Origin: a virus
Strand: one strand, 5' to 3'
Length of the DNA stretch: 42,212 nucleotides
IMG/VR virus record: IMGVR_UViG_3300020152_000013
Coordinates: 1-42,212 of that record
Below are positions 1-42,212 of this stretch, piece after piece. How positions within the stretch are numbered: position 1 is the first letter of the stretch; each line of letters opens with the position of its first letter. The notes beneath the pieces were generated by a model. The model made no database searches, was not told where the DNA came from, and saw only the letters and a list, made by a program, of their open reading frames with translations. Made by a program: the position numbers and the translations under genes.

Positions 1-120
1 ACGCCGCTCTGCTGCAACCCCGACCACCTGAGCGTCGGCACTCAGAAGGCCAACCTCCGAGAGATGGGGGCCAAGGGCCGGCAATGGAAAACTGTGGAGA
101 AGAACCGTGCAACAGTCTGA
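1..120 (+). CDS. C-terminal end of HNH endonuclease (5' part at the other end of the window)
   Basis: Frame 1 opens in the middle of a protein reading TPLCCNPDHLSVGTQ and stops with TGA at 118-120. It is the same sequence as the last 40 codons of the HNH gene at 41780-42205, because the window ends overlap. The CNPDHL motif is the N-H part of an HNH active site. It should be counted once, not as a second gene. Confidence 0.9.
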   Translation, partial: TPLCCNPDHLSVGTQKANLREMGAKGRQWKTVEKNRATV

Positions 121-127
121 AAGCATC
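1..127. repeat. Direct terminal redundancy, copy 1 (identical to 42086-42212)
   Basis: The first 127 bases are identical to the last 127 bases of the window, starting ACGCCGCTCT and ending GAAAGCATC. One HNH gene and the start of the ERF gene run through the repeat without interruption when the ends are joined. An exact overlap of 127 bases is the usual signature of a circular assembly made with k=127, so I read it as a closed or circularly permuted genome of 42,085 bp rather than as a biological terminal repeat. Confidence 0.95.
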
Positions 128-823
128 ATCGCTCTGGCGCCGGCCCTTGTCGCCGCGCTTGCCGAGGTTGGTGGTGTGCGCAAGGACGCGCGCAACCCCC
201 ATTTCAAGAACGACTACGCCTCGCTGGAGGCTGTGTCCGAGGCGACCCGCCCCATCCTCGCCAAGCACGGGCTCGGCGTCATCCAGGGGCCGGGCGACTT
301 CGACGGCAAGGCGCTCTCCGTCACCACCCGCATCTTGCACACCAGCGGCGAGTGGATCGAGAGCGTGGTTCAGATCCCGCTCAGCAAGGCCGACGCCCAA
401 GGCGCTGGCTCTGCCGTCACCTACGGCCGGCGCTACGCCCTGATGGCCATGCTCGGCGTGGCGCCCGTGGACGACGATGGCGAGGGGGCTGTGCAACGAC
501 ACGCCCAGCCGACGCCCGCGCCCGTCCCGCTGGGCGGCGGCCGTGACACCGGCTGCGGAGAGCCCGGCGGCAAGGACTGGTGGGGCTGCTCCGGTCCCGG
601 CCTCCCCGCCCGTCAGGCGGCTGCGCAGGGCCTGAACCTCAAGTTTGACGAGCTGCGCCACGCCTTCTCCGACGTGCCCACGACGCAGGGCTGGAAAGAC
701 CTGTGCCGCGAGAACAACGCCGCCATCGCGACCATGCCCAAGGCGTGGCGCACCATCCTTCGGGCCGAAGCCGACCTTCGCGCCGAAGAACTCGGAATCT
801 CCAACGAAAAGGCCGCCGCATGA
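107..823 (+). CDS. ERF-family single-strand annealing recombinase
   Basis: The 238-aa product starts at a GTG inside the 3' end of the HNH gene (14-bp overlap), with GGAG about 7 bases upstream. The N-terminal two thirds match the ERF family: a helical start (ESIIALAPALVAALAEVGG), the NPHFKNDYASLE segment, and the conserved GSAVTYGRRYALMAMLGV block near residues 101-118 followed by DDDGEGA. ERF proteins anneal complementary single strands during phage recombination and genome circularisation. The C-terminal third is variable. An SSB-like protein follows, the usual partner. The family call is firm; the exact role here is inferred. Confidence 0.9.
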   Translation: MQQSESIIALAPALVAALAEVGGVRKDARNPHFKNDYASLEAVSEATRPILAKHGLGVIQGPGDFDGKALSVTTRILHTSGEWIESVVQIPLSKADAQGAGSAVTYGRRYALMAMLGVAPVDDDGEGAVQRHAQPTPAPVPLGGGRDTGCGEPGGKDWWGCSGPGLPARQAAAQGLNLKFDELRHAFSDVPTTQGWKDLCRENNAAIATMPKAWRTILRAEADLRAEELGISNEKAAA

Positions 824-1128
824 CTACCTTCGTTAACAAGCCGGGCCTCGGCACGATCTTCCCGAACCGCGACAAGAAGGGCGATAACCACCCCGACATC
901 AAGGGCTCGATCACCCTGAACGATGGCCAGGTCGTGAACTTCGCCGGGTGGCGCAAGGCCGACAAGAACGGCGGCACCTACTACTCGCTGAAGCAGGACA
1001 AGCCCCGCGGCGGCGACGCCATGGACGACTTTCGTCAGGGAGGTTCTGCGGGCGTGGCCGACAGCCGAGGTTCGCTGGACGACATCGGGGACGACATTCC
1101 GTTCATCTCGAACCGCAGCGTGTGGTGA
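820..1128 (+). CDS. Small ssDNA-binding-like protein with SSB-type acidic tail
   Basis: The 102-aa product starts at an ATG overlapping the ERF stop by 4 bases. The core (GSITLNDGQVVNFAGWRKAD then TYYSLKQ) looks like a small OB-type beta barrel, as in DUF736-like phage proteins. The C-terminal part is glycine-rich and acidic and carries DDIGDDIPF, nearly identical to the last residues of bacterial SSB (DDDIPF). That tail normally recruits recombination and replication partners. Here seven residues (ISNRSVW) follow it. Position next to ERF supports an SSB role. Fold and role are inferred from motif and context. Confidence 0.6.
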   Translation: MTTFVNKPGLGTIFPNRDKKGDNHPDIKGSITLNDGQVVNFAGWRKADKNGGTYYSLKQDKPRGGDAMDDFRQGGSAGVADSRGSLDDIGDDIPFISNRSVW

Positions 1129-1568
1129 TGTCGGAGCGCCCGCCCATGCAGATGGTCCGGCGAGGGTCGTTCCTCGCGCCGGTCGCGCCGCTTGACAGTG
1201 ACCAACTGTCGAAGCTGCCGGTCGGCAAGCCGCTCGCCGTCCGTGTGACGCGGGCGCGCTCGGTGCCGCAACTACGCCTCTACTGGTCCATGCTTGGACT
1301 GGTCGCGGAGAACCTGGACCAGCCCATCACCGACGACGACCTGCACGAGTGGGTCAAGGGCAAGCTGGGCTACGCCGCGCCGGTGAAGCAGCGCAACGGC
1401 GAGGTGGTCAACGTCACCCGGTCCATCGCCTTCGACAAGATGGATCAGCAGTCGTTCCAAGCCTTCTTCGACAAGGCCAAGGCGCTGCTCGTTGAGCACA
1501 TCATCCCCGGCCTTGAGAGCGAGGCGCTGGAGCGTGAAGCCCGCGCCATGCTCGGGGAGGCTGCGTGA
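1128..1568 (+). CDS. NinB-like phage recombination-associated protein
   Basis: The ATG at 1128 shares a base with the previous stop (TGATG). The 146-aa product has the layout of NinB/YbcN-like proteins: a first strand pair ending in PLAVRVTRARSVPQLRLYW, a helical middle (DDDLHEWVKGKLGY), a short hairpin (NGEVVNVTRSIAFDKMD) and a final long helix. Proteins of this group sit in lambdoid recombination regions and bind single-stranded DNA. Its place between ERF/SSB and a methyltransferase fits. The family match is by eye and moderate. Confidence 0.5.
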   Translation: MSERPPMQMVRRGSFLAPVAPLDSDQLSKLPVGKPLAVRVTRARSVPQLRLYWSMLGLVAENLDQPITDDDLHEWVKGKLGYAAPVKQRNGEVVNVTRSIAFDKMDQQSFQAFFDKAKALLVEHIIPGLESEALEREARAMLGEAA

Positions 1569-1621
1569 TGTGCGCTCAGAACGCCGTGGTGTTCAGCGAT
1601 ACGGAAGAGAGGGCGGCGTGA
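1568..1621 (+). CDS. Possible 17-residue leader ORF ahead of the methyltransferase
   Basis: An ATG overlapping the preceding stop (TGATG at 1566-1570) opens 17 codons ending in a TGA that overlaps the methyltransferase start. The start/stop overlaps on both sides are what a translationally coupled gene would show, and the ORF accounts for a gap that would otherwise be untranslated. The peptide (MCAQNAVVFSDTEERAA) has no recognisable motif. It may equally be chance. Confidence 0.25.
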   Translation: MCAQNAVVFSDTEERAA

Positions 1622-2301
1622 TGCGCATCCTTGACCTGTTCTGCTGCGCCGGGGGCGCCGGCATGGGCTACCACCAGGCCGGGTTCGAGGTCGTCGGCGT
1701 CGATCTTAACCCGCAACCCCGCTACCCGTTCGCCTTCATCCAGCACGACGCGCTGACGCTCGACATGCGGTTCCTGCGCTCGTTCGACGCGATCCATGCC
1801 TCGCCACCCTGTCAGGGCTACAGCGAAATGCGCCACGCGCCGGGGGCCGTTGGCGCACCCATGCTCATCGACGAGACGCGTGCGTTGCTGGAGGCAACCG
1901 GCCTTCCGTGGGTGATTGAGAACGTCGAGGGCGCCGCATGGGCGATGCGCGCTCCCATCACCCTGTGCGGCTCGATGTTCGGCTTGGGGGCGCAAGGCTG
2001 TCGCCTCCAACGTCACCGGCTGTTCGAGAGCAACGTGTCGCTGTCGGCCCCGCACTGCAACCACGACGACGCGCCCGTGATCGGCGTCTACGGCGGACAC
2101 GCTCGGAAGCGCGCGGCCAAGGCCGGCGGCCGGGGCACCCGCGACGTTTGGGAGGGCGGACACAGGGCCGCGGCATCCGAGGCGCTGGGCATCGACTGGA
2201 TGACGCTGGCGGAGATGAGCGAGGCCATCCCGCCCGCCTTCACCCGCCACATCGGCAAGCAGCTTCTCGCGCACACCTCACGTCAGGCGGTCGCCGCATG
2301 A
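1621..2301 (+). CDS. Small DNA (cytosine-5) methyltransferase-like protein
   Basis: The 226-aa product shows C5-methyltransferase motifs: motif I DLFCCAGGAGMGY (residues 5-17), motif IV SPPCQGYS with the catalytic Cys at about 64, and motif VI ENV at about 100-102. The C-terminal AIPPAFTRHIGKQL resembles motif IX/X. Only about 100 residues separate motif VI from the C-terminus, so the target-recognition domain is much reduced compared with typical enzymes of 330 aa or more. Similar short proteins are common in phages. It may protect phage DNA from host restriction. The ATG follows GAGAGGG, and a GTG lies one codon earlier. No partner nuclease is visible. Confidence 0.8.
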   Translation: MRILDLFCCAGGAGMGYHQAGFEVVGVDLNPQPRYPFAFIQHDALTLDMRFLRSFDAIHASPPCQGYSEMRHAPGAVGAPMLIDETRALLEATGLPWVIENVEGAAWAMRAPITLCGSMFGLGAQGCRLQRHRLFESNVSLSAPHCNHDDAPVIGVYGGHARKRAAKAGGRGTRDVWEGGHRAAASEALGIDWMTLAEMSEAIPPAFTRHIGKQLLAHTSRQAVAA

Positions 2302-2750
2302 GCCTCACCCCCTCCGAACGGGCCGAGTTCCAGCGCCTCCGGGCGAAGAAGAACGCCCCTGCACGGGAAGCCCGCAAGATAGCCCGCAAGGCCATCGGCA
2401 AGCAGCACCGGGGCCGGGAGCGGGACAACGGCTATCTCGCCTACCTGCGCCGTCAGCCGTGCGCGGCGCGGCATCTGGGTGGCTGTGCTGGCCCCATCGA
2501 CCCCGCGCACATTCGCTACAACGACGGCCCCGACCGGCAGAACCCCGGCGGCGCGCGAAAAAATCACGACCACCACGCCAACCCGCTCTGCCGCGCGCAC
2601 CACGACGAACAGCACCGAGGCTCCGAACGGGCCTTCTGGGACCGCGTGGGAAAGGACGCCTACGCGACCGCTGCCGAACACTACGCAGCGTACCGCGGAA
2701 CAACCGCCCTGTCAGGGGCTGAAGCTATGGAAGGAGAAGGTCGTGGGTGA
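2298..2750 (+). CDS. HNH-type / DUF968-like metal-binding protein
   Basis: The ATG overlaps the methyltransferase stop by 4 bases. The basic N-terminus (residues 1-45) precedes a Cys/His-rich core: a Cys near 55, HLGGCAGPIDPAHIRY, then HHANPLCRAHHDEQH. The H...C..HH pattern followed by an amphipathic helix matches the putative HNHc nuclease/DUF968 proteins of phage recombination regions (NinG neighbours). It may cleave branched or structured DNA during recombination. Length 150 aa. The metal-binding core is clear; the activity is inferred. Confidence 0.65.
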   Translation: MSLTPSERAEFQRLRAKKNAPAREARKIARKAIGKQHRGRERDNGYLAYLRRQPCAARHLGGCAGPIDPAHIRYNDGPDRQNPGGARKNHDHHANPLCRAHHDEQHRGSERAFWDRVGKDAYATAAEHYAAYRGTTALSGAEAMEGEGRG

Positions 2751-3045
2751 GTCCGCCGAATGGGCCATCGTTCGTGATGATCGCTGGATAGACCCGCGAC
2801 ACGCCGCCGTGCGCTTGGTTCGCACCACGGCCCACACGGCATTCTTTCAGGGGCGCCATGAGGAAAAGCGCACTCGACTCAAGAACGTCATGGCGCGCGG
2901 CATCACTGAGGCCGAAGCCAAGGCCGCGGCCGACGAGCTGAGAAGTTCGCGGGAACTGGCGGACCAGGAGCAGCGCGAGGCCGCGCAGCGACACGCCGAC
3001 CGTGTGCTGGCGATTATGGAAAAGCTGAAGGAGCCGCGCGCATGA
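2743..3045 (+). CDS. Hypothetical early protein, helical C-terminus
   Basis: A GTG start at 2743 follows a strong AAGGAGAAGG site and overlaps the previous gene by 8 bases. The 100-aa product has a mixed N-terminal half and a long charged helix from about residue 50 to the end (alternating A/E/R/Q), probably a coiled coil. I do not recognise it. The stop overlaps the next ATG (ATGA), so it is part of the early operon. Confidence 0.7.
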   Translation: MGESAEWAIVRDDRWIDPRHAAVRLVRTTAHTAFFQGRHEEKRTRLKNVMARGITEAEAKAAADELRSSRELADQEQREAAQRHADRVLAIMEKLKEPRA

Positions 3046-3677
3046 CCATCCCCCTCTCAGAACAACAACAGGAAGCGCCTACGGGGGCTCATGGCGGCGA
3101 AGCCGACAGGAGCGAACCCAAAGCCGGGGGCGAGACACTACGGGAGAGGGTGGCGGAGACCCTGTGGAACCGACAGCGCGACCGACTGCGAGGCTTCCAC
3201 GGCCGCCGCATCATGCCCAACTGGCGCGCCACAATGCCTGAGGAACGCGAGCCCTGCCTTGGGGACGCCGACGCCATCCTCGCCCTTCTCCCCCCTCCCG
3301 TACCAAGGAAAGTGGAAGAGGCGCTGACCGAGGCGAGGGTCTTGGCGGCCAAGCTTATCGAGGAATGCATCTGGCCTACATCAGCCGGGCGCGTCTTGGC
3401 CCAAGTCGATGCCGCCCTCTCCACCCTCTCCGCCCTCCGCCAGCCCTCTGCGCTGGACAACGCTAGGACGCCCGGCCATCCCGACGCCTATCTGAACGCC
3501 CTGCTCGATTACACGTCTGGCTTCTACGCCTCCGCCATCGCCCACGGCATGAAAGCGGGACCGGCGGCCGATGCTGTTCAGCACGTCGAGCGCGCAGCTC
3601 GTGGACTTCACGCCCTGGCTCTCGCCGCCCAGCCCTCTGCGCTGGACAGTGGTGATGGTGGGGAGGTGGGACGATGA
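3042..3677 (+). CDS. Hypothetical protein, 211 aa
   Basis: The start overlaps the previous stop (ATGA). The first 40 residues are polar and probably disordered. The middle contains DADAILALLPPP, a phrase common in alphaproteobacterial phage proteins of unknown function. The second half is helical and alanine-rich. A short phrase QPSALD occurs twice, near residues 134 and 197, with near-identical DNA under it, suggesting a small internal duplication. Function unknown. Confidence 0.65.
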   Translation: MTIPLSEQQQEAPTGAHGGEADRSEPKAGGETLRERVAETLWNRQRDRLRGFHGRRIMPNWRATMPEEREPCLGDADAILALLPPPVPRKVEEALTEARVLAAKLIEECIWPTSAGRVLAQVDAALSTLSALRQPSALDNARTPGHPDAYLNALLDYTSGFYASAIAHGMKAGPAADAVQHVERAARGLHALALAAQPSALDSGDGGEVGR

Positions 3678-3994
3678 GCGCCCCGCCGCTGATCTACGCG
3701 CCAGCGCCGTGCCCGCGCTGTGGGGCTGCGACGGCCGCCTTGGCGGAAACGCTTTGCCGCCCCTCACAGGACGAAACGGGCGAGTACGACTGCCCGGGCG
3801 GTGAGCCTGACAATCAGGGTCGGTTGCTTCAGCCGACACCGGAGAGCATCGCGGCGCTGGATCATTGGATCGACACCGATCCGACAGTGCAGCGTGAGAT
3901 TGCCGCACATGATGCGTGGGCAGTCGCTGAAAACGCCCGCCTCTCCCTCGCCACCCCTTCCCCTACTCCTGCTGCGGGAGGGGACAATGGCTGA
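3674..3994 (+). CDS. Hypothetical protein with CxxC at N-terminus
   Basis: The 106-aa product starts at an ATG overlapping the previous stop. PCPRCGAAT near residue 13, with later cysteines at about 28 and 40, could make a small zinc-ribbon-like knuckle. The rest (PTPESIAALDHWIDTDPTVQ) is helical and acidic. I do not recognise it. It belongs to the chain of overlapping early genes. Confidence 0.6.
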   Translation: MSAPPLIYAPAPCPRCGAATAALAETLCRPSQDETGEYDCPGGEPDNQGRLLQPTPESIAALDHWIDTDPTVQREIAAHDAWAVAENARLSLATPSPTPAAGGDNG

Positions 3995-4553
3995 CCTTCA
4001 AGGGATCAGGGAGCGGGCGGGATGGCTCGCCGTGTTCGCGGAAACGTCGTTCCAGTCCAAAGACGACAAGGACCGCATCCTTCAGTGCGCCGACCAAGAC
4101 ATCCCCGCCCTGCTGGAAGAGGTGGAGAGGCTGAGGGCTGAGCGCCTGAGCCGCTTCTACCGAACGCACCGTGTGAAGGGACATAGCCATTCGACGGCCT
4201 GCACGATATGGGGCGACGACGGACAAGGGACGACACGCGAGGGTTGGACTCAGCGCGCCAGTGGCGAAGGGTTGCCGTGCAATTGCGGAGCACTGGAGAA
4301 CTACCAGCGCTCCCGAGCCGAAGCCGCAGAAGCCCAGGTATCCCGTCTAAGGGAGGGGTTGGAGGCGCTTGTCGGCGAGCCGAACGAGGGCGGCGAGATG
4401 GTGTGGTTCGACCACGAGTGGCAGCGATTCCGTGATGTCGCCCGCTCCCTTCTCTCCACCATGGAGCCGCGAAATCAAGAGTTTAGTCCGGTCGCTGGCG
4501 CTTCCCCGTCACTCGCCAATGAGCCTGCGACAGACCGAGAGGTGGGGGAATGA
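3987..4553 (+). CDS. Hypothetical protein, 188 aa, with helical segments
   Basis: The start at 3987 follows GGGAGGGG and overlaps the preceding gene by 8 bases. The N-terminal helix and IPALLEEVERLRAERL (about residues 39-54) look like a short coiled coil. A Cys pair (CNCG near residue 98) precedes a second coiled segment (YQRSRAEAAEAQVSRLREGLE). This arrangement recurs in unrecognised alphaproteobacterial phage proteins. Function unknown. Confidence 0.6.
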   Translation: MADLQGIRERAGWLAVFAETSFQSKDDKDRILQCADQDIPALLEEVERLRAERLSRFYRTHRVKGHSHSTACTIWGDDGQGTTREGWTQRASGEGLPCNCGALENYQRSRAEAAEAQVSRLREGLEALVGEPNEGGEMVWFDHEWQRFRDVARSLLSTMEPRNQEFSPVAGASPSLANEPATDREVGE

Positions 4554-4882
4554 GCGACTATCGTTTCTGCCGCACCTGCGACACGTACCGTTGGCGCGGC
4601 CACACCTGCTATCCGATGTACGAGTGCCGCGCCTCCGACGCCATGGGCGGCGACGACGACCGCTGGACCCCCGTTAACGCCTACGACGAGGAGGCCGCCG
4701 CCGCGCGGTTCGTGGAGGAGTACGATGAGGGCGGCGATTATCCGTACCTGTCGGCCGGGTCTGGCGAGGTGCTGGTGCGCCGCGGCGACGAGCGCTGGTC
4801 CGTATTCATCGAGGCTGAGAGCCGCCCGCACTACAGCGCCCGCTCGATGCCCCAACCCATCACCCAGGAGGACAGCGCGTGA
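4550..4882 (+). CDS. Hypothetical acidic protein with N-terminal Cys/His cluster
   Basis: The ATG overlaps the previous stop by 4 bases. The N-terminus reads FCRTCDTYRWRGHTCYPMYEC, with cysteines at about 7, 10, 20 and 26 that could bind a metal ion. The rest is strongly acidic (NAYDEEAAAARFVEEYDEGG) and ends in a beta-rich segment. It directly precedes the excisionase-like gene and overlaps it by 4 bases. Function unknown; an acidic single-domain protein could be a DNA mimic, but nothing proves that. Confidence 0.6.
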   Translation: MSDYRFCRTCDTYRWRGHTCYPMYECRASDAMGGDDDRWTPVNAYDEEAAAARFVEEYDEGGDYPYLSAGSGEVLVRRGDERWSVFIEAESRPHYSARSMPQPITQEDSA

Positions 4883-5055
4883 GTGAGAAGCTGGCCTATA
4901 ACGTCCGCGAGGCCGCAGAGGCGGCAGGCGTCAGCGAGGCGACGGTCTGGCGCGCCCTGCAATCCGGCAAGCTCAAGAAGGTCAAGTGGGGCGGGCGCAC
5001 GCTCATCCCTGCGGAGAGCCTTCGGGGGCTGCTGGGCGGTCCGGCGGCCGCGTGA
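4879..5055 (+). CDS. Excisionase / AlpA-like helix-turn-helix protein
   Basis: The GTG at 4879 overlaps the previous stop (GTGA) and opens 58 codons. YNVREAAEAAGVSEATVWRALQSGKLKKVKWGGRTLIPAESLRG in two pieces is a MerR/excisionase-type winged helix: turn of the helix at AGVSEATVWRAL, then the wing GRTLIP. Such proteins bend attachment-site DNA and steer the integrase toward excision. It is the last gene of the early operon and its 3' end overlaps the convergent integrase gene by 53 bp, which supports the call. It could instead act only as a regulator. Confidence 0.75.
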   Translation: MSEKLAYNVREAAEAAGVSEATVWRALQSGKLKKVKWGGRTLIPAESLRGLLGGPAAA

Positions 5056-6184
5056 AGTCCGCCCACGCCTGCATGAGCAGCCGGCGCTTCTCCAACGCAT
5101 CGCCGCGCCGGTATGCCCGCTCCACGTCGTCGCCCACGGCGTGCGCCAGTGCGGCCTCCGCGACCTCGCGGGGATGGTCCGTGCAGTCGCCCGCCCAATC
5201 GCGGAACGAGGACCGGAACCCGTGAACCGTGTAGCCCGTCCCCTTCATCAGCTTGTCCATGGCGGCGTCGGACAGCTTGCCCTTGGGACCGGGGAACAGG
5301 AAGTCGTCGGGCTTGGGATGCAGGCGCACCAGATCCAGCACGGCGAGGCATTGCGGGGTCAGCGGGACGCGATGGTCCTTGAACGACTTCATGCGCGCCG
5401 CCGGGATCACCCACACCTCGCCCTGTATGTCGCCCCAGCGGGCGCTCAGCGTCATATCCTCCCGCGAGGCTGTCAGGATCGTCCATTCGAGCGCACGAGC
5501 CGAGAAGCCTTCGCGCGCCGTCAGGGACGCCATGAACGCCGGAACGCCCGCATAGGGCATCGCCGCCATGTGGCCGCGGGTGAGCTTGTCGCGCTTCGGG
5601 AGGATGTGCTGGAGGTGGCCGCGCCAGCGCGCCGGGTTCTCCCCCGTGCGGTATCCCTTGACGGCCGCCGCGTCGAGAACCTGTTCCAGCCGGTCGCGGA
5701 GCTTGCCCGCTGTCTCGGCCTTCGTCTTCCAGATCGGCTTGAGAACCTTCAGCACGGCTTCCGTGTCGATGCGGTCAACCGCTATCCCGCCGATGGCCTT
5801 GGCGTGCAGGGTGAAGGCCCGACGCCAGCCGCTGGCGGTGTTCTTGCCGCGCCACCCCGCCTCGCGCTCGGCGATGTAGGACTCGGCGAAGTCGGCAAGG
5901 GTCGGCACGCCCGCCTGCCGGGTGCGCGCGGCAATCGGGTCCACGCCCTGCGCCACCATCTTGCGGCAGCGTTCGGCGGCCTCGCGGGCCTCGGCGAGGG
6001 AGACGTTGAGCGCGGAGCCCAGCCCCATCTCCCGCCGCTTGCCGCGCCATTGAAAGTGGAAGCGCCAGCGTTTAGCCTGGTTCTCGTCCACGAACAGGTA
6101 GAGCCCCTGACCGTCGCTGTAGCGGCCGGGCTCTTTCAGGGTCTGGACCGTCCGAGCCGAGAGCTTGTTGACCTGCCGGGCCAT
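5003..6184 (-). CDS. int: P4-type tyrosine integrase
   Basis: The 393-aa product starts at the ATG at 6184 (MARQVNKLSART, the usual start of the family). The N-terminal DUF4102-like arm-binding domain (residues 1-95) is followed by a SAM-like core-binding domain and the catalytic domain with R241 (TASRED), K266, H321-x-x-R324 (HGFRSSFRDW), H348 and the nucleophile Y358 (ERAYRRGD). An in-frame GTG at 6214 would add ten residues, but that stretch contains two copies of GTGGGACG that look like binding sites, so ATG is preferred. The 3' end overlaps the excisionase-like gene convergently. It recombines attP with a host attB. Confidence 0.95.
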   Translation of the reverse strand: MARQVNKLSARTVQTLKEPGRYSDGQGLYLFVDENQAKRWRFHFQWRGKRREMGLGSALNVSLAEAREAAERCRKMVAQGVDPIAARTRQAGVPTLADFAESYIAEREAGWRGKNTASGWRRAFTLHAKAIGGIAVDRIDTEAVLKVLKPIWKTKAETAGKLRDRLEQVLDAAAVKGYRTGENPARWRGHLQHILPKRDKLTRGHMAAMPYAGVPAFMASLTAREGFSARALEWTILTASREDMTLSARWGDIQGEVWVIPAARMKSFKDHRVPLTPQCLAVLDLVRLHPKPDDFLFPGPKGKLSDAAMDKLMKGTGYTVHGFRSSFRDWAGDCTDHPREVAEAALAHAVGDDVERAYRRGDALEKRRLLMQAWADFTRPPDRPAAPEGSPQG

Positions 6185-6204
6185 CGTCCCACTTTCCGTC
6201 CCAC
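6185..6204. repeat. Integrase arm-site-like repeat pair 1 (CGTCCCAC x2)
   Basis: CGTCCCAC occurs at 6185-6192 and again at 6197-6204, a 12-bp period. The pair lies directly in front of the integrase ATG. An identically spaced and oriented pair lies at 6396-6415. Matched pairs flanking an attachment core are the pattern of integrase arm-type sites. Occupancy here would also repress integrase expression. Confidence 0.6.
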
Positions 6205-6395
6205 TGGCGAACACGCTTTTGCGTGCAATCGCGTGAGGGAACGTGATAGGATTAGGCTGAGAAACCGGGGCCTGACAAGGGCTTCTTGCGGTCGTGTGAA
6301 GGTGGTTGAGGTTGGGGGTCGCACCCTACCCGCGGAGCCAGCTCTCTTTCTGAGAGCCTTGCTTGATAAGGGTTTCAGCCCTCCCCGCCCTCGCA
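6205..6395. other. Candidate attP core region
   Basis: This non-coding stretch lies between the two arm-like repeat pairs. It contains a perfect inverted repeat GCTCTC-TTTCT-GAGAGC at 6341-6357, whose 6-bp arms and 5-bp centre resemble a tyrosine-recombinase crossover site. Just before it, the sequence ending CCCGCGGAGCCA at 6329-6340 resembles a tRNA 3' end only loosely, since the T-loop consensus is absent. The location next to int is strong evidence for attP; the exact core is not determined. Confidence 0.45.
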
Positions 6396-6415
6396 CGTCC
6401 CACACAACGTCCCAC
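6396..6415. repeat. Integrase arm-site-like repeat pair 2 (CGTCCCAC x2)
   Basis: CGTCCCAC at 6396-6403 and 6408-6415 repeats the 12-bp spacing and orientation of the pair at 6185-6204. It lies just upstream of the rightward gene at 6436, so it may also influence that gene's expression. Confidence 0.6.
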
Positions 6416-6435
6416 CACGGGGCAAGGAGACGGGT

Positions 6436-6630
6436 ATGAGCGATCCAGAGAAGATGGCCGATCAGCTTGAGCGCATCGCTACGGCGAGGGAGGCGCAGAA
6501 CCGGGATCTCGGCCGGACGGGCAACCAGTGGTCCCGGAAGCGCGAGATCGAATGGCGAGCCGCTCAAGTGATCCGAAAGCTCTTGCGTGGGCCTGAACCA
6601 CCCCACACGCGGACGGGAGATGAGGCATGA
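6436..6630 (+). CDS. Hypothetical protein, 64 aa
   Basis: The ATG follows AAGGAGACGGGT. The product is a short, charged, helical protein (ADQLERIATAREAQ, then REIEWRAAQVIRKLLRG). I do not recognise it. It is the first gene of a rightward cassette beside attP and overlaps the next gene by 4 bases. Confidence 0.6.
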   Translation: MSDPEKMADQLERIATAREAQNRDLGRTGNQWSRKREIEWRAAQVIRKLLRGPEPPHTRTGDEA

Positions 6631-6830
6631 GCGAGAAGCAGGCAAAGGGCAGCGCCCATGATGCCGATAGCCTTGAGGCACTAATCGAGCGCGCCCGCCA
6701 CCACGTCATGACGCCCGCTGAGCGCCGGGACCAGATGGTCTCGTTCGTCTACGGGATGCTCGACAGCAAGGACACCCGGTCCAAGGACGACATCCGCGCC
6801 ACGCTCGCCAAGCACTACGGTTGGGACTGA
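6627..6830 (+). CDS. Hypothetical phage protein, 67 aa
   Basis: The start overlaps the previous stop (ATGA). The core ALIERARHHVMTPAERRDQM followed by VSFVYGM is a phrase seen often in short proteins of alphaproteobacterial phages, of unknown function. It is followed by an untranslated stretch that includes a 12-codon ATG ORF at 6834-6872. Confidence 0.7.
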   Translation: MSEKQAKGSAHDADSLEALIERARHHVMTPAERRDQMVSFVYGMLDSKDTRSKDDIRATLAKHYGWD

Positions 6831-6881
6831 GCCATGCGCTCTGCCCTAGAGGCTGCTATCAAGGGGGGATGAGGAGAGAAG

Positions 6882-7091
6882 ATGGCGGAGCAGAGTGATC
6901 GCGGTCTGGATCTGCCGCTCATAGCGGAAGCCCCCGCCATCAAGCGCTTGGCCGCAACGCTGGCCAGCCCTGAGCTGCGGGCGCTAGCCGAGGCCGAAGC
7001 GCTCCGGCTCCGGGACCGCAACAAGCCGCTCATCAGGGAGCTGCGGGCGAACAACCGTCGGCTCGAAGCGGCTACGAAGTTCCTCGCATGA
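6882..7091 (+). CDS. Hypothetical helical protein, 69 aa
   Basis: The ATG at 6882 follows GGAGAGAAG. The product is almost entirely helical and rich in Ala, Leu and Arg (ASPELRALAEAEALRLRDRN), likely a short coiled coil. A 12-codon ORF (MNCYCGRSYEHL, 7088-7126) links its end to the next gene by start/stop overlaps. Function unknown. Confidence 0.55.
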   Translation: MAEQSDRGLDLPLIAEAPAIKRLAATLASPELRALAEAEALRLRDRNKPLIRELRANNRRLEAATKFLA

Positions 7092-7125
7092 ACTGCTACT
7101 GCGGCCGGTCCTACGAGCATCTTTG

Positions 7126-7356
7126 ATGGCCGACCGCATATCCTGGCTAGCCGAGGAAGACACCGACCTCGAATTCAAGTGCGCCAACTGCGAGAGGGTG
7201 GTGACGTTCTCTCCGGAAGAGGCCATCGAGAAGTTCGGGGGTGATACGCCTATCTCCGAAGTCCGGGCGCGAGGCGCAAGGTGCCGGCGCTGTGGATCTC
7301 GGGACGTGAGGATCGGGGCCAGCTTGCGGAGCTACTTCCGGAGGGGTGGGAAGTAG
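7126..7356 (+). CDS. Small zinc-ribbon protein
   Basis: The 76-aa product carries CANC near residue 19 and CRRCG near residue 53, a two-knuckle zinc ribbon with an intervening helical segment (SPEEAIEKFGG). Similar short two-knuckle proteins occur in alphaproteobacterial genomes and phages without known function. It could bind nucleic acid or another protein. It sits in the rightward cassette ahead of the 298-aa protein. Confidence 0.6.
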   Translation: MADRISWLAEEDTDLEFKCANCERVVTFSPEEAIEKFGGDTPISEVRARGARCRRCGSRDVRIGASLRSYFRRGGK

Positions 7357-7423
7357 GGCTTGGCGGCGCGTATTGCAGCGCTCGACCGTGGCGCGTAGCC
7401 TCTCAACGGGCGGGAGAGCTGAC

Positions 7424-8320
7424 GTGGCCGAGGCGGATGTTATTCTCAAGTTCGAGATCTATGATGGCCGCGTGCCTGACGCAGGCGGAGTAGCGCTCGC
7501 GCTGCTAGCCTGGATCGACCTCATGAAGGCCGGCGCCGACGCTCTCGACCCCGAGGCCGAGCTGCGAGTCGGGCTCGCGGGGGTGGCCGAAGGAAGCGAC
7601 ATCTTCAAGCTCTCCCTGCAACGGGTCGAGCGGGCGGCACAGCAGGTTGCTCATGGCGCGTCCCAATATCCGCTCGTCAGCAAGGCCGCCATCGCGCTGG
7701 CCGGCGTCATCGGCACGTCGGTTGTGACCGCGGCCGTCACCAACGCGCTGACGCCTGACCCTCGCATCCCGGAGGACCAGATGGCGGTGTTCAGAGCGAA
7801 CAGGGACCTGCTAGCTGGCTCACAGGAATTGCAGCGCCAGCAGATGCGCTTCTACGGCATCCTGGATCGTGAGCCCGCCATAGAGAGCTTCGACGTGCAG
7901 CGGCCCGATGGGGCCACGCTCTACAGCATCCCCCGCGACCAGTTTGCGGAACGGAGCGGCGTGTGGGCCGACGAGGCGATGGAGGATGCGCCGGCTACCC
8001 GGCCGGTAGGCGGTACGTGGGACGTGGTTCTCATTCGAGCCACGATGGTGCCGGAGCCTCGGCGGTGGACATTCGCCCGAGACGGGCTTGAGTTCAGCGC
8101 CCGAATGGAGGATCGCCAATTCTTGGCCGCTCTGCGCGCGGGAACACTGCCCATTACCGTCGCGGAAGGCGTGCGGATGACCATCGAGGTCGCATATCGT
8201 GAGGAGTTTAACGGCAGCGCATGGCTCGCCGTACCCGGGAGCCACCGGGTGGTTCGGGTAGTGGACCCGTTACCCCCTGCCCCCGCCGTCCCGCTGTTTC
8301 CGACCCCCCGCACGCCATAG
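7424..8320 (+). CDS. Unrecognised 298-aa protein with a central hydrophobic helix
   Basis: The GTG at 7424 has GGGAGAG 7 bases upstream; the reading frame is open further upstream but without a good start. The N-terminal 75 residues look alpha/beta (VILKFEIYDGRVPDAG, then a helix). One hydrophobic segment (KAAIALAGVIGTSVVTAAVT, about residues 88-107) could cross or enter a membrane. The C-terminal 180 residues are beta-rich (YSIPRDQFAE, WDVVLIRATMV, EVAYREEF). It ends the cassette beside attP and overlaps a convergent membrane-protein gene. The position suggests a lysogen-expressed accessory role; no function is assigned. Confidence 0.65.
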   Translation: MAEADVILKFEIYDGRVPDAGGVALALLAWIDLMKAGADALDPEAELRVGLAGVAEGSDIFKLSLQRVERAAQQVAHGASQYPLVSKAAIALAGVIGTSVVTAAVTNALTPDPRIPEDQMAVFRANRDLLAGSQELQRQQMRFYGILDREPAIESFDVQRPDGATLYSIPRDQFAERSGVWADEAMEDAPATRPVGGTWDVVLIRATMVPEPRRWTFARDGLEFSARMEDRQFLAALRAGTLPITVAEGVRMTIEVAYREEFNGSAWLAVPGSHRVVRVVDPLPPAPAVPLFPTPRTP

Positions 8321-8479
8321 AAAGACCACGAGCGCTACGAGGACTGCCGTTGAGATGGCGATTGTCCATCCTGCGGACACGCGCGCAAAGCCGACGTGCG
8401 CCACTACGACGGCGATCATGACCAGCAGTCCAGCGAGCCAAGAGCGCTGATCTGCGCGCCGCTTATCGGGCTTGGACAT
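8270..8479 (-). CDS. Small two-helix membrane protein
   Basis: The ATG at 8479 has GGAG about 7 bases upstream. The 69-aa product has a basic N-terminus, two hydrophobic segments (WLAGLLVMIAVVVAHVGF and WTIAISTAVLVALVVFLW) and a basic tail. It is the last leftward gene of the lysis side and overlaps the convergent gene at 7424-8320 by 51 bp. A holin or superinfection-related role is possible, but only the topology is visible. Confidence 0.5.
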   Translation of the reverse strand: MSKPDKRRADQRSWLAGLLVMIAVVVAHVGFARVSAGWTIAISTAVLVALVVFLWRAGGRKQRDGGGRG

Positions 8480-8554
8480 GACCGGCTCCACGGTCGAAGA
8501 ATCGCACGACGCTGCATACGAGACAAGCGGTCTAATGGTCGCGCTTGGGGGCCG

Positions 8555-8641
8555 TCATCCGTTAAACACCACGAACCAGCAGAACACGACCCCGGCGGCA
8601 AACCACGTCGCACGGCCCAGCCACCTACGCAGCGAGGGCAC
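8555..8641 (-). CDS. Very small membrane peptide, 28 aa
   Basis: A GTG at 8641 has a near-perfect GGAGG seven bases upstream and overlaps the end of the metallophosphoesterase gene by 17 bases. The peptide is basic at the N-terminus (RRWLGRATW) and then hydrophobic (FAAGVVFCWFVVF). The good ribosome site and coupling make translation likely despite the length. Function unknown. Confidence 0.45.
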   Translation of the reverse strand: MPSLRRWLGRATWFAAGVVFCWFVVFNG

Positions 8642-9722
8642 CGTAGCGCCTCCGCAGCAGGTGCATGTCGGTGAAGTTGAACTGCCGGACCACCCCGCCC
8701 CAGATGGTCAGGTCGCAGATGCCCGAGCGCCACGACGAGCCGCCCTTGCGCGCGTAACCCTCGATAAAGCCCGGCGGGAGAGCGGTCCCCGTGCTGTAGA
8801 CGGTCGGCGCCCGAACCGGCCCGATCTTGTCGCCTACCGATATCGTAACGCGGTGATCATCGCCGCGGACAATATCGAAAAGGGAATCGTTGCTGGCCCG
8901 CTGACCGCCAGTCTTGCCGCCGTAGGGCTTGTCTGAAGCAGGCTGTAGCGGAGCGTGTATGAACCCGACGCCGCCGATGAACCGGAACTCGCCGTAGGGC
9001 GTGACGCGGAAGCCCCATTGGTTGAAGGCTTCGACAATGAGGTCACCGTAGTTGAGGCCGTCAGGGTGGAAATTGGAGTAGCGCCAAGCTCTCAGTTCGT
9101 GGTTCCCGAGAGTTTCATCGAGCTTGGGCTTGTGACCGGCAAGGCCCTGACGGAACGCGTGCTGAGACTCGTGGAAGCTCTCGCGATCCTGCTCGAACGT
9201 AGGCTTGGCGAGACCTTCGAACGTCGCTCGGTCGGTGTGTGACGAGAAGCTGTCCAGCGTCCACCAGTCTCCAATCTGGACGACATGGGGAATGCCATGC
9301 TCTGCGATGTACTGACCTAGCCACCTGAAGCGCGACTTGTCCCGAAGGTGCGGCGCATCGTGGGCGTCTCCGATCACGGCGATGCGGATGGGGTCGCCGT
9401 CGGGCTCGGGCTCGGCAAGGTGGTCGTGGAACGGGATCACCGGAGCGCCGGCCGGGCGATGCAGATACTGGCGCGGGCGGAACAGGGTGTAGTCCACGGC
9501 GAACCGCGGGTCTGTCCGGCCGCGAACACCCAGCTCGCGCAGCCAGCTCCAGCACGTCTTCTCGCTGCTGCCGAACTCCGCAGACAGGCGGGCGGCGGCC
9601 TCGGTGTGCGCGCCGTTGCCCCTTACGGGCAAGTCGGGAGGCGAAAAGCCCTGCCTCAGAAGGTCCTCGATGATCTCCTTGGCGCGGAACAGGCGTTCTT
9701 CAGGCAGGGGGCGGGCGGCCAT
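8625..9722 (-). CDS. Metallophosphoesterase with N-terminal helix-turn-helix
   Basis: The 365-aa product carries calcineurin-type phosphoesterase motifs: GDAHD (118-122), GDWW (151-154), GNHE (206-209) and a later H in FIHAP. These bind two metal ions and hydrolyse phosphate esters. The first 70 residues include TEAAARLSAEFGSSEKTCWSW, a homeodomain-like helix-turn-helix. Such fusions are common in alphaproteobacterial phages near the lysis genes. The substrate is unknown. The ATG overlaps the spanin-like gene stop (TAATG). Confidence 0.85.
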   Translation of the reverse strand: MAARPLPEERLFRAKEIIEDLLRQGFSPPDLPVRGNGAHTEAAARLSAEFGSSEKTCWSWLRELGVRGRTDPRFAVDYTLFRPRQYLHRPAGAPVIPFHDHLAEPEPDGDPIRIAVIGDAHDAPHLRDKSRFRWLGQYIAEHGIPHVVQIGDWWTLDSFSSHTDRATFEGLAKPTFEQDRESFHESQHAFRQGLAGHKPKLDETLGNHELRAWRYSNFHPDGLNYGDLIVEAFNQWGFRVTPYGEFRFIGGVGFIHAPLQPASDKPYGGKTGGQRASNDSLFDIVRGDDHRVTISVGDKIGPVRAPTVYSTGTALPPGFIEGYARKGGSSWRSGICDLTIWGGVVRQFNFTDMHLLRRRYGALAA

Positions 9723-10015
9723 TAACGGCAGCCCTCGTTCGCGGCCTTCAGCTCACGCTCACGGGCCATGCGCTGAAGCCGACCGGCTACCAAAAGCTGG
9801 GCCCTTCCGAACAGGTCAGGGGCTTGGCGAAGGGCCTCGTCGGTATCCGCATAAACCGGGTCGGGTCCGGGATCGACGGCGCACGGGACCGGGACGGGAA
9901 CCTGCACCTCCCGCACCTCAATGCGCGGGGTCGAGGCGCACATGCCTGCCGTGAGAAGCGGCCATGCGAGGACGGCTGATAGTAGCAGTTTCGCCTTGCG
10001 GGGCAAGGGTTTCAT
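9722..10015 (-). CDS. Rz1-like outer-membrane spanin candidate
   Basis: The 97-aa product has a basic start, a hydrophobic segment (LLLSAVLAWPLLTAGMC) and a cysteine followed by a proline/valine-rich stretch (VREVQVPVPVPC), typical of o-spanins and related phage lysis lipoproteins. The lipobox is atypical, with Met at -1 (AGMC). An o-spanin would sit in the outer membrane and fuse it with the inner membrane at lysis. Ribosome site CGGAG lies 6 bases upstream. The companion i-spanin-like gene is at 10328-10723. Confidence 0.65.
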   Translation of the reverse strand: MKPLPRKAKLLLSAVLAWPLLTAGMCASTPRIEVREVQVPVPVPCAVDPGPDPVYADTDEALRQAPDLFGRAQLLVAGRLQRMARERELKAANEGCR

Positions 10016-10023
10016 GCTAGACT
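9996..10023 (+). promoter_or_regulatory. Promoter for a leaderless rightward gene
   Basis: TTGCGG (9996-10001) and TAGACT (10018-10023) are separated by 16 bases. Only six bases then precede the ATG at 10030, so transcription should begin at or next to the start codon. No clear ribosome site is present, in keeping with a leaderless message. The promoter overlaps the 5' end of the opposing spanin gene. Confidence 0.5.
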
Positions 10024-10029
10024 CCGGGA

Positions 10030-10350
10030 ATGGAAGCGAACGTGGAGCCGGTCGATTTCGGCAGGGAAAAGCGCGAGGCGGCGCGGGCGTTTGCCCGCCT
10101 TCTCGGCATCGTGGAGACCCATGAGGCGGCGATCCGCGCCGATCCGGTCAAATACTGGAAGATCGCAGGCGAGGAGATTTCGCGCCTGCGGCTGCTGCTC
10201 GATGACGCCCGCGACAGCTTGCGTCCCACGTTCGACTTGTGGGGGCCGCCGTCACCGGCATACCTCCCTCCGGAGACGATCACCGTCATGAAGGACGAGT
10301 TGGAACGCTTGCGGGCGTGCGCTCGCATCATCGAGAAAGGCTACCGATAA
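10030..10350 (+). CDS. Isolated rightward gene in the lysis block (moron-like)
   Basis: The 106-aa product is charged and helical (GREKREAARAFARLLG, EEISRLRLLLDDARDSL, MKDELERLRACARIIEKG) with G/C in third positions, as expected for coding DNA here. It is the only rightward gene in the lysis block and has its own promoter. It lies between the two spanin-like genes and overlaps the upper one by 23 bp at the 3' ends. This is the usual signature of a gene expressed separately, perhaps in the lysogen. I do not recognise the family. Confidence 0.7.
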   Translation: MEANVEPVDFGREKREAARAFARLLGIVETHEAAIRADPVKYWKIAGEEISRLRLLLDDARDSLRPTFDLWGPPSPAYLPPETITVMKDELERLRACARIIEKGYR

Positions 10351-10723
10351 TCAGCGCATCGGCTGACGCGCACTGATCCGCCCCCGGCCTGACCTGAAGC
10401 ACCCGCTGGGCATCCTGGCGAAGTCCATCGGCGGACCGGCGGGCGTCTGACAGGGCGGCGGCTGAAGCCTTCTGGCGCTTCTCCGCATCAGCCTTGAGGG
10501 CGGCCACGGCGGTGTTCTGGCGGCTCAACGCACCGTCGAGAACCGCGACGTTTGACCGGCACTGCTGAAGCTCGCCGAGCCTCTTTCCGGCCACGTCCCG
10601 CCACTTGTCCCGGTCTGCGCTCACCACCCACAGGGAGGCGAACAGCCCCAGCAGGACAGCCGCCACAGCGCCGAGGATGAAGCCGCCGAACTTCCCGGCG
10701 AGGATGCGGAGGATCACGCCCAT
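10328..10723 (-). CDS. Rz-like inner-membrane spanin candidate
   Basis: The 131-aa product has one N-terminal membrane segment (FILGAVAAVLLGLFASLWVV) and then a long periplasmic coiled coil (RDKWRDVAGKRLGELQQC, SAAALSDARRSADGLRQDAQ), the layout of i-spanins. It would pair with an outer-membrane lipoprotein to disrupt the outer membrane at lysis. The start overlaps the preceding small membrane gene by 10 bases. Confidence 0.7.
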   Translation of the reverse strand: MGVILRILAGKFGGFILGAVAAVLLGLFASLWVVSADRDKWRDVAGKRLGELQQCRSNVAVLDGALSRQNTAVAALKADAEKRQKASAAALSDARRSADGLRQDAQRVLQVRPGADQCASADALIIGSLSR

Positions 10724-10845
10724 ATCGCCGCCCCTATGCAGACTCCGACCGCAACACCGGCCAGCGCAATGGCGAAGATCACGAAGCCGACAAAGGCGAG
10801 GACGCCCCGACCCACGTCGTTCCAGTCGTCGTGCCAGTTGCTCAT
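10714..10845 (-). CDS. Small membrane protein in the lysis cassette, 43 aa
   Basis: The ATG shares a base with the endolysin stop (TGATG). The peptide is polar for 12 residues (MSNWHDDWNDVG) and then hydrophobic (VLAFVGFVIFAIALAGVAVGV). Tight coupling on both sides supports it. A single-helix holin-like or anti-holin-like role is possible. Confidence 0.55.
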   Translation of the reverse strand: MSNWHDDWNDVGRGVLAFVGFVIFAIALAGVAVGVCIGAAIWA

Positions 10846-11258
10846 CACAGGCCCACCAGCTCGAAATGCGGGCTGTCGGACTCGCCCCGCTCTCGCGACT
10901 TGCCGTCCGCGTCCCAGTCAGCGCCCCAGCGGATCTTCGCGCCCCGCTCGGCGGCAGCGGCGAACATGGCCTGCGCGATGGCGTCGAACTTCTTCAGGTC
11001 GTTCCAGTCGATCTTGCCGTCGATGTAGGGCGCCAGGTCCACGGCCAGCCCGTCGATGTGCTTGGACTTCAGGGTCCAGGTGACGACCCTCCCCGGCGCG
11101 GTGCGGCCTTGGGCGTAGAGCTGGGCTTGGCGGGCCTTGCTGCGGACGCCTTCGACCACGCACACCGGAAACGGCAGCTTGCCCGAGGCGGCGATCACCA
11201 CGGCGACGAGCTGGGCGTTCACCCCTGCCAGCCGGTTGGCGTTGACGAGGTTCTTCAC
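10845..11258 (-). CDS. M15-family peptidase endolysin
   Basis: The 137-aa product has the metal-binding pattern of M15 (VanY / L-Ala-D-Glu) peptidases: SKHIDGLAVDLAP with His and Asp near residues 66-73, and the C-terminal SPHFEL His near residue 132. These enzymes cleave the peptide part of peptidoglycan. There is no signal peptide, so release depends on a holin. It lies between the holin-like and spanin-like genes, as in a standard lysis cassette. Confidence 0.85.
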   Translation of the reverse strand: MKNLVNANRLAGVNAQLVAVVIAASGKLPFPVCVVEGVRSKARQAQLYAQGRTAPGRVVTWTLKSKHIDGLAVDLAPYIDGKIDWNDLKKFDAIAQAMFAAAAERGAKIRWGADWDADGKSRERGESDSPHFELVGL

Positions 11259-11560
11259 TCACCACCTCCTGCGGCATGGCGAGCCGCGTCTTCTGTAGGG
11301 GTTGGGGTCGGGCCGAAGCCGTAGGCGTCCAGCGGGTTGGACTTGAACAGGCTCGCCGCCTTGACCACGTTGACGATCTGCTCGGCCGTGGGGACGGTCC
11401 AGATGCAGAACAGCAGCAGCGAGAACACCGCCGCGACCGGCCACTGGTCCCCGCCCTGCTCCGCCGTCCGCCACCAGATGAAGGCGACCACGGGAGAGGC
11501 CAGCCAGGTCCAGACGAAGCGCCGGCCGTATCGGCTGGTGGGGAACTCGGGCAGGGTCAT
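11255..11560 (-). CDS. Holin-like membrane protein
   Basis: The ATG at 11560 overlaps the previous stop by 4 bases. The 101-aa product has two hydrophobic segments (WTWLASPVVAFIWW and WPVAAVFSLLLFCIWTVP), then a polar, proline-rich tail. Position directly before the endolysin and two membrane helices suit a holin, but sequence alone does not prove it. The 93-aa protein before it is the alternative holin candidate. Confidence 0.6.
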   Translation of the reverse strand: MTLPEFPTSRYGRRFVWTWLASPVVAFIWWRTAEQGGDQWPVAAVFSLLLFCIWTVPTAEQIVNVVKAASLFKSNPLDAYGFGPTPTPTEDAARHAAGGGE

Positions 11561-11838
11561 TTCGCCGGGGTCCGGCGGTTCGCCAGTTGGCGCATGATCG
11601 CCTCGAACCGCTCCTTCGTGTCCTTCTCGACGCGTTCGAGGGAGCTTCCGAAGTGCTTCAGTTCGTTGGCCAGCACGGCAAGGGCGGACTCGCTCACCTC
11701 GTGCTTGGCGATCTTGTCCTCCACGATCTGGAGGCGCTGTTCCTTCTTGCCCTCCTTGTGGGCGTAGACGATGGCGTGAAGGAGCACGCCGAGGATGGCG
11801 CACCCTGCAATGATCAATGAGATGTGTTCAGGCGTCAT
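11557..11838 (-). CDS. Membrane-anchored coiled-coil protein (holin/antiholin candidate)
   Basis: The 93-aa product has one N-terminal membrane segment (ISLIIAGCAILGVLLHAIVYA) followed by a charged coiled coil (EQRLQIVEDKIAKHEV to EKDTKERFEAIMRQLANR). This resembles XhlA-like lysis proteins. It is the first gene of the leftward lysis operon, preceded by a repeated leader hairpin and a late-type element. A five-codon ORF (MHAQR) behind an AAGG site ends in the TGA that overlaps its ATG and could couple its translation. Confidence 0.6.
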   Translation of the reverse strand: MTPEHISLIIAGCAILGVLLHAIVYAHKEGKKEQRLQIVEDKIAKHEVSESALAVLANELKHFGSSLERVEKDTKERFEAIMRQLANRRTPAK

Positions 11839-11860
11839 CGCTGGGCGTGCATCCTTCGAT

Positions 11861-11877
11861 GCAGCCCGCCCGCTGCA
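11861..11877 (-). promoter_or_regulatory. Leader hairpin shared with 14268-14284
   Basis: On the minus strand TGCAGC-GGGCGG-GCTGC forms a perfect short hairpin 22 bases before the lysis operon start. The identical 17 bases recur ahead of the gene at 14250. In both places the 17-mer starts 59 bases from the GTTCAGGG core of the late-type element (measured on the plus strand), so the two leaders share one architecture. Confidence 0.5.
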
Positions 11878-11913
11878 ACCCTAGGATAGCAAACGGTTCC
11901 GCCGTGTCGTGCC

Positions 11914-11937
11914 GCTTAGGTTCAGGGGAGCGTTAGC
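11914..11937 (-). promoter_or_regulatory. Late-type element, copy 1
   Basis: The minus strand reads TAACGCTC-CCCTGAAC-CTAAGC. It matches the other copies at 14321, 27761, 31146 and 33448 (core AACGCNNCCCTGAAC). It lies about 80 bases upstream of the first lysis gene. The region 11839-11971 around it has no other gene. It may be a promoter part or activator site. Confidence 0.55.
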
Positions 11938-12082
11938 CGCGTCCCCGCTCTGCTGATCTTCGGGGGTTGACTCAGGACCGCAGATTCGTTCTCGCCTTGC
12001 GCTTCGCTGCGGATTCGACTAGATTGCCGATGTCCTTGGGGCGAAGATTCAGGCTTTCGCCAGACCTGTTCCCGTTAGGGTT

Positions 12083-12832
12083 CTAGCCCCAAGGGCCGCG
12101 CTTCGGAGCGCCGCTCGGTATTGCGTTCCATATCGAAAACCGCATCTCCTTCGCCGGAGTGTTTCCCTTGAGGTTTTTGTCGGGGAACCGCGCCGCGACG
12201 TAATCGGCCAGCTCGCGTTTCGGCCCTACGAGCTGTCGGTCGTTTCGTATCGCGGTGAACGCCCCGAGGGGCACATCCAGGAGCTGAAGCAGCAACTCCC
12301 GCTTCGAGTCCCGGGGTTCAATACTGTCGATGCAATCCGTGGCGGCCGCGTGGTGGTGGCTCCCCCACTGATGAAGGCTGTCGATCTGGTTTACCAGGGC
12401 CGCGGTGCAGTCGCCATTGTCCGGTCGGATCCGCAGCTTATAGCGCTGCCCGTAAAAGCGCAGGGCGCGGTGCAGCAGGAGCTGAAAGTGCATCTTGCTT
12501 GTCGTGTCTACGCGCCGCTTCGGGCCGCTAAGCCGGTGATCGTATTTGTCAAACGGCGCGAACCGGATGTGGAAGTGAAAGCGCCCTGTGGTGACCCCAG
12601 CGTGGAAATGATCCACGAACGCCTTGTGGGCGCTATCACGGCGCGACTTCACGGCATTCCACTTCGTCTCTGACGGCCCGCCCAGCTGCTTCTTGATATC
12701 CGCGAGTTCGTCAGTAACGGCTTGTAGCTCGTAGTCCGGAATAGCCAGGCCAGCAACCGCCATGAACTCGTCATCGACGTACGAGCTTTCATCGCAGAAG
12801 AAGTACACGAATTTTGCCGCAGGCTTTGCCAT
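12083..12832 (-). CDS. DUF3800 protein (RNase H-like fold), possibly shortened by an amber codon
   Basis: The 249-aa product has the DUF3800 start FVYFFCDESSY (acidic D-E pair), followed by SETKWNAVK and later acidic/His positions (RPDNGD, SLHQWGSHHH). DUF3800 proteins are common in phages and mobile elements and have an RNase H-like fold; their targets are mostly unknown. The stop is TAG at 12083-12085. The same frame stays open for 36 coding-like codons to a TGA at 11972-11974, so the gene may have lost its end or be read through. GC is lower than its neighbours. A GTG at 12856 is an alternative start. Confidence 0.75.
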   Translation of the reverse strand: MAKPAAKFVYFFCDESSYVDDEFMAVAGLAIPDYELQAVTDELADIKKQLGGPSETKWNAVKSRRDSAHKAFVDHFHAGVTTGRFHFHIRFAPFDKYDHRLSGPKRRVDTTSKMHFQLLLHRALRFYGQRYKLRIRPDNGDCTAALVNQIDSLHQWGSHHHAAATDCIDSIEPRDSKRELLLQLLDVPLGAFTAIRNDRQLVGPKRELADYVAARFPDKNLKGNTPAKEMRFSIWNAIPSGAPKRGPWG

Positions 12833-12903
12833 GGCGGACAACAAAGCCGAATCCACTCACGCGCACAAGTTTGCCGGACTCGCGCGCCAGTGGCCCGCCC
12901 GTC

Positions 12904-13182
12904 CTAACCGAGCTTCACCGCTGTGACGACCACGCCGCCGGGGACCAGCGAGCGGCGGACGACCTTGAAGCCGTCCAGCCCTTCTTCGTGCGGCAGCTTG
13001 GCGACCAGCACAGCATCCGCCGGAAGGTCCACCACATGATCCGCCGCGACGATGGTCTCAGGGCCGATCTCGCCGGGGAACAGTCCAACGTCCTTCGGGT
13101 CGATTTCCACGCCCCGACAGGCGAGGAACTGGTGCCGATCCCATTGGGCGTGTTCTTCGATGTGAGCGCGCAGGGTGTCCAC
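12904..13182 (-). CDS. Hypothetical protein downstream of the fibre gene, 92 aa
   Basis: A GTG at 13182 lies 7 bases after the stop of the fibre gene. The product begins with a helical, acidic stretch (RAHIEEHAQWDRHQFL) and continues as a beta-rich domain (VADHVVDLPADAVLVAKL in outline, then GFKVVRRSLVPGGVVVTAVKLG). It is probably a small virion-related protein. I do not recognise it; the ribosome site is weak. Confidence 0.55.
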   Translation of the reverse strand: MDTLRAHIEEHAQWDRHQFLACRGVEIDPKDVGLFPGEIGPETIVAADHVVDLPADAVLVAKLPHEEGLDGFKVVRRSLVPGGVVVTAVKLG

Positions 13183-13189
13183 CCGGCGA

Positions 13190-14014
13190 TTATACCGCTG
13201 CGCCGACCGATGTCATATAGGTCTGATTGGCTCTGCTCAGCGCGAGATGTTCGGCGGGTGTCAAGACCCCGCCGATGACCGCGGCGCCCAGCGGCGTGGG
13301 CCGGAATTGGTCGGCCACGCCCGCGTTGTTGCGGCAACCGATGTAAATTTGGATGGCGACCAGCGCCGACCCCGGCGAGCTTGGCGAGGTCGTTCCAATC
13401 GAAACGCCGCGCTTGAACACCTCCCCGCCGGCGCCGTTACGCTGGTATACCGTCAACCCGCGGCTGTCCGTGACACCAGAGACCGACCCGCCGGACAGGG
13501 CGTGGTTATACATGCCCGCGGCGGCCGGCGTGGGGTTCGCATTGCGTGGGTTGAGGGCGATGTTGATGGTCGAAGACGAGTTCGCGCCGATGGCGGACGA
13601 ACCCGCCGCCCCGAGGTCGGCCCGCTCATAGACCCCCACGAAGCCGGCGGTGCCCGTCGCCTGCGTGCAATCGGTCGAGGGCACGAACCCCGTGGCCAGG
13701 TAGTTGCTCGTCCCGTTGAAGGTGTAGCCCCGATCAGCGGTGAAGGCTGGGCTGTTCTGCTCCGTCGCAACCGTCGCCACGTCCTTCCAGTTCACCCGTG
13801 CGGCCTGCGCGTCATGCGCCGCCAGCACGAACAGTGCGTCCAGCTTCGACCACACGCCCGCAGCCTTCAGTTGGCTCACGAAGCGGCTGATCTGCTGCGC
13901 CCGCACCAGCGAGGGGGACACGTCGAACGCATCCATCACCGTCTGCGCATCGGCGTCTATCGGCATACGCGCCGGAACGCGGCTCCGCAGGGAAAGGCCA
14001 AGTCCGAGGCTCAT
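13190..14014 (-). CDS. LamG-like carbohydrate-binding virion protein (fibre-associated)
   Basis: The 274-aa product has a helical N-terminus (residues 15-70, DAFDVSPSLVRAQQISRFV) with a central KLDALFVLAAHDAQAARVNW. The rest is a beta-sandwich typical of concanavalin/LamG-like phage proteins: YTFNGTSNYLATGFVPST, FVGVYERAD, YIGCRNNAG and LTPAEHLALSRA. Such proteins bind surface glycans. The start overlaps the stop of the spike-base-like gene. Its position after that gene supports a receptor-binding role. Confidence 0.65.
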   Translation of the reverse strand: MSLGLGLSLRSRVPARMPIDADAQTVMDAFDVSPSLVRAQQISRFVSQLKAAGVWSKLDALFVLAAHDAQAARVNWKDVATVATEQNSPAFTADRGYTFNGTSNYLATGFVPSTDCTQATGTAGFVGVYERADLGAAGSSAIGANSSSTINIALNPRNANPTPAAAGMYNHALSGGSVSGVTDSRGLTVYQRNGAGGEVFKRGVSIGTTSPSSPGSALVAIQIYIGCRNNAGVADQFRPTPLGAAVIGGVLTPAEHLALSRANQTYMTSVGAAV

Positions 14015-14250
14015 CGGCGGAAGGCGATGATGTCGGTCGCCGTGGTCCCGGTGCTGAGCACCTTCGTGAACTCGATGCCGACCGTCTCGCCCGCCAGAAG
14101 GTCTGGAATGATGAGGTCCTGACCATCGGCGCAGGTCAGGGCGACATCGCCCGCCCCGCCCACACGGAAGCCGATTCCGGCGTTGGCGTCAGCGTCGGAC
14201 GGAGTGACGGCGTAACCGCCTCGGGGAAGGAAAGCGTGCGGGTAGCTCAT
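14011..14250 (-). CDS. Spike-base-like protein (Rcc01079-type)
   Basis: The 79-aa product follows the short pattern AVTPSDA..., GFRVGGAGDVALTCADGQ, IPDLLAGETVGIEFTKVLSTGTTATDIIAF. This strongly resembles the small spike-base proteins found near receptor-binding genes of the Rhodobacter gene transfer agent and many alphaproteobacterial phages. It would sit under a spike or fibre on the virion. The ATG overlaps a two-codon ORF (ATG-CCA-TGA) behind AGAGG. A hairpin leader and late-type element lie upstream. Confidence 0.65.
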   Translation of the reverse strand: MSYPHAFLPRGGYAVTPSDADANAGIGFRVGGAGDVALTCADGQDLIIPDLLAGETVGIEFTKVLSTGTTATDIIAFRR

Positions 14251-14259
14251 GGCATCCTC

Positions 14260-14288
14260 TTGAGGACGCAGCCCGCCCGCTGCATACT
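14260..14288 (+). promoter_or_regulatory. Candidate rightward promoter for the 48-aa ORF
   Basis: TTGAGG (14260-14265) and CATACT (14283-14288) have a 17-base spacer and lie nine bases from the ATG at 14298, so the message would have almost no leader. The spacer is the shared 17-mer, so one DNA stretch may serve both strands. Confidence 0.35.
14268..14284 (-). promoter_or_regulatory. Leader hairpin, second copy of 11861-11877
   Basis: The 17 bases are identical to 11861-11877 and lie 17 bases upstream of the spike-base-like start, just before its AGAGG ribosome site. The distance to the GTTCAGGG core at 14327 is 59 bases, the same as at the lysis operon. Confidence 0.5.
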
Positions 14289-14297
14289 GGTTGTAGC

Positions 14298-14444
14298 ATG
14301 GATGAAAAACGGATCATCGACGTTAAGTTCAGGGACGTGTCCACGACGCCCTGGTGGCGGAACTGGCACTGGGACTGGCGGCCGATGGCCGGCGCGACGA
14401 TCATCGCGCTCATCGGTCTTCTTCGTCATTTCGCAGAGAAATAG
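14298..14444 (+). CDS. Possible small rightward membrane peptide, 48 aa
   Basis: The ORF starts at 14298 and overlaps the 3' end of the opposing ejection-protein gene by 35 bp. The peptide is charged at the start (MDEKRIIDVKFRDVS), Trp-rich in the middle (WWRNWHWDWRP) and then hydrophobic (AGATIIALIGLL), so it looks like a natural tail-anchored peptide. There is no clear ribosome site, but a promoter lies close upstream. The late-type element copy 2 lies inside it on the other strand, which lowers confidence. Confidence 0.45.
   Translation: MDEKRIIDVKFRDVSTTPWWRNWHWDWRPMAGATIIALIGLLRHFAEK
14321..14344 (-). promoter_or_regulatory. Late-type element, copy 2
   Basis: The minus strand reads GGACACGT-CCCTGAAC-TTAACG. 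This is the most divergent copy, but it lies 77 bases upstream of the start at 14250 and shares a downstream hairpin at fixed distance with copy 1. Confidence 0.45.
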
Positions 14445-16548
14445 CCGCCGCTCCCGCCGCCGGTAGCGGTCGCAGCGGGCGCTTCATCTTCGACGGCGGC
14501 GCGTCGATGCTGCGGATGACCGCCGAGCCCTTCACCTGCTGCGTGAGCCCCCGGATCATCGAGTCGATGAACGGCAGGTTCTTCAAGGCCGCCGGAACCA
14601 GCTTCAGCATCGCCACGGCCGAGTTGGACGAGTTGTCGCCCCCCTTCACTGGGGAGGTGATGCGCGCGGCTATCCGCACGAAGTTGGTGATCTGCGACTG
14701 TTCCGCCGGGGTGTAGAGCGTGCGGGCAAGGTTCGGGTCGTCGCGCAGGAAGTCCTCCCACGCCTTCTGGATCTTCACGCCTGACAGCTGGCGCGTGCCG
14801 GACTCCACCCCGCCGTCGCCGGGGCGCATGAGGCGCTTGAAATGCTCGCCGCGCAGGGCGTTCCAGTCCTCGGGGCTGTCCAGCAGCACCCGAAGCCGTT
14901 GAAGGTCGCGGTTGAGGTTCGGGCGGCTATGGGGAGCCCCCTTGCCGAAGATCGCGCGGCCAGCTTCCTCCGGGTCCACCTTGAGCGCGCGCCGCTCGCC
15001 GCCGCGCGCAACCCGCTCGGTCAGCGTCTCTACGAGGTCGTCGCCCTCGAACAGCTCGCCGAGCTTGCGGCGGTTCTTGATCGCGCCGCGCCAGCCCGCG
15101 ATGGACGCCTCGTCGCCCTGCAACAGGCCGCTCTCCAGCGCCTCGTCAATGTAGCCGTCCAGCGCCTTCTTCGCCGCCCGCGCGGCGGCCGCTTCGACCG
15201 TATCGGAGCTTTGGGTAAGCTGGTTGAGCTGCGCCCGCGCGTCGAACACCTCGCGCACGCGCACCGGGTTCACGGTGTCGTCGAACCGCTGCACCGCCCG
15301 CTGCACCCGCGGAACGCCCTGAAGGTCGAAGTCCATCAGCCCTTCGTGAAGGCGCTGGCCGATCACGGGAGCCTGGTCGGCCGGAAGCGCCACGCCGGTA
15401 TCCGCCTCCCGCGCTGACTTGTAGCTCGCAGACACCCACTGTTCGCCTCGGTCGCGCATCGCTGTCAGGCGCTCGGCGGCCGGGGTGGCGCCCGCCCCCA
15501 ACTCCCGCGCCTTGCCCCCGGCGAGGTTGTCGGCGATGACATCCACATTCTCTCGCAGGGCCTGCTGCTGTCGCGCCACCTGCCCCTGCATCACGGCCGC
15601 CGGTCGCTCGCCGTAGGCGCCGCGCAGGGCCATGTTCTCTTCAAGCTGGTGCGTCGGGTTCTGCGTCATATCCCCCCGGCGCATCGGCACCGGAACGGGG
15701 GTGTCGGAGGACGCGACGAAGGCCGCCACCTCGTCGGGCGTGCGTCCGCTTTCGATCAGCCGGATAGCGTTCTGGCGCGCAGCCGAGGACAGTCCGGCGG
15801 GGTCCAGCCCCTGCCCGCGCATCGACTCGTCCAGCGCCTGCTGCGGGTTGCGCACCCGCGCGCCGCCGCCCCGTGCGCCCGCAAGGCCGCCGCCGACGAT
15901 AGCGGCCCCGGTGCGCGCCCACGGCTCCAACGGCGTGCCTTCGGTCGCCTGTCCCGCCGCCTCCGAGGCGAGGCCCGGCAGGACAACCGAAAGCGTGCGA
16001 GCGACCGCTCCACCCGGCATCAGGGCGTTGGGCGCGAACTCGGCCGTGGTCTTGGCGTACTTGCCGGCTACGGTCTTGGGGTCGTAGTCCAGCCCGAGAT
16101 CACGGTAGGTGTCGCCCAGTCCCGTGTTGCCGAGTTCCGTTTCCGCGCTCTGCGCCCTGCGCCACGACTCCACGGGGTTGAGGTTGGACAGACCGAGCGA
16201 GTCGCCGGTCATGGCGAATGCCTTGCCGAGCCCCGCCGGGACCGCCCGCATGGCGTCCACCAGCATCCCCTGCGCGCTGTCGGCGTCGATCTCCTCCACC
16301 TGCATGGGGTCGTGCGGCTCGGGCACGAGGTTCTGGAACTGGCGCACCTCCTCGTCGGAGAGCTCGCGGCGGAAGTCCTGCGCGGGCGGGCGCACCCACA
16401 CGCCGGGCGCCACGCCCAAGTCGCCGCCCTGCACCTCCCCGCGCTTGGCAGGCCCCGCGGTGTAGGTCTCCCCGTTCACGCGCAGGTCCTCGCCCTCGGA
16501 CAGGCCGAGTTCCTTCAGCAGTTCGTCGTCAGACAGTTCCCTCGGCAT
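14410..16548 (-). CDS. Large ejection/internal virion protein, 712 aa
   Basis: The ATG at 16548 overlaps the previous stop (TGATG); a GTG lies one codon upstream. The product starts with LSDDELLKELGLSEGE, a phrase common at the start of phage structural proteins. A small hydrophobic region follows (residues ~180-235, with VVLPGLASEAAGQ and AAIVGGGLAGARGGG). The rest is long and helical. Helical proteins of this size next to a transglycosylase-like protein in podoviruses usually form the DNA ejection channel. The similarity is in layout, so the role is inferred. Confidence 0.65.
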   Translation of the reverse strand: MPRELSDDELLKELGLSEGEDLRVNGETYTAGPAKRGEVQGGDLGVAPGVWVRPPAQDFRRELSDEEVRQFQNLVPEPHDPMQVEEIDADSAQGMLVDAMRAVPAGLGKAFAMTGDSLGLSNLNPVESWRRAQSAETELGNTGLGDTYRDLGLDYDPKTVAGKYAKTTAEFAPNALMPGGAVARTLSVVLPGLASEAAGQATEGTPLEPWARTGAAIVGGGLAGARGGGARVRNPQQALDESMRGQGLDPAGLSSAARQNAIRLIESGRTPDEVAAFVASSDTPVPVPMRRGDMTQNPTHQLEENMALRGAYGERPAAVMQGQVARQQQALRENVDVIADNLAGGKARELGAGATPAAERLTAMRDRGEQWVSASYKSAREADTGVALPADQAPVIGQRLHEGLMDFDLQGVPRVQRAVQRFDDTVNPVRVREVFDARAQLNQLTQSSDTVEAAAARAAKKALDGYIDEALESGLLQGDEASIAGWRGAIKNRRKLGELFEGDDLVETLTERVARGGERRALKVDPEEAGRAIFGKGAPHSRPNLNRDLQRLRVLLDSPEDWNALRGEHFKRLMRPGDGGVESGTRQLSGVKIQKAWEDFLRDDPNLARTLYTPAEQSQITNFVRIAARITSPVKGGDNSSNSAVAMLKLVPAALKNLPFIDSMIRGLTQQVKGSAVIRSIDAPPSKMKRPLRPLPAAGAAAISLRNDEEDR

Positions 16549-18383
16549 CACTTCACCGCCTGCCAGCCGCTACCGGTCCAGCGGAAGTTCCTGCCCTTGA
16601 TGTTGTACACCTTGCCCTTCACGCGGCTCTGCACGGGCGGGAGTTCGAGCGGGGCGTCCTGCGCGCCCTTCGCCCGAGACGGGGCGAGGACCTGGGGCTT
16701 GGCGGGCGGCCCGTATTCGGCGTCGTAGGCCCGGCGCGAGGCCCCGTAGAGCGCGCGCATGGCGTCGTCGCGGGCCTGCGCCTTCTGCCACAGCACGTCC
16801 GGCCCATCCTCGAAGCGGGGGATGAACATGTCCATGTACTGGGCCATTTCGGTGTCGGTCACGGCCGCGCCGGTATCCTTGCGCAGGATGGGCGCGAGCC
16901 ATTCCTTGGCCGCCTGAATGAACATGCGGTCGTTGTCGCTGCGGGCCATGATGCGCAGCACGCCGTTCTTGTCGGTGTTGAACAGCGTCTCGGTCGGGGT
17001 GGAGGGCTTGAACACGCCGTTGCGGGCGAGGTCGTTCATGCGCTCGTTGGCCCCGAACACCCGATAGGTGAGCATGGCCCCGTTGCGCTCGCCGTCCGTG
17101 TAGGGCCGGTCCGTGCCGCCGAGCGCGTCCACCTTGCCGTCCGGACTGATCTGCCACGGGCGCTTGGGGTCCAGACCGCGCAGCTTGGCCTCGGCTTCCG
17201 AGAGGGTGCGCCACTGCTCCGCAGGACCGCCCTCCGCCAGTACGCGCGCACCGCTTTGCGCCTGCGGCTGGCCCTGCTGCGGGCGCTCGCCGTTCTCGAA
17301 CTCCCGCATGGCTTGGCGCACCCGACGCGCCACCTGCGGGTCCGACAGGTTGAGCGGATCGTTGAGCCCGACGCCGACCCGCTGCGCCACATAGGCCGCG
17401 TAGTTGTCCGTCGCCGCGCCATTCTCGCGCTTGGGAGCCCAACGCCCCACGATCTTGGCGGGCGTGTTGAAGCCGCGCTGGCCGTAGGACGCCAGCAACC
17501 GGTCGGCGGCGGACTCGCCATGCTCCATCGTCTCGAACCGAGCGAACCGACCCTCCCCCGGCTCGGGTCCAAGGTAGCCTGGCAGGCTGCGCGCGAACGG
17601 GCCGTCCTCGATGTTGCCGGGGTTGTTGTTGCGGAGCCCGCGAGGTTGCCCGCCAGCCGCCGGGGCCGGCGTGGGCGGGGCCTCCACGAGGCGCTCACGT
17701 GGCGACAGGGATTCCCGGCGGCGGTCGGCGTCCTGCGACAGTTCCTCGAACGTCGGAGCGCGGGGCGCGCTGTAGCGCACGTCCAGCCCGCCGTCCGGGG
17801 TCACGTTGGCGACGCCGAAGCGGTCGTCCACCTTCTCCACCAGCGGGGCGGTGTTGAAGGCCTCCGTGTCCGGGTTGTAGACGCTGCGGCCCACGGTGCG
17901 GGTTTCCAGCCCTGTGGAGCGGGACTTGGCCCACGCCTCGGGATCGGCGAGGAAGATCAGCTTCTCGCGGCCCTCCAGCCCCAGCCGGTCGGCCTCCTGC
18001 ATCATCAGGGCGCGCTGTTCCGCCTCCGCCCGCTCCTTGTCGGTCTTCTGGCGCATCAGGGCGCGCTGCTGCTGCATCTGCTCATAGGCCAGCGCGCGAT
18101 TGCCGCCGTCGTCAATGTCCTGGATCTCCCGCCCGAACCGACCCAGCCGATCAACGAAGTTCATGCCGTTGGCGTCGGGCGTGGTCGCCTTCTGGCGCAG
18201 GCGCGACAGGAAACCGCCGATGCCCCCGCCGCCCTCCTGCTGGGGGGTCAGCAGGGATTCGTAGCTGACGCCCGGCGCATCCTGAATGGGCGGCATGGGC
18301 GGGGCAGCGCCCGCCGCCATCAGCCGCGCCGGGTCCTGCGGGTTGAACATCCCCGCGAGGCTGGCGAGGTATTGCGAGATCAC
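16548..18383 (-). CDS. Ejection protein with peptidoglycan-hydrolase-like domain
   Basis: The 611-aa product starts at a GTG overlapping the previous stop. Around residues 248-345 it has RGLRNNNPGNI, RFARFETMEHGESAADRLL and TDNYAAYVAQRVGVG, the signature of phage structural lysozyme-like proteins that open the peptidoglycan during DNA entry. The N-terminal 200 residues include a Gln-rich coiled segment (YEQMQQQRALMRQKTDKE). The C-terminus has a short SH3-like strand set (GKVYNIKGRNFRWTGSGW). It probably travels in the virion and is ejected. Confidence 0.75.
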   Translation of the reverse strand: MISQYLASLAGMFNPQDPARLMAAGAAPPMPPIQDAPGVSYESLLTPQQEGGGGIGGFLSRLRQKATTPDANGMNFVDRLGRFGREIQDIDDGGNRALAYEQMQQQRALMRQKTDKERAEAEQRALMMQEADRLGLEGREKLIFLADPEAWAKSRSTGLETRTVGRSVYNPDTEAFNTAPLVEKVDDRFGVANVTPDGGLDVRYSAPRAPTFEELSQDADRRRESLSPRERLVEAPPTPAPAAGGQPRGLRNNNPGNIEDGPFARSLPGYLGPEPGEGRFARFETMEHGESAADRLLASYGQRGFNTPAKIVGRWAPKRENGAATDNYAAYVAQRVGVGLNDPLNLSDPQVARRVRQAMREFENGERPQQGQPQAQSGARVLAEGGPAEQWRTLSEAEAKLRGLDPKRPWQISPDGKVDALGGTDRPYTDGERNGAMLTYRVFGANERMNDLARNGVFKPSTPTETLFNTDKNGVLRIMARSDNDRMFIQAAKEWLAPILRKDTGAAVTDTEMAQYMDMFIPRFEDGPDVLWQKAQARDDAMRALYGASRRAYDAEYGPPAKPQVLAPSRAKGAQDAPLELPPVQSRVKGKVYNIKGRNFRWTGSGWQAVK

Positions 18384-18757
18384 CGGTTGAAGCCCCGGTT
18401 CTGGAACCAGCTATCGCGCTGGCCCATCTGAGCCGCGCGGTTGCCGAGGCCGTCGATCTGGCCCGCGAAGTCCGCCCGCGACCGCTGGCCGCCGAAGTCG
18501 GAGAACTGGCCCTGCCGGTGCGGCTGGCCCGGACCGCGGCCGCCGAGCGCATCGCCCCAGCCGTAGCCGCCCCAGCGGGGGAGGCCGGCGAAGCCGCTCA
18601 TGGTGGAGCCGCCCATGCCCGGAGGCATCGGGGACACCTCGGGTGTCATCGTCTGCGGGCGCACCGGGTTGACGATGGCCGGGTCCAGCCCGCCCATGAC
18701 GCCGGTCTGCTGCTGTTTGCCGAAGAGCTGGGGGTTGTTCAGGGTCTGGAAGATCAC
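18380..18757 (-). CDS. Low-complexity Gly/Pro/Gln-rich virion-region protein, 125 aa
   Basis: The start overlaps the previous stop by 4 bases. The product is rich in Gly, Pro, Met and Gln (MPPGMGGSTMSGFAGLP, GQPHRQGQFSDFGGQ) and is probably disordered. Position between two ejection-type genes suggests an internal virion component. No known family. Confidence 0.6.
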   Translation of the reverse strand: MIFQTLNNPQLFGKQQQTGVMGGLDPAIVNPVRPQTMTPEVSPMPPGMGGSTMSGFAGLPRWGGYGWGDALGGRGPGQPHRQGQFSDFGGQRSRADFAGQIDGLGNRAAQMGQRDSWFQNRGFNR

Positions 18758-19905
18758 AGCGCGGCCTCATTGACAGTCAGGTAGCCGAGGACAGAGCCAA
18801 CGGCGTGGGGGTCGGTCTGCTGAAGCTCCTGGGCGATGTAGCCCTCATGCTTCGGCGTGTTGTTCTCCCAGCGGTAGCGCCAGCGGACCCGGCGGCGGAC
18901 GCCGTTCGCTCCCCGCTCCAAGCGCACCGTCTCCACGTCCTTCTTCAGGCGGCGGTCGGAGAACAGCCCCGCGACAGACGCCGCCGTTCCCGCCACCTGG
19001 CCGATGGTCTCCAGCACGGAGGGTGACTGACGCGTGGTCGTCGTGCCCTTCTGATTGGACCCGGTGAACATCGGCAGGTTGGCGTAGCCGTAGAGTTGCC
19101 CGATGGCCTGAAGCTTGGACCAGTCCGCCGTGCGCATGGCCGCGTCGATCTCGCGCTGCACGTTGCCGAGGTCGCCTTGCAGCGCCACATCGCCCCGCGC
19201 ATTGGCCGCTTCGGAGTTGGCGACGTTGTTCAGGCCCGACGCCGCCGAAAGCTGGCGGTTGGCGTAGGCGTCACGCGCCTGAAGGTTCAGGCCCTCGGTC
19301 GTGTTGAGCGCGCCGGTGTTGAACAGGCCGGTCTGCTGGCGCCGGTCCGCGTCGGAGCCCGCCAGCCCCATCGCCTCGCGGTAGGCCTGCGCCCGAAGCT
19401 GGGCCTCCGTGGATGCGCGGTTCTGCCCCTGCTCCCCGGCAAGCATGGCCTGGGTAATGGCCGAGCGAGAGCCGCCGAACGCCCCGGTACGGGCGCGCTC
19501 CGCCTCCATCGCCGCCATCTGGCGCGCGGCGTCCTGGTCGAAGCCCTGAAGGGTGGTGTCGACCACGCTGTCCGTGAACGGGTTGGCGTACTGCTCCCAC
19601 CCGTTGTCGAGGATGCCGGCGGCGGTCGCCTGATGGGTCTGGCCGATCTGGTTCGCACCAGCCCCCGCGACGTTGTTGTAGATGCCCGCCGCGCTGTTCA
19701 GGTTGCCCTGCCACGCGCCGAGGTTGGCCGCGCCTTCGAACGCCTGGTTCTGGAGATCCGACGCGGGCGCGACGAAATCCTGCGCGTTCGTCCCCATCAT
19801 GCCCGAAACAGCCGAGGTGTAATCCTGCATGGGCTGTTGCACCCACCCCGGAACGACCGGGGTAGTGGTCATGTTGGTCTTGGTCTTGGTCTTCTTGTCA
19901 CCCAC
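18754..19905 (-). CDS. Virion protein with C-terminal S74-type chaperone domain
   Basis: The GTG start shares a base with the previous stop (TAGTG). Residues 1-300 are helical and rich in Ala, Gln and Asn (QNQAFEGAANLGAWQGN, DQDAARQMAAMEAERARTGAFGGSR), like internal or ejection proteins. The last 70 residues, FSDRRLKKDVETV then WRYRWENNTPKHEGYIAQEL, form a peptidase S74 intramolecular chaperone domain, usually found on tail fibres and endosialidases. The combination suggests a chaperone that folds and perhaps releases itself. The gene sits in the ejection block. Confidence 0.7.
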   Translation of the reverse strand: MGDKKTKTKTNMTTTPVVPGWVQQPMQDYTSAVSGMMGTNAQDFVAPASDLQNQAFEGAANLGAWQGNLNSAAGIYNNVAGAGANQIGQTHQATAAGILDNGWEQYANPFTDSVVDTTLQGFDQDAARQMAAMEAERARTGAFGGSRSAITQAMLAGEQGQNRASTEAQLRAQAYREAMGLAGSDADRRQQTGLFNTGALNTTEGLNLQARDAYANRQLSAASGLNNVANSEAANARGDVALQGDLGNVQREIDAAMRTADWSKLQAIGQLYGYANLPMFTGSNQKGTTTTRQSPSVLETIGQVAGTAASVAGLFSDRRLKKDVETVRLERGANGVRRRVRWRYRWENNTPKHEGYIAQELQQTDPHAVGSVLGYLTVNEAAL

Positions 19906-20297
19906 TAGAGCGGCCTTTCGTAGGTCACGAACGAGGCCGCCCAGCCGTTCGTCTTGAGGACTCTACCCCATCCCGCGCGGCCTTCAATAGTCGCGCGGCT
20001 GCAACCCATGCTTCTTCCGAAGGCTGCAACGCCATCCTGAAGCTGTAACAGCTCTTTCAGGTCCCCGCCGCCCAGCCAGACCTCCAGCGTGTCGCCGATC
20101 ACCCGCGTGACCATGGCCGCCGATTCCCCCGGCCACAGTTGCGCATGGCCGCTGGCGACCTGTCGGGACAGTTCTTCCCACGGGGTCGCCTCCAGCACGG
20201 GCTCCAGGAACGGCCTGCACCGCTCAAGCTGCTCCAGCACGGGGCTGGTCTTGCGGGGGACGGGCGTGAGTTCGGCGAGGGGGGCGGGTTCGGTCAT
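19905..20297 (-). CDS. Hypothetical GNAT-like virion-region protein, 130 aa
   Basis: The ATG at 20297 overlaps the preceding stop by 4 bases. The pattern WEELSRQVASGHAQLWPG, VIGDTLEVWLGGG, FGRSMGCSRATIEGRAGWGRVLKTNGW matches small phage proteins related in fold to N-acetyltransferases, including T7 gp13-like structural-region proteins. These usually lack a clear acetyl-CoA site, so an assembly role is more likely than catalysis. Fold assignment is by eye. Confidence 0.5.
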   Translation of the reverse strand: MTEPAPLAELTPVPRKTSPVLEQLERCRPFLEPVLEATPWEELSRQVASGHAQLWPGESAAMVTRVIGDTLEVWLGGGDLKELLQLQDGVAAFGRSMGCSRATIEGRAGWGRVLKTNGWAASFVTYERPL

Positions 20298-21802
20298 CGG
20301 CGTCCTGCGGGCTGCACGTCGAAGGCCGGCTTTCCGAGCCTCCAGAACGTAGGGGATGAGTTGGACGAAAAGCGCACACGCGCGATCTTGCCGGTGGCGC
20401 GGAAGTCCACCTTCTCCTTGCCGGGCGTGCAGATGTAGGGGCCGTGTTCCGTCTCCGGCCCCTGCGGGTACATGCGGGTGATGACGGTGACGGACACCGA
20501 GCCCTGCTGGTCCTTGAAGTCCGGCCACAGGCCCCGCAGGAACACCAGTTCGTCTTCCGAGATGGACTGGTCGGCCGTCTCGACCGAGGCCGAGAACACG
20601 CCCCCGTCCGCGCTGTTGCCGCGCTCGTGCCAGTAGATGTTGCCGTCGTAGTCCACGCCCACGGGATGGGGGGCCGGTCCGGCGTCGGTCATGGCCGTGC
20701 GCACCATCTGGCCTCGCGACCACGCCCCGTCGATGGTGTTGACGCGGACGTAGCGGGAGCACTCCACCCCGTCGCGCTCGTCCGGGTAGTCCCAGCGCAC
20801 TTCCTGGTAGGTGGAGAGCGATGAGGCGTACACCTTGTCCTTCTGCGCTGCCGTGAGGTTGTCGCGCACCTCGGCCCCGATAGGGCAGATCATGGGCGTG
20901 GGCGCGCCTCCGACCGAACAGGTGTAGAACTGGCCGTCCGGCGCCATCCAGTAGGCCGTGTGCCCGATGACGACCGCCGCGTTCGGCCCGATCAGGCCGC
21001 AGTTGTAGCCCACCTGGTCGAACTGGAACGTCTGGCCCGGATCGCCGAGGAACTGCGCCACATGCAGGCCGTTGTCGGTCCAGATGAAGATCTGATGCCC
21101 GATCACCTTGGCCGAGATGATACGCCCGCCCCCGGACAGGATTTCCTCGCCCGCGTTGTTCGTGGCCGAGGTGGTCCAGTCGGTGTAGTCCTCCAGATCG
21201 CACCAGCGGATGCACAGGGGGTTGTAGTCGCCAGACACCTCCTCGTTGACGCCGAAGCCCATGACCTGCCGCTGCGGGGTGACGATCATGTAGTCGAAGT
21301 GGTCGGGAGCCTGGGTGATCTCGGTCGCCACCTCGGCCGTGTCGTTCTCCCACACGTAGAGCTTGCCGCCGCGAGGGGAGGCCAGCAGGTTCTCACCCCA
21401 CGTCGCCAGCGCCCACGAGCGCGGGTAGTAGTCCACGACCGAGGGCTCGCCGTACTCCCCGGTGGAGTAGGTCCCCGTGCCGTAGCCCACGCCCCCCGTG
21501 GCGTCGATCTCGCCGTCAGAGAGCCCGGCGGGGGTGATCACGGCCAGTTCGCCGCCGTACCAGACTTCCAGCGAGGCGTGGGTGCCGAAGCCGATGTTCA
21601 CAACCCCGTCGTTGTCGGTCCAGATCAGGACGCCGCGACAGACGCCGGAGAGCGCCGTGGTGCTGATGCGTTCCCACCCGCCGTCCGTCTGCGGCTGCTC
21701 GCGCCAGAACCGCACGTTGTCGGAGTCGTAGTAGCGACCGGCCGCCGTGGAGGTCGTGTCGTCCCCGATCAGGCCGGGCGGGAGCTGAAGGGGCGTTCTC
21801 AT
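20294..21802 (-). CDS. P22 gp10-like packaged-DNA stabilisation protein (propeller)
   Basis: The ATG at 21802 gives 502 residues starting MRTPLQLPPGL. Repeated beta-blade motifs (RGVLIWTDNDGVVNIGFGTH, WGENLLASPRGGKLYVWEN, IGHQIFIWTDNGLHVAQFLG, IGHTAYWMAPDGQFYTC, DYDGNIYWHERG) describe a beta-propeller like the gp10 tail-plug protein of P22. That protein closes the portal after packaging and connects to the needle. Length and position near portal and gp4-like genes agree. The identification is by layout and motif. Confidence 0.7.
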   Translation of the reverse strand: MRTPLQLPPGLIGDDTTSTAAGRYYDSDNVRFWREQPQTDGGWERISTTALSGVCRGVLIWTDNDGVVNIGFGTHASLEVWYGGELAVITPAGLSDGEIDATGGVGYGTGTYSTGEYGEPSVVDYYPRSWALATWGENLLASPRGGKLYVWENDTAEVATEITQAPDHFDYMIVTPQRQVMGFGVNEEVSGDYNPLCIRWCDLEDYTDWTTSATNNAGEEILSGGGRIISAKVIGHQIFIWTDNGLHVAQFLGDPGQTFQFDQVGYNCGLIGPNAAVVIGHTAYWMAPDGQFYTCSVGGAPTPMICPIGAEVRDNLTAAQKDKVYASSLSTYQEVRWDYPDERDGVECSRYVRVNTIDGAWSRGQMVRTAMTDAGPAPHPVGVDYDGNIYWHERGNSADGGVFSASVETADQSISEDELVFLRGLWPDFKDQQGSVSVTVITRMYPQGPETEHGPYICTPGKEKVDFRATGKIARVRFSSNSSPTFWRLGKPAFDVQPAGRR

Positions 21803-22221
21803 GTGGCGGTGAGGGAATAGCTGAAGGAGGCGATGGCGGTTTCGCCGGTGACGGTATCGGTGACGGTGACCTGCGCCGTGCCCTCGCTGGTGCTGCCGGA
21901 GGTCAGGAACTCGCGCAGGGTGCTGGGATTGTTGACGCCGCCGCCGGTGAACGCCGCGCCCCCGGTCAGCACATCCCACAGGTAGGTGTAGGAGCCGGAG
22001 CCGCCCGAGATGACGGCCTCCACCTCGACGCTGACGAAGCCGCCGCCCGCCGTGGCCTCGGCCGGGTCGGGCGTGACCGTGACGGAGAGGCCGGTGACAA
22101 CCTTCCATGTCCCGCCCACGTTGATGGAGATCGACTCCACCGTCTTCCACGAGCCGCCGACGTTGACCTTCGTCTCGGTCACGTCCTTCCACGTCCCGCC
22201 TATGTTCAGGTGCGTGGTCAT
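21799..22221 (-). CDS. Tail protein with tandem GGTWK repeats and Ig-like domain
   Basis: The 140-aa product begins with three tandem repeats of about 14 residues: LNIGGTWKDVTE, VNVGGSWKTVES and INVGGTWKVVTG. A PKD/Ig-like beta domain follows (VTVTPDPAEATAGGG, SGSYTYLWDVLTGG, TVTDTVTGETAIASF). Such repeats occur at the base of tail fibres and in decoration proteins. It overlaps neighbours by 4 bases at both ends. A role in the tail or fibre is inferred. Confidence 0.65.
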   Translation of the reverse strand: MTTHLNIGGTWKDVTETKVNVGGSWKTVESISINVGGTWKVVTGLSVTVTPDPAEATAGGGFVSVEVEAVISGGSGSYTYLWDVLTGGAAFTGGGVNNPSTLREFLTSGSTSEGTAQVTVTDTVTGETAIASFSYSLTAT

Positions 22222-23117
22222 GCGGTGTACTTGAACCAGATGTCGCCCGACGAGCCGCCCGAGGCCGACGAGGTGGAGAAGGTCACCTTGCCCGAGGCGT
22301 AGGAAGACGAGCCGTTGTAGAGGAAGTGCCCGCCCGAGCCCTTGCTGACCGCACCCGAGAAGGTGGCCGTCCCGCTCGCCTGAAGCGCGGCGAAGGCCTG
22401 CGTGGCGCCCCAGGTGTTGACCGTGCTCAGCAGGGGGACGTTCGCGCCCGACGTGCCGGTGTTCTTCGTCGCCGCCGTGCCCAGTCCGAGGTTGCTCCGG
22501 GCCGTGGTCGTGTTGGTCAGTTCGGACAGGTTGTTCGTCGCCGCCATGGCCGCAGCCCACGATGCGGACGTGCCGTTGGTGGTCAGGAAGTAACCCGCGT
22601 TGCCCTCCTGCCCCGGCAGGTTGCCAGAGGCGGCCGAGAGCGCGAGGTTGTCCGCATAGGCCTTGGTGCAGGCGTCAGCGTCCGCCGTGGGCGTGCCGAC
22701 GTTGGTCAGCTTGTCCCCGCCAAGGTCGGTGTACTTCGCCAGCAGGCAGTCGGTGCCGTCCGAGATCACCCAGCGAACCTCGCCGGTCTTCACCGTGGCA
22801 TTGGTGGAGCCGCCCGTGGTGATGATCACGTCGCCGGAGGACGCGTTGCGGACGAGATAGACCTTCTCCACGGCCGGGATCGTCACCGTGCCGCCCGTGC
22901 CCGAGGACACGTTCAGACACCGCGCCCGGCTTTCGTCCGACGCGTAGTTGGTGGAGGTGAGCGTTTTCGTGCCGGACAGCGCGAAGCTGGTCCAGCCGTC
23001 GAGCGAGGCGTCGATCAGGTCGAACACCGTGTTCAGCTTGGGAGCGCCCCAGGTGTTGAGGTTCTCCCCTGCGGCCTGCTTTTCGAAGCGGTTTCTGGTC
23101 GTGGCGGATGAGGGCAT
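22218..23117 (-). CDS. Tail fibre-like protein, 299 aa
   Basis: The product has low-complexity beta repeats rich in Thr, Ser, Gly and Ala (LSGTKTLTSTNYASDES, NNLSELTNTTTARSNLGLG, SGTATFSGAVSKGSG). NLSELTNTTTARSNLGLGTA is a widely used phage tail-fibre phrase. The N-terminus (NRFEKQAAGENLNTWGAPKLN) also occurs at fibre starts. It should be a trimeric fibre or spike segment. It lies between the tailspike and the repeat protein. Confidence 0.75.
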   Translation of the reverse strand: MPSSATTRNRFEKQAAGENLNTWGAPKLNTVFDLIDASLDGWTSFALSGTKTLTSTNYASDESRARCLNVSSGTGGTVTIPAVEKVYLVRNASSGDVIITTGGSTNATVKTGEVRWVISDGTDCLLAKYTDLGGDKLTNVGTPTADADACTKAYADNLALSAASGNLPGQEGNAGYFLTTNGTSASWAAAMAATNNLSELTNTTTARSNLGLGTAATKNTGTSGANVPLLSTVNTWGATQAFAALQASGTATFSGAVSKGSGGHFLYNGSSSYASGKVTFSTSSASGGSSGDIWFKYTA

Positions 23118-23119
23118 GG

Positions 23120-25486
23120 CTACACCGGATGAACAATGCCGAGCCGCAGCCCGGAGCGGAGATGGACCTGAAAGAACTTGCCGTGGGGACCGGCGCTGTC
23201 GTTCACGGCGCGCAGGTAGTTGCCGGCGTCCACGGACCCCGTTCCGCCGGTCGGCTCGTCGTCACCGTCCTGCTGGACCGTGAACGTCGTTGCGGAGGGG
23301 GTCTCCTCGATGGTGAACTCGCCGTCGAAGGAGGGGTCCGTCATGCCCGACACCACGACCGTATCGCTGATGCCGATGCCGTGGGTGGCCGAGGTCGTGA
23401 AGGTGATCACGTCGTCGGTGCGTTCGGCCGCCGTGATGGTGTGGGTCTTGTGGTAGACCGACCACGTGCACTTGGTGCCGGTGCCGTCCACGCCGACCGC
23501 GTTCTCCAGCGCGTTGACCGCCGCGTTCGTGCCCGTGAACACCGCACTGACCGAGGGGGTGGTTCCGTTCAGCACGTCGAAGGTGCAGGCCATGGCGAGG
23601 TCGGTCGTGCCCAGCACCTCCACGCGGCCCGACGTGCCGGTAAGCTGCGCTTCGTCGATGCCGGAGGCTTCGGGAGAGAACACCGCGCCCTTGTCGATCA
23701 CGTCGGTTCCGGGAACGTCGATCCACGCGCCCCCGTCCTGGTACTCGTTCGGCGTCATGTCCGAGCCGTTGGCCTCGGTCCCGGTCCCCAGCGTCACGGC
23801 CCCGAAGTGGTAGGCGGACAGCACGTCGAGCGAGACGGCGCAGTTCCAGATCTTGGTGTTGACGTTGTGGAACATCTGCGCGCCGGCCGTCGCGTAGGCC
23901 CCACGGGTGCAGAAGCTGATCCGCGTGCCCTTCAGGATCGCGATGGAGCCCGACGCCTCCACTCCGGACGAGCCCGAGGCGATGAAGCACTGGTCGATGT
24001 TGACGTAGCAGTCGTCCAGCGAGGCCACGACCTCATCGAAGGCCATGCCCAGCGACGTGCGGACCAGTCGCGTGGACGCCCCGGCCTGAAGGACCAGCAC
24101 TTCCTGCCCAGCCGCGCCGCCGCCGATGCAGGCGTTCAGCGCGGTCAGGTTGCCCTCGTCGCCGATGCGGATCACCCGCTCAGGCCCGCCGCATATCACG
24201 TCGTCGTTGACCAGCTCGTAGCGCGAGCCCTTGTCCTTGATGAAGATGGTGCAGCCGTTGCCGTTCGCCGGGTTGGCCGGGGGCGTATCGACGGGCGGCC
24301 AGTAGCCGACGCCGAGGTACTCCTGCCGTGCATAGCCGCCGTCGCGGAAGCAGAACGCACCCTCCGTGGTCGTCCCGTTGAAGCCGCCATTGGAGACGAC
24401 GCAGGCGAAGGGAACCTGCACCCGCGAGCGGGCCACGTTGTTGTCGCTCGTGGAGGAATCGACGCCCGTATCCACGGTCGGGTTCGTCAGGGTCTCCATC
24501 ACGCCGTCCACGGCCTTGGTGAACCAGAACTCGCCCTCGAAGGTGGTTCGGGCCGCGCCGACCTTGGTCACGATGATGGCCCCGTTCAGCGCGCGGGCGT
24601 GGTTGTCGCCGTACATGTTCTGGAGGCCCAGCACGTAGCCCACCCGCACGCGCGCTCGCGTCATGGTCCCCAGCGCCGAGCCGCTGCCGTCCGTGCCCGT
24701 CTGCGCCCAGCTGACCGTGGTCGCGGTGACGGCCGTGATCTGGAAGTTGCCCGTGAAGCCGCTGACGCCCGTGACGGACACGGCGTCTCCGACCACCAGG
24801 TCATGCGCGCCAATGGTCGCGGTGACCACGTTGGACAGGCGGGAGATGGCAGTGATCGATTTCGACCACGTGCTGTGCACCGAAAAGGCTGCGGTCATCT
24901 CCACCAGCGCCCGCCAGCGGCCGGAGCCGAGCGAGGTGTAGGTGATGTTCTTGACGACCCGCGAGGTGGCGCCGGACGCCGCGCCCCAGTACAGCTCGCC
25001 CTGTTCCGCGGTCCACGTCAGGCTCACGCCCTCGATGGTGGTCATGCCCTCGGGGAAGCAGAGCTTGACCGGTCCGCCGCCCGAGCGCGTGCCGTACCAG
25101 TCGAGATAGTCCTTCAGCCGCTGCCAGCGCGCCTGACGCTGGGTCGGCCCCTCCCCCACGATGTCGGAGAAGTCCATGGTGATGGTGAGCGTGGAGCGCG
25201 ACGGGTAGAAGAAGGGAATGCGGGCTTCCCACGCCTTCTGAACCGCCGCCGAGGTCTGGCCGCCGAACAGCTCCAGCGGGGCCGGACCCGCGGTCTTCCA
25301 CGCGCTCCCGTCCGAGACGACCATGACGCCGTTCACGAAGGCGGCGCAGGCCCGGTAGCGTTCGGCCGAGGGAAGGTCGGCGTACTCGGAGAACTCCGCC
25401 AGCTTGTTGGGGGCCTTGGGCAGCAGGACGCGCCGCGAGAGGTCCTGAATGGCCTTCGAGACTGCCGGGTCGCGGATCAGAGACAC
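23120..25486 (-). CDS. Pectate-lyase-like tailspike, 788 aa
   Basis: The GTG start overlaps the adaptor gene by 10 bases. The N-terminal 90 residues are a virion-binding head. Residues 100-170 and 280-680 have the short repetitive turns of a right-handed beta-helix (NGAIIVTKV, FIKDKGSRYELVNDD, GSIAILKGTRISF). Two related Ig-like inserts appear at about 211-275 and 684-750 (VVGDAVSVTGVSGFTGNFQI and ISDTVVVSGMTDPSFDGEF). Tailspikes of this kind bind and often cleave surface polysaccharide. The active site cannot be assigned by eye. Confidence 0.75.
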   Translation of the reverse strand: MSLIRDPAVSKAIQDLSRRVLLPKAPNKLAEFSEYADLPSAERYRACAAFVNGVMVVSDGSAWKTAGPAPLELFGGQTSAAVQKAWEARIPFFYPSRSTLTITMDFSDIVGEGPTQRQARWQRLKDYLDWYGTRSGGGPVKLCFPEGMTTIEGVSLTWTAEQGELYWGAASGATSRVVKNITYTSLGSGRWRALVEMTAAFSVHSTWSKSITAISRLSNVVTATIGAHDLVVGDAVSVTGVSGFTGNFQITAVTATTVSWAQTGTDGSGSALGTMTRARVRVGYVLGLQNMYGDNHARALNGAIIVTKVGAARTTFEGEFWFTKAVDGVMETLTNPTVDTGVDSSTSDNNVARSRVQVPFACVVSNGGFNGTTTEGAFCFRDGGYARQEYLGVGYWPPVDTPPANPANGNGCTIFIKDKGSRYELVNDDVICGGPERVIRIGDEGNLTALNACIGGGAAGQEVLVLQAGASTRLVRTSLGMAFDEVVASLDDCYVNIDQCFIASGSSGVEASGSIAILKGTRISFCTRGAYATAGAQMFHNVNTKIWNCAVSLDVLSAYHFGAVTLGTGTEANGSDMTPNEYQDGGAWIDVPGTDVIDKGAVFSPEASGIDEAQLTGTSGRVEVLGTTDLAMACTFDVLNGTTPSVSAVFTGTNAAVNALENAVGVDGTGTKCTWSVYHKTHTITAAERTDDVITFTTSATHGIGISDTVVVSGMTDPSFDGEFTIEETPSATTFTVQQDGDDEPTGGTGSVDAGNYLRAVNDSAGPHGKFFQVHLRSGLRLGIVHPV

Positions 25487-26079
25487 GGACGGATACCCGT
25501 CGAAAGCCTCCGCACGGTCTCATCCTGAAGCAGGTTCAGCGCCTCGGTCTCCGCCCCCTGGCAGAGCATGGCGCGGGTCTCGTCGATGATGATGTCGCGG
25601 CAGATGTGCTTCTTGACCGTGGCGACGATCAGGTCTTCCGCCTCGGTCGTCCACGCGTTCGTGTCGCTGTCATCCGCCAGCGTCAGGTCGAAGGTGCCGA
25701 TCAGGCTGAGCGTGTAGGCCTGATCCGGCGTCGGGTAGAGGCGCAGGCGCGTCTTCTCCACCGCGTAGTCGGTCGGCTGGCCCTCGGACACGTTCATGCC
25801 CTTCAGGTCGTCCATCGCGGCCAGTGACACCTTGCAGAGCGGATACCAGGTCTCCCCGATCTGCACCTGAATGAGGTCGATGTTGCGCGTGCCGGAGGGG
25901 AGGTTCACGTACTCGTCCTCGGCCGTGACGGTCTGCGTCTGCCGGGCTTCGAGGAACCAGAAGCGCTTCGCCCCGTGGGTGCGGATGGCGCGGGTGATCG
26001 CCGCACCGATCTGGCTGTCCAGATCGGTGCGGTTCAGTTCGTCGGCAATGCGCGCCTTGACTTCACCCAGCGTGGACAC
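25477..26079 (-). CDS. P22 gp4-like head-tail adaptor
   Basis: The GTG at 26079 gives 200 residues. The pattern MSTLGEVKARIADELNRTDL, IGAAITRAIRTHGAKRFWFLE, EYVNLPSGTRNIDLIQV, LRLYPTPDQAYTLSL and WTTEAEDLIVATVKK is the usual one of gp4/phage adaptor proteins, which bind beneath the portal ring. A terminator lies just upstream, so the gene probably starts a new transcript or depends on read-through. Confidence 0.75.
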   Translation of the reverse strand: MSTLGEVKARIADELNRTDLDSQIGAAITRAIRTHGAKRFWFLEARQTQTVTAEDEYVNLPSGTRNIDLIQVQIGETWYPLCKVSLAAMDDLKGMNVSEGQPTDYAVEKTRLRLYPTPDQAYTLSLIGTFDLTLADDSDTNAWTTEAEDLIVATVKKHICRDIIIDETRAMLCQGAETEALNLLQDETVRRLSTGIRPCL

Positions 26080-26098
26080 CGCTCACTCCCAAAAAGAA

Positions 26099-26130
26099 GG
26101 GCGGCCCGGATACGAACTCCCGAGCCGCCC
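26099..26130 (-). terminator. Rho-independent terminator after the capsid genes
   Basis: On the minus strand GGGCGGC and GCCGCCC close a 7-bp stem (extended by CGG/CCG) and are followed by TTCTTTTT. On the plus strand the other side ends in CGTTTTCC, so it could work in both directions. It separates the capsid transcript from the adaptor and tail genes. Confidence 0.75.
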
Positions 26131-26154
26131 CCGTTTTCCTTGCTCTGAGGGCGG

Positions 26155-26532
26155 TCAGAGGTTCGGAATGTAGGCGATCACCACCTGACCGACGCCCGCG
26201 GAGGCGGCGGTGCCGGTCAGATCGACCGTGGCGAGGATCGTCGTGTCGGCCGAGACGTAGAAGCTCACCGCCTCGTCGCAGGGGACGTAGCCGGCGGAGC
26301 CCAGCGCCAGGTCGGTGGCGTAGAGGTCGAGGTCGCCCGAGATGCCGATGTCGAGGACGTTGGTCGAGCCGGCGTTGAAGGCGGTCGAGACGTTCGCGCC
26401 CGAGATCGGCTTGACGATGACCGAGCCGGCCGGGATCGTGCCGACCGTCAGCGAGAGCCCGTCGTCCGCGTAGGTGAAGTCCTTGCGGAGGTAGTGGATC
26501 TGCTGCGTGTGGTATTGACGTGCGTTGCTCAT
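26155..26532 (-). CDS. Capsid-associated (decoration-type) protein, 125 aa
   Basis: The ATG lies 5 bases after the capsid stop. The product is beta-rich and hydrophobic (DDGLSLTVGTIPAGSVIVKPI, STNVLDIGISGDLDLYATD, ILATVDLTGTAASAGVGQVVIAYIPN). Proteins of this kind directly after N4-gp56-type capsid genes are usually head decoration or fibre proteins. It is the last gene before a strong terminator, so it should be made at levels like the capsid protein. Confidence 0.65.
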   Translation of the reverse strand: MSNARQYHTQQIHYLRKDFTYADDGLSLTVGTIPAGSVIVKPISGANVSTAFNAGSTNVLDIGISGDLDLYATDLALGSAGYVPCDEAVSFYVSADTTILATVDLTGTAASAGVGQVVIAYIPNL

Positions 26533-26537
26533 GGCGA

Positions 26538-27593
26538 TCACCCGGCCGTGTAAGTGGAGATGACCAGCGACGAGAAGTCGGCGCTGTTGAACTGGGTCTT
26601 CTTCAGGCCGTAGATGAAGCCTGCCTTGACGCCGAGCTGGTTGCCGTAGTCGAACAGCTCTTCCTGCCACGCCGGGTCATTCACGCCGTTGCTGTCGCCG
26701 CCGAAGGCGATGGCCGCGGCCTGGGCGCCGCAGAAGACGGCGCGGCGGGTGTTGTCCACGGCGGTCAGGGCCGTCGAGTGGACGCCCTTGGGCAGGTACT
26801 GGCTCTCGTGCAGGATGACGCCGTTGTACTCGCCCAGCGCACCCGAGTAGATCGGGTTGTTGGACACGTCGCCGCCCTGCATGGCGGCCTTCTGGATGTC
26901 GAGCCACTGGCCGGTCGTGGTCGAGGTCCGCATCTGCTCCACCTGGTAAGGGTGCAGGAAGCAGACGTACTTCGACTTGCCGCCGATCTTCAGCGGGCGG
27001 AAGCCCGGAGAGGCCAGCTTGGCGGTCGTCACGGCCCGGTCGATCAGCGTCAGGGTGAACAGGTCGGACGAGTCGATGCCCTGGTCCGTGGTGGCGTCGC
27101 CGCCGCGCAGGATCGAGGTCGCGGCCAGCGCCGCCTGGTTGCCGGTGTACTTCGTGTCGGTCTGAGCGACGTTGCCGGCGATCTGGTTCATGAACGCGAC
27201 TTCATGGCGCTCGGTCCACCAGTCCTTGAGGCCGTCCTTGGACTCCTCGCGGATCGACCACGGAACGCGCTGTTCCGTCATCTTGCCCTTCACGCGCACG
27301 GCGTGGCGAAGCTGGTTGATCAGGATGTCGTCGGTGTAGGTGGACAGCGACTCCTCGTTGCCTTCGAGGGTGTCGTCGCCCTGCACGCCGGCGCCGGTCA
27401 GCTTCATGCGCAGGGTCAGGCGGATGCGGTCGCCCGCGGACTTCTTCAGGTCGTTCTTGCGCTGGATGAGCGCGGACGGACCGTCGCCGATGAAGCGGCC
27501 GATGAAGGATTCCTTGATCGACTCCCGGTAAAGGGCCTTCGACCAGAGCTTGACGACTTCCGGGGCGTTTACGCCGTATTCGGTAGCGGACAT
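26538..27593 (-). CDS. Major capsid protein, N4-gp56 family
   Basis: The 351-aa product matches the N4-gp56 family: KLWSKALYRESIKESFIGRFIG, IQRKNDLKKSAGDRIRLTLRMKLTG, TLEGNEESLSTYTDDILINQLRHAVR, VCFLHPYQVEQMR, and the C-terminal VKAGFIYGLKKTQFNS. It forms the HK97-fold shell. A late-type element and a terminator lie upstream, leaving a leader of about 170 bases that contains an inverted repeat GATCC-GTGCGT-GGATC at 27688-27703. Confidence 0.9.
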   Translation of the reverse strand: MSATEYGVNAPEVVKLWSKALYRESIKESFIGRFIGDGPSALIQRKNDLKKSAGDRIRLTLRMKLTGAGVQGDDTLEGNEESLSTYTDDILINQLRHAVRVKGKMTEQRVPWSIREESKDGLKDWWTERHEVAFMNQIAGNVAQTDTKYTGNQAALAATSILRGGDATTDQGIDSSDLFTLTLIDRAVTTAKLASPGFRPLKIGGKSKYVCFLHPYQVEQMRTSTTTGQWLDIQKAAMQGGDVSNNPIYSGALGEYNGVILHESQYLPKGVHSTALTAVDNTRRAVFCGAQAAAIAFGGDSNGVNDPAWQEELFDYGNQLGVKAGFIYGLKKTQFNSADFSSLVISTYTAG

Positions 27594-27760
27594 TGGTCTC
27601 TCACGGTTGAAAAGGGGATGGCTTTCGCCTTCGCCTCCCGTCCGTGGGGGCCTACGCCTCGCGACTCATGGGCTCGCGGAACCCTGCGATCCGTGCGTGG
27701 ATCAGTCGTCTCCCGTAAGGGGTGATTGGAGCCTGCCAGATGCCCGCCGGAAAGCCAGCG

Positions 27761-27784
27761 GCTTAGGTTCAGGGCCGCGTTGCT
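27761..27784 (-). promoter_or_regulatory. Late-type element, copy 3 (capsid)
   Basis: The minus strand reads CAACGCGG-CCCTGAAC-CTAAGC. It follows directly after the scaffold terminator and precedes the capsid leader, the expected place for a separate capsid promoter. The 27594-27760 leader shows no gene. Confidence 0.6.
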
Positions 27785-27792
27785 AAGCAAAA

Positions 27793-27812
27793 CCCCCGGT
27801 GTGCGCCGGGGG
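27793..27812 (-). terminator. Rho-independent terminator after the scaffold gene
   Basis: The minus strand forms CCCCCGG-loop-CCGGGGG followed by TTTT. It lies 45 bases after the scaffold stop and just before the late-type element, so upstream transcription is cut and capsid transcription restarted. Confidence 0.8.
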
Positions 27813-27857
27813 CCGCTTCGCCTCAGGGGGCATGGGTGCGGCCGGGGCCGCTCGGGG

Positions 27858-28682
27858 TCAGGCGCTTCGTCGCTGCTGCTGCTGGAACTGCGACCACGCC
27901 TTGTCGAAGGCATCGCCCTCCAGCGTGTTGATGTACTCGATGGTCAGTTCCTTGCCGCCGCGACCGCCGCCTTGCAGCCCGGCGTTCGCCTGCTGGCCGG
28001 CCTTGATCTTGTCGATGGCGCCCGGCGCACGCTGCTCGGCCGTGAAGCCCCGCTGCTTGGAGAGGTTGTAGAACACTTCCGCCGGGTTCTTGTTGGCCTT
28101 CACCGCACGGTCCGTGATGCCGAGGTACTCCACCCGCAGGGCGTGCTGGATCTCGGCCGGGCTGTAGCCCATGGCCTGGTATTCCTGCGTACGCGAGACG
28201 GTCAGGTACTCGGCGGCCTTCTGGTAGTCCGGATGGTCCTCGGCGAACTCGGCCTCGTACTCGCTCAACGTGGCCTCGACCTGCGCCACCTGCTGCTGGA
28301 ACCGCGTGGCCTGCTCGCGCTCCTGCGCCTCGCGCGCCTGCTGCTGCTGGATCGTCTCGAACCGCTGGTGAATCTGCTCCAGCGCGCCGATGGGATCGTC
28401 CTGCACGCTGATCGGCTTGGCCGGGGCTTCCGGCTTGGGCGCGGCGTACTGCTGAAGCCGGGCCTCCATCTCCTGGAACCGGCGCTCGTACTCGCGCTTC
28501 TCGGCGCGACGGGCTGCCCGCTCGGCCTTCAGGGCTATGGCGGGGTCGCCTCGGGGCTTCTCGGGCTCGGCCTGCTCGGCAGGCGGTGCGTCATCAGCGC
28601 CGCCAGCACCTGCGTCATCCACGGGAGGCTGTTCGGTCTCGACTTCGGGAGCGTCGGACTCGGTGAAGTATGCATCGCTCAT
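27858..28682 (-). CDS. Scaffolding protein
   Basis: The 274-aa product is acidic and disordered at the start (SDAPEVETEQPPVDDAG) and then a long Gln/Glu/Ala coiled coil (RFQEMEARLQQYAAPKPE, REAQEREQATRFQQQVAQVE). A more ordered C-terminal part ends in DAFDKAWSQFQQQQRR. Composition, length and position between portal and capsid fit a scaffold that guides procapsid assembly and then leaves. Confidence 0.8.
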   Translation of the reverse strand: MSDAYFTESDAPEVETEQPPVDDAGAGGADDAPPAEQAEPEKPRGDPAIALKAERAARRAEKREYERRFQEMEARLQQYAAPKPEAPAKPISVQDDPIGALEQIHQRFETIQQQQAREAQEREQATRFQQQVAQVEATLSEYEAEFAEDHPDYQKAAEYLTVSRTQEYQAMGYSPAEIQHALRVEYLGITDRAVKANKNPAEVFYNLSKQRGFTAEQRAPGAIDKIKAGQQANAGLQGGGRGGKELTIEYINTLEGDAFDKAWSQFQQQQRRSA

Positions 28683-28691
28683 GGTTCGCCC

Positions 28692-30572
28692 TTAGAACTG
28701 TTGCTGGGGATCGCCGGGCGTAGCGGCCTGTTGGCCCTGCATCCCGGCTAGGTACATCTGGCCGATCTCGGAGATGGCCTTGGAGAAGTTCAGTTTCGCC
28801 TGCGCCTGCTTCTGCTGGGCGCCCGCCTGCTTCTCGGCCACGGTCGCCTGCGCGTCGGCGATGGTGAGCTGCTGCATCTGTTCTTCCGCAGGGTCGGGCT
28901 CAGGCGGCTCGGACAGGAATTTGGCGATGTCCGTCGCGAGCGCGGTCGGCAGCGGCGAGTAGCGGACCATCTTCGCCCACAGCTCCGGCGGCATATCCTT
29001 CAAGAGCGGGGTCATCTGCATGATCATCGACCACACCCGCTCCTTCTGGTTCGGGCCGGCCGGGGCTTCGTCCACCACCACGTCGTACTTCGCCGTCTCC
29101 GGCTGCATGGACAGGGGGACGTACTGCGCGTCCCCGTTGTCGCCGACGATGCGGATCAGTTGGCCGTCGAGGTAGCGCATCAGCTTCAGCAACAGGCGGC
29201 CCTGCTGCTTGCGGTAGCGGCGCAGGCTGTCGAAGAAGTCGGCGAGGATGCCGTAGGCGGCCTGCTTGCGCTGATGCTCCAGAACCCCGGCCTGGTCCCG
29301 GTCCACCATCCCCAGCATTTCCTGGTTGACCCCGGTCGTGTCGCGGATCGAGGCGATGGCGAACTCCATCATCGGCACGATCTGCGGGGGAACCACGGCG
29401 GGCGGCTTGGGCTGGATGCTCCCGGCCTGCAACGCCCCGCCCTGCACCCAACTGATGGAGCCGTGCTTGGCCCAGTCCTGCTCGAAGGTGCGCACGTCAT
29501 CGACGACCGACCGCTCGGCGATCAGGCCGCCCTTGGCCGAACTGGCGAGGATGGCGAGAAGCTGGCTGAAGAACTGGTTGGCCCACTTCTGCGGGTCCTG
29601 CATGGGCTTCACCAGCCCGTACCAGACGCCGCGGTTGCGGTCCCGCTTGCCGGTGATGCACTTCAGGGTGAACTCCCCATCGGGAAGCGCGCCCTGTTCG
29701 AGGATCGTGTCGCCCGCCACCACGGCCTTGCGGTAGCGGCGCTGCTTCACGCGGGTGGAGTTGAGCACGCGGCCCTCGGCCTTGGCCTCCTCCTCCAGCT
29801 TGTCGAACTCGTCCACCGGCACGCGCAGGGGAACGTCCGGATTGGCCGGGTCCTCCACCAGCACGACCGTCTCGGTGTCGTACCACTGGTAGCAGCGGAC
29901 ATAGACCTCGTTCGCGTCCGCCTGATCGTCGCCCTCGTAGGCGTCGCGCGGGTCGGTGTGGTGAACCGGGGCCTCTTCCCTGCCCTCGGGCCACTTGTCC
30001 TTGCCCCACAGGGCCTCGAACTCGGACTTAGAGTACGGCTTGCGCCAGCGGACGTATCGCGCGTCGGCGAGGTTGCGCTTGCGGGCGATGGGATCGGCCA
30101 GGACCTCCAGCGGGTCGATGCGGTCCACCAGGATCTTCCCCTCGGGGTCCTCCTCGTAGTCCACCCGCGTTTCGGTCCAGCCGAGGCCGCAGATCAGCGC
30201 GTCCCGGAAGGCGTCGGATTCCTCCACGCCCGCATCGCACTCGTCGCGGAAGTACTCGGCACCCTTGGACAGCACCTCGTTCACGCCGCTGTCGCCGATC
30301 TCGCGGGGGAAGTACTGCACCTGCTGGCGGTTGCTGATCTCAGCGCCCGACACGGCGTCGATCATCGGCCCGACGCGGTTGAAGACGGGGGCGATACGGC
30401 CCTTGTCCTTCAGCTCGGCCTCATCCTCGGCGGACCACTGCTCGCCGGAGACGAAGCGGTACATCTCGCGGGCTTCGCGGCGCCACTTGCCCCAGTGGCC
30501 GTCCAGCGCCTTGTCCCAGTCGGTGAACTTGGCGAGGAGTTCGGTGTCGTCTGTTTCGGTGTAATCAGCCAT
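28692..30572 (-). CDS. Portal protein, P22-like
   Basis: The ATG at 30572 gives 626 residues starting MADYTETDDTELLAKF. The sequence follows the P22-type portal pattern: MYRFVSGEQWSAEDEAELK, PVFNRVGPMIDAVSGAEISNRQQ, YRKQQGRLLLKLMRYLDGQL and a C-terminal coiled region rich in Gln and Ala (TIADAQATVAEKQAGAQQ). It forms the dodecameric channel for DNA entry and exit. The gene overlaps a small membrane-protein gene by 8 bases upstream. Confidence 0.9.
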   Translation of the reverse strand: MADYTETDDTELLAKFTDWDKALDGHWGKWRREAREMYRFVSGEQWSAEDEAELKDKGRIAPVFNRVGPMIDAVSGAEISNRQQVQYFPREIGDSGVNEVLSKGAEYFRDECDAGVEESDAFRDALICGLGWTETRVDYEEDPEGKILVDRIDPLEVLADPIARKRNLADARYVRWRKPYSKSEFEALWGKDKWPEGREEAPVHHTDPRDAYEGDDQADANEVYVRCYQWYDTETVVLVEDPANPDVPLRVPVDEFDKLEEEAKAEGRVLNSTRVKQRRYRKAVVAGDTILEQGALPDGEFTLKCITGKRDRNRGVWYGLVKPMQDPQKWANQFFSQLLAILASSAKGGLIAERSVVDDVRTFEQDWAKHGSISWVQGGALQAGSIQPKPPAVVPPQIVPMMEFAIASIRDTTGVNQEMLGMVDRDQAGVLEHQRKQAAYGILADFFDSLRRYRKQQGRLLLKLMRYLDGQLIRIVGDNGDAQYVPLSMQPETAKYDVVVDEAPAGPNQKERVWSMIMQMTPLLKDMPPELWAKMVRYSPLPTALATDIAKFLSEPPEPDPAEEQMQQLTIADAQATVAEKQAGAQQKQAQAKLNFSKAISEIGQMYLAGMQGQQAATPGDPQQQF

Positions 30573-30735
30573 GCGGGCCGGTCCACGGGTCGATCTGCGG
30601 CACGCGGCGGGCGCGGCCCGGAGGCGACCCCAGCGGGCTATTCGCCATCTCACGCATGAGCCAGCCGACCAGAGCGGCGAAGAGCCCGAACACGAATCCG
30701 GTCCCTACCAGCGCTACCACCATCGGTACGCTCAC
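30565..30735 (-). CDS. Small membrane protein between AR-type gene and portal, 56 aa
   Basis: The GTG at 30735 overlaps the previous stop (GTGA) and the stop overlaps the portal start by 8 bases. The N-terminal half is hydrophobic (PMVVALVGTGFVFGLFAALVGWL) and the C-terminal half is basic and Pro-rich (SPPGRARRVPQIDPW). Coupling on both sides supports translation. The function in the packaging/portal transcript is unknown. Confidence 0.65.
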   Translation of the reverse strand: MSVPMVVALVGTGFVFGLFAALVGWLMREMANSPLGSPPGRARRVPQIDPWTGPHG

Positions 30736-31091
30736 GCGGACACCCGCGCGGCGAGACGCAGGCGGGCGGCCGGAGCATCGCCCTTCACCACCTCGGAGAA
30801 CGCGACGTTGCCGCCGGGCGACAAGCGCGTGACGCTGATGACCAGCCCAAGCGGGGTTTCGTCCTCGCTCCAGACGTGCGGGTCGTCCGTGACCGGGGTC
30901 CAGTCGTAGAGCGCGCCGTCCGGTCCAGCCTGTGGCTGGGCGGCGACCACGGCCTCATCGACCTCGACAGCGGCCTGCGCGAACGCGTCGATGGACTGCG
31001 AGACCAGCATCCCCGTCTCGTCGTCCTGCACGGTGACGGCGACCACCTTGTCTTCCGGACCGATTTTGGGCTTACGGCGACCGCGCGGCAT
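30732..31091 (-). CDS. Hypothetical protein first in the portal transcript, 119 aa
   Basis: The ATG at 31091 follows AAGGAGCAGCC. The N-terminus is basic (MPRGRRKPKIG), the rest acidic and beta-rich (DKVVAVTVQDDETGMLVSQSI, PLGLVISVTRLSPGGNVAFS). It is the first gene after late-type element copy 4. I do not recognise it. Confidence 0.65.
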   Translation of the reverse strand: MPRGRRKPKIGPEDKVVAVTVQDDETGMLVSQSIDAFAQAAVEVDEAVVAAQPQAGPDGALYDWTPVTDDPHVWSEDETPLGLVISVTRLSPGGNVAFSEVVKGDAPAARLRLAARVSA

Positions 31092-31145
31092 GGCTGCTCC
31101 TTGGATCGCCAGCCATTGTGGTCACGGCCTTTGCGGGCGCAACAG

Positions 31146-31169
31146 CTTGTAGTTCAGGGCGCGGTTGTC
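31146..31169 (-). promoter_or_regulatory. Late-type element, copy 4 (portal transcript)
   Basis: The minus strand reads ACAACCGCG-CCCTGAAC-TACAAG and begins at the terminase stop codon, about 60 bases ahead of the next gene. The 76-bp gap between the two genes is the only non-coding stretch between terminase and scaffold of any size. Confidence 0.55.
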
Positions 31170-32616
31170 ACGCGGCCCATCCCGACGCCGAGCGCGGCTT
31201 GCGGGCGTAGCGATCCCTGGGCTTGTCCGGCTGCTTCGGCTGCTTCGCCCACGGCCGCGACATGCAGGCATAGCGCCAGTCGTCGCCTGCGTGGTCCTCG
31301 CCGTCCGTGTCCACGTCCTCGGGCCGGTTGCGGTCGTGCTGAAGCGCCGGGATCGTGCGGATGCTGTCGAGGCACGTGGAGAAGGTCGCGATCATCGGCA
31401 GTCCGTCCTCATCGCCCATCAGCCGGGCGCGCATCTGGTCCCAACCGCCCATCGCTCCCCGGCCCGACACCCGCGCATTGTCCGCACGAGTGAACGCGAT
31501 GACGTGATCAGCGCCCCGGTGCAGGCGCTCGGCAATGGACGGGCCGCCGTCCGAGGCGAAGGCCGCCGGGTCCAGCCTGCCGTATGTCAGGCGCTCGGTC
31601 GGGCGCGTGGCGATCTTCCCATCAGGGGCGAACACCCCGCCCATGCGCTCAACCAGGCCACGACCTACCTGCTCGGCGGGGATCTTCAGCCCCTCGTTCG
31701 GCTCGCCGGTCGATCCATACCACTCGCGATAGCGCACGATGCAGCCCCTTGGCAGGGTGACGCCGCACGGGGTTATGAACGCGTCGTCCACGATAGCCCA
31801 CCAGCCGAAGCTAAACGGCTTGGCTGAGCCCCAGTCCCCAGACATGAACCGCGCCCACGTCGCCGGGATCTCGAACGGTCGCACCACATGGCGGCTCGCG
31901 CTCCAGCAGTCGAAGAACGCGCCCTCCAGTACGTTCCAGTCGCCATCGAGCATGGCCTTCGCCAACTGCCCGCCGAGGCCGCGAAGGCGACCGGCGTAGT
32001 TCGGGTCATTGCGCAGCAGCGCCGCGTTGTCGGTCAGCAGCGCGGGCACGAACATGCGCTCCATGCCGGTGTCCGCGTCCCGTATCGGCTGATAGCCCAT
32101 AGGCGCCGGGTCGATGAAGTACGCCTTCACCGCGAGGTGGCCAGCGCCGCCGGGGTTCGCCGCCGCCCTGATGCGCTTTGTCGGCACACTGTGAGCGGAG
32201 CGCAGGCGGCTGCGCAGGTAGCGGTAGCAGAACAGGTTCGCCCACTGCGTCAGCTCGTCCCAGCCCACCCATGTGTACTGGTGACCCTGGTAGCGGGTCA
32301 CGTCTCGCTCGCTCTCGCAGTACCTGAGCTTCAGGTTCGCGCCGTTCGGCCACGACCATGTGCGCTTCTGCTCGTTCCATGTCGCGCCGGTCTGCGGGTA
32401 GATTTCTCGGGCGCGCGCCAGCAGCTCCTCTAGCTCGGGGAAGGTGCGGCGGAACAGGATGCCGCGCCACGCCTGCCCGTAGGTCTGAACGTCCTGAAGG
32501 TAGTCGCCCAGCAGGAAGTCTGACTTCCCCCCGCCCGCCGCGCCGCCGTAGAACAGTTCATCACACCACGTCGCCGTGATCGCTTCAGTCTGCGGTCCCG
32601 GCTGCGGCGCCCACAT
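31168..32616 (-). CDS. terL: Terminase large subunit
   Basis: The 482-aa product has the ATPase Walker A GGAAGGGKS (about 24-32) and a Walker B-type VGWDELTQW. It also has the coupling stretch RAAANPGGAGH and the nuclease motifs SGDWGSAKPFSFG and a C-terminal GDDWRYACMS. It cuts and pumps DNA into the procapsid through the portal. Its start lies 32 bases inside the small-subunit gene. The late-type element copy 4 begins at its stop. Confidence 0.95.
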   Translation of the reverse strand: MWAPQPGPQTEAITATWCDELFYGGAAGGGKSDFLLGDYLQDVQTYGQAWRGILFRRTFPELEELLARAREIYPQTGATWNEQKRTWSWPNGANLKLRYCESERDVTRYQGHQYTWVGWDELTQWANLFCYRYLRSRLRSAHSVPTKRIRAAANPGGAGHLAVKAYFIDPAPMGYQPIRDADTGMERMFVPALLTDNAALLRNDPNYAGRLRGLGGQLAKAMLDGDWNVLEGAFFDCWSASRHVVRPFEIPATWARFMSGDWGSAKPFSFGWWAIVDDAFITPCGVTLPRGCIVRYREWYGSTGEPNEGLKIPAEQVGRGLVERMGGVFAPDGKIATRPTERLTYGRLDPAAFASDGGPSIAERLHRGADHVIAFTRADNARVSGRGAMGGWDQMRARLMGDEDGLPMIATFSTCLDSIRTIPALQHDRNRPEDVDTDGEDHAGDDWRYACMSRPWAKQPKQPDKPRDRYARKPRSASGWAA

Positions 32617-33106
32617 GGCCCAACTCCCTGTTCCGGCGCTCTAGCCATTCCTCGCGCGTTTCGTTGGGGGGGCGGTCAACGATGGTCTGGATCGGGCCGC
32701 CATCGGGACCGCTGATCTCCGTCGTCAGGCGCTCCCCGTAGCGCTTCGGGTCCCACTTCGCGAGAAGCTTCAGGCGCGTCTCCACTCGCAGCTTCGAGCG
32801 GCTGATCCATTCCGTGTTGGCCGCCTCTCGCGGGGCATCCTCCGGCCCGACAAGCACCGTGTCGTGCGCGGTACAATCTGCGATAGCCAGACACTCGGCC
32901 GCCAGGGCATCGAAACCATCTTCGCGCGCGCGTGCGAAGTCGGCGGCAAACGCCTCGTGAGCCTTCTTCCAATCCGAGACAGTGCGAACGGCGGGCATGT
33001 GCTCATCACGGCAGATCGACGCCAGCGGCTCACCTTTAGACAGGCGCTCGCATATCTCCTCCGCTGCCTTCTGCGTGTATGTGGTTGGGCGGCCTCTCGC
33101 TGCCAT
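32585..33106 (-). CDS. terS: Terminase small subunit
   Basis: The ATG at 33106 shares a base with the previous stop (TGATGG). The 173-aa product begins with a helix-turn-helix domain (GRPTTYTQKAAEEICERLS, SICRDEHMPAVRTVSDWKK). A helical part (RSKLRVETRLKLLAKWDPKRYG) and a C-terminal tail follow. KLRVETRLKLLAKWDPKRYG is a frequent phrase in phage small terminases. It recognises the packaging site and recruits the large subunit. Confidence 0.85.
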   Translation of the reverse strand: MAARGRPTTYTQKAAEEICERLSKGEPLASICRDEHMPAVRTVSDWKKAHEAFAADFARAREDGFDALAAECLAIADCTAHDTVLVGPEDAPREAANTEWISRSKLRVETRLKLLAKWDPKRYGERLTTEISGPDGGPIQTIVDRPPNETREEWLERRNRELGHVGAAAGTAD

Positions 33107-33471
33107 CAGTCGAACTCCCCGACAAGGCCGTGCATGGAGTTCAGCGCCGCATCGCATTCGGTGAGGCCGCGTTCCGTGAGACGGTTGCCGTACCAGCGGG
33201 TTCCTTCGAGGCCGGACATCTGTTCGATGCCTCCACGGTCGAGGGCTTCCCGAATGTTGGCGATGTGGTTCTTCACCGCGCCGACCGATCCGCCTCCGGG
33301 CCTGCTGATGAGGGCGAGCTGCTTGTGCGTGAGCCAGCCCTTGGCGAGGTAGAGCGCTTCGAGAATCCTGGCCTCGGTGGAAGACAGGCCGAACCACTCC
33401 ACGAAATCAGCCTGCATTCTCGTATCGACGCCGAGGGAGCGCCACGGCCATATGTTCAGGGCTGCGTTCAC
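33106..33471 (-). CDS. OmpR-type winged-helix protein (late activator candidate)
   Basis: The GTG at 33471 has GGGAGG five bases upstream and overlaps the previous stop (GTGA). It gives 121 aa. LSSTEARILEALYLAKGWLTHKQLALI then GAVKNHIANIREALDRG and GTRWYGNRL follow the winged-helix domain of response regulators (three helices and a wing), without a receiver domain. It lies just before the terminase genes and its own start codon falls inside a copy of the late-type element. That makes it a plausible late-gene regulator, which is inference. The later ATG at 33417 would omit the element. Confidence 0.65.
   Translation of the reverse strand: MNAALNIWPWRSLGVDTRMQADFVEWFGLSSTEARILEALYLAKGWLTHKQLALISRPGGGSVGAVKNHIANIREALDRGGIEQMSGLEGTRWYGNRLTERGLTECDAALNSMHGLVGEFD
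33448..33471 (-). promoter_or_regulatory. Late-type element, copy 5 (overlaps a start codon)
   Basis: The minus strand reads GTGAACGCAG-CCCTGAAC-ATATGG and coincides with the first eight codons of the winged-helix gene. It differs from copy 3 by only one base in the 15-bp core. It shows a direct repeat TGAAC-N7-TGAAC. It could be coding only, or an autoregulatory site. Confidence 0.35.
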
Positions 33472-33650
33472 TGGGGCCTCCCGTGGTGGTACTGGCCGCA
33501 CCAGCGGCAGTGGTAGACGATCACCGCGCCCTTCTTCTTCGCGCGCTCCTTGGCGACACGATGGGCGAGGGTTCCATTGGCGAAGCGGGCCTTGCCCTTG
33601 CAGGCGGAGACTTGCCATTCCCGCTGGCCTGCCGTTTGGGGCTTAGCCAT
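33468..33650 (-). CDS. Small basic Cys/His protein, 60 aa
   Basis: The product is strongly basic (KGKARFANGTLAHRVAKERAKKKGA) and ends in YHCRWCGQYHHGRPQ, a CxxC with two His close by, which could bind zinc. Similar short proteins with a final CxxC-x-x-HHG occur in many phages with no known role. It overlaps both neighbours by a few bases in the leftward operon. Confidence 0.65.
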   Translation of the reverse strand: MAKPQTAGQREWQVSACKGKARFANGTLAHRVAKERAKKKGAVIVYHCRWCGQYHHGRPQ

Positions 33651-33873
33651 TGCGGGAGAACTCCTTGCGGATGCGATGGACGTAGAGGGCGGGGACTTGG
33701 CCGCGCTTCAGCCACTCGCGGAACACCACGCCGTAGTGCATCACGCCCATGAGCCCGAGCCGCACCGCCGCGTCGATCCGCTTCTCGCGCATGGCCCGCT
33801 CGTAGTCGGCCACGCCCATGCTGCAGGCTTCGGCTTCGGCGTCCCAAACGGCTGGGGTTCCTGCGATGATCAC
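33643..33873 (-). CDS. Hypothetical protein, 76 aa
   Basis: The product is alpha-helical with one hydrophobic central part (AAVRLGLMGVMHYGVVFREWLK). It overlaps both neighbours by 4-8 bases. I do not recognise a family. It belongs to the leftward replication/packaging operon. Confidence 0.6.
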   Translation of the reverse strand: MIIAGTPAVWDAEAEACSMGVADYERAMREKRIDAAVRLGLMGVMHYGVVFREWLKRGQVPALYVHRIRKEFSRNG

Positions 33874-34016
33874 AGCGCGCTCCCCGGAATGACGGACACG
33901 ACCTTGACCCCAAGACGGGAGAGGGTGCGGACGCGTTGGGCTATACGCTCGGCGAGGGGCTTACGGGGTGTCGAGCCGTCCCGTGCCTTGTCCTGGGAGG
34001 GGGTGGGGTTGGTCAT
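33870..34016 (-). CDS. Hypothetical short basic protein, 48 aa
   Basis: The ATG at 34016 overlaps the previous stop (ATGA). The peptide starts polar (MTNPTPSQDKARDGSTP) and continues as a basic helix (ERIAQRVRTLSRLGVKVVSVIPG). The overlaps on both sides support translation. Function unknown. Confidence 0.55.
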   Translation of the reverse strand: MTNPTPSQDKARDGSTPRKPLAERIAQRVRTLSRLGVKVVSVIPGSAL

Positions 34017-34312
34017 GCCGCCCTCACGCGCCGGGCGAACTCGTTCCGGCCGGGGCCGCCCTGCCACACGAACGGCGGGGGCTTCAGCAGGTCCACCTGC
34101 TCCTGCACCAGCAGCTTGCGGAAGCCCTCGTGGTTGCGCAGGAACTCCCATGCCGTCTGCGTTCGGGGCAGCAGCCGGCCGTCCTTGAGCCGGGCGCCAT
34201 GCAGGTAGGCGTCCGCCGAGCCCTCGCTGCCGAGAACCGCGACCGCCCGCTCGTAGAACTCCAGCGGTACAGTGATGTCGAAGGGGCCTGAATAGCGTCC
34301 GGTGTAGTTCAT
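34013..34312 (-). CDS. Hypothetical protein, 99 aa
   Basis: The product begins MNYTGRYSGPFDITVPLEFYE and has a helical middle (TAWEFLRNHEGFRKLLVQEQVDLL) and a basic end. It lies directly after the replication initiator gene with a 4-base overlap. No recognised family. Confidence 0.6.
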   Translation of the reverse strand: MNYTGRYSGPFDITVPLEFYERAVAVLGSEGSADAYLHGARLKDGRLLPRTQTAWEFLRNHEGFRKLLVQEQVDLLKPPPFVWQGGPGRNEFARRVRAA

Positions 34313-35031
34313 TGGATCTGCTCCAGGATGCGGTCACGGTCGGCAAGGAAGTCGTTGCTCACAGCGGTGCGGGGGCCTGTCGGCGGAGGCTGGCCGGAGG
34401 GGGTCGTGGTGTGCTCGTCGTTCCAGCGGCCTTGGTGCAGCCAGGTCGAGGGGTTGCACCACGCGCGGTCCTCGGGCTTGGCGAGCTTGTAGGCTTCGAC
34501 GGCAGCGAGCACGGCGGCGAGGCTGGGCAGGCGCTTCTCGGGCTTCGAGGCTTTGCGGGCGGCGTCCCACTCGGCCTTCGCCTTCGCCTTGCCGACCTTG
34601 TGCGGATAGGCCTCCCAGAAAATCGGGAAATCATGCGCGCGCGCACTGTCCGAAGAAGCGATAGCTTCTGAGGTATGAGGGTTACTTACGGTTTCCCCGC
34701 AGGAGCTGCGGGGGTCCACGTCGTTTCCTGCGGGGCGCACGTCCTGCGGGGCGCATTTGCTGCGGGGGTCCACATGGTAGAGAACGCCCTTCCCCGGCCG
34801 CTCCGTGCGGGTCAGGTAGCCCGCCTCGCACAGCCGCTTGATCGCCCCCTGAATGGCCCGCTCGCTCAGGGAGCACTTGGTCAGCAGGTCCAGCTTCTCG
34901 GGGTTCTTCGAGCGTAGAGCGGTCCAGCACACGCCATCGTCGTTGGCGGCGTCCGCGAGGGCGAGCAGGACCATCTTGTCCGTGGGGGACAGGTCCAGCC
35001 GCCATGCCTGCGTCATCAGGGCGATGCTCAC
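34309..35031 (-). CDS. Replication initiator-like protein (winged helix N-terminus)
   Basis: The 240-aa product starts MSIALMTQAWRLDLSPTDKMVLLALADAAND in two pieces, then LSERAIQGAIKRLCEAGYLTRTERPGKG, a winged helix found at the start of phage replication proteins such as lambda O types. The C-terminal half (FPIFWEAYPHKVGKAKAKAEW, WCNPSTWLHQGRWND) is the helicase-loader-like end common in such proteins. A run of iteron-like repeats lies inside the gene. No polymerase or helicase is encoded here, so it probably recruits the host machinery. Confidence 0.75.
   Translation of the reverse strand: MSIALMTQAWRLDLSPTDKMVLLALADAANDDGVCWTALRSKNPEKLDLLTKCSLSERAIQGAIKRLCEAGYLTRTERPGKGVLYHVDPRSKCAPQDVRPAGNDVDPRSSCGETVSNPHTSEAIASSDSARAHDFPIFWEAYPHKVGKAKAKAEWDAARKASKPEKRLPSLAAVLAAVEAYKLAKPEDRAWCNPSTWLHQGRWNDEHTTTPSGQPPPTGPRTAVSNDFLADRDRILEQIQ
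34695..34775. repeat. Iteron-like repeats inside the replication gene (candidate origin)
   Basis: CTGCGGGG begins at 34706, 34728, 34744 and 34760, each followed by GTCCACRT- or CGCAC/T-like bases. The last three are 16 bases apart. An inverted partner CCCCGCA at 34695-34701 faces the first copy with a 5-base centre (GGAGC). Repeats inside an initiator gene are the arrangement of the lambda-type origin. They also encode a repeated protein phrase (VDPRSKC, VDPRSSC), so selection on protein could contribute. Confidence 0.55.
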
Positions 35032-35513
35032 GCGGCGGCCCGCCCTTCCCGAAGCATCCGCGCTTCGTGCTGAACGAGCCCGTGATGGACCGACGAGTGA
35101 TCGCGTTGACCGATGCGGCGGCCGATGGCGTGCAGGGACAGTCCAAGCTCGTGGTTCAGCCGCCAGTAGACTTCATACCTGGCCGTCGTCTCCCGACGCT
35201 TGCGGGAGGGGCCGATGATGTCGCGCTCGGGTATGCGATGCTTCGCGGCGACCTCGCTGAGGATGACGCGCCACTTAGGCAGGGGGATGGAGCGCCGGAC
35301 CGGTTCGGCAGGGCACGCCTCCGCAACCTCGCGGGCGGGCGGCGCGCGGCGAACGGACAGGTCAGGGGCGACGCCGGCGAAGTGCGCGGCCAGGACCCGC
35401 TGAAACCGGCGGTCCTGCTCGCGGGGGCACGACGGGACCGCAGGCCAGCCGCGCTTGAACTCGGCGTAGGCCGCCGAGGCGTTGCGGCCATTGGCGACGT
35501 AATCGAAGGTCAT
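35028..35513 (-). CDS. DnaA domain IV-like DNA-binding protein
   Basis: The 161-aa product carries VAAKHRIPERDIIGPSRKRR and LHAIGRRIGQRDHSSVHHGL near its C-terminus. This is the domain IV signature of DnaA (the GRDHSTV-type loop), which binds DnaA boxes. The ATPase part of DnaA is absent. The N-terminal 80 residues are unlike DnaA. It lies next to the initiator gene and RusA, so an origin-binding role is likely. It may compete with or assist host DnaA. Confidence 0.7.
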   Translation of the reverse strand: MTFDYVANGRNASAAYAEFKRGWPAVPSCPREQDRRFQRVLAAHFAGVAPDLSVRRAPPAREVAEACPAEPVRRSIPLPKWRVILSEVAAKHRIPERDIIGPSRKRRETTARYEVYWRLNHELGLSLHAIGRRIGQRDHSSVHHGLVQHEARMLREGRAAA

Positions 35514-35869
35514 GCGTCCCTCGGTGTCAGGGTGATGTGGACGGCGGCGCCCTTGCCGGGCTCTCGCTCGCTCCAGCGGATGGTGATCTCGTCAGCGTCG
35601 GAGTCGTCGCGGACCAGGCCGCAGGACACGAGCGCGTCACTCACGGCTTTTTCCAGGTTCCCGAGATCGCGCTTGCGGCGGTCGGGCCGGTCGGCGTCGA
35701 TGGTGATGGCGTAGCGGCCGTCAATCGCCCTGCCGATGCGCTGGGCAAGGATGCAGCCCGCACACTCGGCTTCCCATACGCGATAGACCGCGGACTTGAT
35801 GTTGCGGCCGTTCACGGCTCGCCAGAGGCGGTTAGCGGATGGGGGGAACGGGAGGGACAGGGCGATCAC
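35510..35869 (-). CDS. rusA: RusA-like Holliday junction resolvase
   Basis: The GTG at 35869 overlaps the previous stop and gives 119 aa. The pattern LPFPPSANRLWRAVNG, RYAITIDADRPDRRKRDLGNLEKAVSDAL and LVRDDSDADEITIRW carries the conserved acidic residues of RusA enzymes, which cut four-way DNA junctions. It would resolve replication or recombination intermediates before packaging. Confidence 0.85.
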   Translation of the reverse strand: MIALSLPFPPSANRLWRAVNGRNIKSAVYRVWEAECAGCILAQRIGRAIDGRYAITIDADRPDRRKRDLGNLEKAVSDALVSCGLVRDDSDADEITIRWSEREPGKGAAVHITLTPRDA

Positions 35870-36036
35870 GGGTAATCCCCCCGGAGCATCGCGTGGAGCC
35901 GGTCCTGCTGGATCTGCTGCCACGGCTTGACGGCGCGGTGCTTCTTGCGGGCGGCGTCCTGCTCTCGCTTGCACTTCCTCTGGAAGGAGGCGTAGCGGAA
36001 GGAGCCGGTGATCTTGTGGAAGAGGGAGAGGATCAT
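35866..36036 (-). CDS. Hypothetical basic protein, 56 aa
   Basis: The ATG at 36036 shares bases with the previous stop. The product begins hydrophobic (MILSLFHKITGSFRY) and continues as a basic helix (FQRKCKREQDAARKKHRAVK). Overlaps on both sides tie it to the operon. Function unknown. Confidence 0.6.
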   Translation of the reverse strand: MILSLFHKITGSFRYASFQRKCKREQDAARKKHRAVKPWQQIQQDRLHAMLRGDYP

Positions 36037-36221
36037 CACCGGTCCAGCGCGACGATGACGACCGCAAGGAACAGCACGGCGACGACCGGGCCGTAGAGCG
36101 GCAGGAGCACCCACCACCACGGCCAGTCGATGACGCCGACAAGTTTGAGGCCGATGAGCAGCAGGCCCAGAGAGCCGAGCAGCCCAATGCCGCCGGACGA
36201 CGTGTTCGTGTTGTCGCTCAT
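36036..36221 (-). CDS. Small membrane protein, 61 aa
   Basis: The product is polar for 11 residues and then nearly all hydrophobic, with two segments (IGLLGSLGLLLIGLKLVGVI and WVLLPLYGPVVAVLFLAVVIV). It lies in the leftward replication operon and is joined to its neighbour by a 1-base overlap. Function unknown. Confidence 0.65.
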   Translation of the reverse strand: MSDNTNTSSGGIGLLGSLGLLLIGLKLVGVIDWPWWWVLLPLYGPVVAVLFLAVVIVALDR

Positions 36222-36240
36222 TCCCCGACTTCCTTCTCTA

Positions 36241-36259
36241 CGGCCAACGCCCTTGGCCG
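36241..36259 (-). promoter_or_regulatory. Intergenic hairpin in the leftward operon
   Basis: CGGCCAA and TTGGCCG form a perfect 7-bp stem with a 5-base loop between the regulator pair at 36267-36732 and the membrane-protein gene. There is no T-run, so it is more likely an attenuation or processing element than a full terminator. Confidence 0.35.
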
Positions 36260-36266
36260 GCGGGGA

Positions 36267-36467
36267 TCAGCCCCGCAGTTTCTTCGTGTGCTTAAGCGTC
36301 TCGAACGCCCACGCTTCGACGCTCGCCGCTCCCTCGCCGATCCATCGGAGCAAACGAGCGCTGTGACCCAGCAGGGTCAGGGCGAGGATCTTGGCCTCGC
36401 GCGATACGACTGCGCTCAGCGAGGGCTTCGAGCCGGGCGGCGCCCGACCGTGCTTTGGTGAGTTCAT
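36267..36467 (-). CDS. Helical ORF overlapping the end of the HTH gene
   Basis: This ORF (66 aa from the ATG at 36467) overlaps the last 176 bases of the next gene in another frame. Its final part (REAKILALTLLGHSARLLRWI, EAWAFETLKHTKKLRG) looks natural, and its third codon positions are mostly G/C, while the overlapping frame loses that pattern. It may be a coupled gene or the true C-terminus of the HTH protein after a +1 shift. It has no clear ribosome site. Confidence 0.45.
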   Translation of the reverse strand: MNSPKHGRAPPGSKPSLSAVVSREAKILALTLLGHSARLLRWIGEGAASVEAWAFETLKHTKKLRG

Positions 36468-36732
36468 CTTCCAACCATTCTTCGTAGCTCTTGCCGGTCG
36501 CCGCATGGCCGAGCGCCAGCACCAGGGGCCAACCTTCGGCCGCCATCGCGCGTTGCAGCGTCTTCGTTGAAACCACGCCCTTGCGGACGTTCTCGGCCGT
36601 CGCGGGGTCCACGCCCCACGCCCGCGCGACTTCCTTGGCGGAACCCCGCACCCAGCCCTGAATGACCTGCACGAGAGTTTGCCGATCGCGCGGCAAGAAA
36701 TCCGACATCGCCTGCTCCATGATGCTGCTCAT
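36292..36732 (-). CDS. HTH-type regulator at the head of the leftward operon
   Basis: The ATG at 36732 follows GAGGG; an ATG at 36708 with GGAG is an alternative. The 146-aa product has a helix-turn-helix-like segment (SAKEVARAWGVDPATAENVRKG), then a helical part (LQRAMAAEGWPLVLALGHAATG). The last 45 residues (RGQDPRPDPAGSQRSFAPMDRR) have weak coding character, while the overlapping frame there is better. It could regulate the replication operon, like Cro/CII-type proteins. Confidence 0.6.
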   Translation of the reverse strand: MSSIMEQAMSDFLPRDRQTLVQVIQGWVRGSAKEVARAWGVDPATAENVRKGVVSTKTLQRAMAAEGWPLVLALGHAATGKSYEEWLEDELTKARSGAARLEALAERSRIARGQDPRPDPAGSQRSFAPMDRRGSGERRSVGVRDA

Positions 36733-36764
36733 GGAACGGCCCTCACCGGGCGGGAGACAGTCGG

Positions 36765-36908
36765 ATGGAGGTTCGGGCGGAACAGTGCATTCAGGTCGCG
36801 GCAGGGCTGGTGGAACAGGCGCTGCGACTGGGAGAGATCGACGGCCCGTTGGTTCGGGCAGCCGCGAAGTATCTGAAGGCGGCGAAAGGGGCGCGAGCGG
36901 CGGGCTGA
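36765..36908 (+). CDS. Short helical rightward protein, 47 aa
   Basis: The ATG follows GGGAGACAGTCGG. The peptide MEVRAEQCIQVAAGLVEQ, then ALRLGEIDGPLVRAAAKYL, is helical. It diverges from the HTH gene with 32 bases between the two starts, so the leftward operon promoter must lie within or beyond it. I do not recognise it. Confidence 0.55.
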   Translation: MEVRAEQCIQVAAGLVEQALRLGEIDGPLVRAAAKYLKAAKGARAAG

Positions 36909-36929
36909 CGAGGCCACGCCGCTCGCTGT

Positions 36930-36963
36930 CGTCAGGGTGGAGGGGGGTGGGGAGACCCTGACG
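36930..36963. promoter_or_regulatory. Perfect inverted repeat with G-rich loop
   Basis: CGTCAGGGT (36930-36938) and ACCCTGACG (36955-36963) pair perfectly around 16 bases rich in G-runs (GGAGGGGGGTGGGGAG). It follows the stop of the 47-aa gene by 21 bases. With no T-run it is either an operator-like site or a structured 3' end. The G-runs could also form a quadruplex. Confidence 0.4.
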
Positions 36964-37034
36964 AGTTGGAAAATCGTGCGACCACGGACGGCTTCACGCG
37001 CGAAAGCGGCGCGGCTCCTGCGGCGCGTTGTCAC

Positions 37035-37097
37035 GTTACGGTGAAGGTTCCCGTTCGAGTTGCAGGGCTCAGCCGGGCCTGTTGCCGATCCCGTAAC
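37035..37097. promoter_or_regulatory. Widely spaced GTTACGG / CCGTAAC inverted pair
   Basis: GTTACGG at 37035-37041 and CCGTAAC at 37091-37097 are exact inverse copies 56 bases apart. They lie in the 304-bp gene-free stretch 36909-37212 that separates the leftward operon from the rightward gene at 37213. They could be operator half-sites; nothing else is seen there apart from the promoter at 37158-37190. Confidence 0.3.
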
Positions 37098-37157
37098 GGA
37101 AATCGCGCGTTTGCCGCCTTTCGGCCACGATTCCTTAACCGTTTCCGGACGTTCCGC

Positions 37158-37190
37158 CCAATTGCAACATTTGATGAATTGGCCGCTCAT
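37158..37190 (+). promoter_or_regulatory. Promoter with overlapping palindrome for the gene at 37213
   Basis: TTGCAA (37162-37167) and GCTCAT (37185-37190) are 17 bases apart. The palindrome CCAATT (37158-37163) / AATTGG (37177-37182) covers the -35 box and most of the spacer and looks like an operator. The gene start lies 22 bases further on behind GGAGGG. Confidence 0.45.
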
Positions 37191-37212
37191 TTCCCCTGTG
37201 GAGGGAAGTTGA

Positions 37213-37434
37213 ATGCTGCCAGTGAGCCCCGCCGTCCTACAGGTGATCGTGACCGCCTTCGTCGTCACGGCCGAACCCAAGCGCATCAAGAACGCCCGGC
37301 ACGCCCTGCGGAACCGGCTGCAAATCCTCAACGCTTCGCCGTCCATCCGCTCGTCGGAGGCCGAGACCATAGAGGCCGCCATCGCCGTGCTGGTGCAGGC
37401 CGAGGCGTGCGCGCGCATGGAACAGGCGGTGTAG
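37213..37434 (+). CDS. Hypothetical helical protein, 73 aa
   Basis: The ATG follows GGAGGGAAGTTGA. The product begins with a hydrophobic stretch (VLQVIVTAFVVTA) and continues as a basic and then Ala-rich helix (KRIKNARHALRNRLQIL, TIEAAIAVLVQAEACARM). It ends one base short of the convergent repressor-like gene. Its own promoter and operator-like palindrome suggest lysogen or switch-linked expression. Function unknown. Confidence 0.6.
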   Translation: MLPVSPAVLQVIVTAFVVTAEPKRIKNARHALRNRLQILNASPSIRSSEAETIEAAIAVLVQAEACARMEQAV

Positions 37435-37435
37435 G

Positions 37436-37621
37436 TCATGCCTCACTCGCGAATGAGCGGGCGGGCAGTCCTGTAAGGCGCTCGATCTTCGCCGCTACCT
37501 CAATCGAAGGCTTGCGCGTGCCGTTGCGAAGCCGCGTCACATAAGGACGCGAGACATCTATCGCCCTCGCCAGCGCGTCGTCGGTCAGGCCCAGGTCCTT
37601 CATGCGGTCGGAGAGGTTCAT
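37436..37621 (-). CDS. XRE-type repressor/Cro-like protein, 61 aa
   Basis: The product is a single helix-turn-helix domain: LTDDALARAIDVSRPYVTRLRNG, then TRKPSIEVAAKIERLTGL. It diverges from the larger regulator at 37718. Its start codon (ATG 37621; ATG 37642 is an alternative) lies just behind the operator GTGCCG-CAT-CGGCAC at 37634-37648, and a TTGACG -35 box lies at 37655-37660. It is one half of the immunity switch; which half maintains lysogeny cannot be told from sequence. Confidence 0.75.
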   Translation of the reverse strand: MNLSDRMKDLGLTDDALARAIDVSRPYVTRLRNGTRKPSIEVAAKIERLTGLPARSFASEA

Positions 37622-37633
37622 CACGAAGGCAGT

Positions 37634-37660
37634 GTGCCGCATCGGCACTCTGTTCGTCAA
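37634..37660 (-). promoter_or_regulatory. Operator O1 and leftward promoter of the immunity switch
   Basis: GTGCCGCATCGGCAC (37634-37648) is a perfect palindrome of 6-3-6 bases. On the minus strand TTGACG (37660-37655) gives a consensus -35 box with the operator in its spacer, so binding would shut this promoter. Partial copies of the half site lie at 37668 (GTGCCGATAGAGGTAC) and 37712 (GTGCCGATG), next to the opposing gene start. Confidence 0.6.
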
Positions 37661-37717
37661 GGCTTGTGTGCCGATAGAGGTACAGATCGCGGGGCGTTCG
37701 CCGCGCAGACTGTGCCG

Positions 37718-38095
37718 ATGCAACGCCCGCCGCACTTCATCTTCCATTGGCGCGTCTCTCGGATCTCCGAGCGCACAGGTCGCGAAATGTCTCAGCAGGA
37801 ACTGGCCTCGCTCATGACCGATGCCGCCGCGAACTTTCCGCTGCGCAAGGATCAGAAGAAGCCGCGGGCTTGGGGCCGTACCGACGTGAACAAGGTGGAA
37901 AACGGGCACCGCCCGTACGACGAGGACTTCCTCGTCGCAGCCGCGACGGTGTTCGGCTGCAATGTGTGGGACCTCATCTCGCGCGCACCCGGCGACCAGA
38001 GCCTCGACGCCCTGTGGTCGAGCTGGACGGACGCGGAGAGAGCCGAGGCGGCCGACTTCATCGAGTACCAACGCAACAGGGCGAGGCGCGGCTAG
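37718..38095 (+). CDS. XRE-family transcriptional regulator, 125 aa
   Basis: The product has a helix-turn-helix domain in the middle (RTGREMSQQELASLMTDAA, TDVNKVENGHRPYDEDFLVAAATVFG). A C-terminal tail ends in a helix (DAERAEAADFIEYQRNRARRG). CAGACT ends six bases before the ATG, so the message may be leaderless. A half operator overlaps the start. Divergent from the smaller XRE gene, it is the other half of the lysis/lysogeny switch. Confidence 0.75.
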   Translation: MQRPPHFIFHWRVSRISERTGREMSQQELASLMTDAAANFPLRKDQKKPRAWGRTDVNKVENGHRPYDEDFLVAAATVFGCNVWDLISRAPGDQSLDALWSSWTDAERAEAADFIEYQRNRARRG

Positions 38096-38097
38096 CC

Positions 38098-38502
38098 ATG
38101 CACCGGATGCTAAGCCACAAGTATGTAGGGCGACGGATCGCCGTGGTGATTGTCGTCTCGGTTCTTGCGCTGGCGTCTCGTGCGAGAGCGGAGGACCTGG
38201 TGGTCTGTACGCCCGTGACGAAGTACCTGTGCAGCCCGCAGCACGAGTGTCGCGCCATCCCGACCAGCGGCAGCTACTCTGCCCTCAACGTACAGGGTGG
38301 GGTGTACTTCCGCTGCGACGCCAAGGGCTGCGACGGATACGACGCCACAATCACCCGCAGCGGGTCTTATCTGACCATCGACGTGCCAGGCCGGGGGGTC
38401 GTCGCAAAGGTCGCCGACGACCTCACCACCTACTCAGAAGCCGCCACTCTGCTGGACAGCGTGTACGTCTCGCTCGGGACCTGCGCGGTGCAGTCCCGCT
38501 GA
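38098..38502 (+). CDS. Exported Cys-rich protein co-transcribed with the regulator, 134 aa
   Basis: The ATG lies two bases after the regulator stop. The N-terminus is a signal peptide (basic start, AVVIVVSVLALASRARA, then EDLVVC). The mature part has six cysteines (VCTPVTKYLCSPQHEC, FRCDAKGCDGY and a late TCAV), which could form disulfides in the periplasm. Exported proteins made with the repressor often change the lysogen surface or block superinfection; that role is inferred. The following gap contains two operators. Confidence 0.65.
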   Translation: MHRMLSHKYVGRRIAVVIVVSVLALASRARAEDLVVCTPVTKYLCSPQHECRAIPTSGSYSALNVQGGVYFRCDAKGCDGYDATITRSGSYLTIDVPGRGVVAKVADDLTTYSEAATLLDSVYVSLGTCAVQSR

Positions 38503-38506
38503 GATA

Positions 38507-38521
38507 GTGCCGTAACAGCAC
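38507..38521. promoter_or_regulatory. Operator O2-like site upstream of the early promoter
   Basis: GTGCCGTAACAGCAC matches the operator palindrome GTGCC-N5-GGCAC with one mismatch in the second half. It starts 34 bases upstream of the perfect copy at 38541. Confidence 0.5.
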
Positions 38522-38529
38522 TTTTCTGG

Positions 38530-38555
38530 TTGACGATGATGTGCCGCTAAGGCAC
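38530..38555 (+). promoter_or_regulatory. Early rightward promoter with overlapping operator
   Basis: TTGACG (38530-38535) and GCTAAG (38546-38551) are 10 bases apart, matching the Caulobacter housekeeping-sigma pattern (TTGACG-N10-14-GCTA). The operator GTGCCGCTAAGGCAC (38541-38555) covers the -10 box, so the immunity regulator would silence the early operon by binding here. This promoter should drive genes from 38585 through the contig junction to 5055. Confidence 0.65.
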
Positions 38556-38556
38556 A

Positions 38557-38579
38557 GTGCCTCCCATAGACGGAGGCAC
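38557..38579 (+). promoter_or_regulatory. Hairpin that hides the ribosome site of the first early gene
   Basis: GTGCCTCC (38557-38564) and GGAGGCAC (38572-38579) form a perfect 8-bp stem with a 7-base loop. The GGAGG ribosome site of the HNH gene (ATG 38585) is inside the 3' arm. The predicted transcription start is near the 5' arm, so translation could be restrained by mRNA structure. Confidence 0.6.
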
Positions 38580-38584
38580 CTGAC

Positions 38585-39052
38585 ATGGCCCGAAGGCCAC
38601 CACTTCCCGAGAAGCTCGCATCGCTGACCGAGTTCGACACGAACGGCGGATGCTGGCTCTTCTCCGGGCAACTCACCCGGACCGGCTATGGCCTGATCTG
38701 CACCGAGAGCAAGAAGCGCCAAGCACACCGCGTGGCGTTCGAACTGGCACGGGGCGCTATCCCGGCGGGCCTGTGCGTCTGCCATCACTGCGATGTGCGT
38801 GCCTGCGTCAACCCCGACCACCTGTGGCTCGGGACCCACGCGCAGAACATGCGGGACCAGCACGACAAGGGACGAGGCTCGACCACGGTCGCGCTCGGCG
38901 AAGGTCACCCCCGCGCTAAATTGACCGAGCCGCTCGTGCGCCTCATTCGGGCAAGCGAAGACTCCGCCGCCTCGCTTGCCCGCACCCTGGGCGTGACGTC
39001 GAGCGCCGTTCGCAGCGTGCGCGGTCGCCGGACCTGGGGCCACGTCCAATGA
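38585..39052 (+). CDS. HNH endonuclease (HNH_3 type)
   Basis: The 155-aa product carries GGCWLFSGQLTRTGYG, AHRVAFELARG, CVCHHCDVRACVNPDHLWLGT and a C-terminal helix-turn-helix-like tail (AASLARTLGVTSSAVRSVRGRR). HCD...CVNPDHL is the metal and catalytic site of mobile HNH nucleases, which usually cut phage DNA to spread. It is the first gene of the early operon. The second HNH gene at 41780 shares the same core layout. Start codon and GGAGG site agree. Confidence 0.85.
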   Translation: MARRPPLPEKLASLTEFDTNGGCWLFSGQLTRTGYGLICTESKKRQAHRVAFELARGAIPAGLCVCHHCDVRACVNPDHLWLGTHAQNMRDQHDKGRGSTTVALGEGHPRAKLTEPLVRLIRASEDSAASLARTLGVTSSAVRSVRGRRTWGHVQ

Positions 39053-39291
39053 ACGCCCTCACCCCCATTCTCCCGGCCGACGAAAGCTGGTTCTGCGAAG
39101 GCTGCGGCGAGGCCGTGTCCCTGGCCGAAGCCAACGCGGAAGCCTTCGAGGCCTACGGCGAGATCATCTGCCCGTCATGCTTCGATAACCGCTGCGAGGC
39201 CGCCTACACGGCGCAGTTCGAGGGCGAACCGTCGGTGTCGCTCGACGAACAGCACCGCGCCGCGTGGGCCGTGAAGCAGGGGCTCCGCTGA
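39049..39291 (+). CDS. Small zinc-ribbon protein, 80 aa
   Basis: The ATG overlaps the HNH stop by 4 bases. FCEGCGEAVS and ICPSCFDNRC form two CxxC knuckles separated by about 25 residues. The rest is acidic (FEGEPSVSLDEQHRA). It is a small metal-binding early protein of unknown role, similar in style to the next gene. Confidence 0.6.
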   Translation: MNALTPILPADESWFCEGCGEAVSLAEANAEAFEAYGEIICPSCFDNRCEAAYTAQFEGEPSVSLDEQHRAAWAVKQGLR

Positions 39292-39545
39292 TGACCGCCC
39301 TCCACCACTTCCCCTCCCCGCCCGCCGACGACTTTGGCGAAAGCTGGTTCGACCAGTTCGGCATCACGCAGGAGCGCACCGAGTTCGAGTGCGACTGGTG
39401 CCCGACCCACGAGCCTGCCGACAAGCTCTACTCCATGGGCAACGGCGCGTTCGTCTGTGTGGACTGCGCTCGCCATGACGAGTGGTTCAGCGGTGAAACC
39501 CCCGACCTGATGACCCTGGCTGACGCCGTGGCGGAGGGGGTGTGA
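39291..39545 (+). CDS. Small CxxC early protein, 84 aa
   Basis: The ATG shares a base with the previous stop. FECDWCPTHEPADKLYSMG and AFVCVDCARHDEWF give two metal-binding CxxC knuckles. The N-terminus (HHFPSPPADDFGESWFDQ) is polar. It may be a DNA- or protein-binding knuckle. Function unknown. Confidence 0.6.
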   Translation: MTALHHFPSPPADDFGESWFDQFGITQERTEFECDWCPTHEPADKLYSMGNGAFVCVDCARHDEWFSGETPDLMTLADAVAEGV

Positions 39546-39874
39546 TGGGCAAGGTCAGCTTTACGCCGGGGCCTTGGGACGTGGACGAGGGCGACTTGTC
39601 CATCTACGCGCTCGATGGTGCCGGCGGGGCGGTGCTGCTGTTCCAGACCCACGACGAGGCCGATGGCTTCGCCTCTTGCGACGAGCAGGAAGTCAACGCC
39701 CGCCTGATAGCCGCCGCGCCAGAGCTGTACGACGCTGCCGAGTGCGCGCTGGGCCTCCTGACCGGCAACATGGACGGCGACTGGTCGAAGGGCGACCCGG
39801 TGCACATGCTCCGCGCCGCTCTCTCCAAGGCCCGTGGAGAAGACCCCGCCCTCATGGCTGAAGGGGGTGCGTGA
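39545..39874 (+). CDS. Phage protein of unknown function, 109 aa
   Basis: The ATG at 39545 overlaps the previous stop (TGATG). FTPGPWDVDEGDLSIYALDG then EVNARLIAAAPELYDAAECAL is a pattern seen in a very common but uncharacterised small phage protein, with Ala-rich C-terminal helices. It lies in the early operon, between two other overlapping genes. Confidence 0.7.
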   Translation: MGKVSFTPGPWDVDEGDLSIYALDGAGGAVLLFQTHDEADGFASCDEQEVNARLIAAAPELYDAAECALGLLTGNMDGDWSKGDPVHMLRAALSKARGEDPALMAEGGA

Positions 39875-40125
39875 TGGGCCTCCGCTGGATCGAAGATGGT
39901 TGCGGCGGTCTCGTTGCGTTCGACCAGGACGGCACCGACTACGCCATCAGCCCGGTCTACGGCGACCACGGACAGGCTGGCTACGCGCTGGCTTGGACCA
40001 ACAAGGACCGGGTGCGGATCGGACTTCGCCTTCACGGCACCAAGGAAGCCGCCGCCGCCTTCGTAGACGCTCAGATGACGGCCCATGTGATCGACCGCGA
40101 CAACTTCCCGGCGGAGGTCGCGTAA
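39874..40125 (+). CDS. Hypothetical early protein, 83 aa
   Basis: The ATG shares a base with the previous stop. The product is alpha/beta and ends in a helical, Ala-rich part (WIEDGCGGLVAFDQDGTDY, GTKEAAAAFVDAQMTAHVI). Overlaps on both sides support translation. I do not recognise it. Confidence 0.6.
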   Translation: MGLRWIEDGCGGLVAFDQDGTDYAISPVYGDHGQAGYALAWTNKDRVRIGLRLHGTKEAAAAFVDAQMTAHVIDRDNFPAEVA

Positions 40126-40373
40126 TGCGCCTCCCCCCTAAAGGCAGGCTCCTGTTCTGGAGCAGCGGAGGAACGGTCGTTGAGAACGGCTTCGGCCTCT
40201 CCCCCAACCGCGCGGTGGACCGCCCTTCGTCCCTGAAAGCCTCGCTCACCGACCAACTGGCGACAGCCAAGGACGGACAGCGGGAGTTCCTGGAACGCGC
40301 CCTGACCGACCTCAGCAACGCAATGGAAGAAGCCTGCCGCTGGCTGGCTGCTAGCTACGGAGAAGCTGCGTGA
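40125..40373 (+). CDS. Hypothetical early protein, 82 aa
   Basis: The ATG shares a base with the previous stop (TAATG). The N-terminus is beta-like (GRLLFWSSGGTVVENGFG) and the rest a charged helix (KDGQREFLERALTDLSNAMEEACRW in outline). Function unknown; member of the overlapping early chain. Confidence 0.6.
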   Translation: MRLPPKGRLLFWSSGGTVVENGFGLSPNRAVDRPSSLKASLTDQLATAKDGQREFLERALTDLSNAMEEACRWLAASYGEAA

Positions 40374-40642
40374 GCATCATCCGTCTGAAGCGGCACGAAC
40401 GCGAGGCGCTGGCCGCAGTAGCGGCTGAAGTGGGGCCCCACGGCTTCCACTGCGCCTTCGAACATGCGCCGCACAATCATCACCGGGTGGTCGTCTGGAA
40501 CGACGCGGCCACGTGGCTGATCCCCGTCTCCTGCACCCCCTCGGTGCCGCACCACGAGGCGGCGAACGCCCGGCGGCGCGCCCGGCAAATCATCGCGGGC
40601 CACTGGCGGCCCATTTCGGAGCAACACCATGTCCAAGCTTAG
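40370..40642 (+). CDS. Hypothetical early protein with HicA-like outline, 90 aa
   Basis: The GTG overlaps the previous stop (GTGA). KRHEREALAAVAAEVG, HHRVVVWNDAATWLIPVSCTPS and ANARRRARQII follow the alpha-beta order of small HicA-like double-stranded-RNA-binding folds often seen in alphaproteobacterial phages. The catalytic His of HicA toxins cannot be assigned, and no HicB partner follows. The resemblance is tentative. Confidence 0.55.
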   Translation: MSIIRLKRHEREALAAVAAEVGPHGFHCAFEHAPHNHHRVVVWNDAATWLIPVSCTPSVPHHEAANARRRARQIIAGHWRPISEQHHVQA

Positions 40643-40784
40643 CTACCGCCTGAACGCCATGATGAACCGCGGCGCGCGGGGGCGGGCTCGCCCAGCCGGT
40701 TTCCACATCATCCGCACGGAGCGCTTCGGCGACCGCGCCTGGCGGCTGCACGCCACGAAGGGTTGGCGCTGCGAGCGCGCCTGA
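40629..40784 (+). CDS. Small basic protein, 51 aa
   Basis: The ATG overlaps the previous gene by 14 bases. The product is strongly basic (MMNRGARGRARPAGFHIIRTE, RAWRLHATKGWRCERA). It could be a nucleic-acid-binding peptide. The stop overlaps the next ATG (TGATG). Function unknown. Confidence 0.5.
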   Translation: MSKLSYRLNAMMNRGARGRARPAGFHIIRTERFGDRAWRLHATKGWRCERA

Positions 40785-40852
40785 TGCTGACCATCTCAAT
40801 CGCCTGCGTGGTCCTTGTGATGATCTCGCGGCCCTTTCTCAAGAAGGACTGA
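40784..40852 (+). CDS. Very small membrane peptide, 22 aa
   Basis: The ATG shares a base with the previous stop. The peptide is MLTISIACVVLVMISRPFLKKD: a short hydrophobic helix with a basic end, so likely membrane-inserted. It sits in a translationally coupled string, but its length keeps confidence low. Confidence 0.4.
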   Translation: MLTISIACVVLVMISRPFLKKD

Positions 40853-40857
40853 GACCT

Positions 40858-41091
40858 ATGACTGACCCCTGCCTGATCTATGACGACCCCCGCCCTGTTC
40901 TCGGCATCTACTACGACGACGAGCAGGGAACGTCGCACAGCGTCGGCACCTGCGGCTGTACGGCCATCGTCGCCTACAAGGAGCACGGGGTCGGCGACTA
41001 CCAGCCGTTCTTCGCGGTCTACTACGGCGACGAACTGCGGGCACGCGTTCCGGCGTGGAAGGTGTCCGTCGGCTACGGGGCAGGCGCATGA
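40858..41091 (+). CDS. Hypothetical early protein, 77 aa
   Basis: The product is acidic and beta-rich (CLIYDDPRPVLGIYYDDEQG, DYQPFFAVYYGDELRARVP) with three cysteines (CGCTAI). It follows the small membrane peptide by 5 bases. I do not recognise it. Confidence 0.6.
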   Translation: MTDPCLIYDDPRPVLGIYYDDEQGTSHSVGTCGCTAIVAYKEHGVGDYQPFFAVYYGDELRARVPAWKVSVGYGAGA

Positions 41092-41327
41092 CCCCCCTCG
41101 TCCAGTTCATGGGCGACCGCCGCCCCCGCCCCGCGTGGCTGCGTGACCTTCAAGCCGCCGCGTCGTTCTTCCCCGCCGCGCTGGAGGACTGCGTGCATCT
41201 CACCCACGCGTTGGGCCATCGGTTCATCCGCTACGGCGTGGTGGTCCTGCTGCCGGGGTTCGCCGCAATCGCCTTCATCGCCATCGCCCTTGGGGGTCTG
41301 GCTGTTCTGGTGGGGGGTGGGTCGTGA
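41088..41327 (+). CDS. Membrane protein, 79 aa
   Basis: The ATG at 41088 overlaps the previous stop (ATGA). The N-terminal half is polar and basic (DRRPRPAWLRDLQAAASFF), the C-terminal half a single long membrane segment (VVVLLPGFAAIAFIAIALGG then LAVLVGGG). It could anchor a host-takeover function in the inner membrane. Function unknown. Confidence 0.6.
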   Translation: MTPLVQFMGDRRPRPAWLRDLQAAASFFPAALEDCVHLTHALGHRFIRYGVVVLLPGFAAIAFIAIALGGLAVLVGGGS

Positions 41328-41554
41328 GCGAGTGGATCGAACACGACGGCAAGGGCTTGCCGGTGGCGCCAGAGACCAAGGTTCTCGTGCGGCTGCGGGG
41401 CGGAACAGAGACGGGCGATCCCGATCGTGCTGGCTGGTGGGACGACCCCGATCCCACCGACAGCAACTGGGTCGCGAACGCTGGCAGCCCCAGCTGCGAC
41501 ATCGTCGCCTACCGCATCGTCTCCCCTCCCCATGGTGAATCCAATGGACGGTAG
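41324..41554 (+). CDS. Hypothetical early protein, 76 aa
   Basis: The GTG overlaps the previous stop (GTGA). IEHDGKGLPVAPETKVLVRLRGG and WVANAGSPSCDIVAYRIV form a small beta domain (a DUF551-like pattern in outline). Such proteins occur widely in phages without known function. The next gene begins inside its end. Confidence 0.6.
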   Translation: MSEWIEHDGKGLPVAPETKVLVRLRGGTETGDPDRAGWWDDPDPTDSNWVANAGSPSCDIVAYRIVSPPHGESNGR

Positions 41555-41783
41555 TCTTGGTTCGTTCCGGCCTGCGGCCGTAACCCCTGTCGGCGCTGCC
41601 AGTGCTCGGCCTGCCCTCGTCGCTGATCACGAATGGATCCCCGACGACGAGCTGCCCGCCCTGCGCCTGCACTTCCTGAAGCGCGCGCGGCAGGTCCGCA
41701 CCTACCAGCCCGCCTATGCCTCGGCCCTGTTCAGGGTCGCAACCGACTACGGCGCCATCGCTCGCGCCCGGAGGAACCCGTGA
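41532..41783 (+). CDS. Hypothetical protein, 83 aa, uncertain start
   Basis: The ORF begins at ATG 41532 or 41544; neither has a good ribosome site, and both overlap the previous gene. The C-terminal half is convincing (WIPDDELPALRLHFLKRARQ, TYQPAYASALFRVATDYGAI). Its stop overlaps the HNH start (GTGA). Function unknown. Confidence 0.5.
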   Translation: MVNPMDGSLGSFRPAAVTPVGAASARPALVADHEWIPDDELPALRLHFLKRARQVRTYQPAYASALFRVATDYGAIARARRNP

Positions 41784-42205
41784 AACAGTCCGACAGCATC
41801 GCACCCGAGATCGCCATGGCGGCGGTGCGGGCCATTGGCGGCGACAAGCCGGAACGGACGCTGCGCCAGCACCCCGATTTCGCGTCTCGGTTCTGGTCGA
41901 AGGTGGAGTTCGAGCCGAACACCGGCTGCTGGCTCTGGTCTCGCTCTACCGACCGACACGGCTACGGGAACGTCAACGTGTTCGGTCGCTATCAACGCGC
42001 CCATCGCGTCGCCTACGCCCTCGCGCGCGGCCCCCTCCCCGACGTGCCCGGATATCACGGAGCGGTCGTGATGCACCGCTGCGACACGCCGCTCTGCTGC
42101 AACCCCGACCACCTGAGCGTCGGCACTCAGAAGGCCAACCTCCGAGAGATGGGGGCCAAGGGCCGGCAATGGAAAACTGTGGAGAAGAACCGTGCAACAG
42201 TCTGA
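41780..42205 (+). CDS. HNH endonuclease crossing the contig junction
   Basis: The GTG at 41780 follows GGAGG and overlaps the previous stop. The 141-aa product has TGCWLWSRSTDRHGYGNVN, RAHRVAYALARG, MHRCDTPLCCNPDHLSVGT and a basic tail. HRCD...CCNPDHL is the HNH metal/catalytic core. It resembles the HNH gene at 38585 in layout but has no C-terminal helix-turn-helix. The two lie at either end of the block of small early genes. Its 3' end is repeated at 1-120 and overlaps the ERF start. Confidence 0.85.
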   Translation: MKQSDSIAPEIAMAAVRAIGGDKPERTLRQHPDFASRFWSKVEFEPNTGCWLWSRSTDRHGYGNVNVFGRYQRAHRVAYALARGPLPDVPGYHGAVVMHRCDTPLCCNPDHLSVGTQKANLREMGAKGRQWKTVEKNRATV

Positions 42206-42212
42206 AAGCATC
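42086..42212. repeat. Direct terminal redundancy, copy 2
   Basis: These 127 bases are identical to 1-127. Joining the ends restores one intact HNH gene and leads directly into the ERF gene, so the map is circular. Confidence 0.95.

Follow-up and report, generated by a model that had tools for sequence, protein, structure and literature searches.

What is the short element that recurs on the minus strand of this temperate phage genome, and could a single element of this kind control the expression of the late genes that lie behind it? To our knowledge, only a few model phages have had their late-gene control worked out in detail, and among the titles found by a narrow literature search on Bcep22 and late-gene promoters there was none on a late switch. 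The sequence analysed here, referred to as the window, is a stretch of 42,212 nt (IMG/VR record IMGVR_UViG_3300020152_000013). Our case for late promoters rests wholly on computation, and it suggests that the element is probably an upstream activator box of coordinately controlled late promoters that use the host RNA polymerase.

A recurrent box in leftward gaps

The 8-mer CCCTGAAC occurs eight times in the window compared to 1.38 expected occurrences (none of 100 shuffles reaches eight), and seven of the eight are on the minus strand. The full core of the element, AACGCNNCCCTGAAC, is present exactly at three places only (11920, 27767 and 33454), and allowing up to two mismatches yields six matches versus 1.44 expected, a number reached in one of 100 shuffles. 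The sixth of these, a two-mismatch match at 20028 on the plus strand, is probably due to chance. An initial annotation had placed the core on the minus strand at five positions, and the strand was correct but the coordinates were about 6 bases too low. Three of its four principal copies (27761, 33448 and 11914) are exact, but the one given at 31146 carries two mismatches, as does the weaker copy that it reported at 14321, which we find at 14327.

All five copies are read from the minus strand, as are the genes behind them. Copy 1 (AACGCTCCCCTGAAC, 11920..11934), an exact core, resides in the gap 11839-12082 upstream of the lysis cassette. The lysis genes that it is predicted to serve (10845..11838) comprise two small ORFs (11557-11838 and 11255-11560), which are membrane-protein-like by eye and match no informative family, and the endolysin gene (10845-11258), which is followed by a gene for an Rz-like spanin (10328-10723). 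Copy 2 (GACACGTCCCTGAAC, 14327..14341), with two mismatches, resides in the gap 14251-14409 and is predicted to serve a tail-fibre-like gene (14011-14250, phrog_12296) and ORF 13190-14014. Of this pair, originally proposed to be a spike-base unit, only the first gene has a tail match, and the second matches families of unknown function.

Copy 3 (AACGCGGCCCTGAAC, 27767..27781), again an exact core, lies in the gap 27594-27857, between an ORF that is scaffold-like by position only (27858-28682) and the major capsid protein gene (26538..27593) that it is predicted to serve. Copy 4 (AACCGCGCCCTGAAC, 31152..31166), with two mismatches, directly follows the TerL stop codon. It is upstream of, and predicted to serve, a unit (28692..31091) composed of an ORF without a family (30732-31091) and the portal protein gene (28692-30572 by its likely start). 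Copy 5 (AACGCAGCCCTGAAC, 33454..33468) is an exact core and the least certain of the set, and it overlaps the first codons of a 121-aa winged-helix-like ORF at the best start of that frame (GTG 33471, preceded by a good Shine-Dalgarno sequence). The first gene start downstream of its predicted start site is that of the terminase small subunit, TerS (32585..33106). The assignment of four copies to leftward gaps was right for those at 11920, 14327, 27767 and 31152.

With the earlier finding already known to us, we compiled a list of nine leftward gaps manually, using the gene map. The 8-mer shared by the largest number of them is CCCTGAAC (four of nine), and some 8-mer is shared by four gaps in 6 of 300 shuffles. 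Gaps make up 4.1% of the window, and yet they hold four of the seven minus-strand occurrences (binomial P = 9e-5); for the late region alone, the count is four of six (P = 2e-4). Furthermore, an upstream half with a 12-bp period relative to the core reads AAC in four of the five copies and GAC in the copy at 14327. Columns -7 to -5 form the strongest three-column block outside the core among the five copies, equalled by none of 3000 random sets of five, and this bears out the direct repeat of AAC and GAAC that had been described. Columns with at least four of five identical bases number 13 versus 7.2, a modest excess that 161 of 5000 random sets reach. The occurrences of CCCTGAAC at 914, 18737 and 41729 lack the upstream half, as had been noted, and lie outside the leftward gaps.

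A -10-like hexamer at a constant distance

In all four gap copies, a -10-like hexamer is located 31 nt after CCCTGAAC (offset 39). The hexamers are TATCCT for copy 1 (11883..11888) and TACAAC for copy 2 (14290..14295), each with a TG extension (TGCTATCCT and TGCTACAAC, respectively), CAGGCT for copy 3 (27730..27735), which also has a TG extension and is the weakest of the four, and CACAAT for copy 4 (31115..31120). For copy 5, GAGAAT (33416..33421) is one base further on, at offset 40. CAGGCT and TATCCT are poor -10 sequences. The copies, their positions, the conserved upstream half and this constant spacing are direct observations.

Each hexamer was scored by its match to TATAAT (plus TG), and scores were summed over copies at one offset from CCCTGAAC. 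The sum for five copies is 18 at offset 39, whereas none of the 64 remaining offsets between 10 and 74 exceeds 10, and 18 is reached by 1 of 20,000 random five-position sets drawn from gaps and by none of 20,000 drawn from the late region. The four gap copies score 17, which none of 20,000 sets from either source reaches, and when copies were shifted randomly by up to 25 nt and offsets 34-44 were read, none of 20,000 trials was as good. The three occurrences outside gaps (914, 18737 and 41729) score 1, 0 and 2 at offset 39. When 8-mers with at least four occurrences were paired with offsets, CCCTGAAC with offset 39 came top of the 108,158 combinations on its strand, but the best combination on the plus strand has a z of 5.37 compared to 5.36, and so the genome-wide scan alone is not decisive. 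Likewise, in a scan limited to 8-mers from the 300 nt preceding the capsid gene, the whole window came top among 46 sequences, but a slice of it cut to 21 kb, the length of the longest loci of the relatives, was absent from the best 15 listed.

No -35 element is apparent at the proposed promoters. A search for consensus sigma70 promoters gave none in 26000-38500 and two in 8300-19000, neither of them at copies 1 or 2. The earlier remark that the element does not look like a standard -35/-10 promoter therefore holds for the -35, but a -10-like hexamer is present. From the -10 register, we infer transcription starts at 11876, 14283, 27723 and 31108, and the start codons at 11838, 14250, 27593 and 31091 follow them at 38, 33, 130 and 17 nt, respectively. 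The box would then occupy about -58 to -44, with its AAC/AAC repeat centred near -51, and this location would be within the zone where activators of sigma70 promoters bind. One upstream box before several late operons (the four gap copies) and a host-sigma -10 at fixed spacing without a -35 are features of activator-dependent phage late promoters, and both are seen here. The late-promoter role first suggested for the element is supported by the hexamer at one fixed offset and, for the four gap copies, by predicted starts 17-130 nt ahead of the next start codon.

Two neighbouring features are relevant to this layout. A 16-nt leader, GCAGCGGGCGGGCTGC (11861..11876, minus strand), begins at the predicted start site of copy 1 and is identical to 14268-14283 at the copy 2 promoter. 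Copies 1 and 2 are identical at 8 of 8 positions in the core and 3 of the next four. In the spacer they share 5 of 24 bases, as expected by chance, whereas identity is 5 of 9 in the -10 region and 17 of 18 where transcription is predicted to start; because they are alike in blocks with a spacer at chance, recent duplication of the whole is unlikely. In addition, a terminator-like minus-strand hairpin, CCCCCGG-CGCACA-CCGGGGG followed by TTTT (27789..27812), lies just upstream of copy 3. It was recognized from sequence and fold, and was not listed by our terminator scan, which requires at least five T in 8 bases. Because of this hairpin, the notion that the element marks the heads of transcription units is best supported at 27767, and it is least supported at 33454.

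Distant relatives

No close relatives of the phage were found. Capsid relatives (40-56% identity), which include podoviruses, contain no exact box, and at up to two mismatches they give 35 box matches, whereas the reversed pattern gives 37 and two shuffled patterns give 15 and 19. Terminase relatives give 57 matches (29 and 28 by strand) versus 39, 21 and 27 for control patterns, and eight loci from bacterial genomes give 10 versus 1, 1 and 4. These 10 matches, and two in a phage record, have two mismatches and are inside long open frames, and none is accompanied by a good -10 (best score 3). By these counts, the distant relatives appear to carry no element of the box/-10 kind.

Proposed mechanism and candidate activators

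We further infer an activator, along with its identity and timing, as follows. A protein, most likely phage-encoded, would bind the asymmetric box AACgC-N2-CCCTGAAC-N-TAA, in which AAC triplets recur at a 12-bp period. Bound at about -58 to -44, it would recruit the host RNA polymerase and main sigma factor to a promoter that lacks a usable -35 and whose weak -10 spans -12 to -7. These promoters would be silent until the activator is made, and its appearance would turn on the genes for lysis, tail, capsid and portal, and perhaps that of the terminase, together. Weak points of the activator-box reading include that the copies number only five, that two are imperfect and that one is inside a coding start.

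A phage-specific activator acting with the host polymerase, as was initially proposed, is still the simplest reading, with no RNA polymerase or sigma gene recognized among the ORFs searched (a subset, from a virus record that may be a fragment), and the activator is so far a candidate only. ORF 7123-7356 matches only zinc-ribbon models, all below cut-offs, two of which are named after transcription proteins.

Our leading candidate, put forward tentatively, is the orphan winged-helix-like protein of 121 aa encoded between the early genes and TerS (33106..33471, minus strand), for which no detectable homologue was found. A single-sequence model of low confidence (mean pLDDT 55.6) has helices and two strands in winged-helix order. 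MarR proteins make up most of the top-listed Foldseek matches to this model, of which the best has an E of 0.28 and none reaches 0.001, and a structure aligner run on the same low-confidence model placed unrelated proteins on top, all with Z < 5. A 161-aa protein with a C-terminal DnaA-type helix-turn-helix (PF08299; 35028..35513, minus strand) may be a second candidate regulator or a replication protein. The third and weak candidate is a 146-aa early-region protein (36292..36732, minus strand), which is helical in a low-confidence model and matches part of a response-regulator model below the cut-off (E 0.062). It is rather doubtful that the phage has a new class of late-gene activator, in which the 121-aa winged-helix-like protein encoded just before TerS, standing alone and with no relatives detected, binds an asymmetric direct repeat of 12-bp period at -58/-46 and activates four or five late promoters having a -10 and no -35, one of them in its own 5′ end.

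Alternative explanations

The same promoters might be driven by a host regulator, such as a CtrA-like member of the OmpR family that binds direct repeats; late transcription would then be tied to host physiology, without a phage activator. Six of the eight capsid matches from bacterial genomes are titled Ruegeria, Caulobacteraceae, Hyphomonas or Methylobacterium, all of which we take to be Alphaproteobacteria, and this suggests an alphaproteobacterial host. Moreover, copy 1 contains CTAAC-N7-TGAAC, and the CtrA site quoted for Rhodobacter is GTAAC-N6-TTAAC, also a direct repeat ending in AAC (PMC6363796). However, we rejected a CtrA-regulated promoter, with TTAAC/GTAAC halves and an 11-bp period, because the period here is 12, the second half is CCCTGAAC in all five copies and never TTAAC, and TAAC is found in the first half of copy 1 only. 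At the RcGTA structural promoter, CtrA binding was reportedly not detected (PMC6363796). We consider control by a host regulator unlikely.

It is also improbable that chance and coding bias account for the element, with CCCTGAAC being a frequent genome word, its gap placement and -10 coincidental, and copies 1 and 2 sharing a duplicated leader. Genome-wide scans without gap information do give noise of similar size, copy 5 reads as the codons V-N-A-A-L-N, a 16-nt block is common to copies 1 and 2, and GGCGGGC, a 7-mer from outside the box, occurs in a larger number of gaps (five of nine leftward gaps; 12 of 300 shuffles). Nevertheless, there are three separate departures from chance, in gap placement (P = 9e-5), the -10 (at most 1 in 20,000) and the upstream half (0 of 3000), and the spacers of copies 1 and 2 are at chance identity.

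Quite improbable is a third explanation, in which a Q-like or GafZ-like factor for antitermination or elongation loads at the box, at constitutive promoters whose transcription stops early. The slot just before TerS is a usual one for Q-type regulators, and it is occupied here by the orphan gene 33106-33471. GafZ binds close to the promoter and enables polymerase to read through a terminator, and its proposed element lies between -35 and -10 (PMC11150451). The box, by contrast, precedes the predicted start site at about -58 to -44. Furthermore, constitutive firing is unlikely because the promoters have no apparent -35, and several separate copies would not be needed for antitermination.

Finally, it is very improbable that the box, which is about 19 bp long, is itself the promoter of a single-subunit phage RNA polymerase, whose promoters are about 19 bp in size, or of an ECF-type sigma factor, whose -35 elements its GAAC resembles, given that no gene for either was recognized in the ORFs searched, that the hexamer 31 nt away is too far for a -35/-10 pair and that a T7-like promoter would not need such a hexamer.

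Significance and comparison with known systems

Returning to the activator box, sequence alone yields a testable late regulon, consisting of a box, a register, starts placed with a precision of a few bases and a handful of candidate activators. The presence of one box with a weak promoter core at fixed distance suggests a single switch protein for the late genes, and the two-block test (a gap-shared word plus a -10 at one offset) may reveal such regulons in other orphan phages.

By eye, the -10 region of copy 2, GCTACAAC, is a full match to the principal-sigma -10 consensus of Caulobacter, GCTANAWC (PMC8144410), and copy 1 begins with GCTA; unlike Caulobacter promoters, no TTGACG-like -35 was seen, and copies 3 and 4 fit poorly. 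In alphaproteobacterial gene transfer agents (GTAs), one phage-derived regulator, GafA or GafY-GafZ, turns on structural and lysis genes, and GafA is similar at its N terminus to the domain with which DnaA binds DNA (PMC6363796, PMC9638019, PMC11150451). The phage likewise encodes a DnaA-type helix-turn-helix protein (35028-35513), but its domain is C-terminal. A promoter of the GafY type, with an IHF site between the activator element and the core, was also considered and rejected: the element putatively bound by GafY, in which ACTATG was the mutated sequence, is found at -123 to -113 and acts together with an IHF site (PMC11150451), whereas the box is at about -58 to -44 and has another sequence.

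Similar to P2 Ogr/Delta control, one motif stands upstream of the start before several late operons that have no sigma70-type promoter. The Ogr site, however, is an inverted repeat (TGTTGT-N13-ACAACA), whereas the box is an asymmetric direct repeat. A P2 Ogr-type promoter was rejected by eye, as the five aligned copies contain no TGT...ACA dyad. Neither the Ogr-like nor the Mor/C-like family was matched among the ORFs searched. In Mu, Mor binds directly ahead of a sigma70 promoter that depends on it, C does likewise, and we propose the same arrangement of phage activator and activator-needing promoter here. The Mor element is centred at -43.5 (PMC4390567) and has 5-bp inverted repeats, and in this it is unlike the 12-bp AAC/AAC direct repeat near -51. 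Our best reading of these comparisons is that the late promoters of this phage would follow the logic of P2 Ogr or Mu Mor promoters, using a box that is unrelated to either.

A repeated element in the gaps between late genes

The virus record studied here (42,212 bases, 67% G+C) has early leftward genes for an XRE-type regulator, a RusA-like protein, a protein with a DnaA-type HTH and a RepO-like protein. These are followed in the leftward direction by TerS, TerL, portal, an ORF between portal and capsid that is scaffold-like on position alone, capsid, tail and ejection-type proteins, and the lysis cassette. An integrase is encoded at 5003-6214, and two HNH endonuclease genes reside in the rightward region at 38585-39052 (+) and 41633-42205 (+).

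The initial annotation had described five minus-strand copies of a repeated box ahead of late genes. All five are present, although the coordinates assigned to them were about six bases too low. The copies at 11920, 27767 and 33454 match the full core, AACGCNNCCCTGAAC, exactly, and those at 31152 and 14327 carry two mismatches each. The 8-mer CCCTGAAC occurs eight times in the window versus 1.38 expected, with seven of these copies on the minus strand. Among nine leftward gaps totaling 1,726 bases, which were delineated manually on the gene map once the finding was known, four contain CCCTGAAC, making it the top 8-mer; any 8-mer reached four gaps in only 6 of 300 shuffles. Furthermore, four of the seven minus-strand copies fall within gaps that make up 4.1% of the window (P ~9e-5). 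The 7-mer GGCGGGC, which lies outside the box, is found in five of the nine gaps (12 of 300 shuffles).

Columns with at least four of five identical bases are in modest excess when the five copies are aligned (13 vs 7.2; 161 of 5,000 random sets). The strongest three-column block outside the core is AAC at -7 to -5, and none of 3,000 random sets of five has a block as strong. This AAC forms the direct repeat with a 12-bp period that the initial annotation had noted, and that observation is borne out. In the four gap copies alone (copies 1 to 4), TAA at +9 to +11 is the strongest block and was equaled by 3 of 3,000 sets from gaps and 0 of 3,000 window-wide sets.

A -10-like hexamer at a fixed distance from the box

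Matches to TATAAT, with one point added for a TG located one base ahead of the hexamer, were scored at offsets of 10 to 74 nucleotides from the start of CCCTGAAC. At offset 39, the copies at 11920, 14327, 27767, 31152 and 33454 score 5, 5, 3, 4 and 1, respectively, for a sum of 18, compared to 10 or less at every other offset in this range. The copy at 33454 scores 4 at offset 40. The corresponding hexamers are TATCCT, TACAAC, CAGGCT, CACAAT and GAGAAT, the last of which is the shifted one. The five-copy score was matched by 1 of 20,000 random sets of gap positions (the nine gaps and a tenth stretch, 33416-33470) and by 0 of 20,000 sets taken from the late region, and the score of 17 for the four gap copies by 0 of 20,000 from either source. 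Likewise, 0 of 20,000 sets reached the observed score when each copy was shifted at random. For the three copies of CCCTGAAC that are not located in gaps, the scores are 0, 1 and 2.

In a scan of the whole strand covering 8-mers with at least four occurrences and offsets of 20 to 60, the pairing of CCCTGAAC with offset 39 comes out on top of 108,158 combinations (z 5.36). Because the best combination on the other strand has a z of 5.37, the -10 is convincing only in combination with the placement of the boxes in gaps.

If the hexamer is indeed the -10, then the box would occupy -51 to -44, with the upstream AAC at -58 to -56. Inspection of the copies by eye reveals no apparent -35. Taken together, the -58 to -44 location of the box, the fixed register of the -10 and the lack of an apparent -35 would give these sites the look of activator-dependent promoters used by the main sigma factor of the host. 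When compared by eye, GCTACAAC of copy 2 fits the -10 of the Caulobacter principal sigma factor, for which the consensus has been given as GCTANAWC (PMC8144410). Six of the eight capsid matches among bacterial genomes are titled alphaproteobacteria, including three Methylobacterium, and the remaining pair comes from a Nitrosotalea and a Thiotrichaceae assembly. An alphaproteobacterial host is likely.

Predicted transcription units and leaders

Copy 1 (11920-11934) is positioned ahead of two small ORFs, which to the eye appear membrane-protein-like, and the genes for an endolysin and an Rz-like spanin, and copy 2 (14327-14341) ahead of a tail-fibre-like protein and an ORF whose matches are of unknown function. 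Copy 3 (27767-27781) precedes the capsid gene and directly follows a hairpin (CCCCCGG/CCGGGGG, with TTTT) that is likely a terminator, and copy 4 (31152-31166) begins just past the TerL stop, ahead of a family-less ORF and portal. The minus-strand transcription starts predicted for these four copies, at 11876, 14283, 27723 and 31108, would give leaders of 38, 33, 130 and 17 nucleotides. If ORF 33106-33471 begins at GTG 33471, the start codon with the better ribosome site, copy 5 (33454-33468) runs through its opening codons. The transcription start predicted for copy 5, 33410, is within the same ORF, and thus copy 5 could serve only TerS and genes beyond.

Copies 1 and 2 share an exact 16-nucleotide block at the predicted start, GCAGCGGGCGGGCTGC, that is found nowhere else in the window, and their spacers between core and -10 agree at 5 of 24 positions, which is the chance level. 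The block, at 11861-11876 and 14268-14283 (both minus strand), would be the 5′ end of two late transcripts. By sequence it can pair GCAGC with GCTGC, and folds of longer leaders pair otherwise. Possibly, it serves as an mRNA-stabilising or translation-control leader. The idea of a 5′-leader hairpin common to all promoters was dropped, as the leader is shared by copies 1 and 2 alone.

Two other sites among the late genes are not associated with the box. A near-consensus sigma70 promoter (ATGACA-16-TATAAT, 11 of 12 positions) lies at 13189-13216 (-) in the gap ahead of ORF 12083-12856, a late-region gene of unknown function (phrog_3732) without a box that has the appearance of a cargo (moron) gene expressed on its own. 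A terminator-like hairpin of 14 pairs at 26097-26132 (-), between ORFs 26155-26670 and 25477-26079, is within the structural operon and has no box behind it; in the scan that detected it, terminator-like sites are rarer than in shuffles (3 vs 6.1).

Candidate activators

The best candidate for the presumed activator is the product of ORF 33106-33471, as suggested by its position and by the winged-helix-type order of helices and strands in a low-confidence model (pLDDT 55.6). Foldseek returned mostly MarR proteins among the top-listed matches (best E 0.28), and with a second structure aligner, all Z values were below 5 and the top rows were unrelated proteins. Homologues were absent from IMG/VR in a search sensitive to close relatives only, and from the loci of relatives, phage records and plasmids; Pfam, NCBIfam and PHROGs yielded no family. 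A sequence search of the PDB found no homologue, the lone match being to a protein designed de novo (E 0.035). In four bacterial genomes, matches reached E 0.0475 at best, and a search of 385 genomes belonging to one class, which lacked a positive control, found nothing at 0.001. Inspection by eye of the ORFs that precede TerL in 18 relatives revealed no clear counterpart. The start of this ORF overlaps, as GTGA, a 60-amino-acid ORF at 33468-33650 (-) that has a CxxC close to its end and matches phrog_14788 (E 2e-4) and phrog_15216 (E 6e-4), both of unknown function.

Two other proteins are alternative candidates. The first, encoded at 35028-35513 (-) adjoining the RepO-like gene, is a stand-alone protein with a DnaA-type HTH, and this HTH part is matched by six phage records. 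The second, encoded at 36292-36732, has a model with pLDDT 56.4 and no match in phage records.

Distribution of the element among relatives

We collected 168 loci of relatives, including 80 by capsid, 80 by terminase and eight from bacterial genomes, and the exact box is absent from all of them. With identities of 40-56% for capsid relatives and 67% at best for terminase relatives, we consider these loci too distant to show conservation of the box. A tblastx ranking of relatives was discarded, since nearly the whole window appeared ‘covered’, which we attributed to GC-rich frames. The portal protein has no match in bacterial genomes.

Near matches to the box were counted alongside a reversed and two shuffled control patterns. 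The counts are 35 versus 37 (reversed), 15 and 19 (shuffled) in capsid loci, 57 versus 39, 21 and 27 in terminase loci, and 10 versus 1, 1 and 4 in bacterial-genome loci; these last 10 are all two-mismatch matches within long open frames and without a good -10. When IMG/VR contigs were scanned for AACGCNNCCCTGAACNTAAG, two loci were recovered; in both, the match falls within an ORF, and neither shows blastn similarity to the window. The gap ahead of the capsid gene gave two weak matches only (E 0.9) among phage records. Within 300 nucleotides before the capsid gene in 44 relatives, no recurring 8-mer attained the window’s 5.36 (maximum 4.73). A 21-kb slice of the window likewise fell short of the whole-window score, as far as can be judged from the 15 rows listed, and so the relatives’ loci could hardly reveal such an element.

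Crude scans for analogous elements in relatives, one of them over 79 sequences including the window, produced nothing convincing. The gene caller used in the gap scans (the 79-sequence scan and the one that picked out terminase relative L145) missed the window’s own element, and therefore these negatives carry little weight. The lowest count of the 79-sequence gap scan belongs to L074, where CGCGCGGC occurs in four of seven gaps (1 of 60 shuffles). On inspection by eye, the matches of 8-mer and offset in L090, L148, L168, L133 and L158 were attributed to repeats within one long ORF, to other repeats (AT-rich or not), to duplicated segments or to unrelated sites. On the plus strand of L145, the 8-mer GGCGGGTT is present in three of five called gaps (0 of 100 resamples) and may be another repeated element. 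To judge from these collections, only the phage of the window has this element.

Comparison with known late promoters

The box promoters would constitute a testable, clean late regulon in an orphan phage, known from computation alone. Their working logic resembles that of P2-type late promoters, which involve Ogr and are exemplified by phiRSY1 with one motif in four non-coding regions (PMC5694545), and that of the Mor-dependent promoter of Mu (PMC4390567). By sequence or symmetry, the box belongs to neither group. It also differs from the GafA/GafY promoters of gene transfer agents in the position of the site as well as in its sequence (PMC6363796, PMC9638019, PMC11150451).

Follow-up and report, generated by a model that had tools for sequence, protein, structure and literature searches.

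A helicase loader (P or DnaC-like) is encoded together with O in phage lambda itself but not in all O-like relatives. The lambda origin, ori-lambda, consists of four inverted-repeat iterons in the middle of the O gene with an AT-rich tract beside them (PMC7466680). DnaA-like DNA-binding domains occur outside cellular DnaA as well: in Hyphomicrobiales, a small DnaA-like protein is encoded ahead of gafA, a DUF6456 gene that controls gene transfer agents (PMC9638019). The phage locus described here carries iterons within an O-like initiator gene, best read as a lambda-type intragenic origin, and is preceded by a gene for a stand-alone DnaA domain IV-like protein.

The window (the whole stretch of DNA that was analysed) is the 42,212-nucleotide IMG/VR record IMGVR_UViG_3300020152_000013. 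It is bounded by an exact 127-bp direct terminal repeat (positions 1-127 and 42086-42212), which makes it probable that the assembly is circular and the genome complete. The failure to recognise any helicase or polymerase gene is therefore meaningful. This absence, claimed in the initial annotation, was borne out by our searches: neither the DnaB_C nor the IstB/DnaC model, those searched, matches the window, and the matches listed for its genes (in one listing, 25 of 46 families) include no polymerase or helicase family. Among 22 O-type relatives, DnaB is likewise not seen in 12.

The initiator gene (34309-35031, minus strand) encodes an O-like protein of 240 aa recognised by HTH_36 (1.1e-8), phrog_270 (replication initiation, 3.4e-31) and phrog_391 (O-like, 5.8e-17). 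Its fold is that of a winged helix, with weak matches that include plasmid initiators and the DnaD N-terminal domain, in a structure model that is weak overall (mean pLDDT 64). The predicted recognition helix corresponds to the LSERAIQGAIK region (34834-34869, minus strand). The C-terminal part (34408-34674, minus strand; phrog_9327, 2.3e-10; phrog_9474, 4.5e-16) forms a FW-x-x-YP...W-x-x-P-x-x-WL...RW-x-D domain common to other phage replication proteins. A RusA gene lies upstream and a terminase gene downstream, while Erf, NinB and HNH genes are located elsewhere in the genome. A DUF3800 gene (12083-12856, minus strand) is found between the structural and the early genes.

Four direct copies of CTGCGGGG are present on the plus strand of the initiator gene: iteron 4 (34706-34713, from the repeat search and dyad analysis), iteron 3 (34728-34735), iteron 2 (34744-34751, from the repeat search, shuffles and dyad analysis) and iteron 1 (34760-34767). 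Their start-to-start spacings are 22, 16 and 16, as initially reported for the last three. On the coding strand the array unit reads CCCCGCAG and the order becomes 16, 16, 22, at about 264-325 nt from the start of the gene, in DNA coding for the linker of the protein. The window as a whole contains 10 copies of CTGCGGGG against 5.5 expected, and no other 500-bp stretch of it reaches three copies of any 8-mer within 80 bp. Four copies within 80 bp were obtained in none of 2000 synonymous codon shuffles of the initiator gene (maximum three), and a second run with a 110-bp window gave four copies in 1 of 500 shuffles. The cluster is not a product of chance. None of the spacings (16, 16 and 22) is divisible by three, so the same iteron DNA falls in different reading frames; the encoded peptides differ, and selection therefore acts on the DNA. 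As DNA sites, the iterons are almost certainly functional.

Each iteron is a dyad of the form CCCCGCA-N5-TGCGGGG, perfect in the last one (CCCCGCA-GCTCC-TGCGGGG) and visible as CGCA-N5-TGCG in iteron 1. Across 82 iteron cores from 16 genes, complementarity reaches 3.16 of 4 positions at a spacer of 5, against 0.46-1.18 at other spacers. The inverted partner noticed earlier within the initiator gene is indeed present (34695-34702, minus strand) but, each iteron being a dyad, it is no separate element: it is the far half-site of iteron 4, which completes a perfect 7-bp dyad with a 5-nt spacer. In iteron 3 the second half-site is lost and AACGACG is found instead, as part of AACGACGT (34718-34725, minus strand) between iterons 3 and 4. 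This candidate site is kept in relatives: AACGACG takes the place of the second half of iteron 3 in the window and in L003, L085, L115 and L116, in differing reading frames. However it is absent from L097, L113 and L114, although all three have a DnaA domain IV gene. AACGACG might be a second site.

Absence of the repeats from relatives with the same initiator would have spoken against an origin. At least three exact copies of an 8-mer were found in 13 of 16 initiator clusters (defined at 70% identity, from a comparison set largely made of redundant Pseudomonas-type phages), and at the same place in the gene, which supports the initial proposal that the iterons define an origin. The array starts at nt 241-279 in 12 of the 13 array-bearing clusters; in the remaining one, of L033 type, the best repeat is an AACC motif further on. 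Consecutive copies are 16-18 or 21-24 apart unless one is skipped, with an arrangement of 17, 17, 22 in L003, Sphingopyxis phage VSN-002 and Microcystis phage Mvi-Yong1342-1 (L085). Iteron sequences differ between relatives while the geometry is alike.

These differences follow the predicted recognition helix. An Asp before the conserved Arg accompanies CCCCGAA iterons in nine of nine cases (4/4 in the first set and 5/5 in a newly fetched, held-out set), and the Asp/GAA type falls in two separate supported clades of the tree. Exceptions with Glu and GAA iterons are L143 and L185, the latter on one site only. In the first set, Gln three residues further on is associated with GCA or GAA, and Arg at that position with GGCA or TGCA; L097, which combines Gln with GGCA, departs from the Gln rule. 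With few exceptions, the initiators of L003-L117 combine Asp with CCCCGAA, Gln with CCCCGCA and Arg with CCCCGGCA. This covariation supports, without proving, the view that the initiator binds its own iterons.

Other repeat types were also observed. The L033 group (36 loci from Pseudomonas-type phages) has CMS-x-RAVRTAMD helices and a repeat of another kind, TGCGCCCC / GCAGGGGG, with AACCGTCA present three to four times, 11-12 bp apart. Yet other repeats, in L094 and L109, stand out against 100 shuffles. For the initiators of Devosia L090, Rhizobium L104/L105 and Bradyrhizobium L106, intragenic repeats are not significant; the array is therefore no property of every initiator beside a domain IV gene.

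The gene upstream of the initiator gene, which it overlaps by 4 bases, encodes a DnaA-like protein of 161 aa (35028-35513, minus strand). Bac_DnaA_C (1e-10, residues 84-145) is the only domain found in it and no AAA+ ATPase domain III was detected, in agreement with the initial description of a gene limited to the DNA-binding domain of DnaA. DnaA domain IV, a helix-turn-helix, lies in the C-terminal half (35079-35264, minus strand) and is identified by the profile, the predicted structure, the fold comparison and the match of its sequence to solved structures. AlphaFold2 predicts the domain with a pLDDT of 96-98, whereas the N-terminal half of the protein is variable and poorly predicted. The best fold match in the PDB is 1j1v, DnaA domain IV with a DnaA box (TM 0.73 by target). 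The base-reading motif RDHTTV of DnaA is retained as RDHSSV, and its residues D138 and H139 are nearly invariant among relatives.

In a profile search, 24 phage records proved to carry domain IV as a gene of its own. For 11 of these records, an O-like or primosomal gene is no further away than about 1.7 kb; several others have DnaB close by, and some of these phages carry their own DnaB. The pairing of this gene with the initiator, to which the initial annotation had drawn attention, recurs in related phages: the domain IV gene is upstream of a window-type initiator in six others (L097, L085, L113, L114, L115 and L116). L113-L116 were retrieved with the initiator as the only query; a fifth such locus, L117, has 158 bp of upstream sequence only. 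The gene is absent from the 22 other O-type records searched, some of which are fragments. DnaB and IstB are missing from all 11 phages with a close pair, whereas 11 of the 23 O-type phages lacking the domain IV gene have DnaB (Fisher p = 0.006, for a small sample that mixes related phages and incomplete records). A ParB_N-domain gene directly precedes the initiator in Microcystis phage Mvi-Yong1342-1 (3348-4001 of L085), and a ParB-like gene occupies the same place in L113.

The DnaA-like protein as sole query (P0002) found almost nothing. Its match in L083 was rejected as antisense to an unrelated gene, that in H41 because the contig carries a full cellular dnaA, and those in 385 genomes of one bacterial class because the frames are DnaA-sized (453-500 aa). 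Searches for DnaA-like genes of phages are misled by several records labelled as phage that match through a cellular dnaA, such as H41, H67 and H68; the latter two are Salmonella genome contigs of more than 500 kb. Nothing relevant on a phage DnaA domain IV protein emerged from the literature, and we found no description of its pairing with an initiator in the open literature (subscription papers were mostly outside the scope).

The DnaA domain IV protein, co-translated with the initiator, would be an accessory DNA-binding factor or a regulator of the replication module. This tentative assignment, which falls a little short of an even chance, is drawn solely from the repeated position of the gene beside initiators, and it is because of this position that a role in replication is favoured. 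It stands at roughly even odds against two other readings, a transcription factor and a decoy, taken together. As a less likely possibility, the protein may be a dedicated second factor at O-type origins, which would act jointly with the initiator, perhaps at AACGACG, and replace a phage helicase or loader by linking the origin to host DnaA and DnaB; the lack of DnaB and IstB in the phages with a close pair is noted for this reading.

The first of the two other readings makes the protein a GafA-like transcription factor in split form, which would turn on late genes with a DUF6456 partner and have no direct role at the origin. DUF6456 is indeed also present in two of the domain IV phages, the Devosia plasmid-prophage NZ_CP063402 and Bradyrhizobium phage ppBeUSDA76-2, with a sub-threshold match in L093. 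However it has no match in the window, in L097 or in the Microcystis phage, and it is rarer in the domain IV phages (2-3 of 24) than adjacency to a replication initiator (11 of 24). Together with the overlap between the DnaA-like and initiator genes, this makes such a transcription factor unlikely. The Devosia plasmid (L090, a record of 44.7 kb) combines terminase and other phage genes with a DnaA domain IV gene, a winged-helix initiator and DUF6456; it is probably a phage-plasmid.

Alternatively, the protein may act as a decoy occupying the DnaA boxes of the host origin, which would block host initiation and free the helicase and replisome for the phage. In favour of this reading, the protein retains the base-reading residues without an AAA+ domain, and no phage-encoded helicase was recognised. 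Moreover, DnaA boxes are not enriched in the window (11 one-mismatch sites against 10.6 expected), where none are clustered and none fall in the initiator region; should the protein still recognise such boxes, those it targets are therefore more likely to be in the host. A decoy, however, needs no place beside the initiator gene, and some other phages with the domain IV gene possess their own DnaB. We consider this reading somewhat less probable still than the transcription factor, and retain an accessory or regulatory role in replication as the preferred assignment.

Beyond the last iteron lies a lower-GC stretch (34634-34694, minus strand) with two AACC motifs (34690-34693 and 34680-34683), a candidate unwinding element. 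Positions 34615-34694 constitute the third-lowest-GC 80-bp stretch of the window (51% versus 67%), a modest AT-rich tract beside the iterons. An AACC pair, 10-12 bp apart and at a fixed distance past the last iteron, is found in 15 of 15 genes tested and in all three frames. Taken alone, the pair of the window is not significant (present in 156 of 1000 synonymous shuffles), nor is that of most single genes, where 0.3 to 40% of shuffles have it; it is the recurrence across genes, and only this, that supports a putative function. Literature searches on the AACC motif gave nothing relevant. Strand folding also revealed a small hairpin, AGAAGC-TATC-GCTTCT (34654-34669, minus strand), past the lower-GC stretch, and hairpins resembling it were seen by eye in L097, L085, L003 and L005; overall, the origin region folds no better than shuffles (z = -0.22), and strand folding is uninformative. 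GC skew across the window shows no clear turn and gives no origin signal, and the single TCCACA motif of the region represents no enrichment beside the iterons.

By binding to sites in its own gene, a winged-helix protein could control its own expression, and the repeats might then be an operator for repression of the gene or operon rather than an origin. The scan for promoter-like sites near the array found none and is uninformative either way. However, the repeats are about 260 bp into the coding sequence rather than at a promoter, and the fixed arrangement of iterons, AACC pair and lower-GC stretch matches that of lambda-type origins, so that an operator is improbable. The linker of the initiator is proline-rich in relatives, and the repeats could have arisen as a side effect of a repetitive peptide there; this reading is in the main refuted. 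Spacings of 16, 17 and 22 shift the frame, so the linker peptide has no matching period, the array is not recovered by synonymous shuffling, and both the dyads and the AACC elements are kept in differing frames.

The sequence itself shows the array and its dyads, their conserved position and spacing, conservation at the DNA level and covariation with the recognition helix; the initiation steps that these features suggest are as follows. The winged-helix N-terminal half of the initiator would bind the four dyad iterons, probably as dimers. The lower-GC stretch with its AACC motifs would then be opened, and the C-terminal domain of the initiator would recruit the replicative helicase of the host, because the phage has none. 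We estimate at roughly 0.75 the probability of this model of an intragenic lambda-type origin; the assignment of the DnaA domain IV protein as accessory factor or regulator is, on its own, less probable, as stated above. The model pinpoints a probable replication origin in an unannotated phage and carries the lambda design over to a wide range of phages, in which the rule linking recognition helix and iteron could serve to predict origins. Should the DnaA-like partner take part in replication, a phage without helicase or loader would have a means of commandeering host initiation. This partner defines a variant of the lambda-type origin that is worth testing.

In comparison with known systems, the upstream protein resembles DnaA domain IV (1j1v) in fold and base-reading motif but stands alone, with no AAA+ domain recognised. 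It shares a DnaA-like DNA-binding domain with GafA; in Hyphomicrobiales this domain is found in a separate small gene (PMC9638019). The window has no DUF6456 partner. The helix-turn-helix protein of Sphingopyxis phage VSN-002 (MZ127829), of the same clade and from the nearest relative whose host is named, is 52% identical over the first 100 residues and has its array at the same place. Unlike the window, VSN-002 encodes a DnaB-like helicase of its own, has a GIY-YIG gene upstream and lacks a DnaA domain IV gene. Microcystis phage Mvi-Yong1342-1 and the IMG/VR contig 3300008448_000231 (L097) resemble the window in having an array within an O-like initiator gene, a separate DnaA domain IV gene upstream of it and no DnaB; they differ by the 0.75-1.6 kb that separate the two genes and by their iteron cores, CCCCGAA and CCCCGGCA. 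Compared with lambda, the window is GC-rich, with no helicase loader recognised and a DnaA domain IV gene upstream, and its iterons have their own sequence (CCCCGCA-N5-TGCGGGG), a 16/16/22 spacing and an AACC pair past the array. With lambda O, ori-lambda and their relatives in Shiga toxin phages, it has in common imperfect inverted-repeat iterons in the middle of the gene, an AT-rich tract and an initiator that matches the O-like PHROG family.
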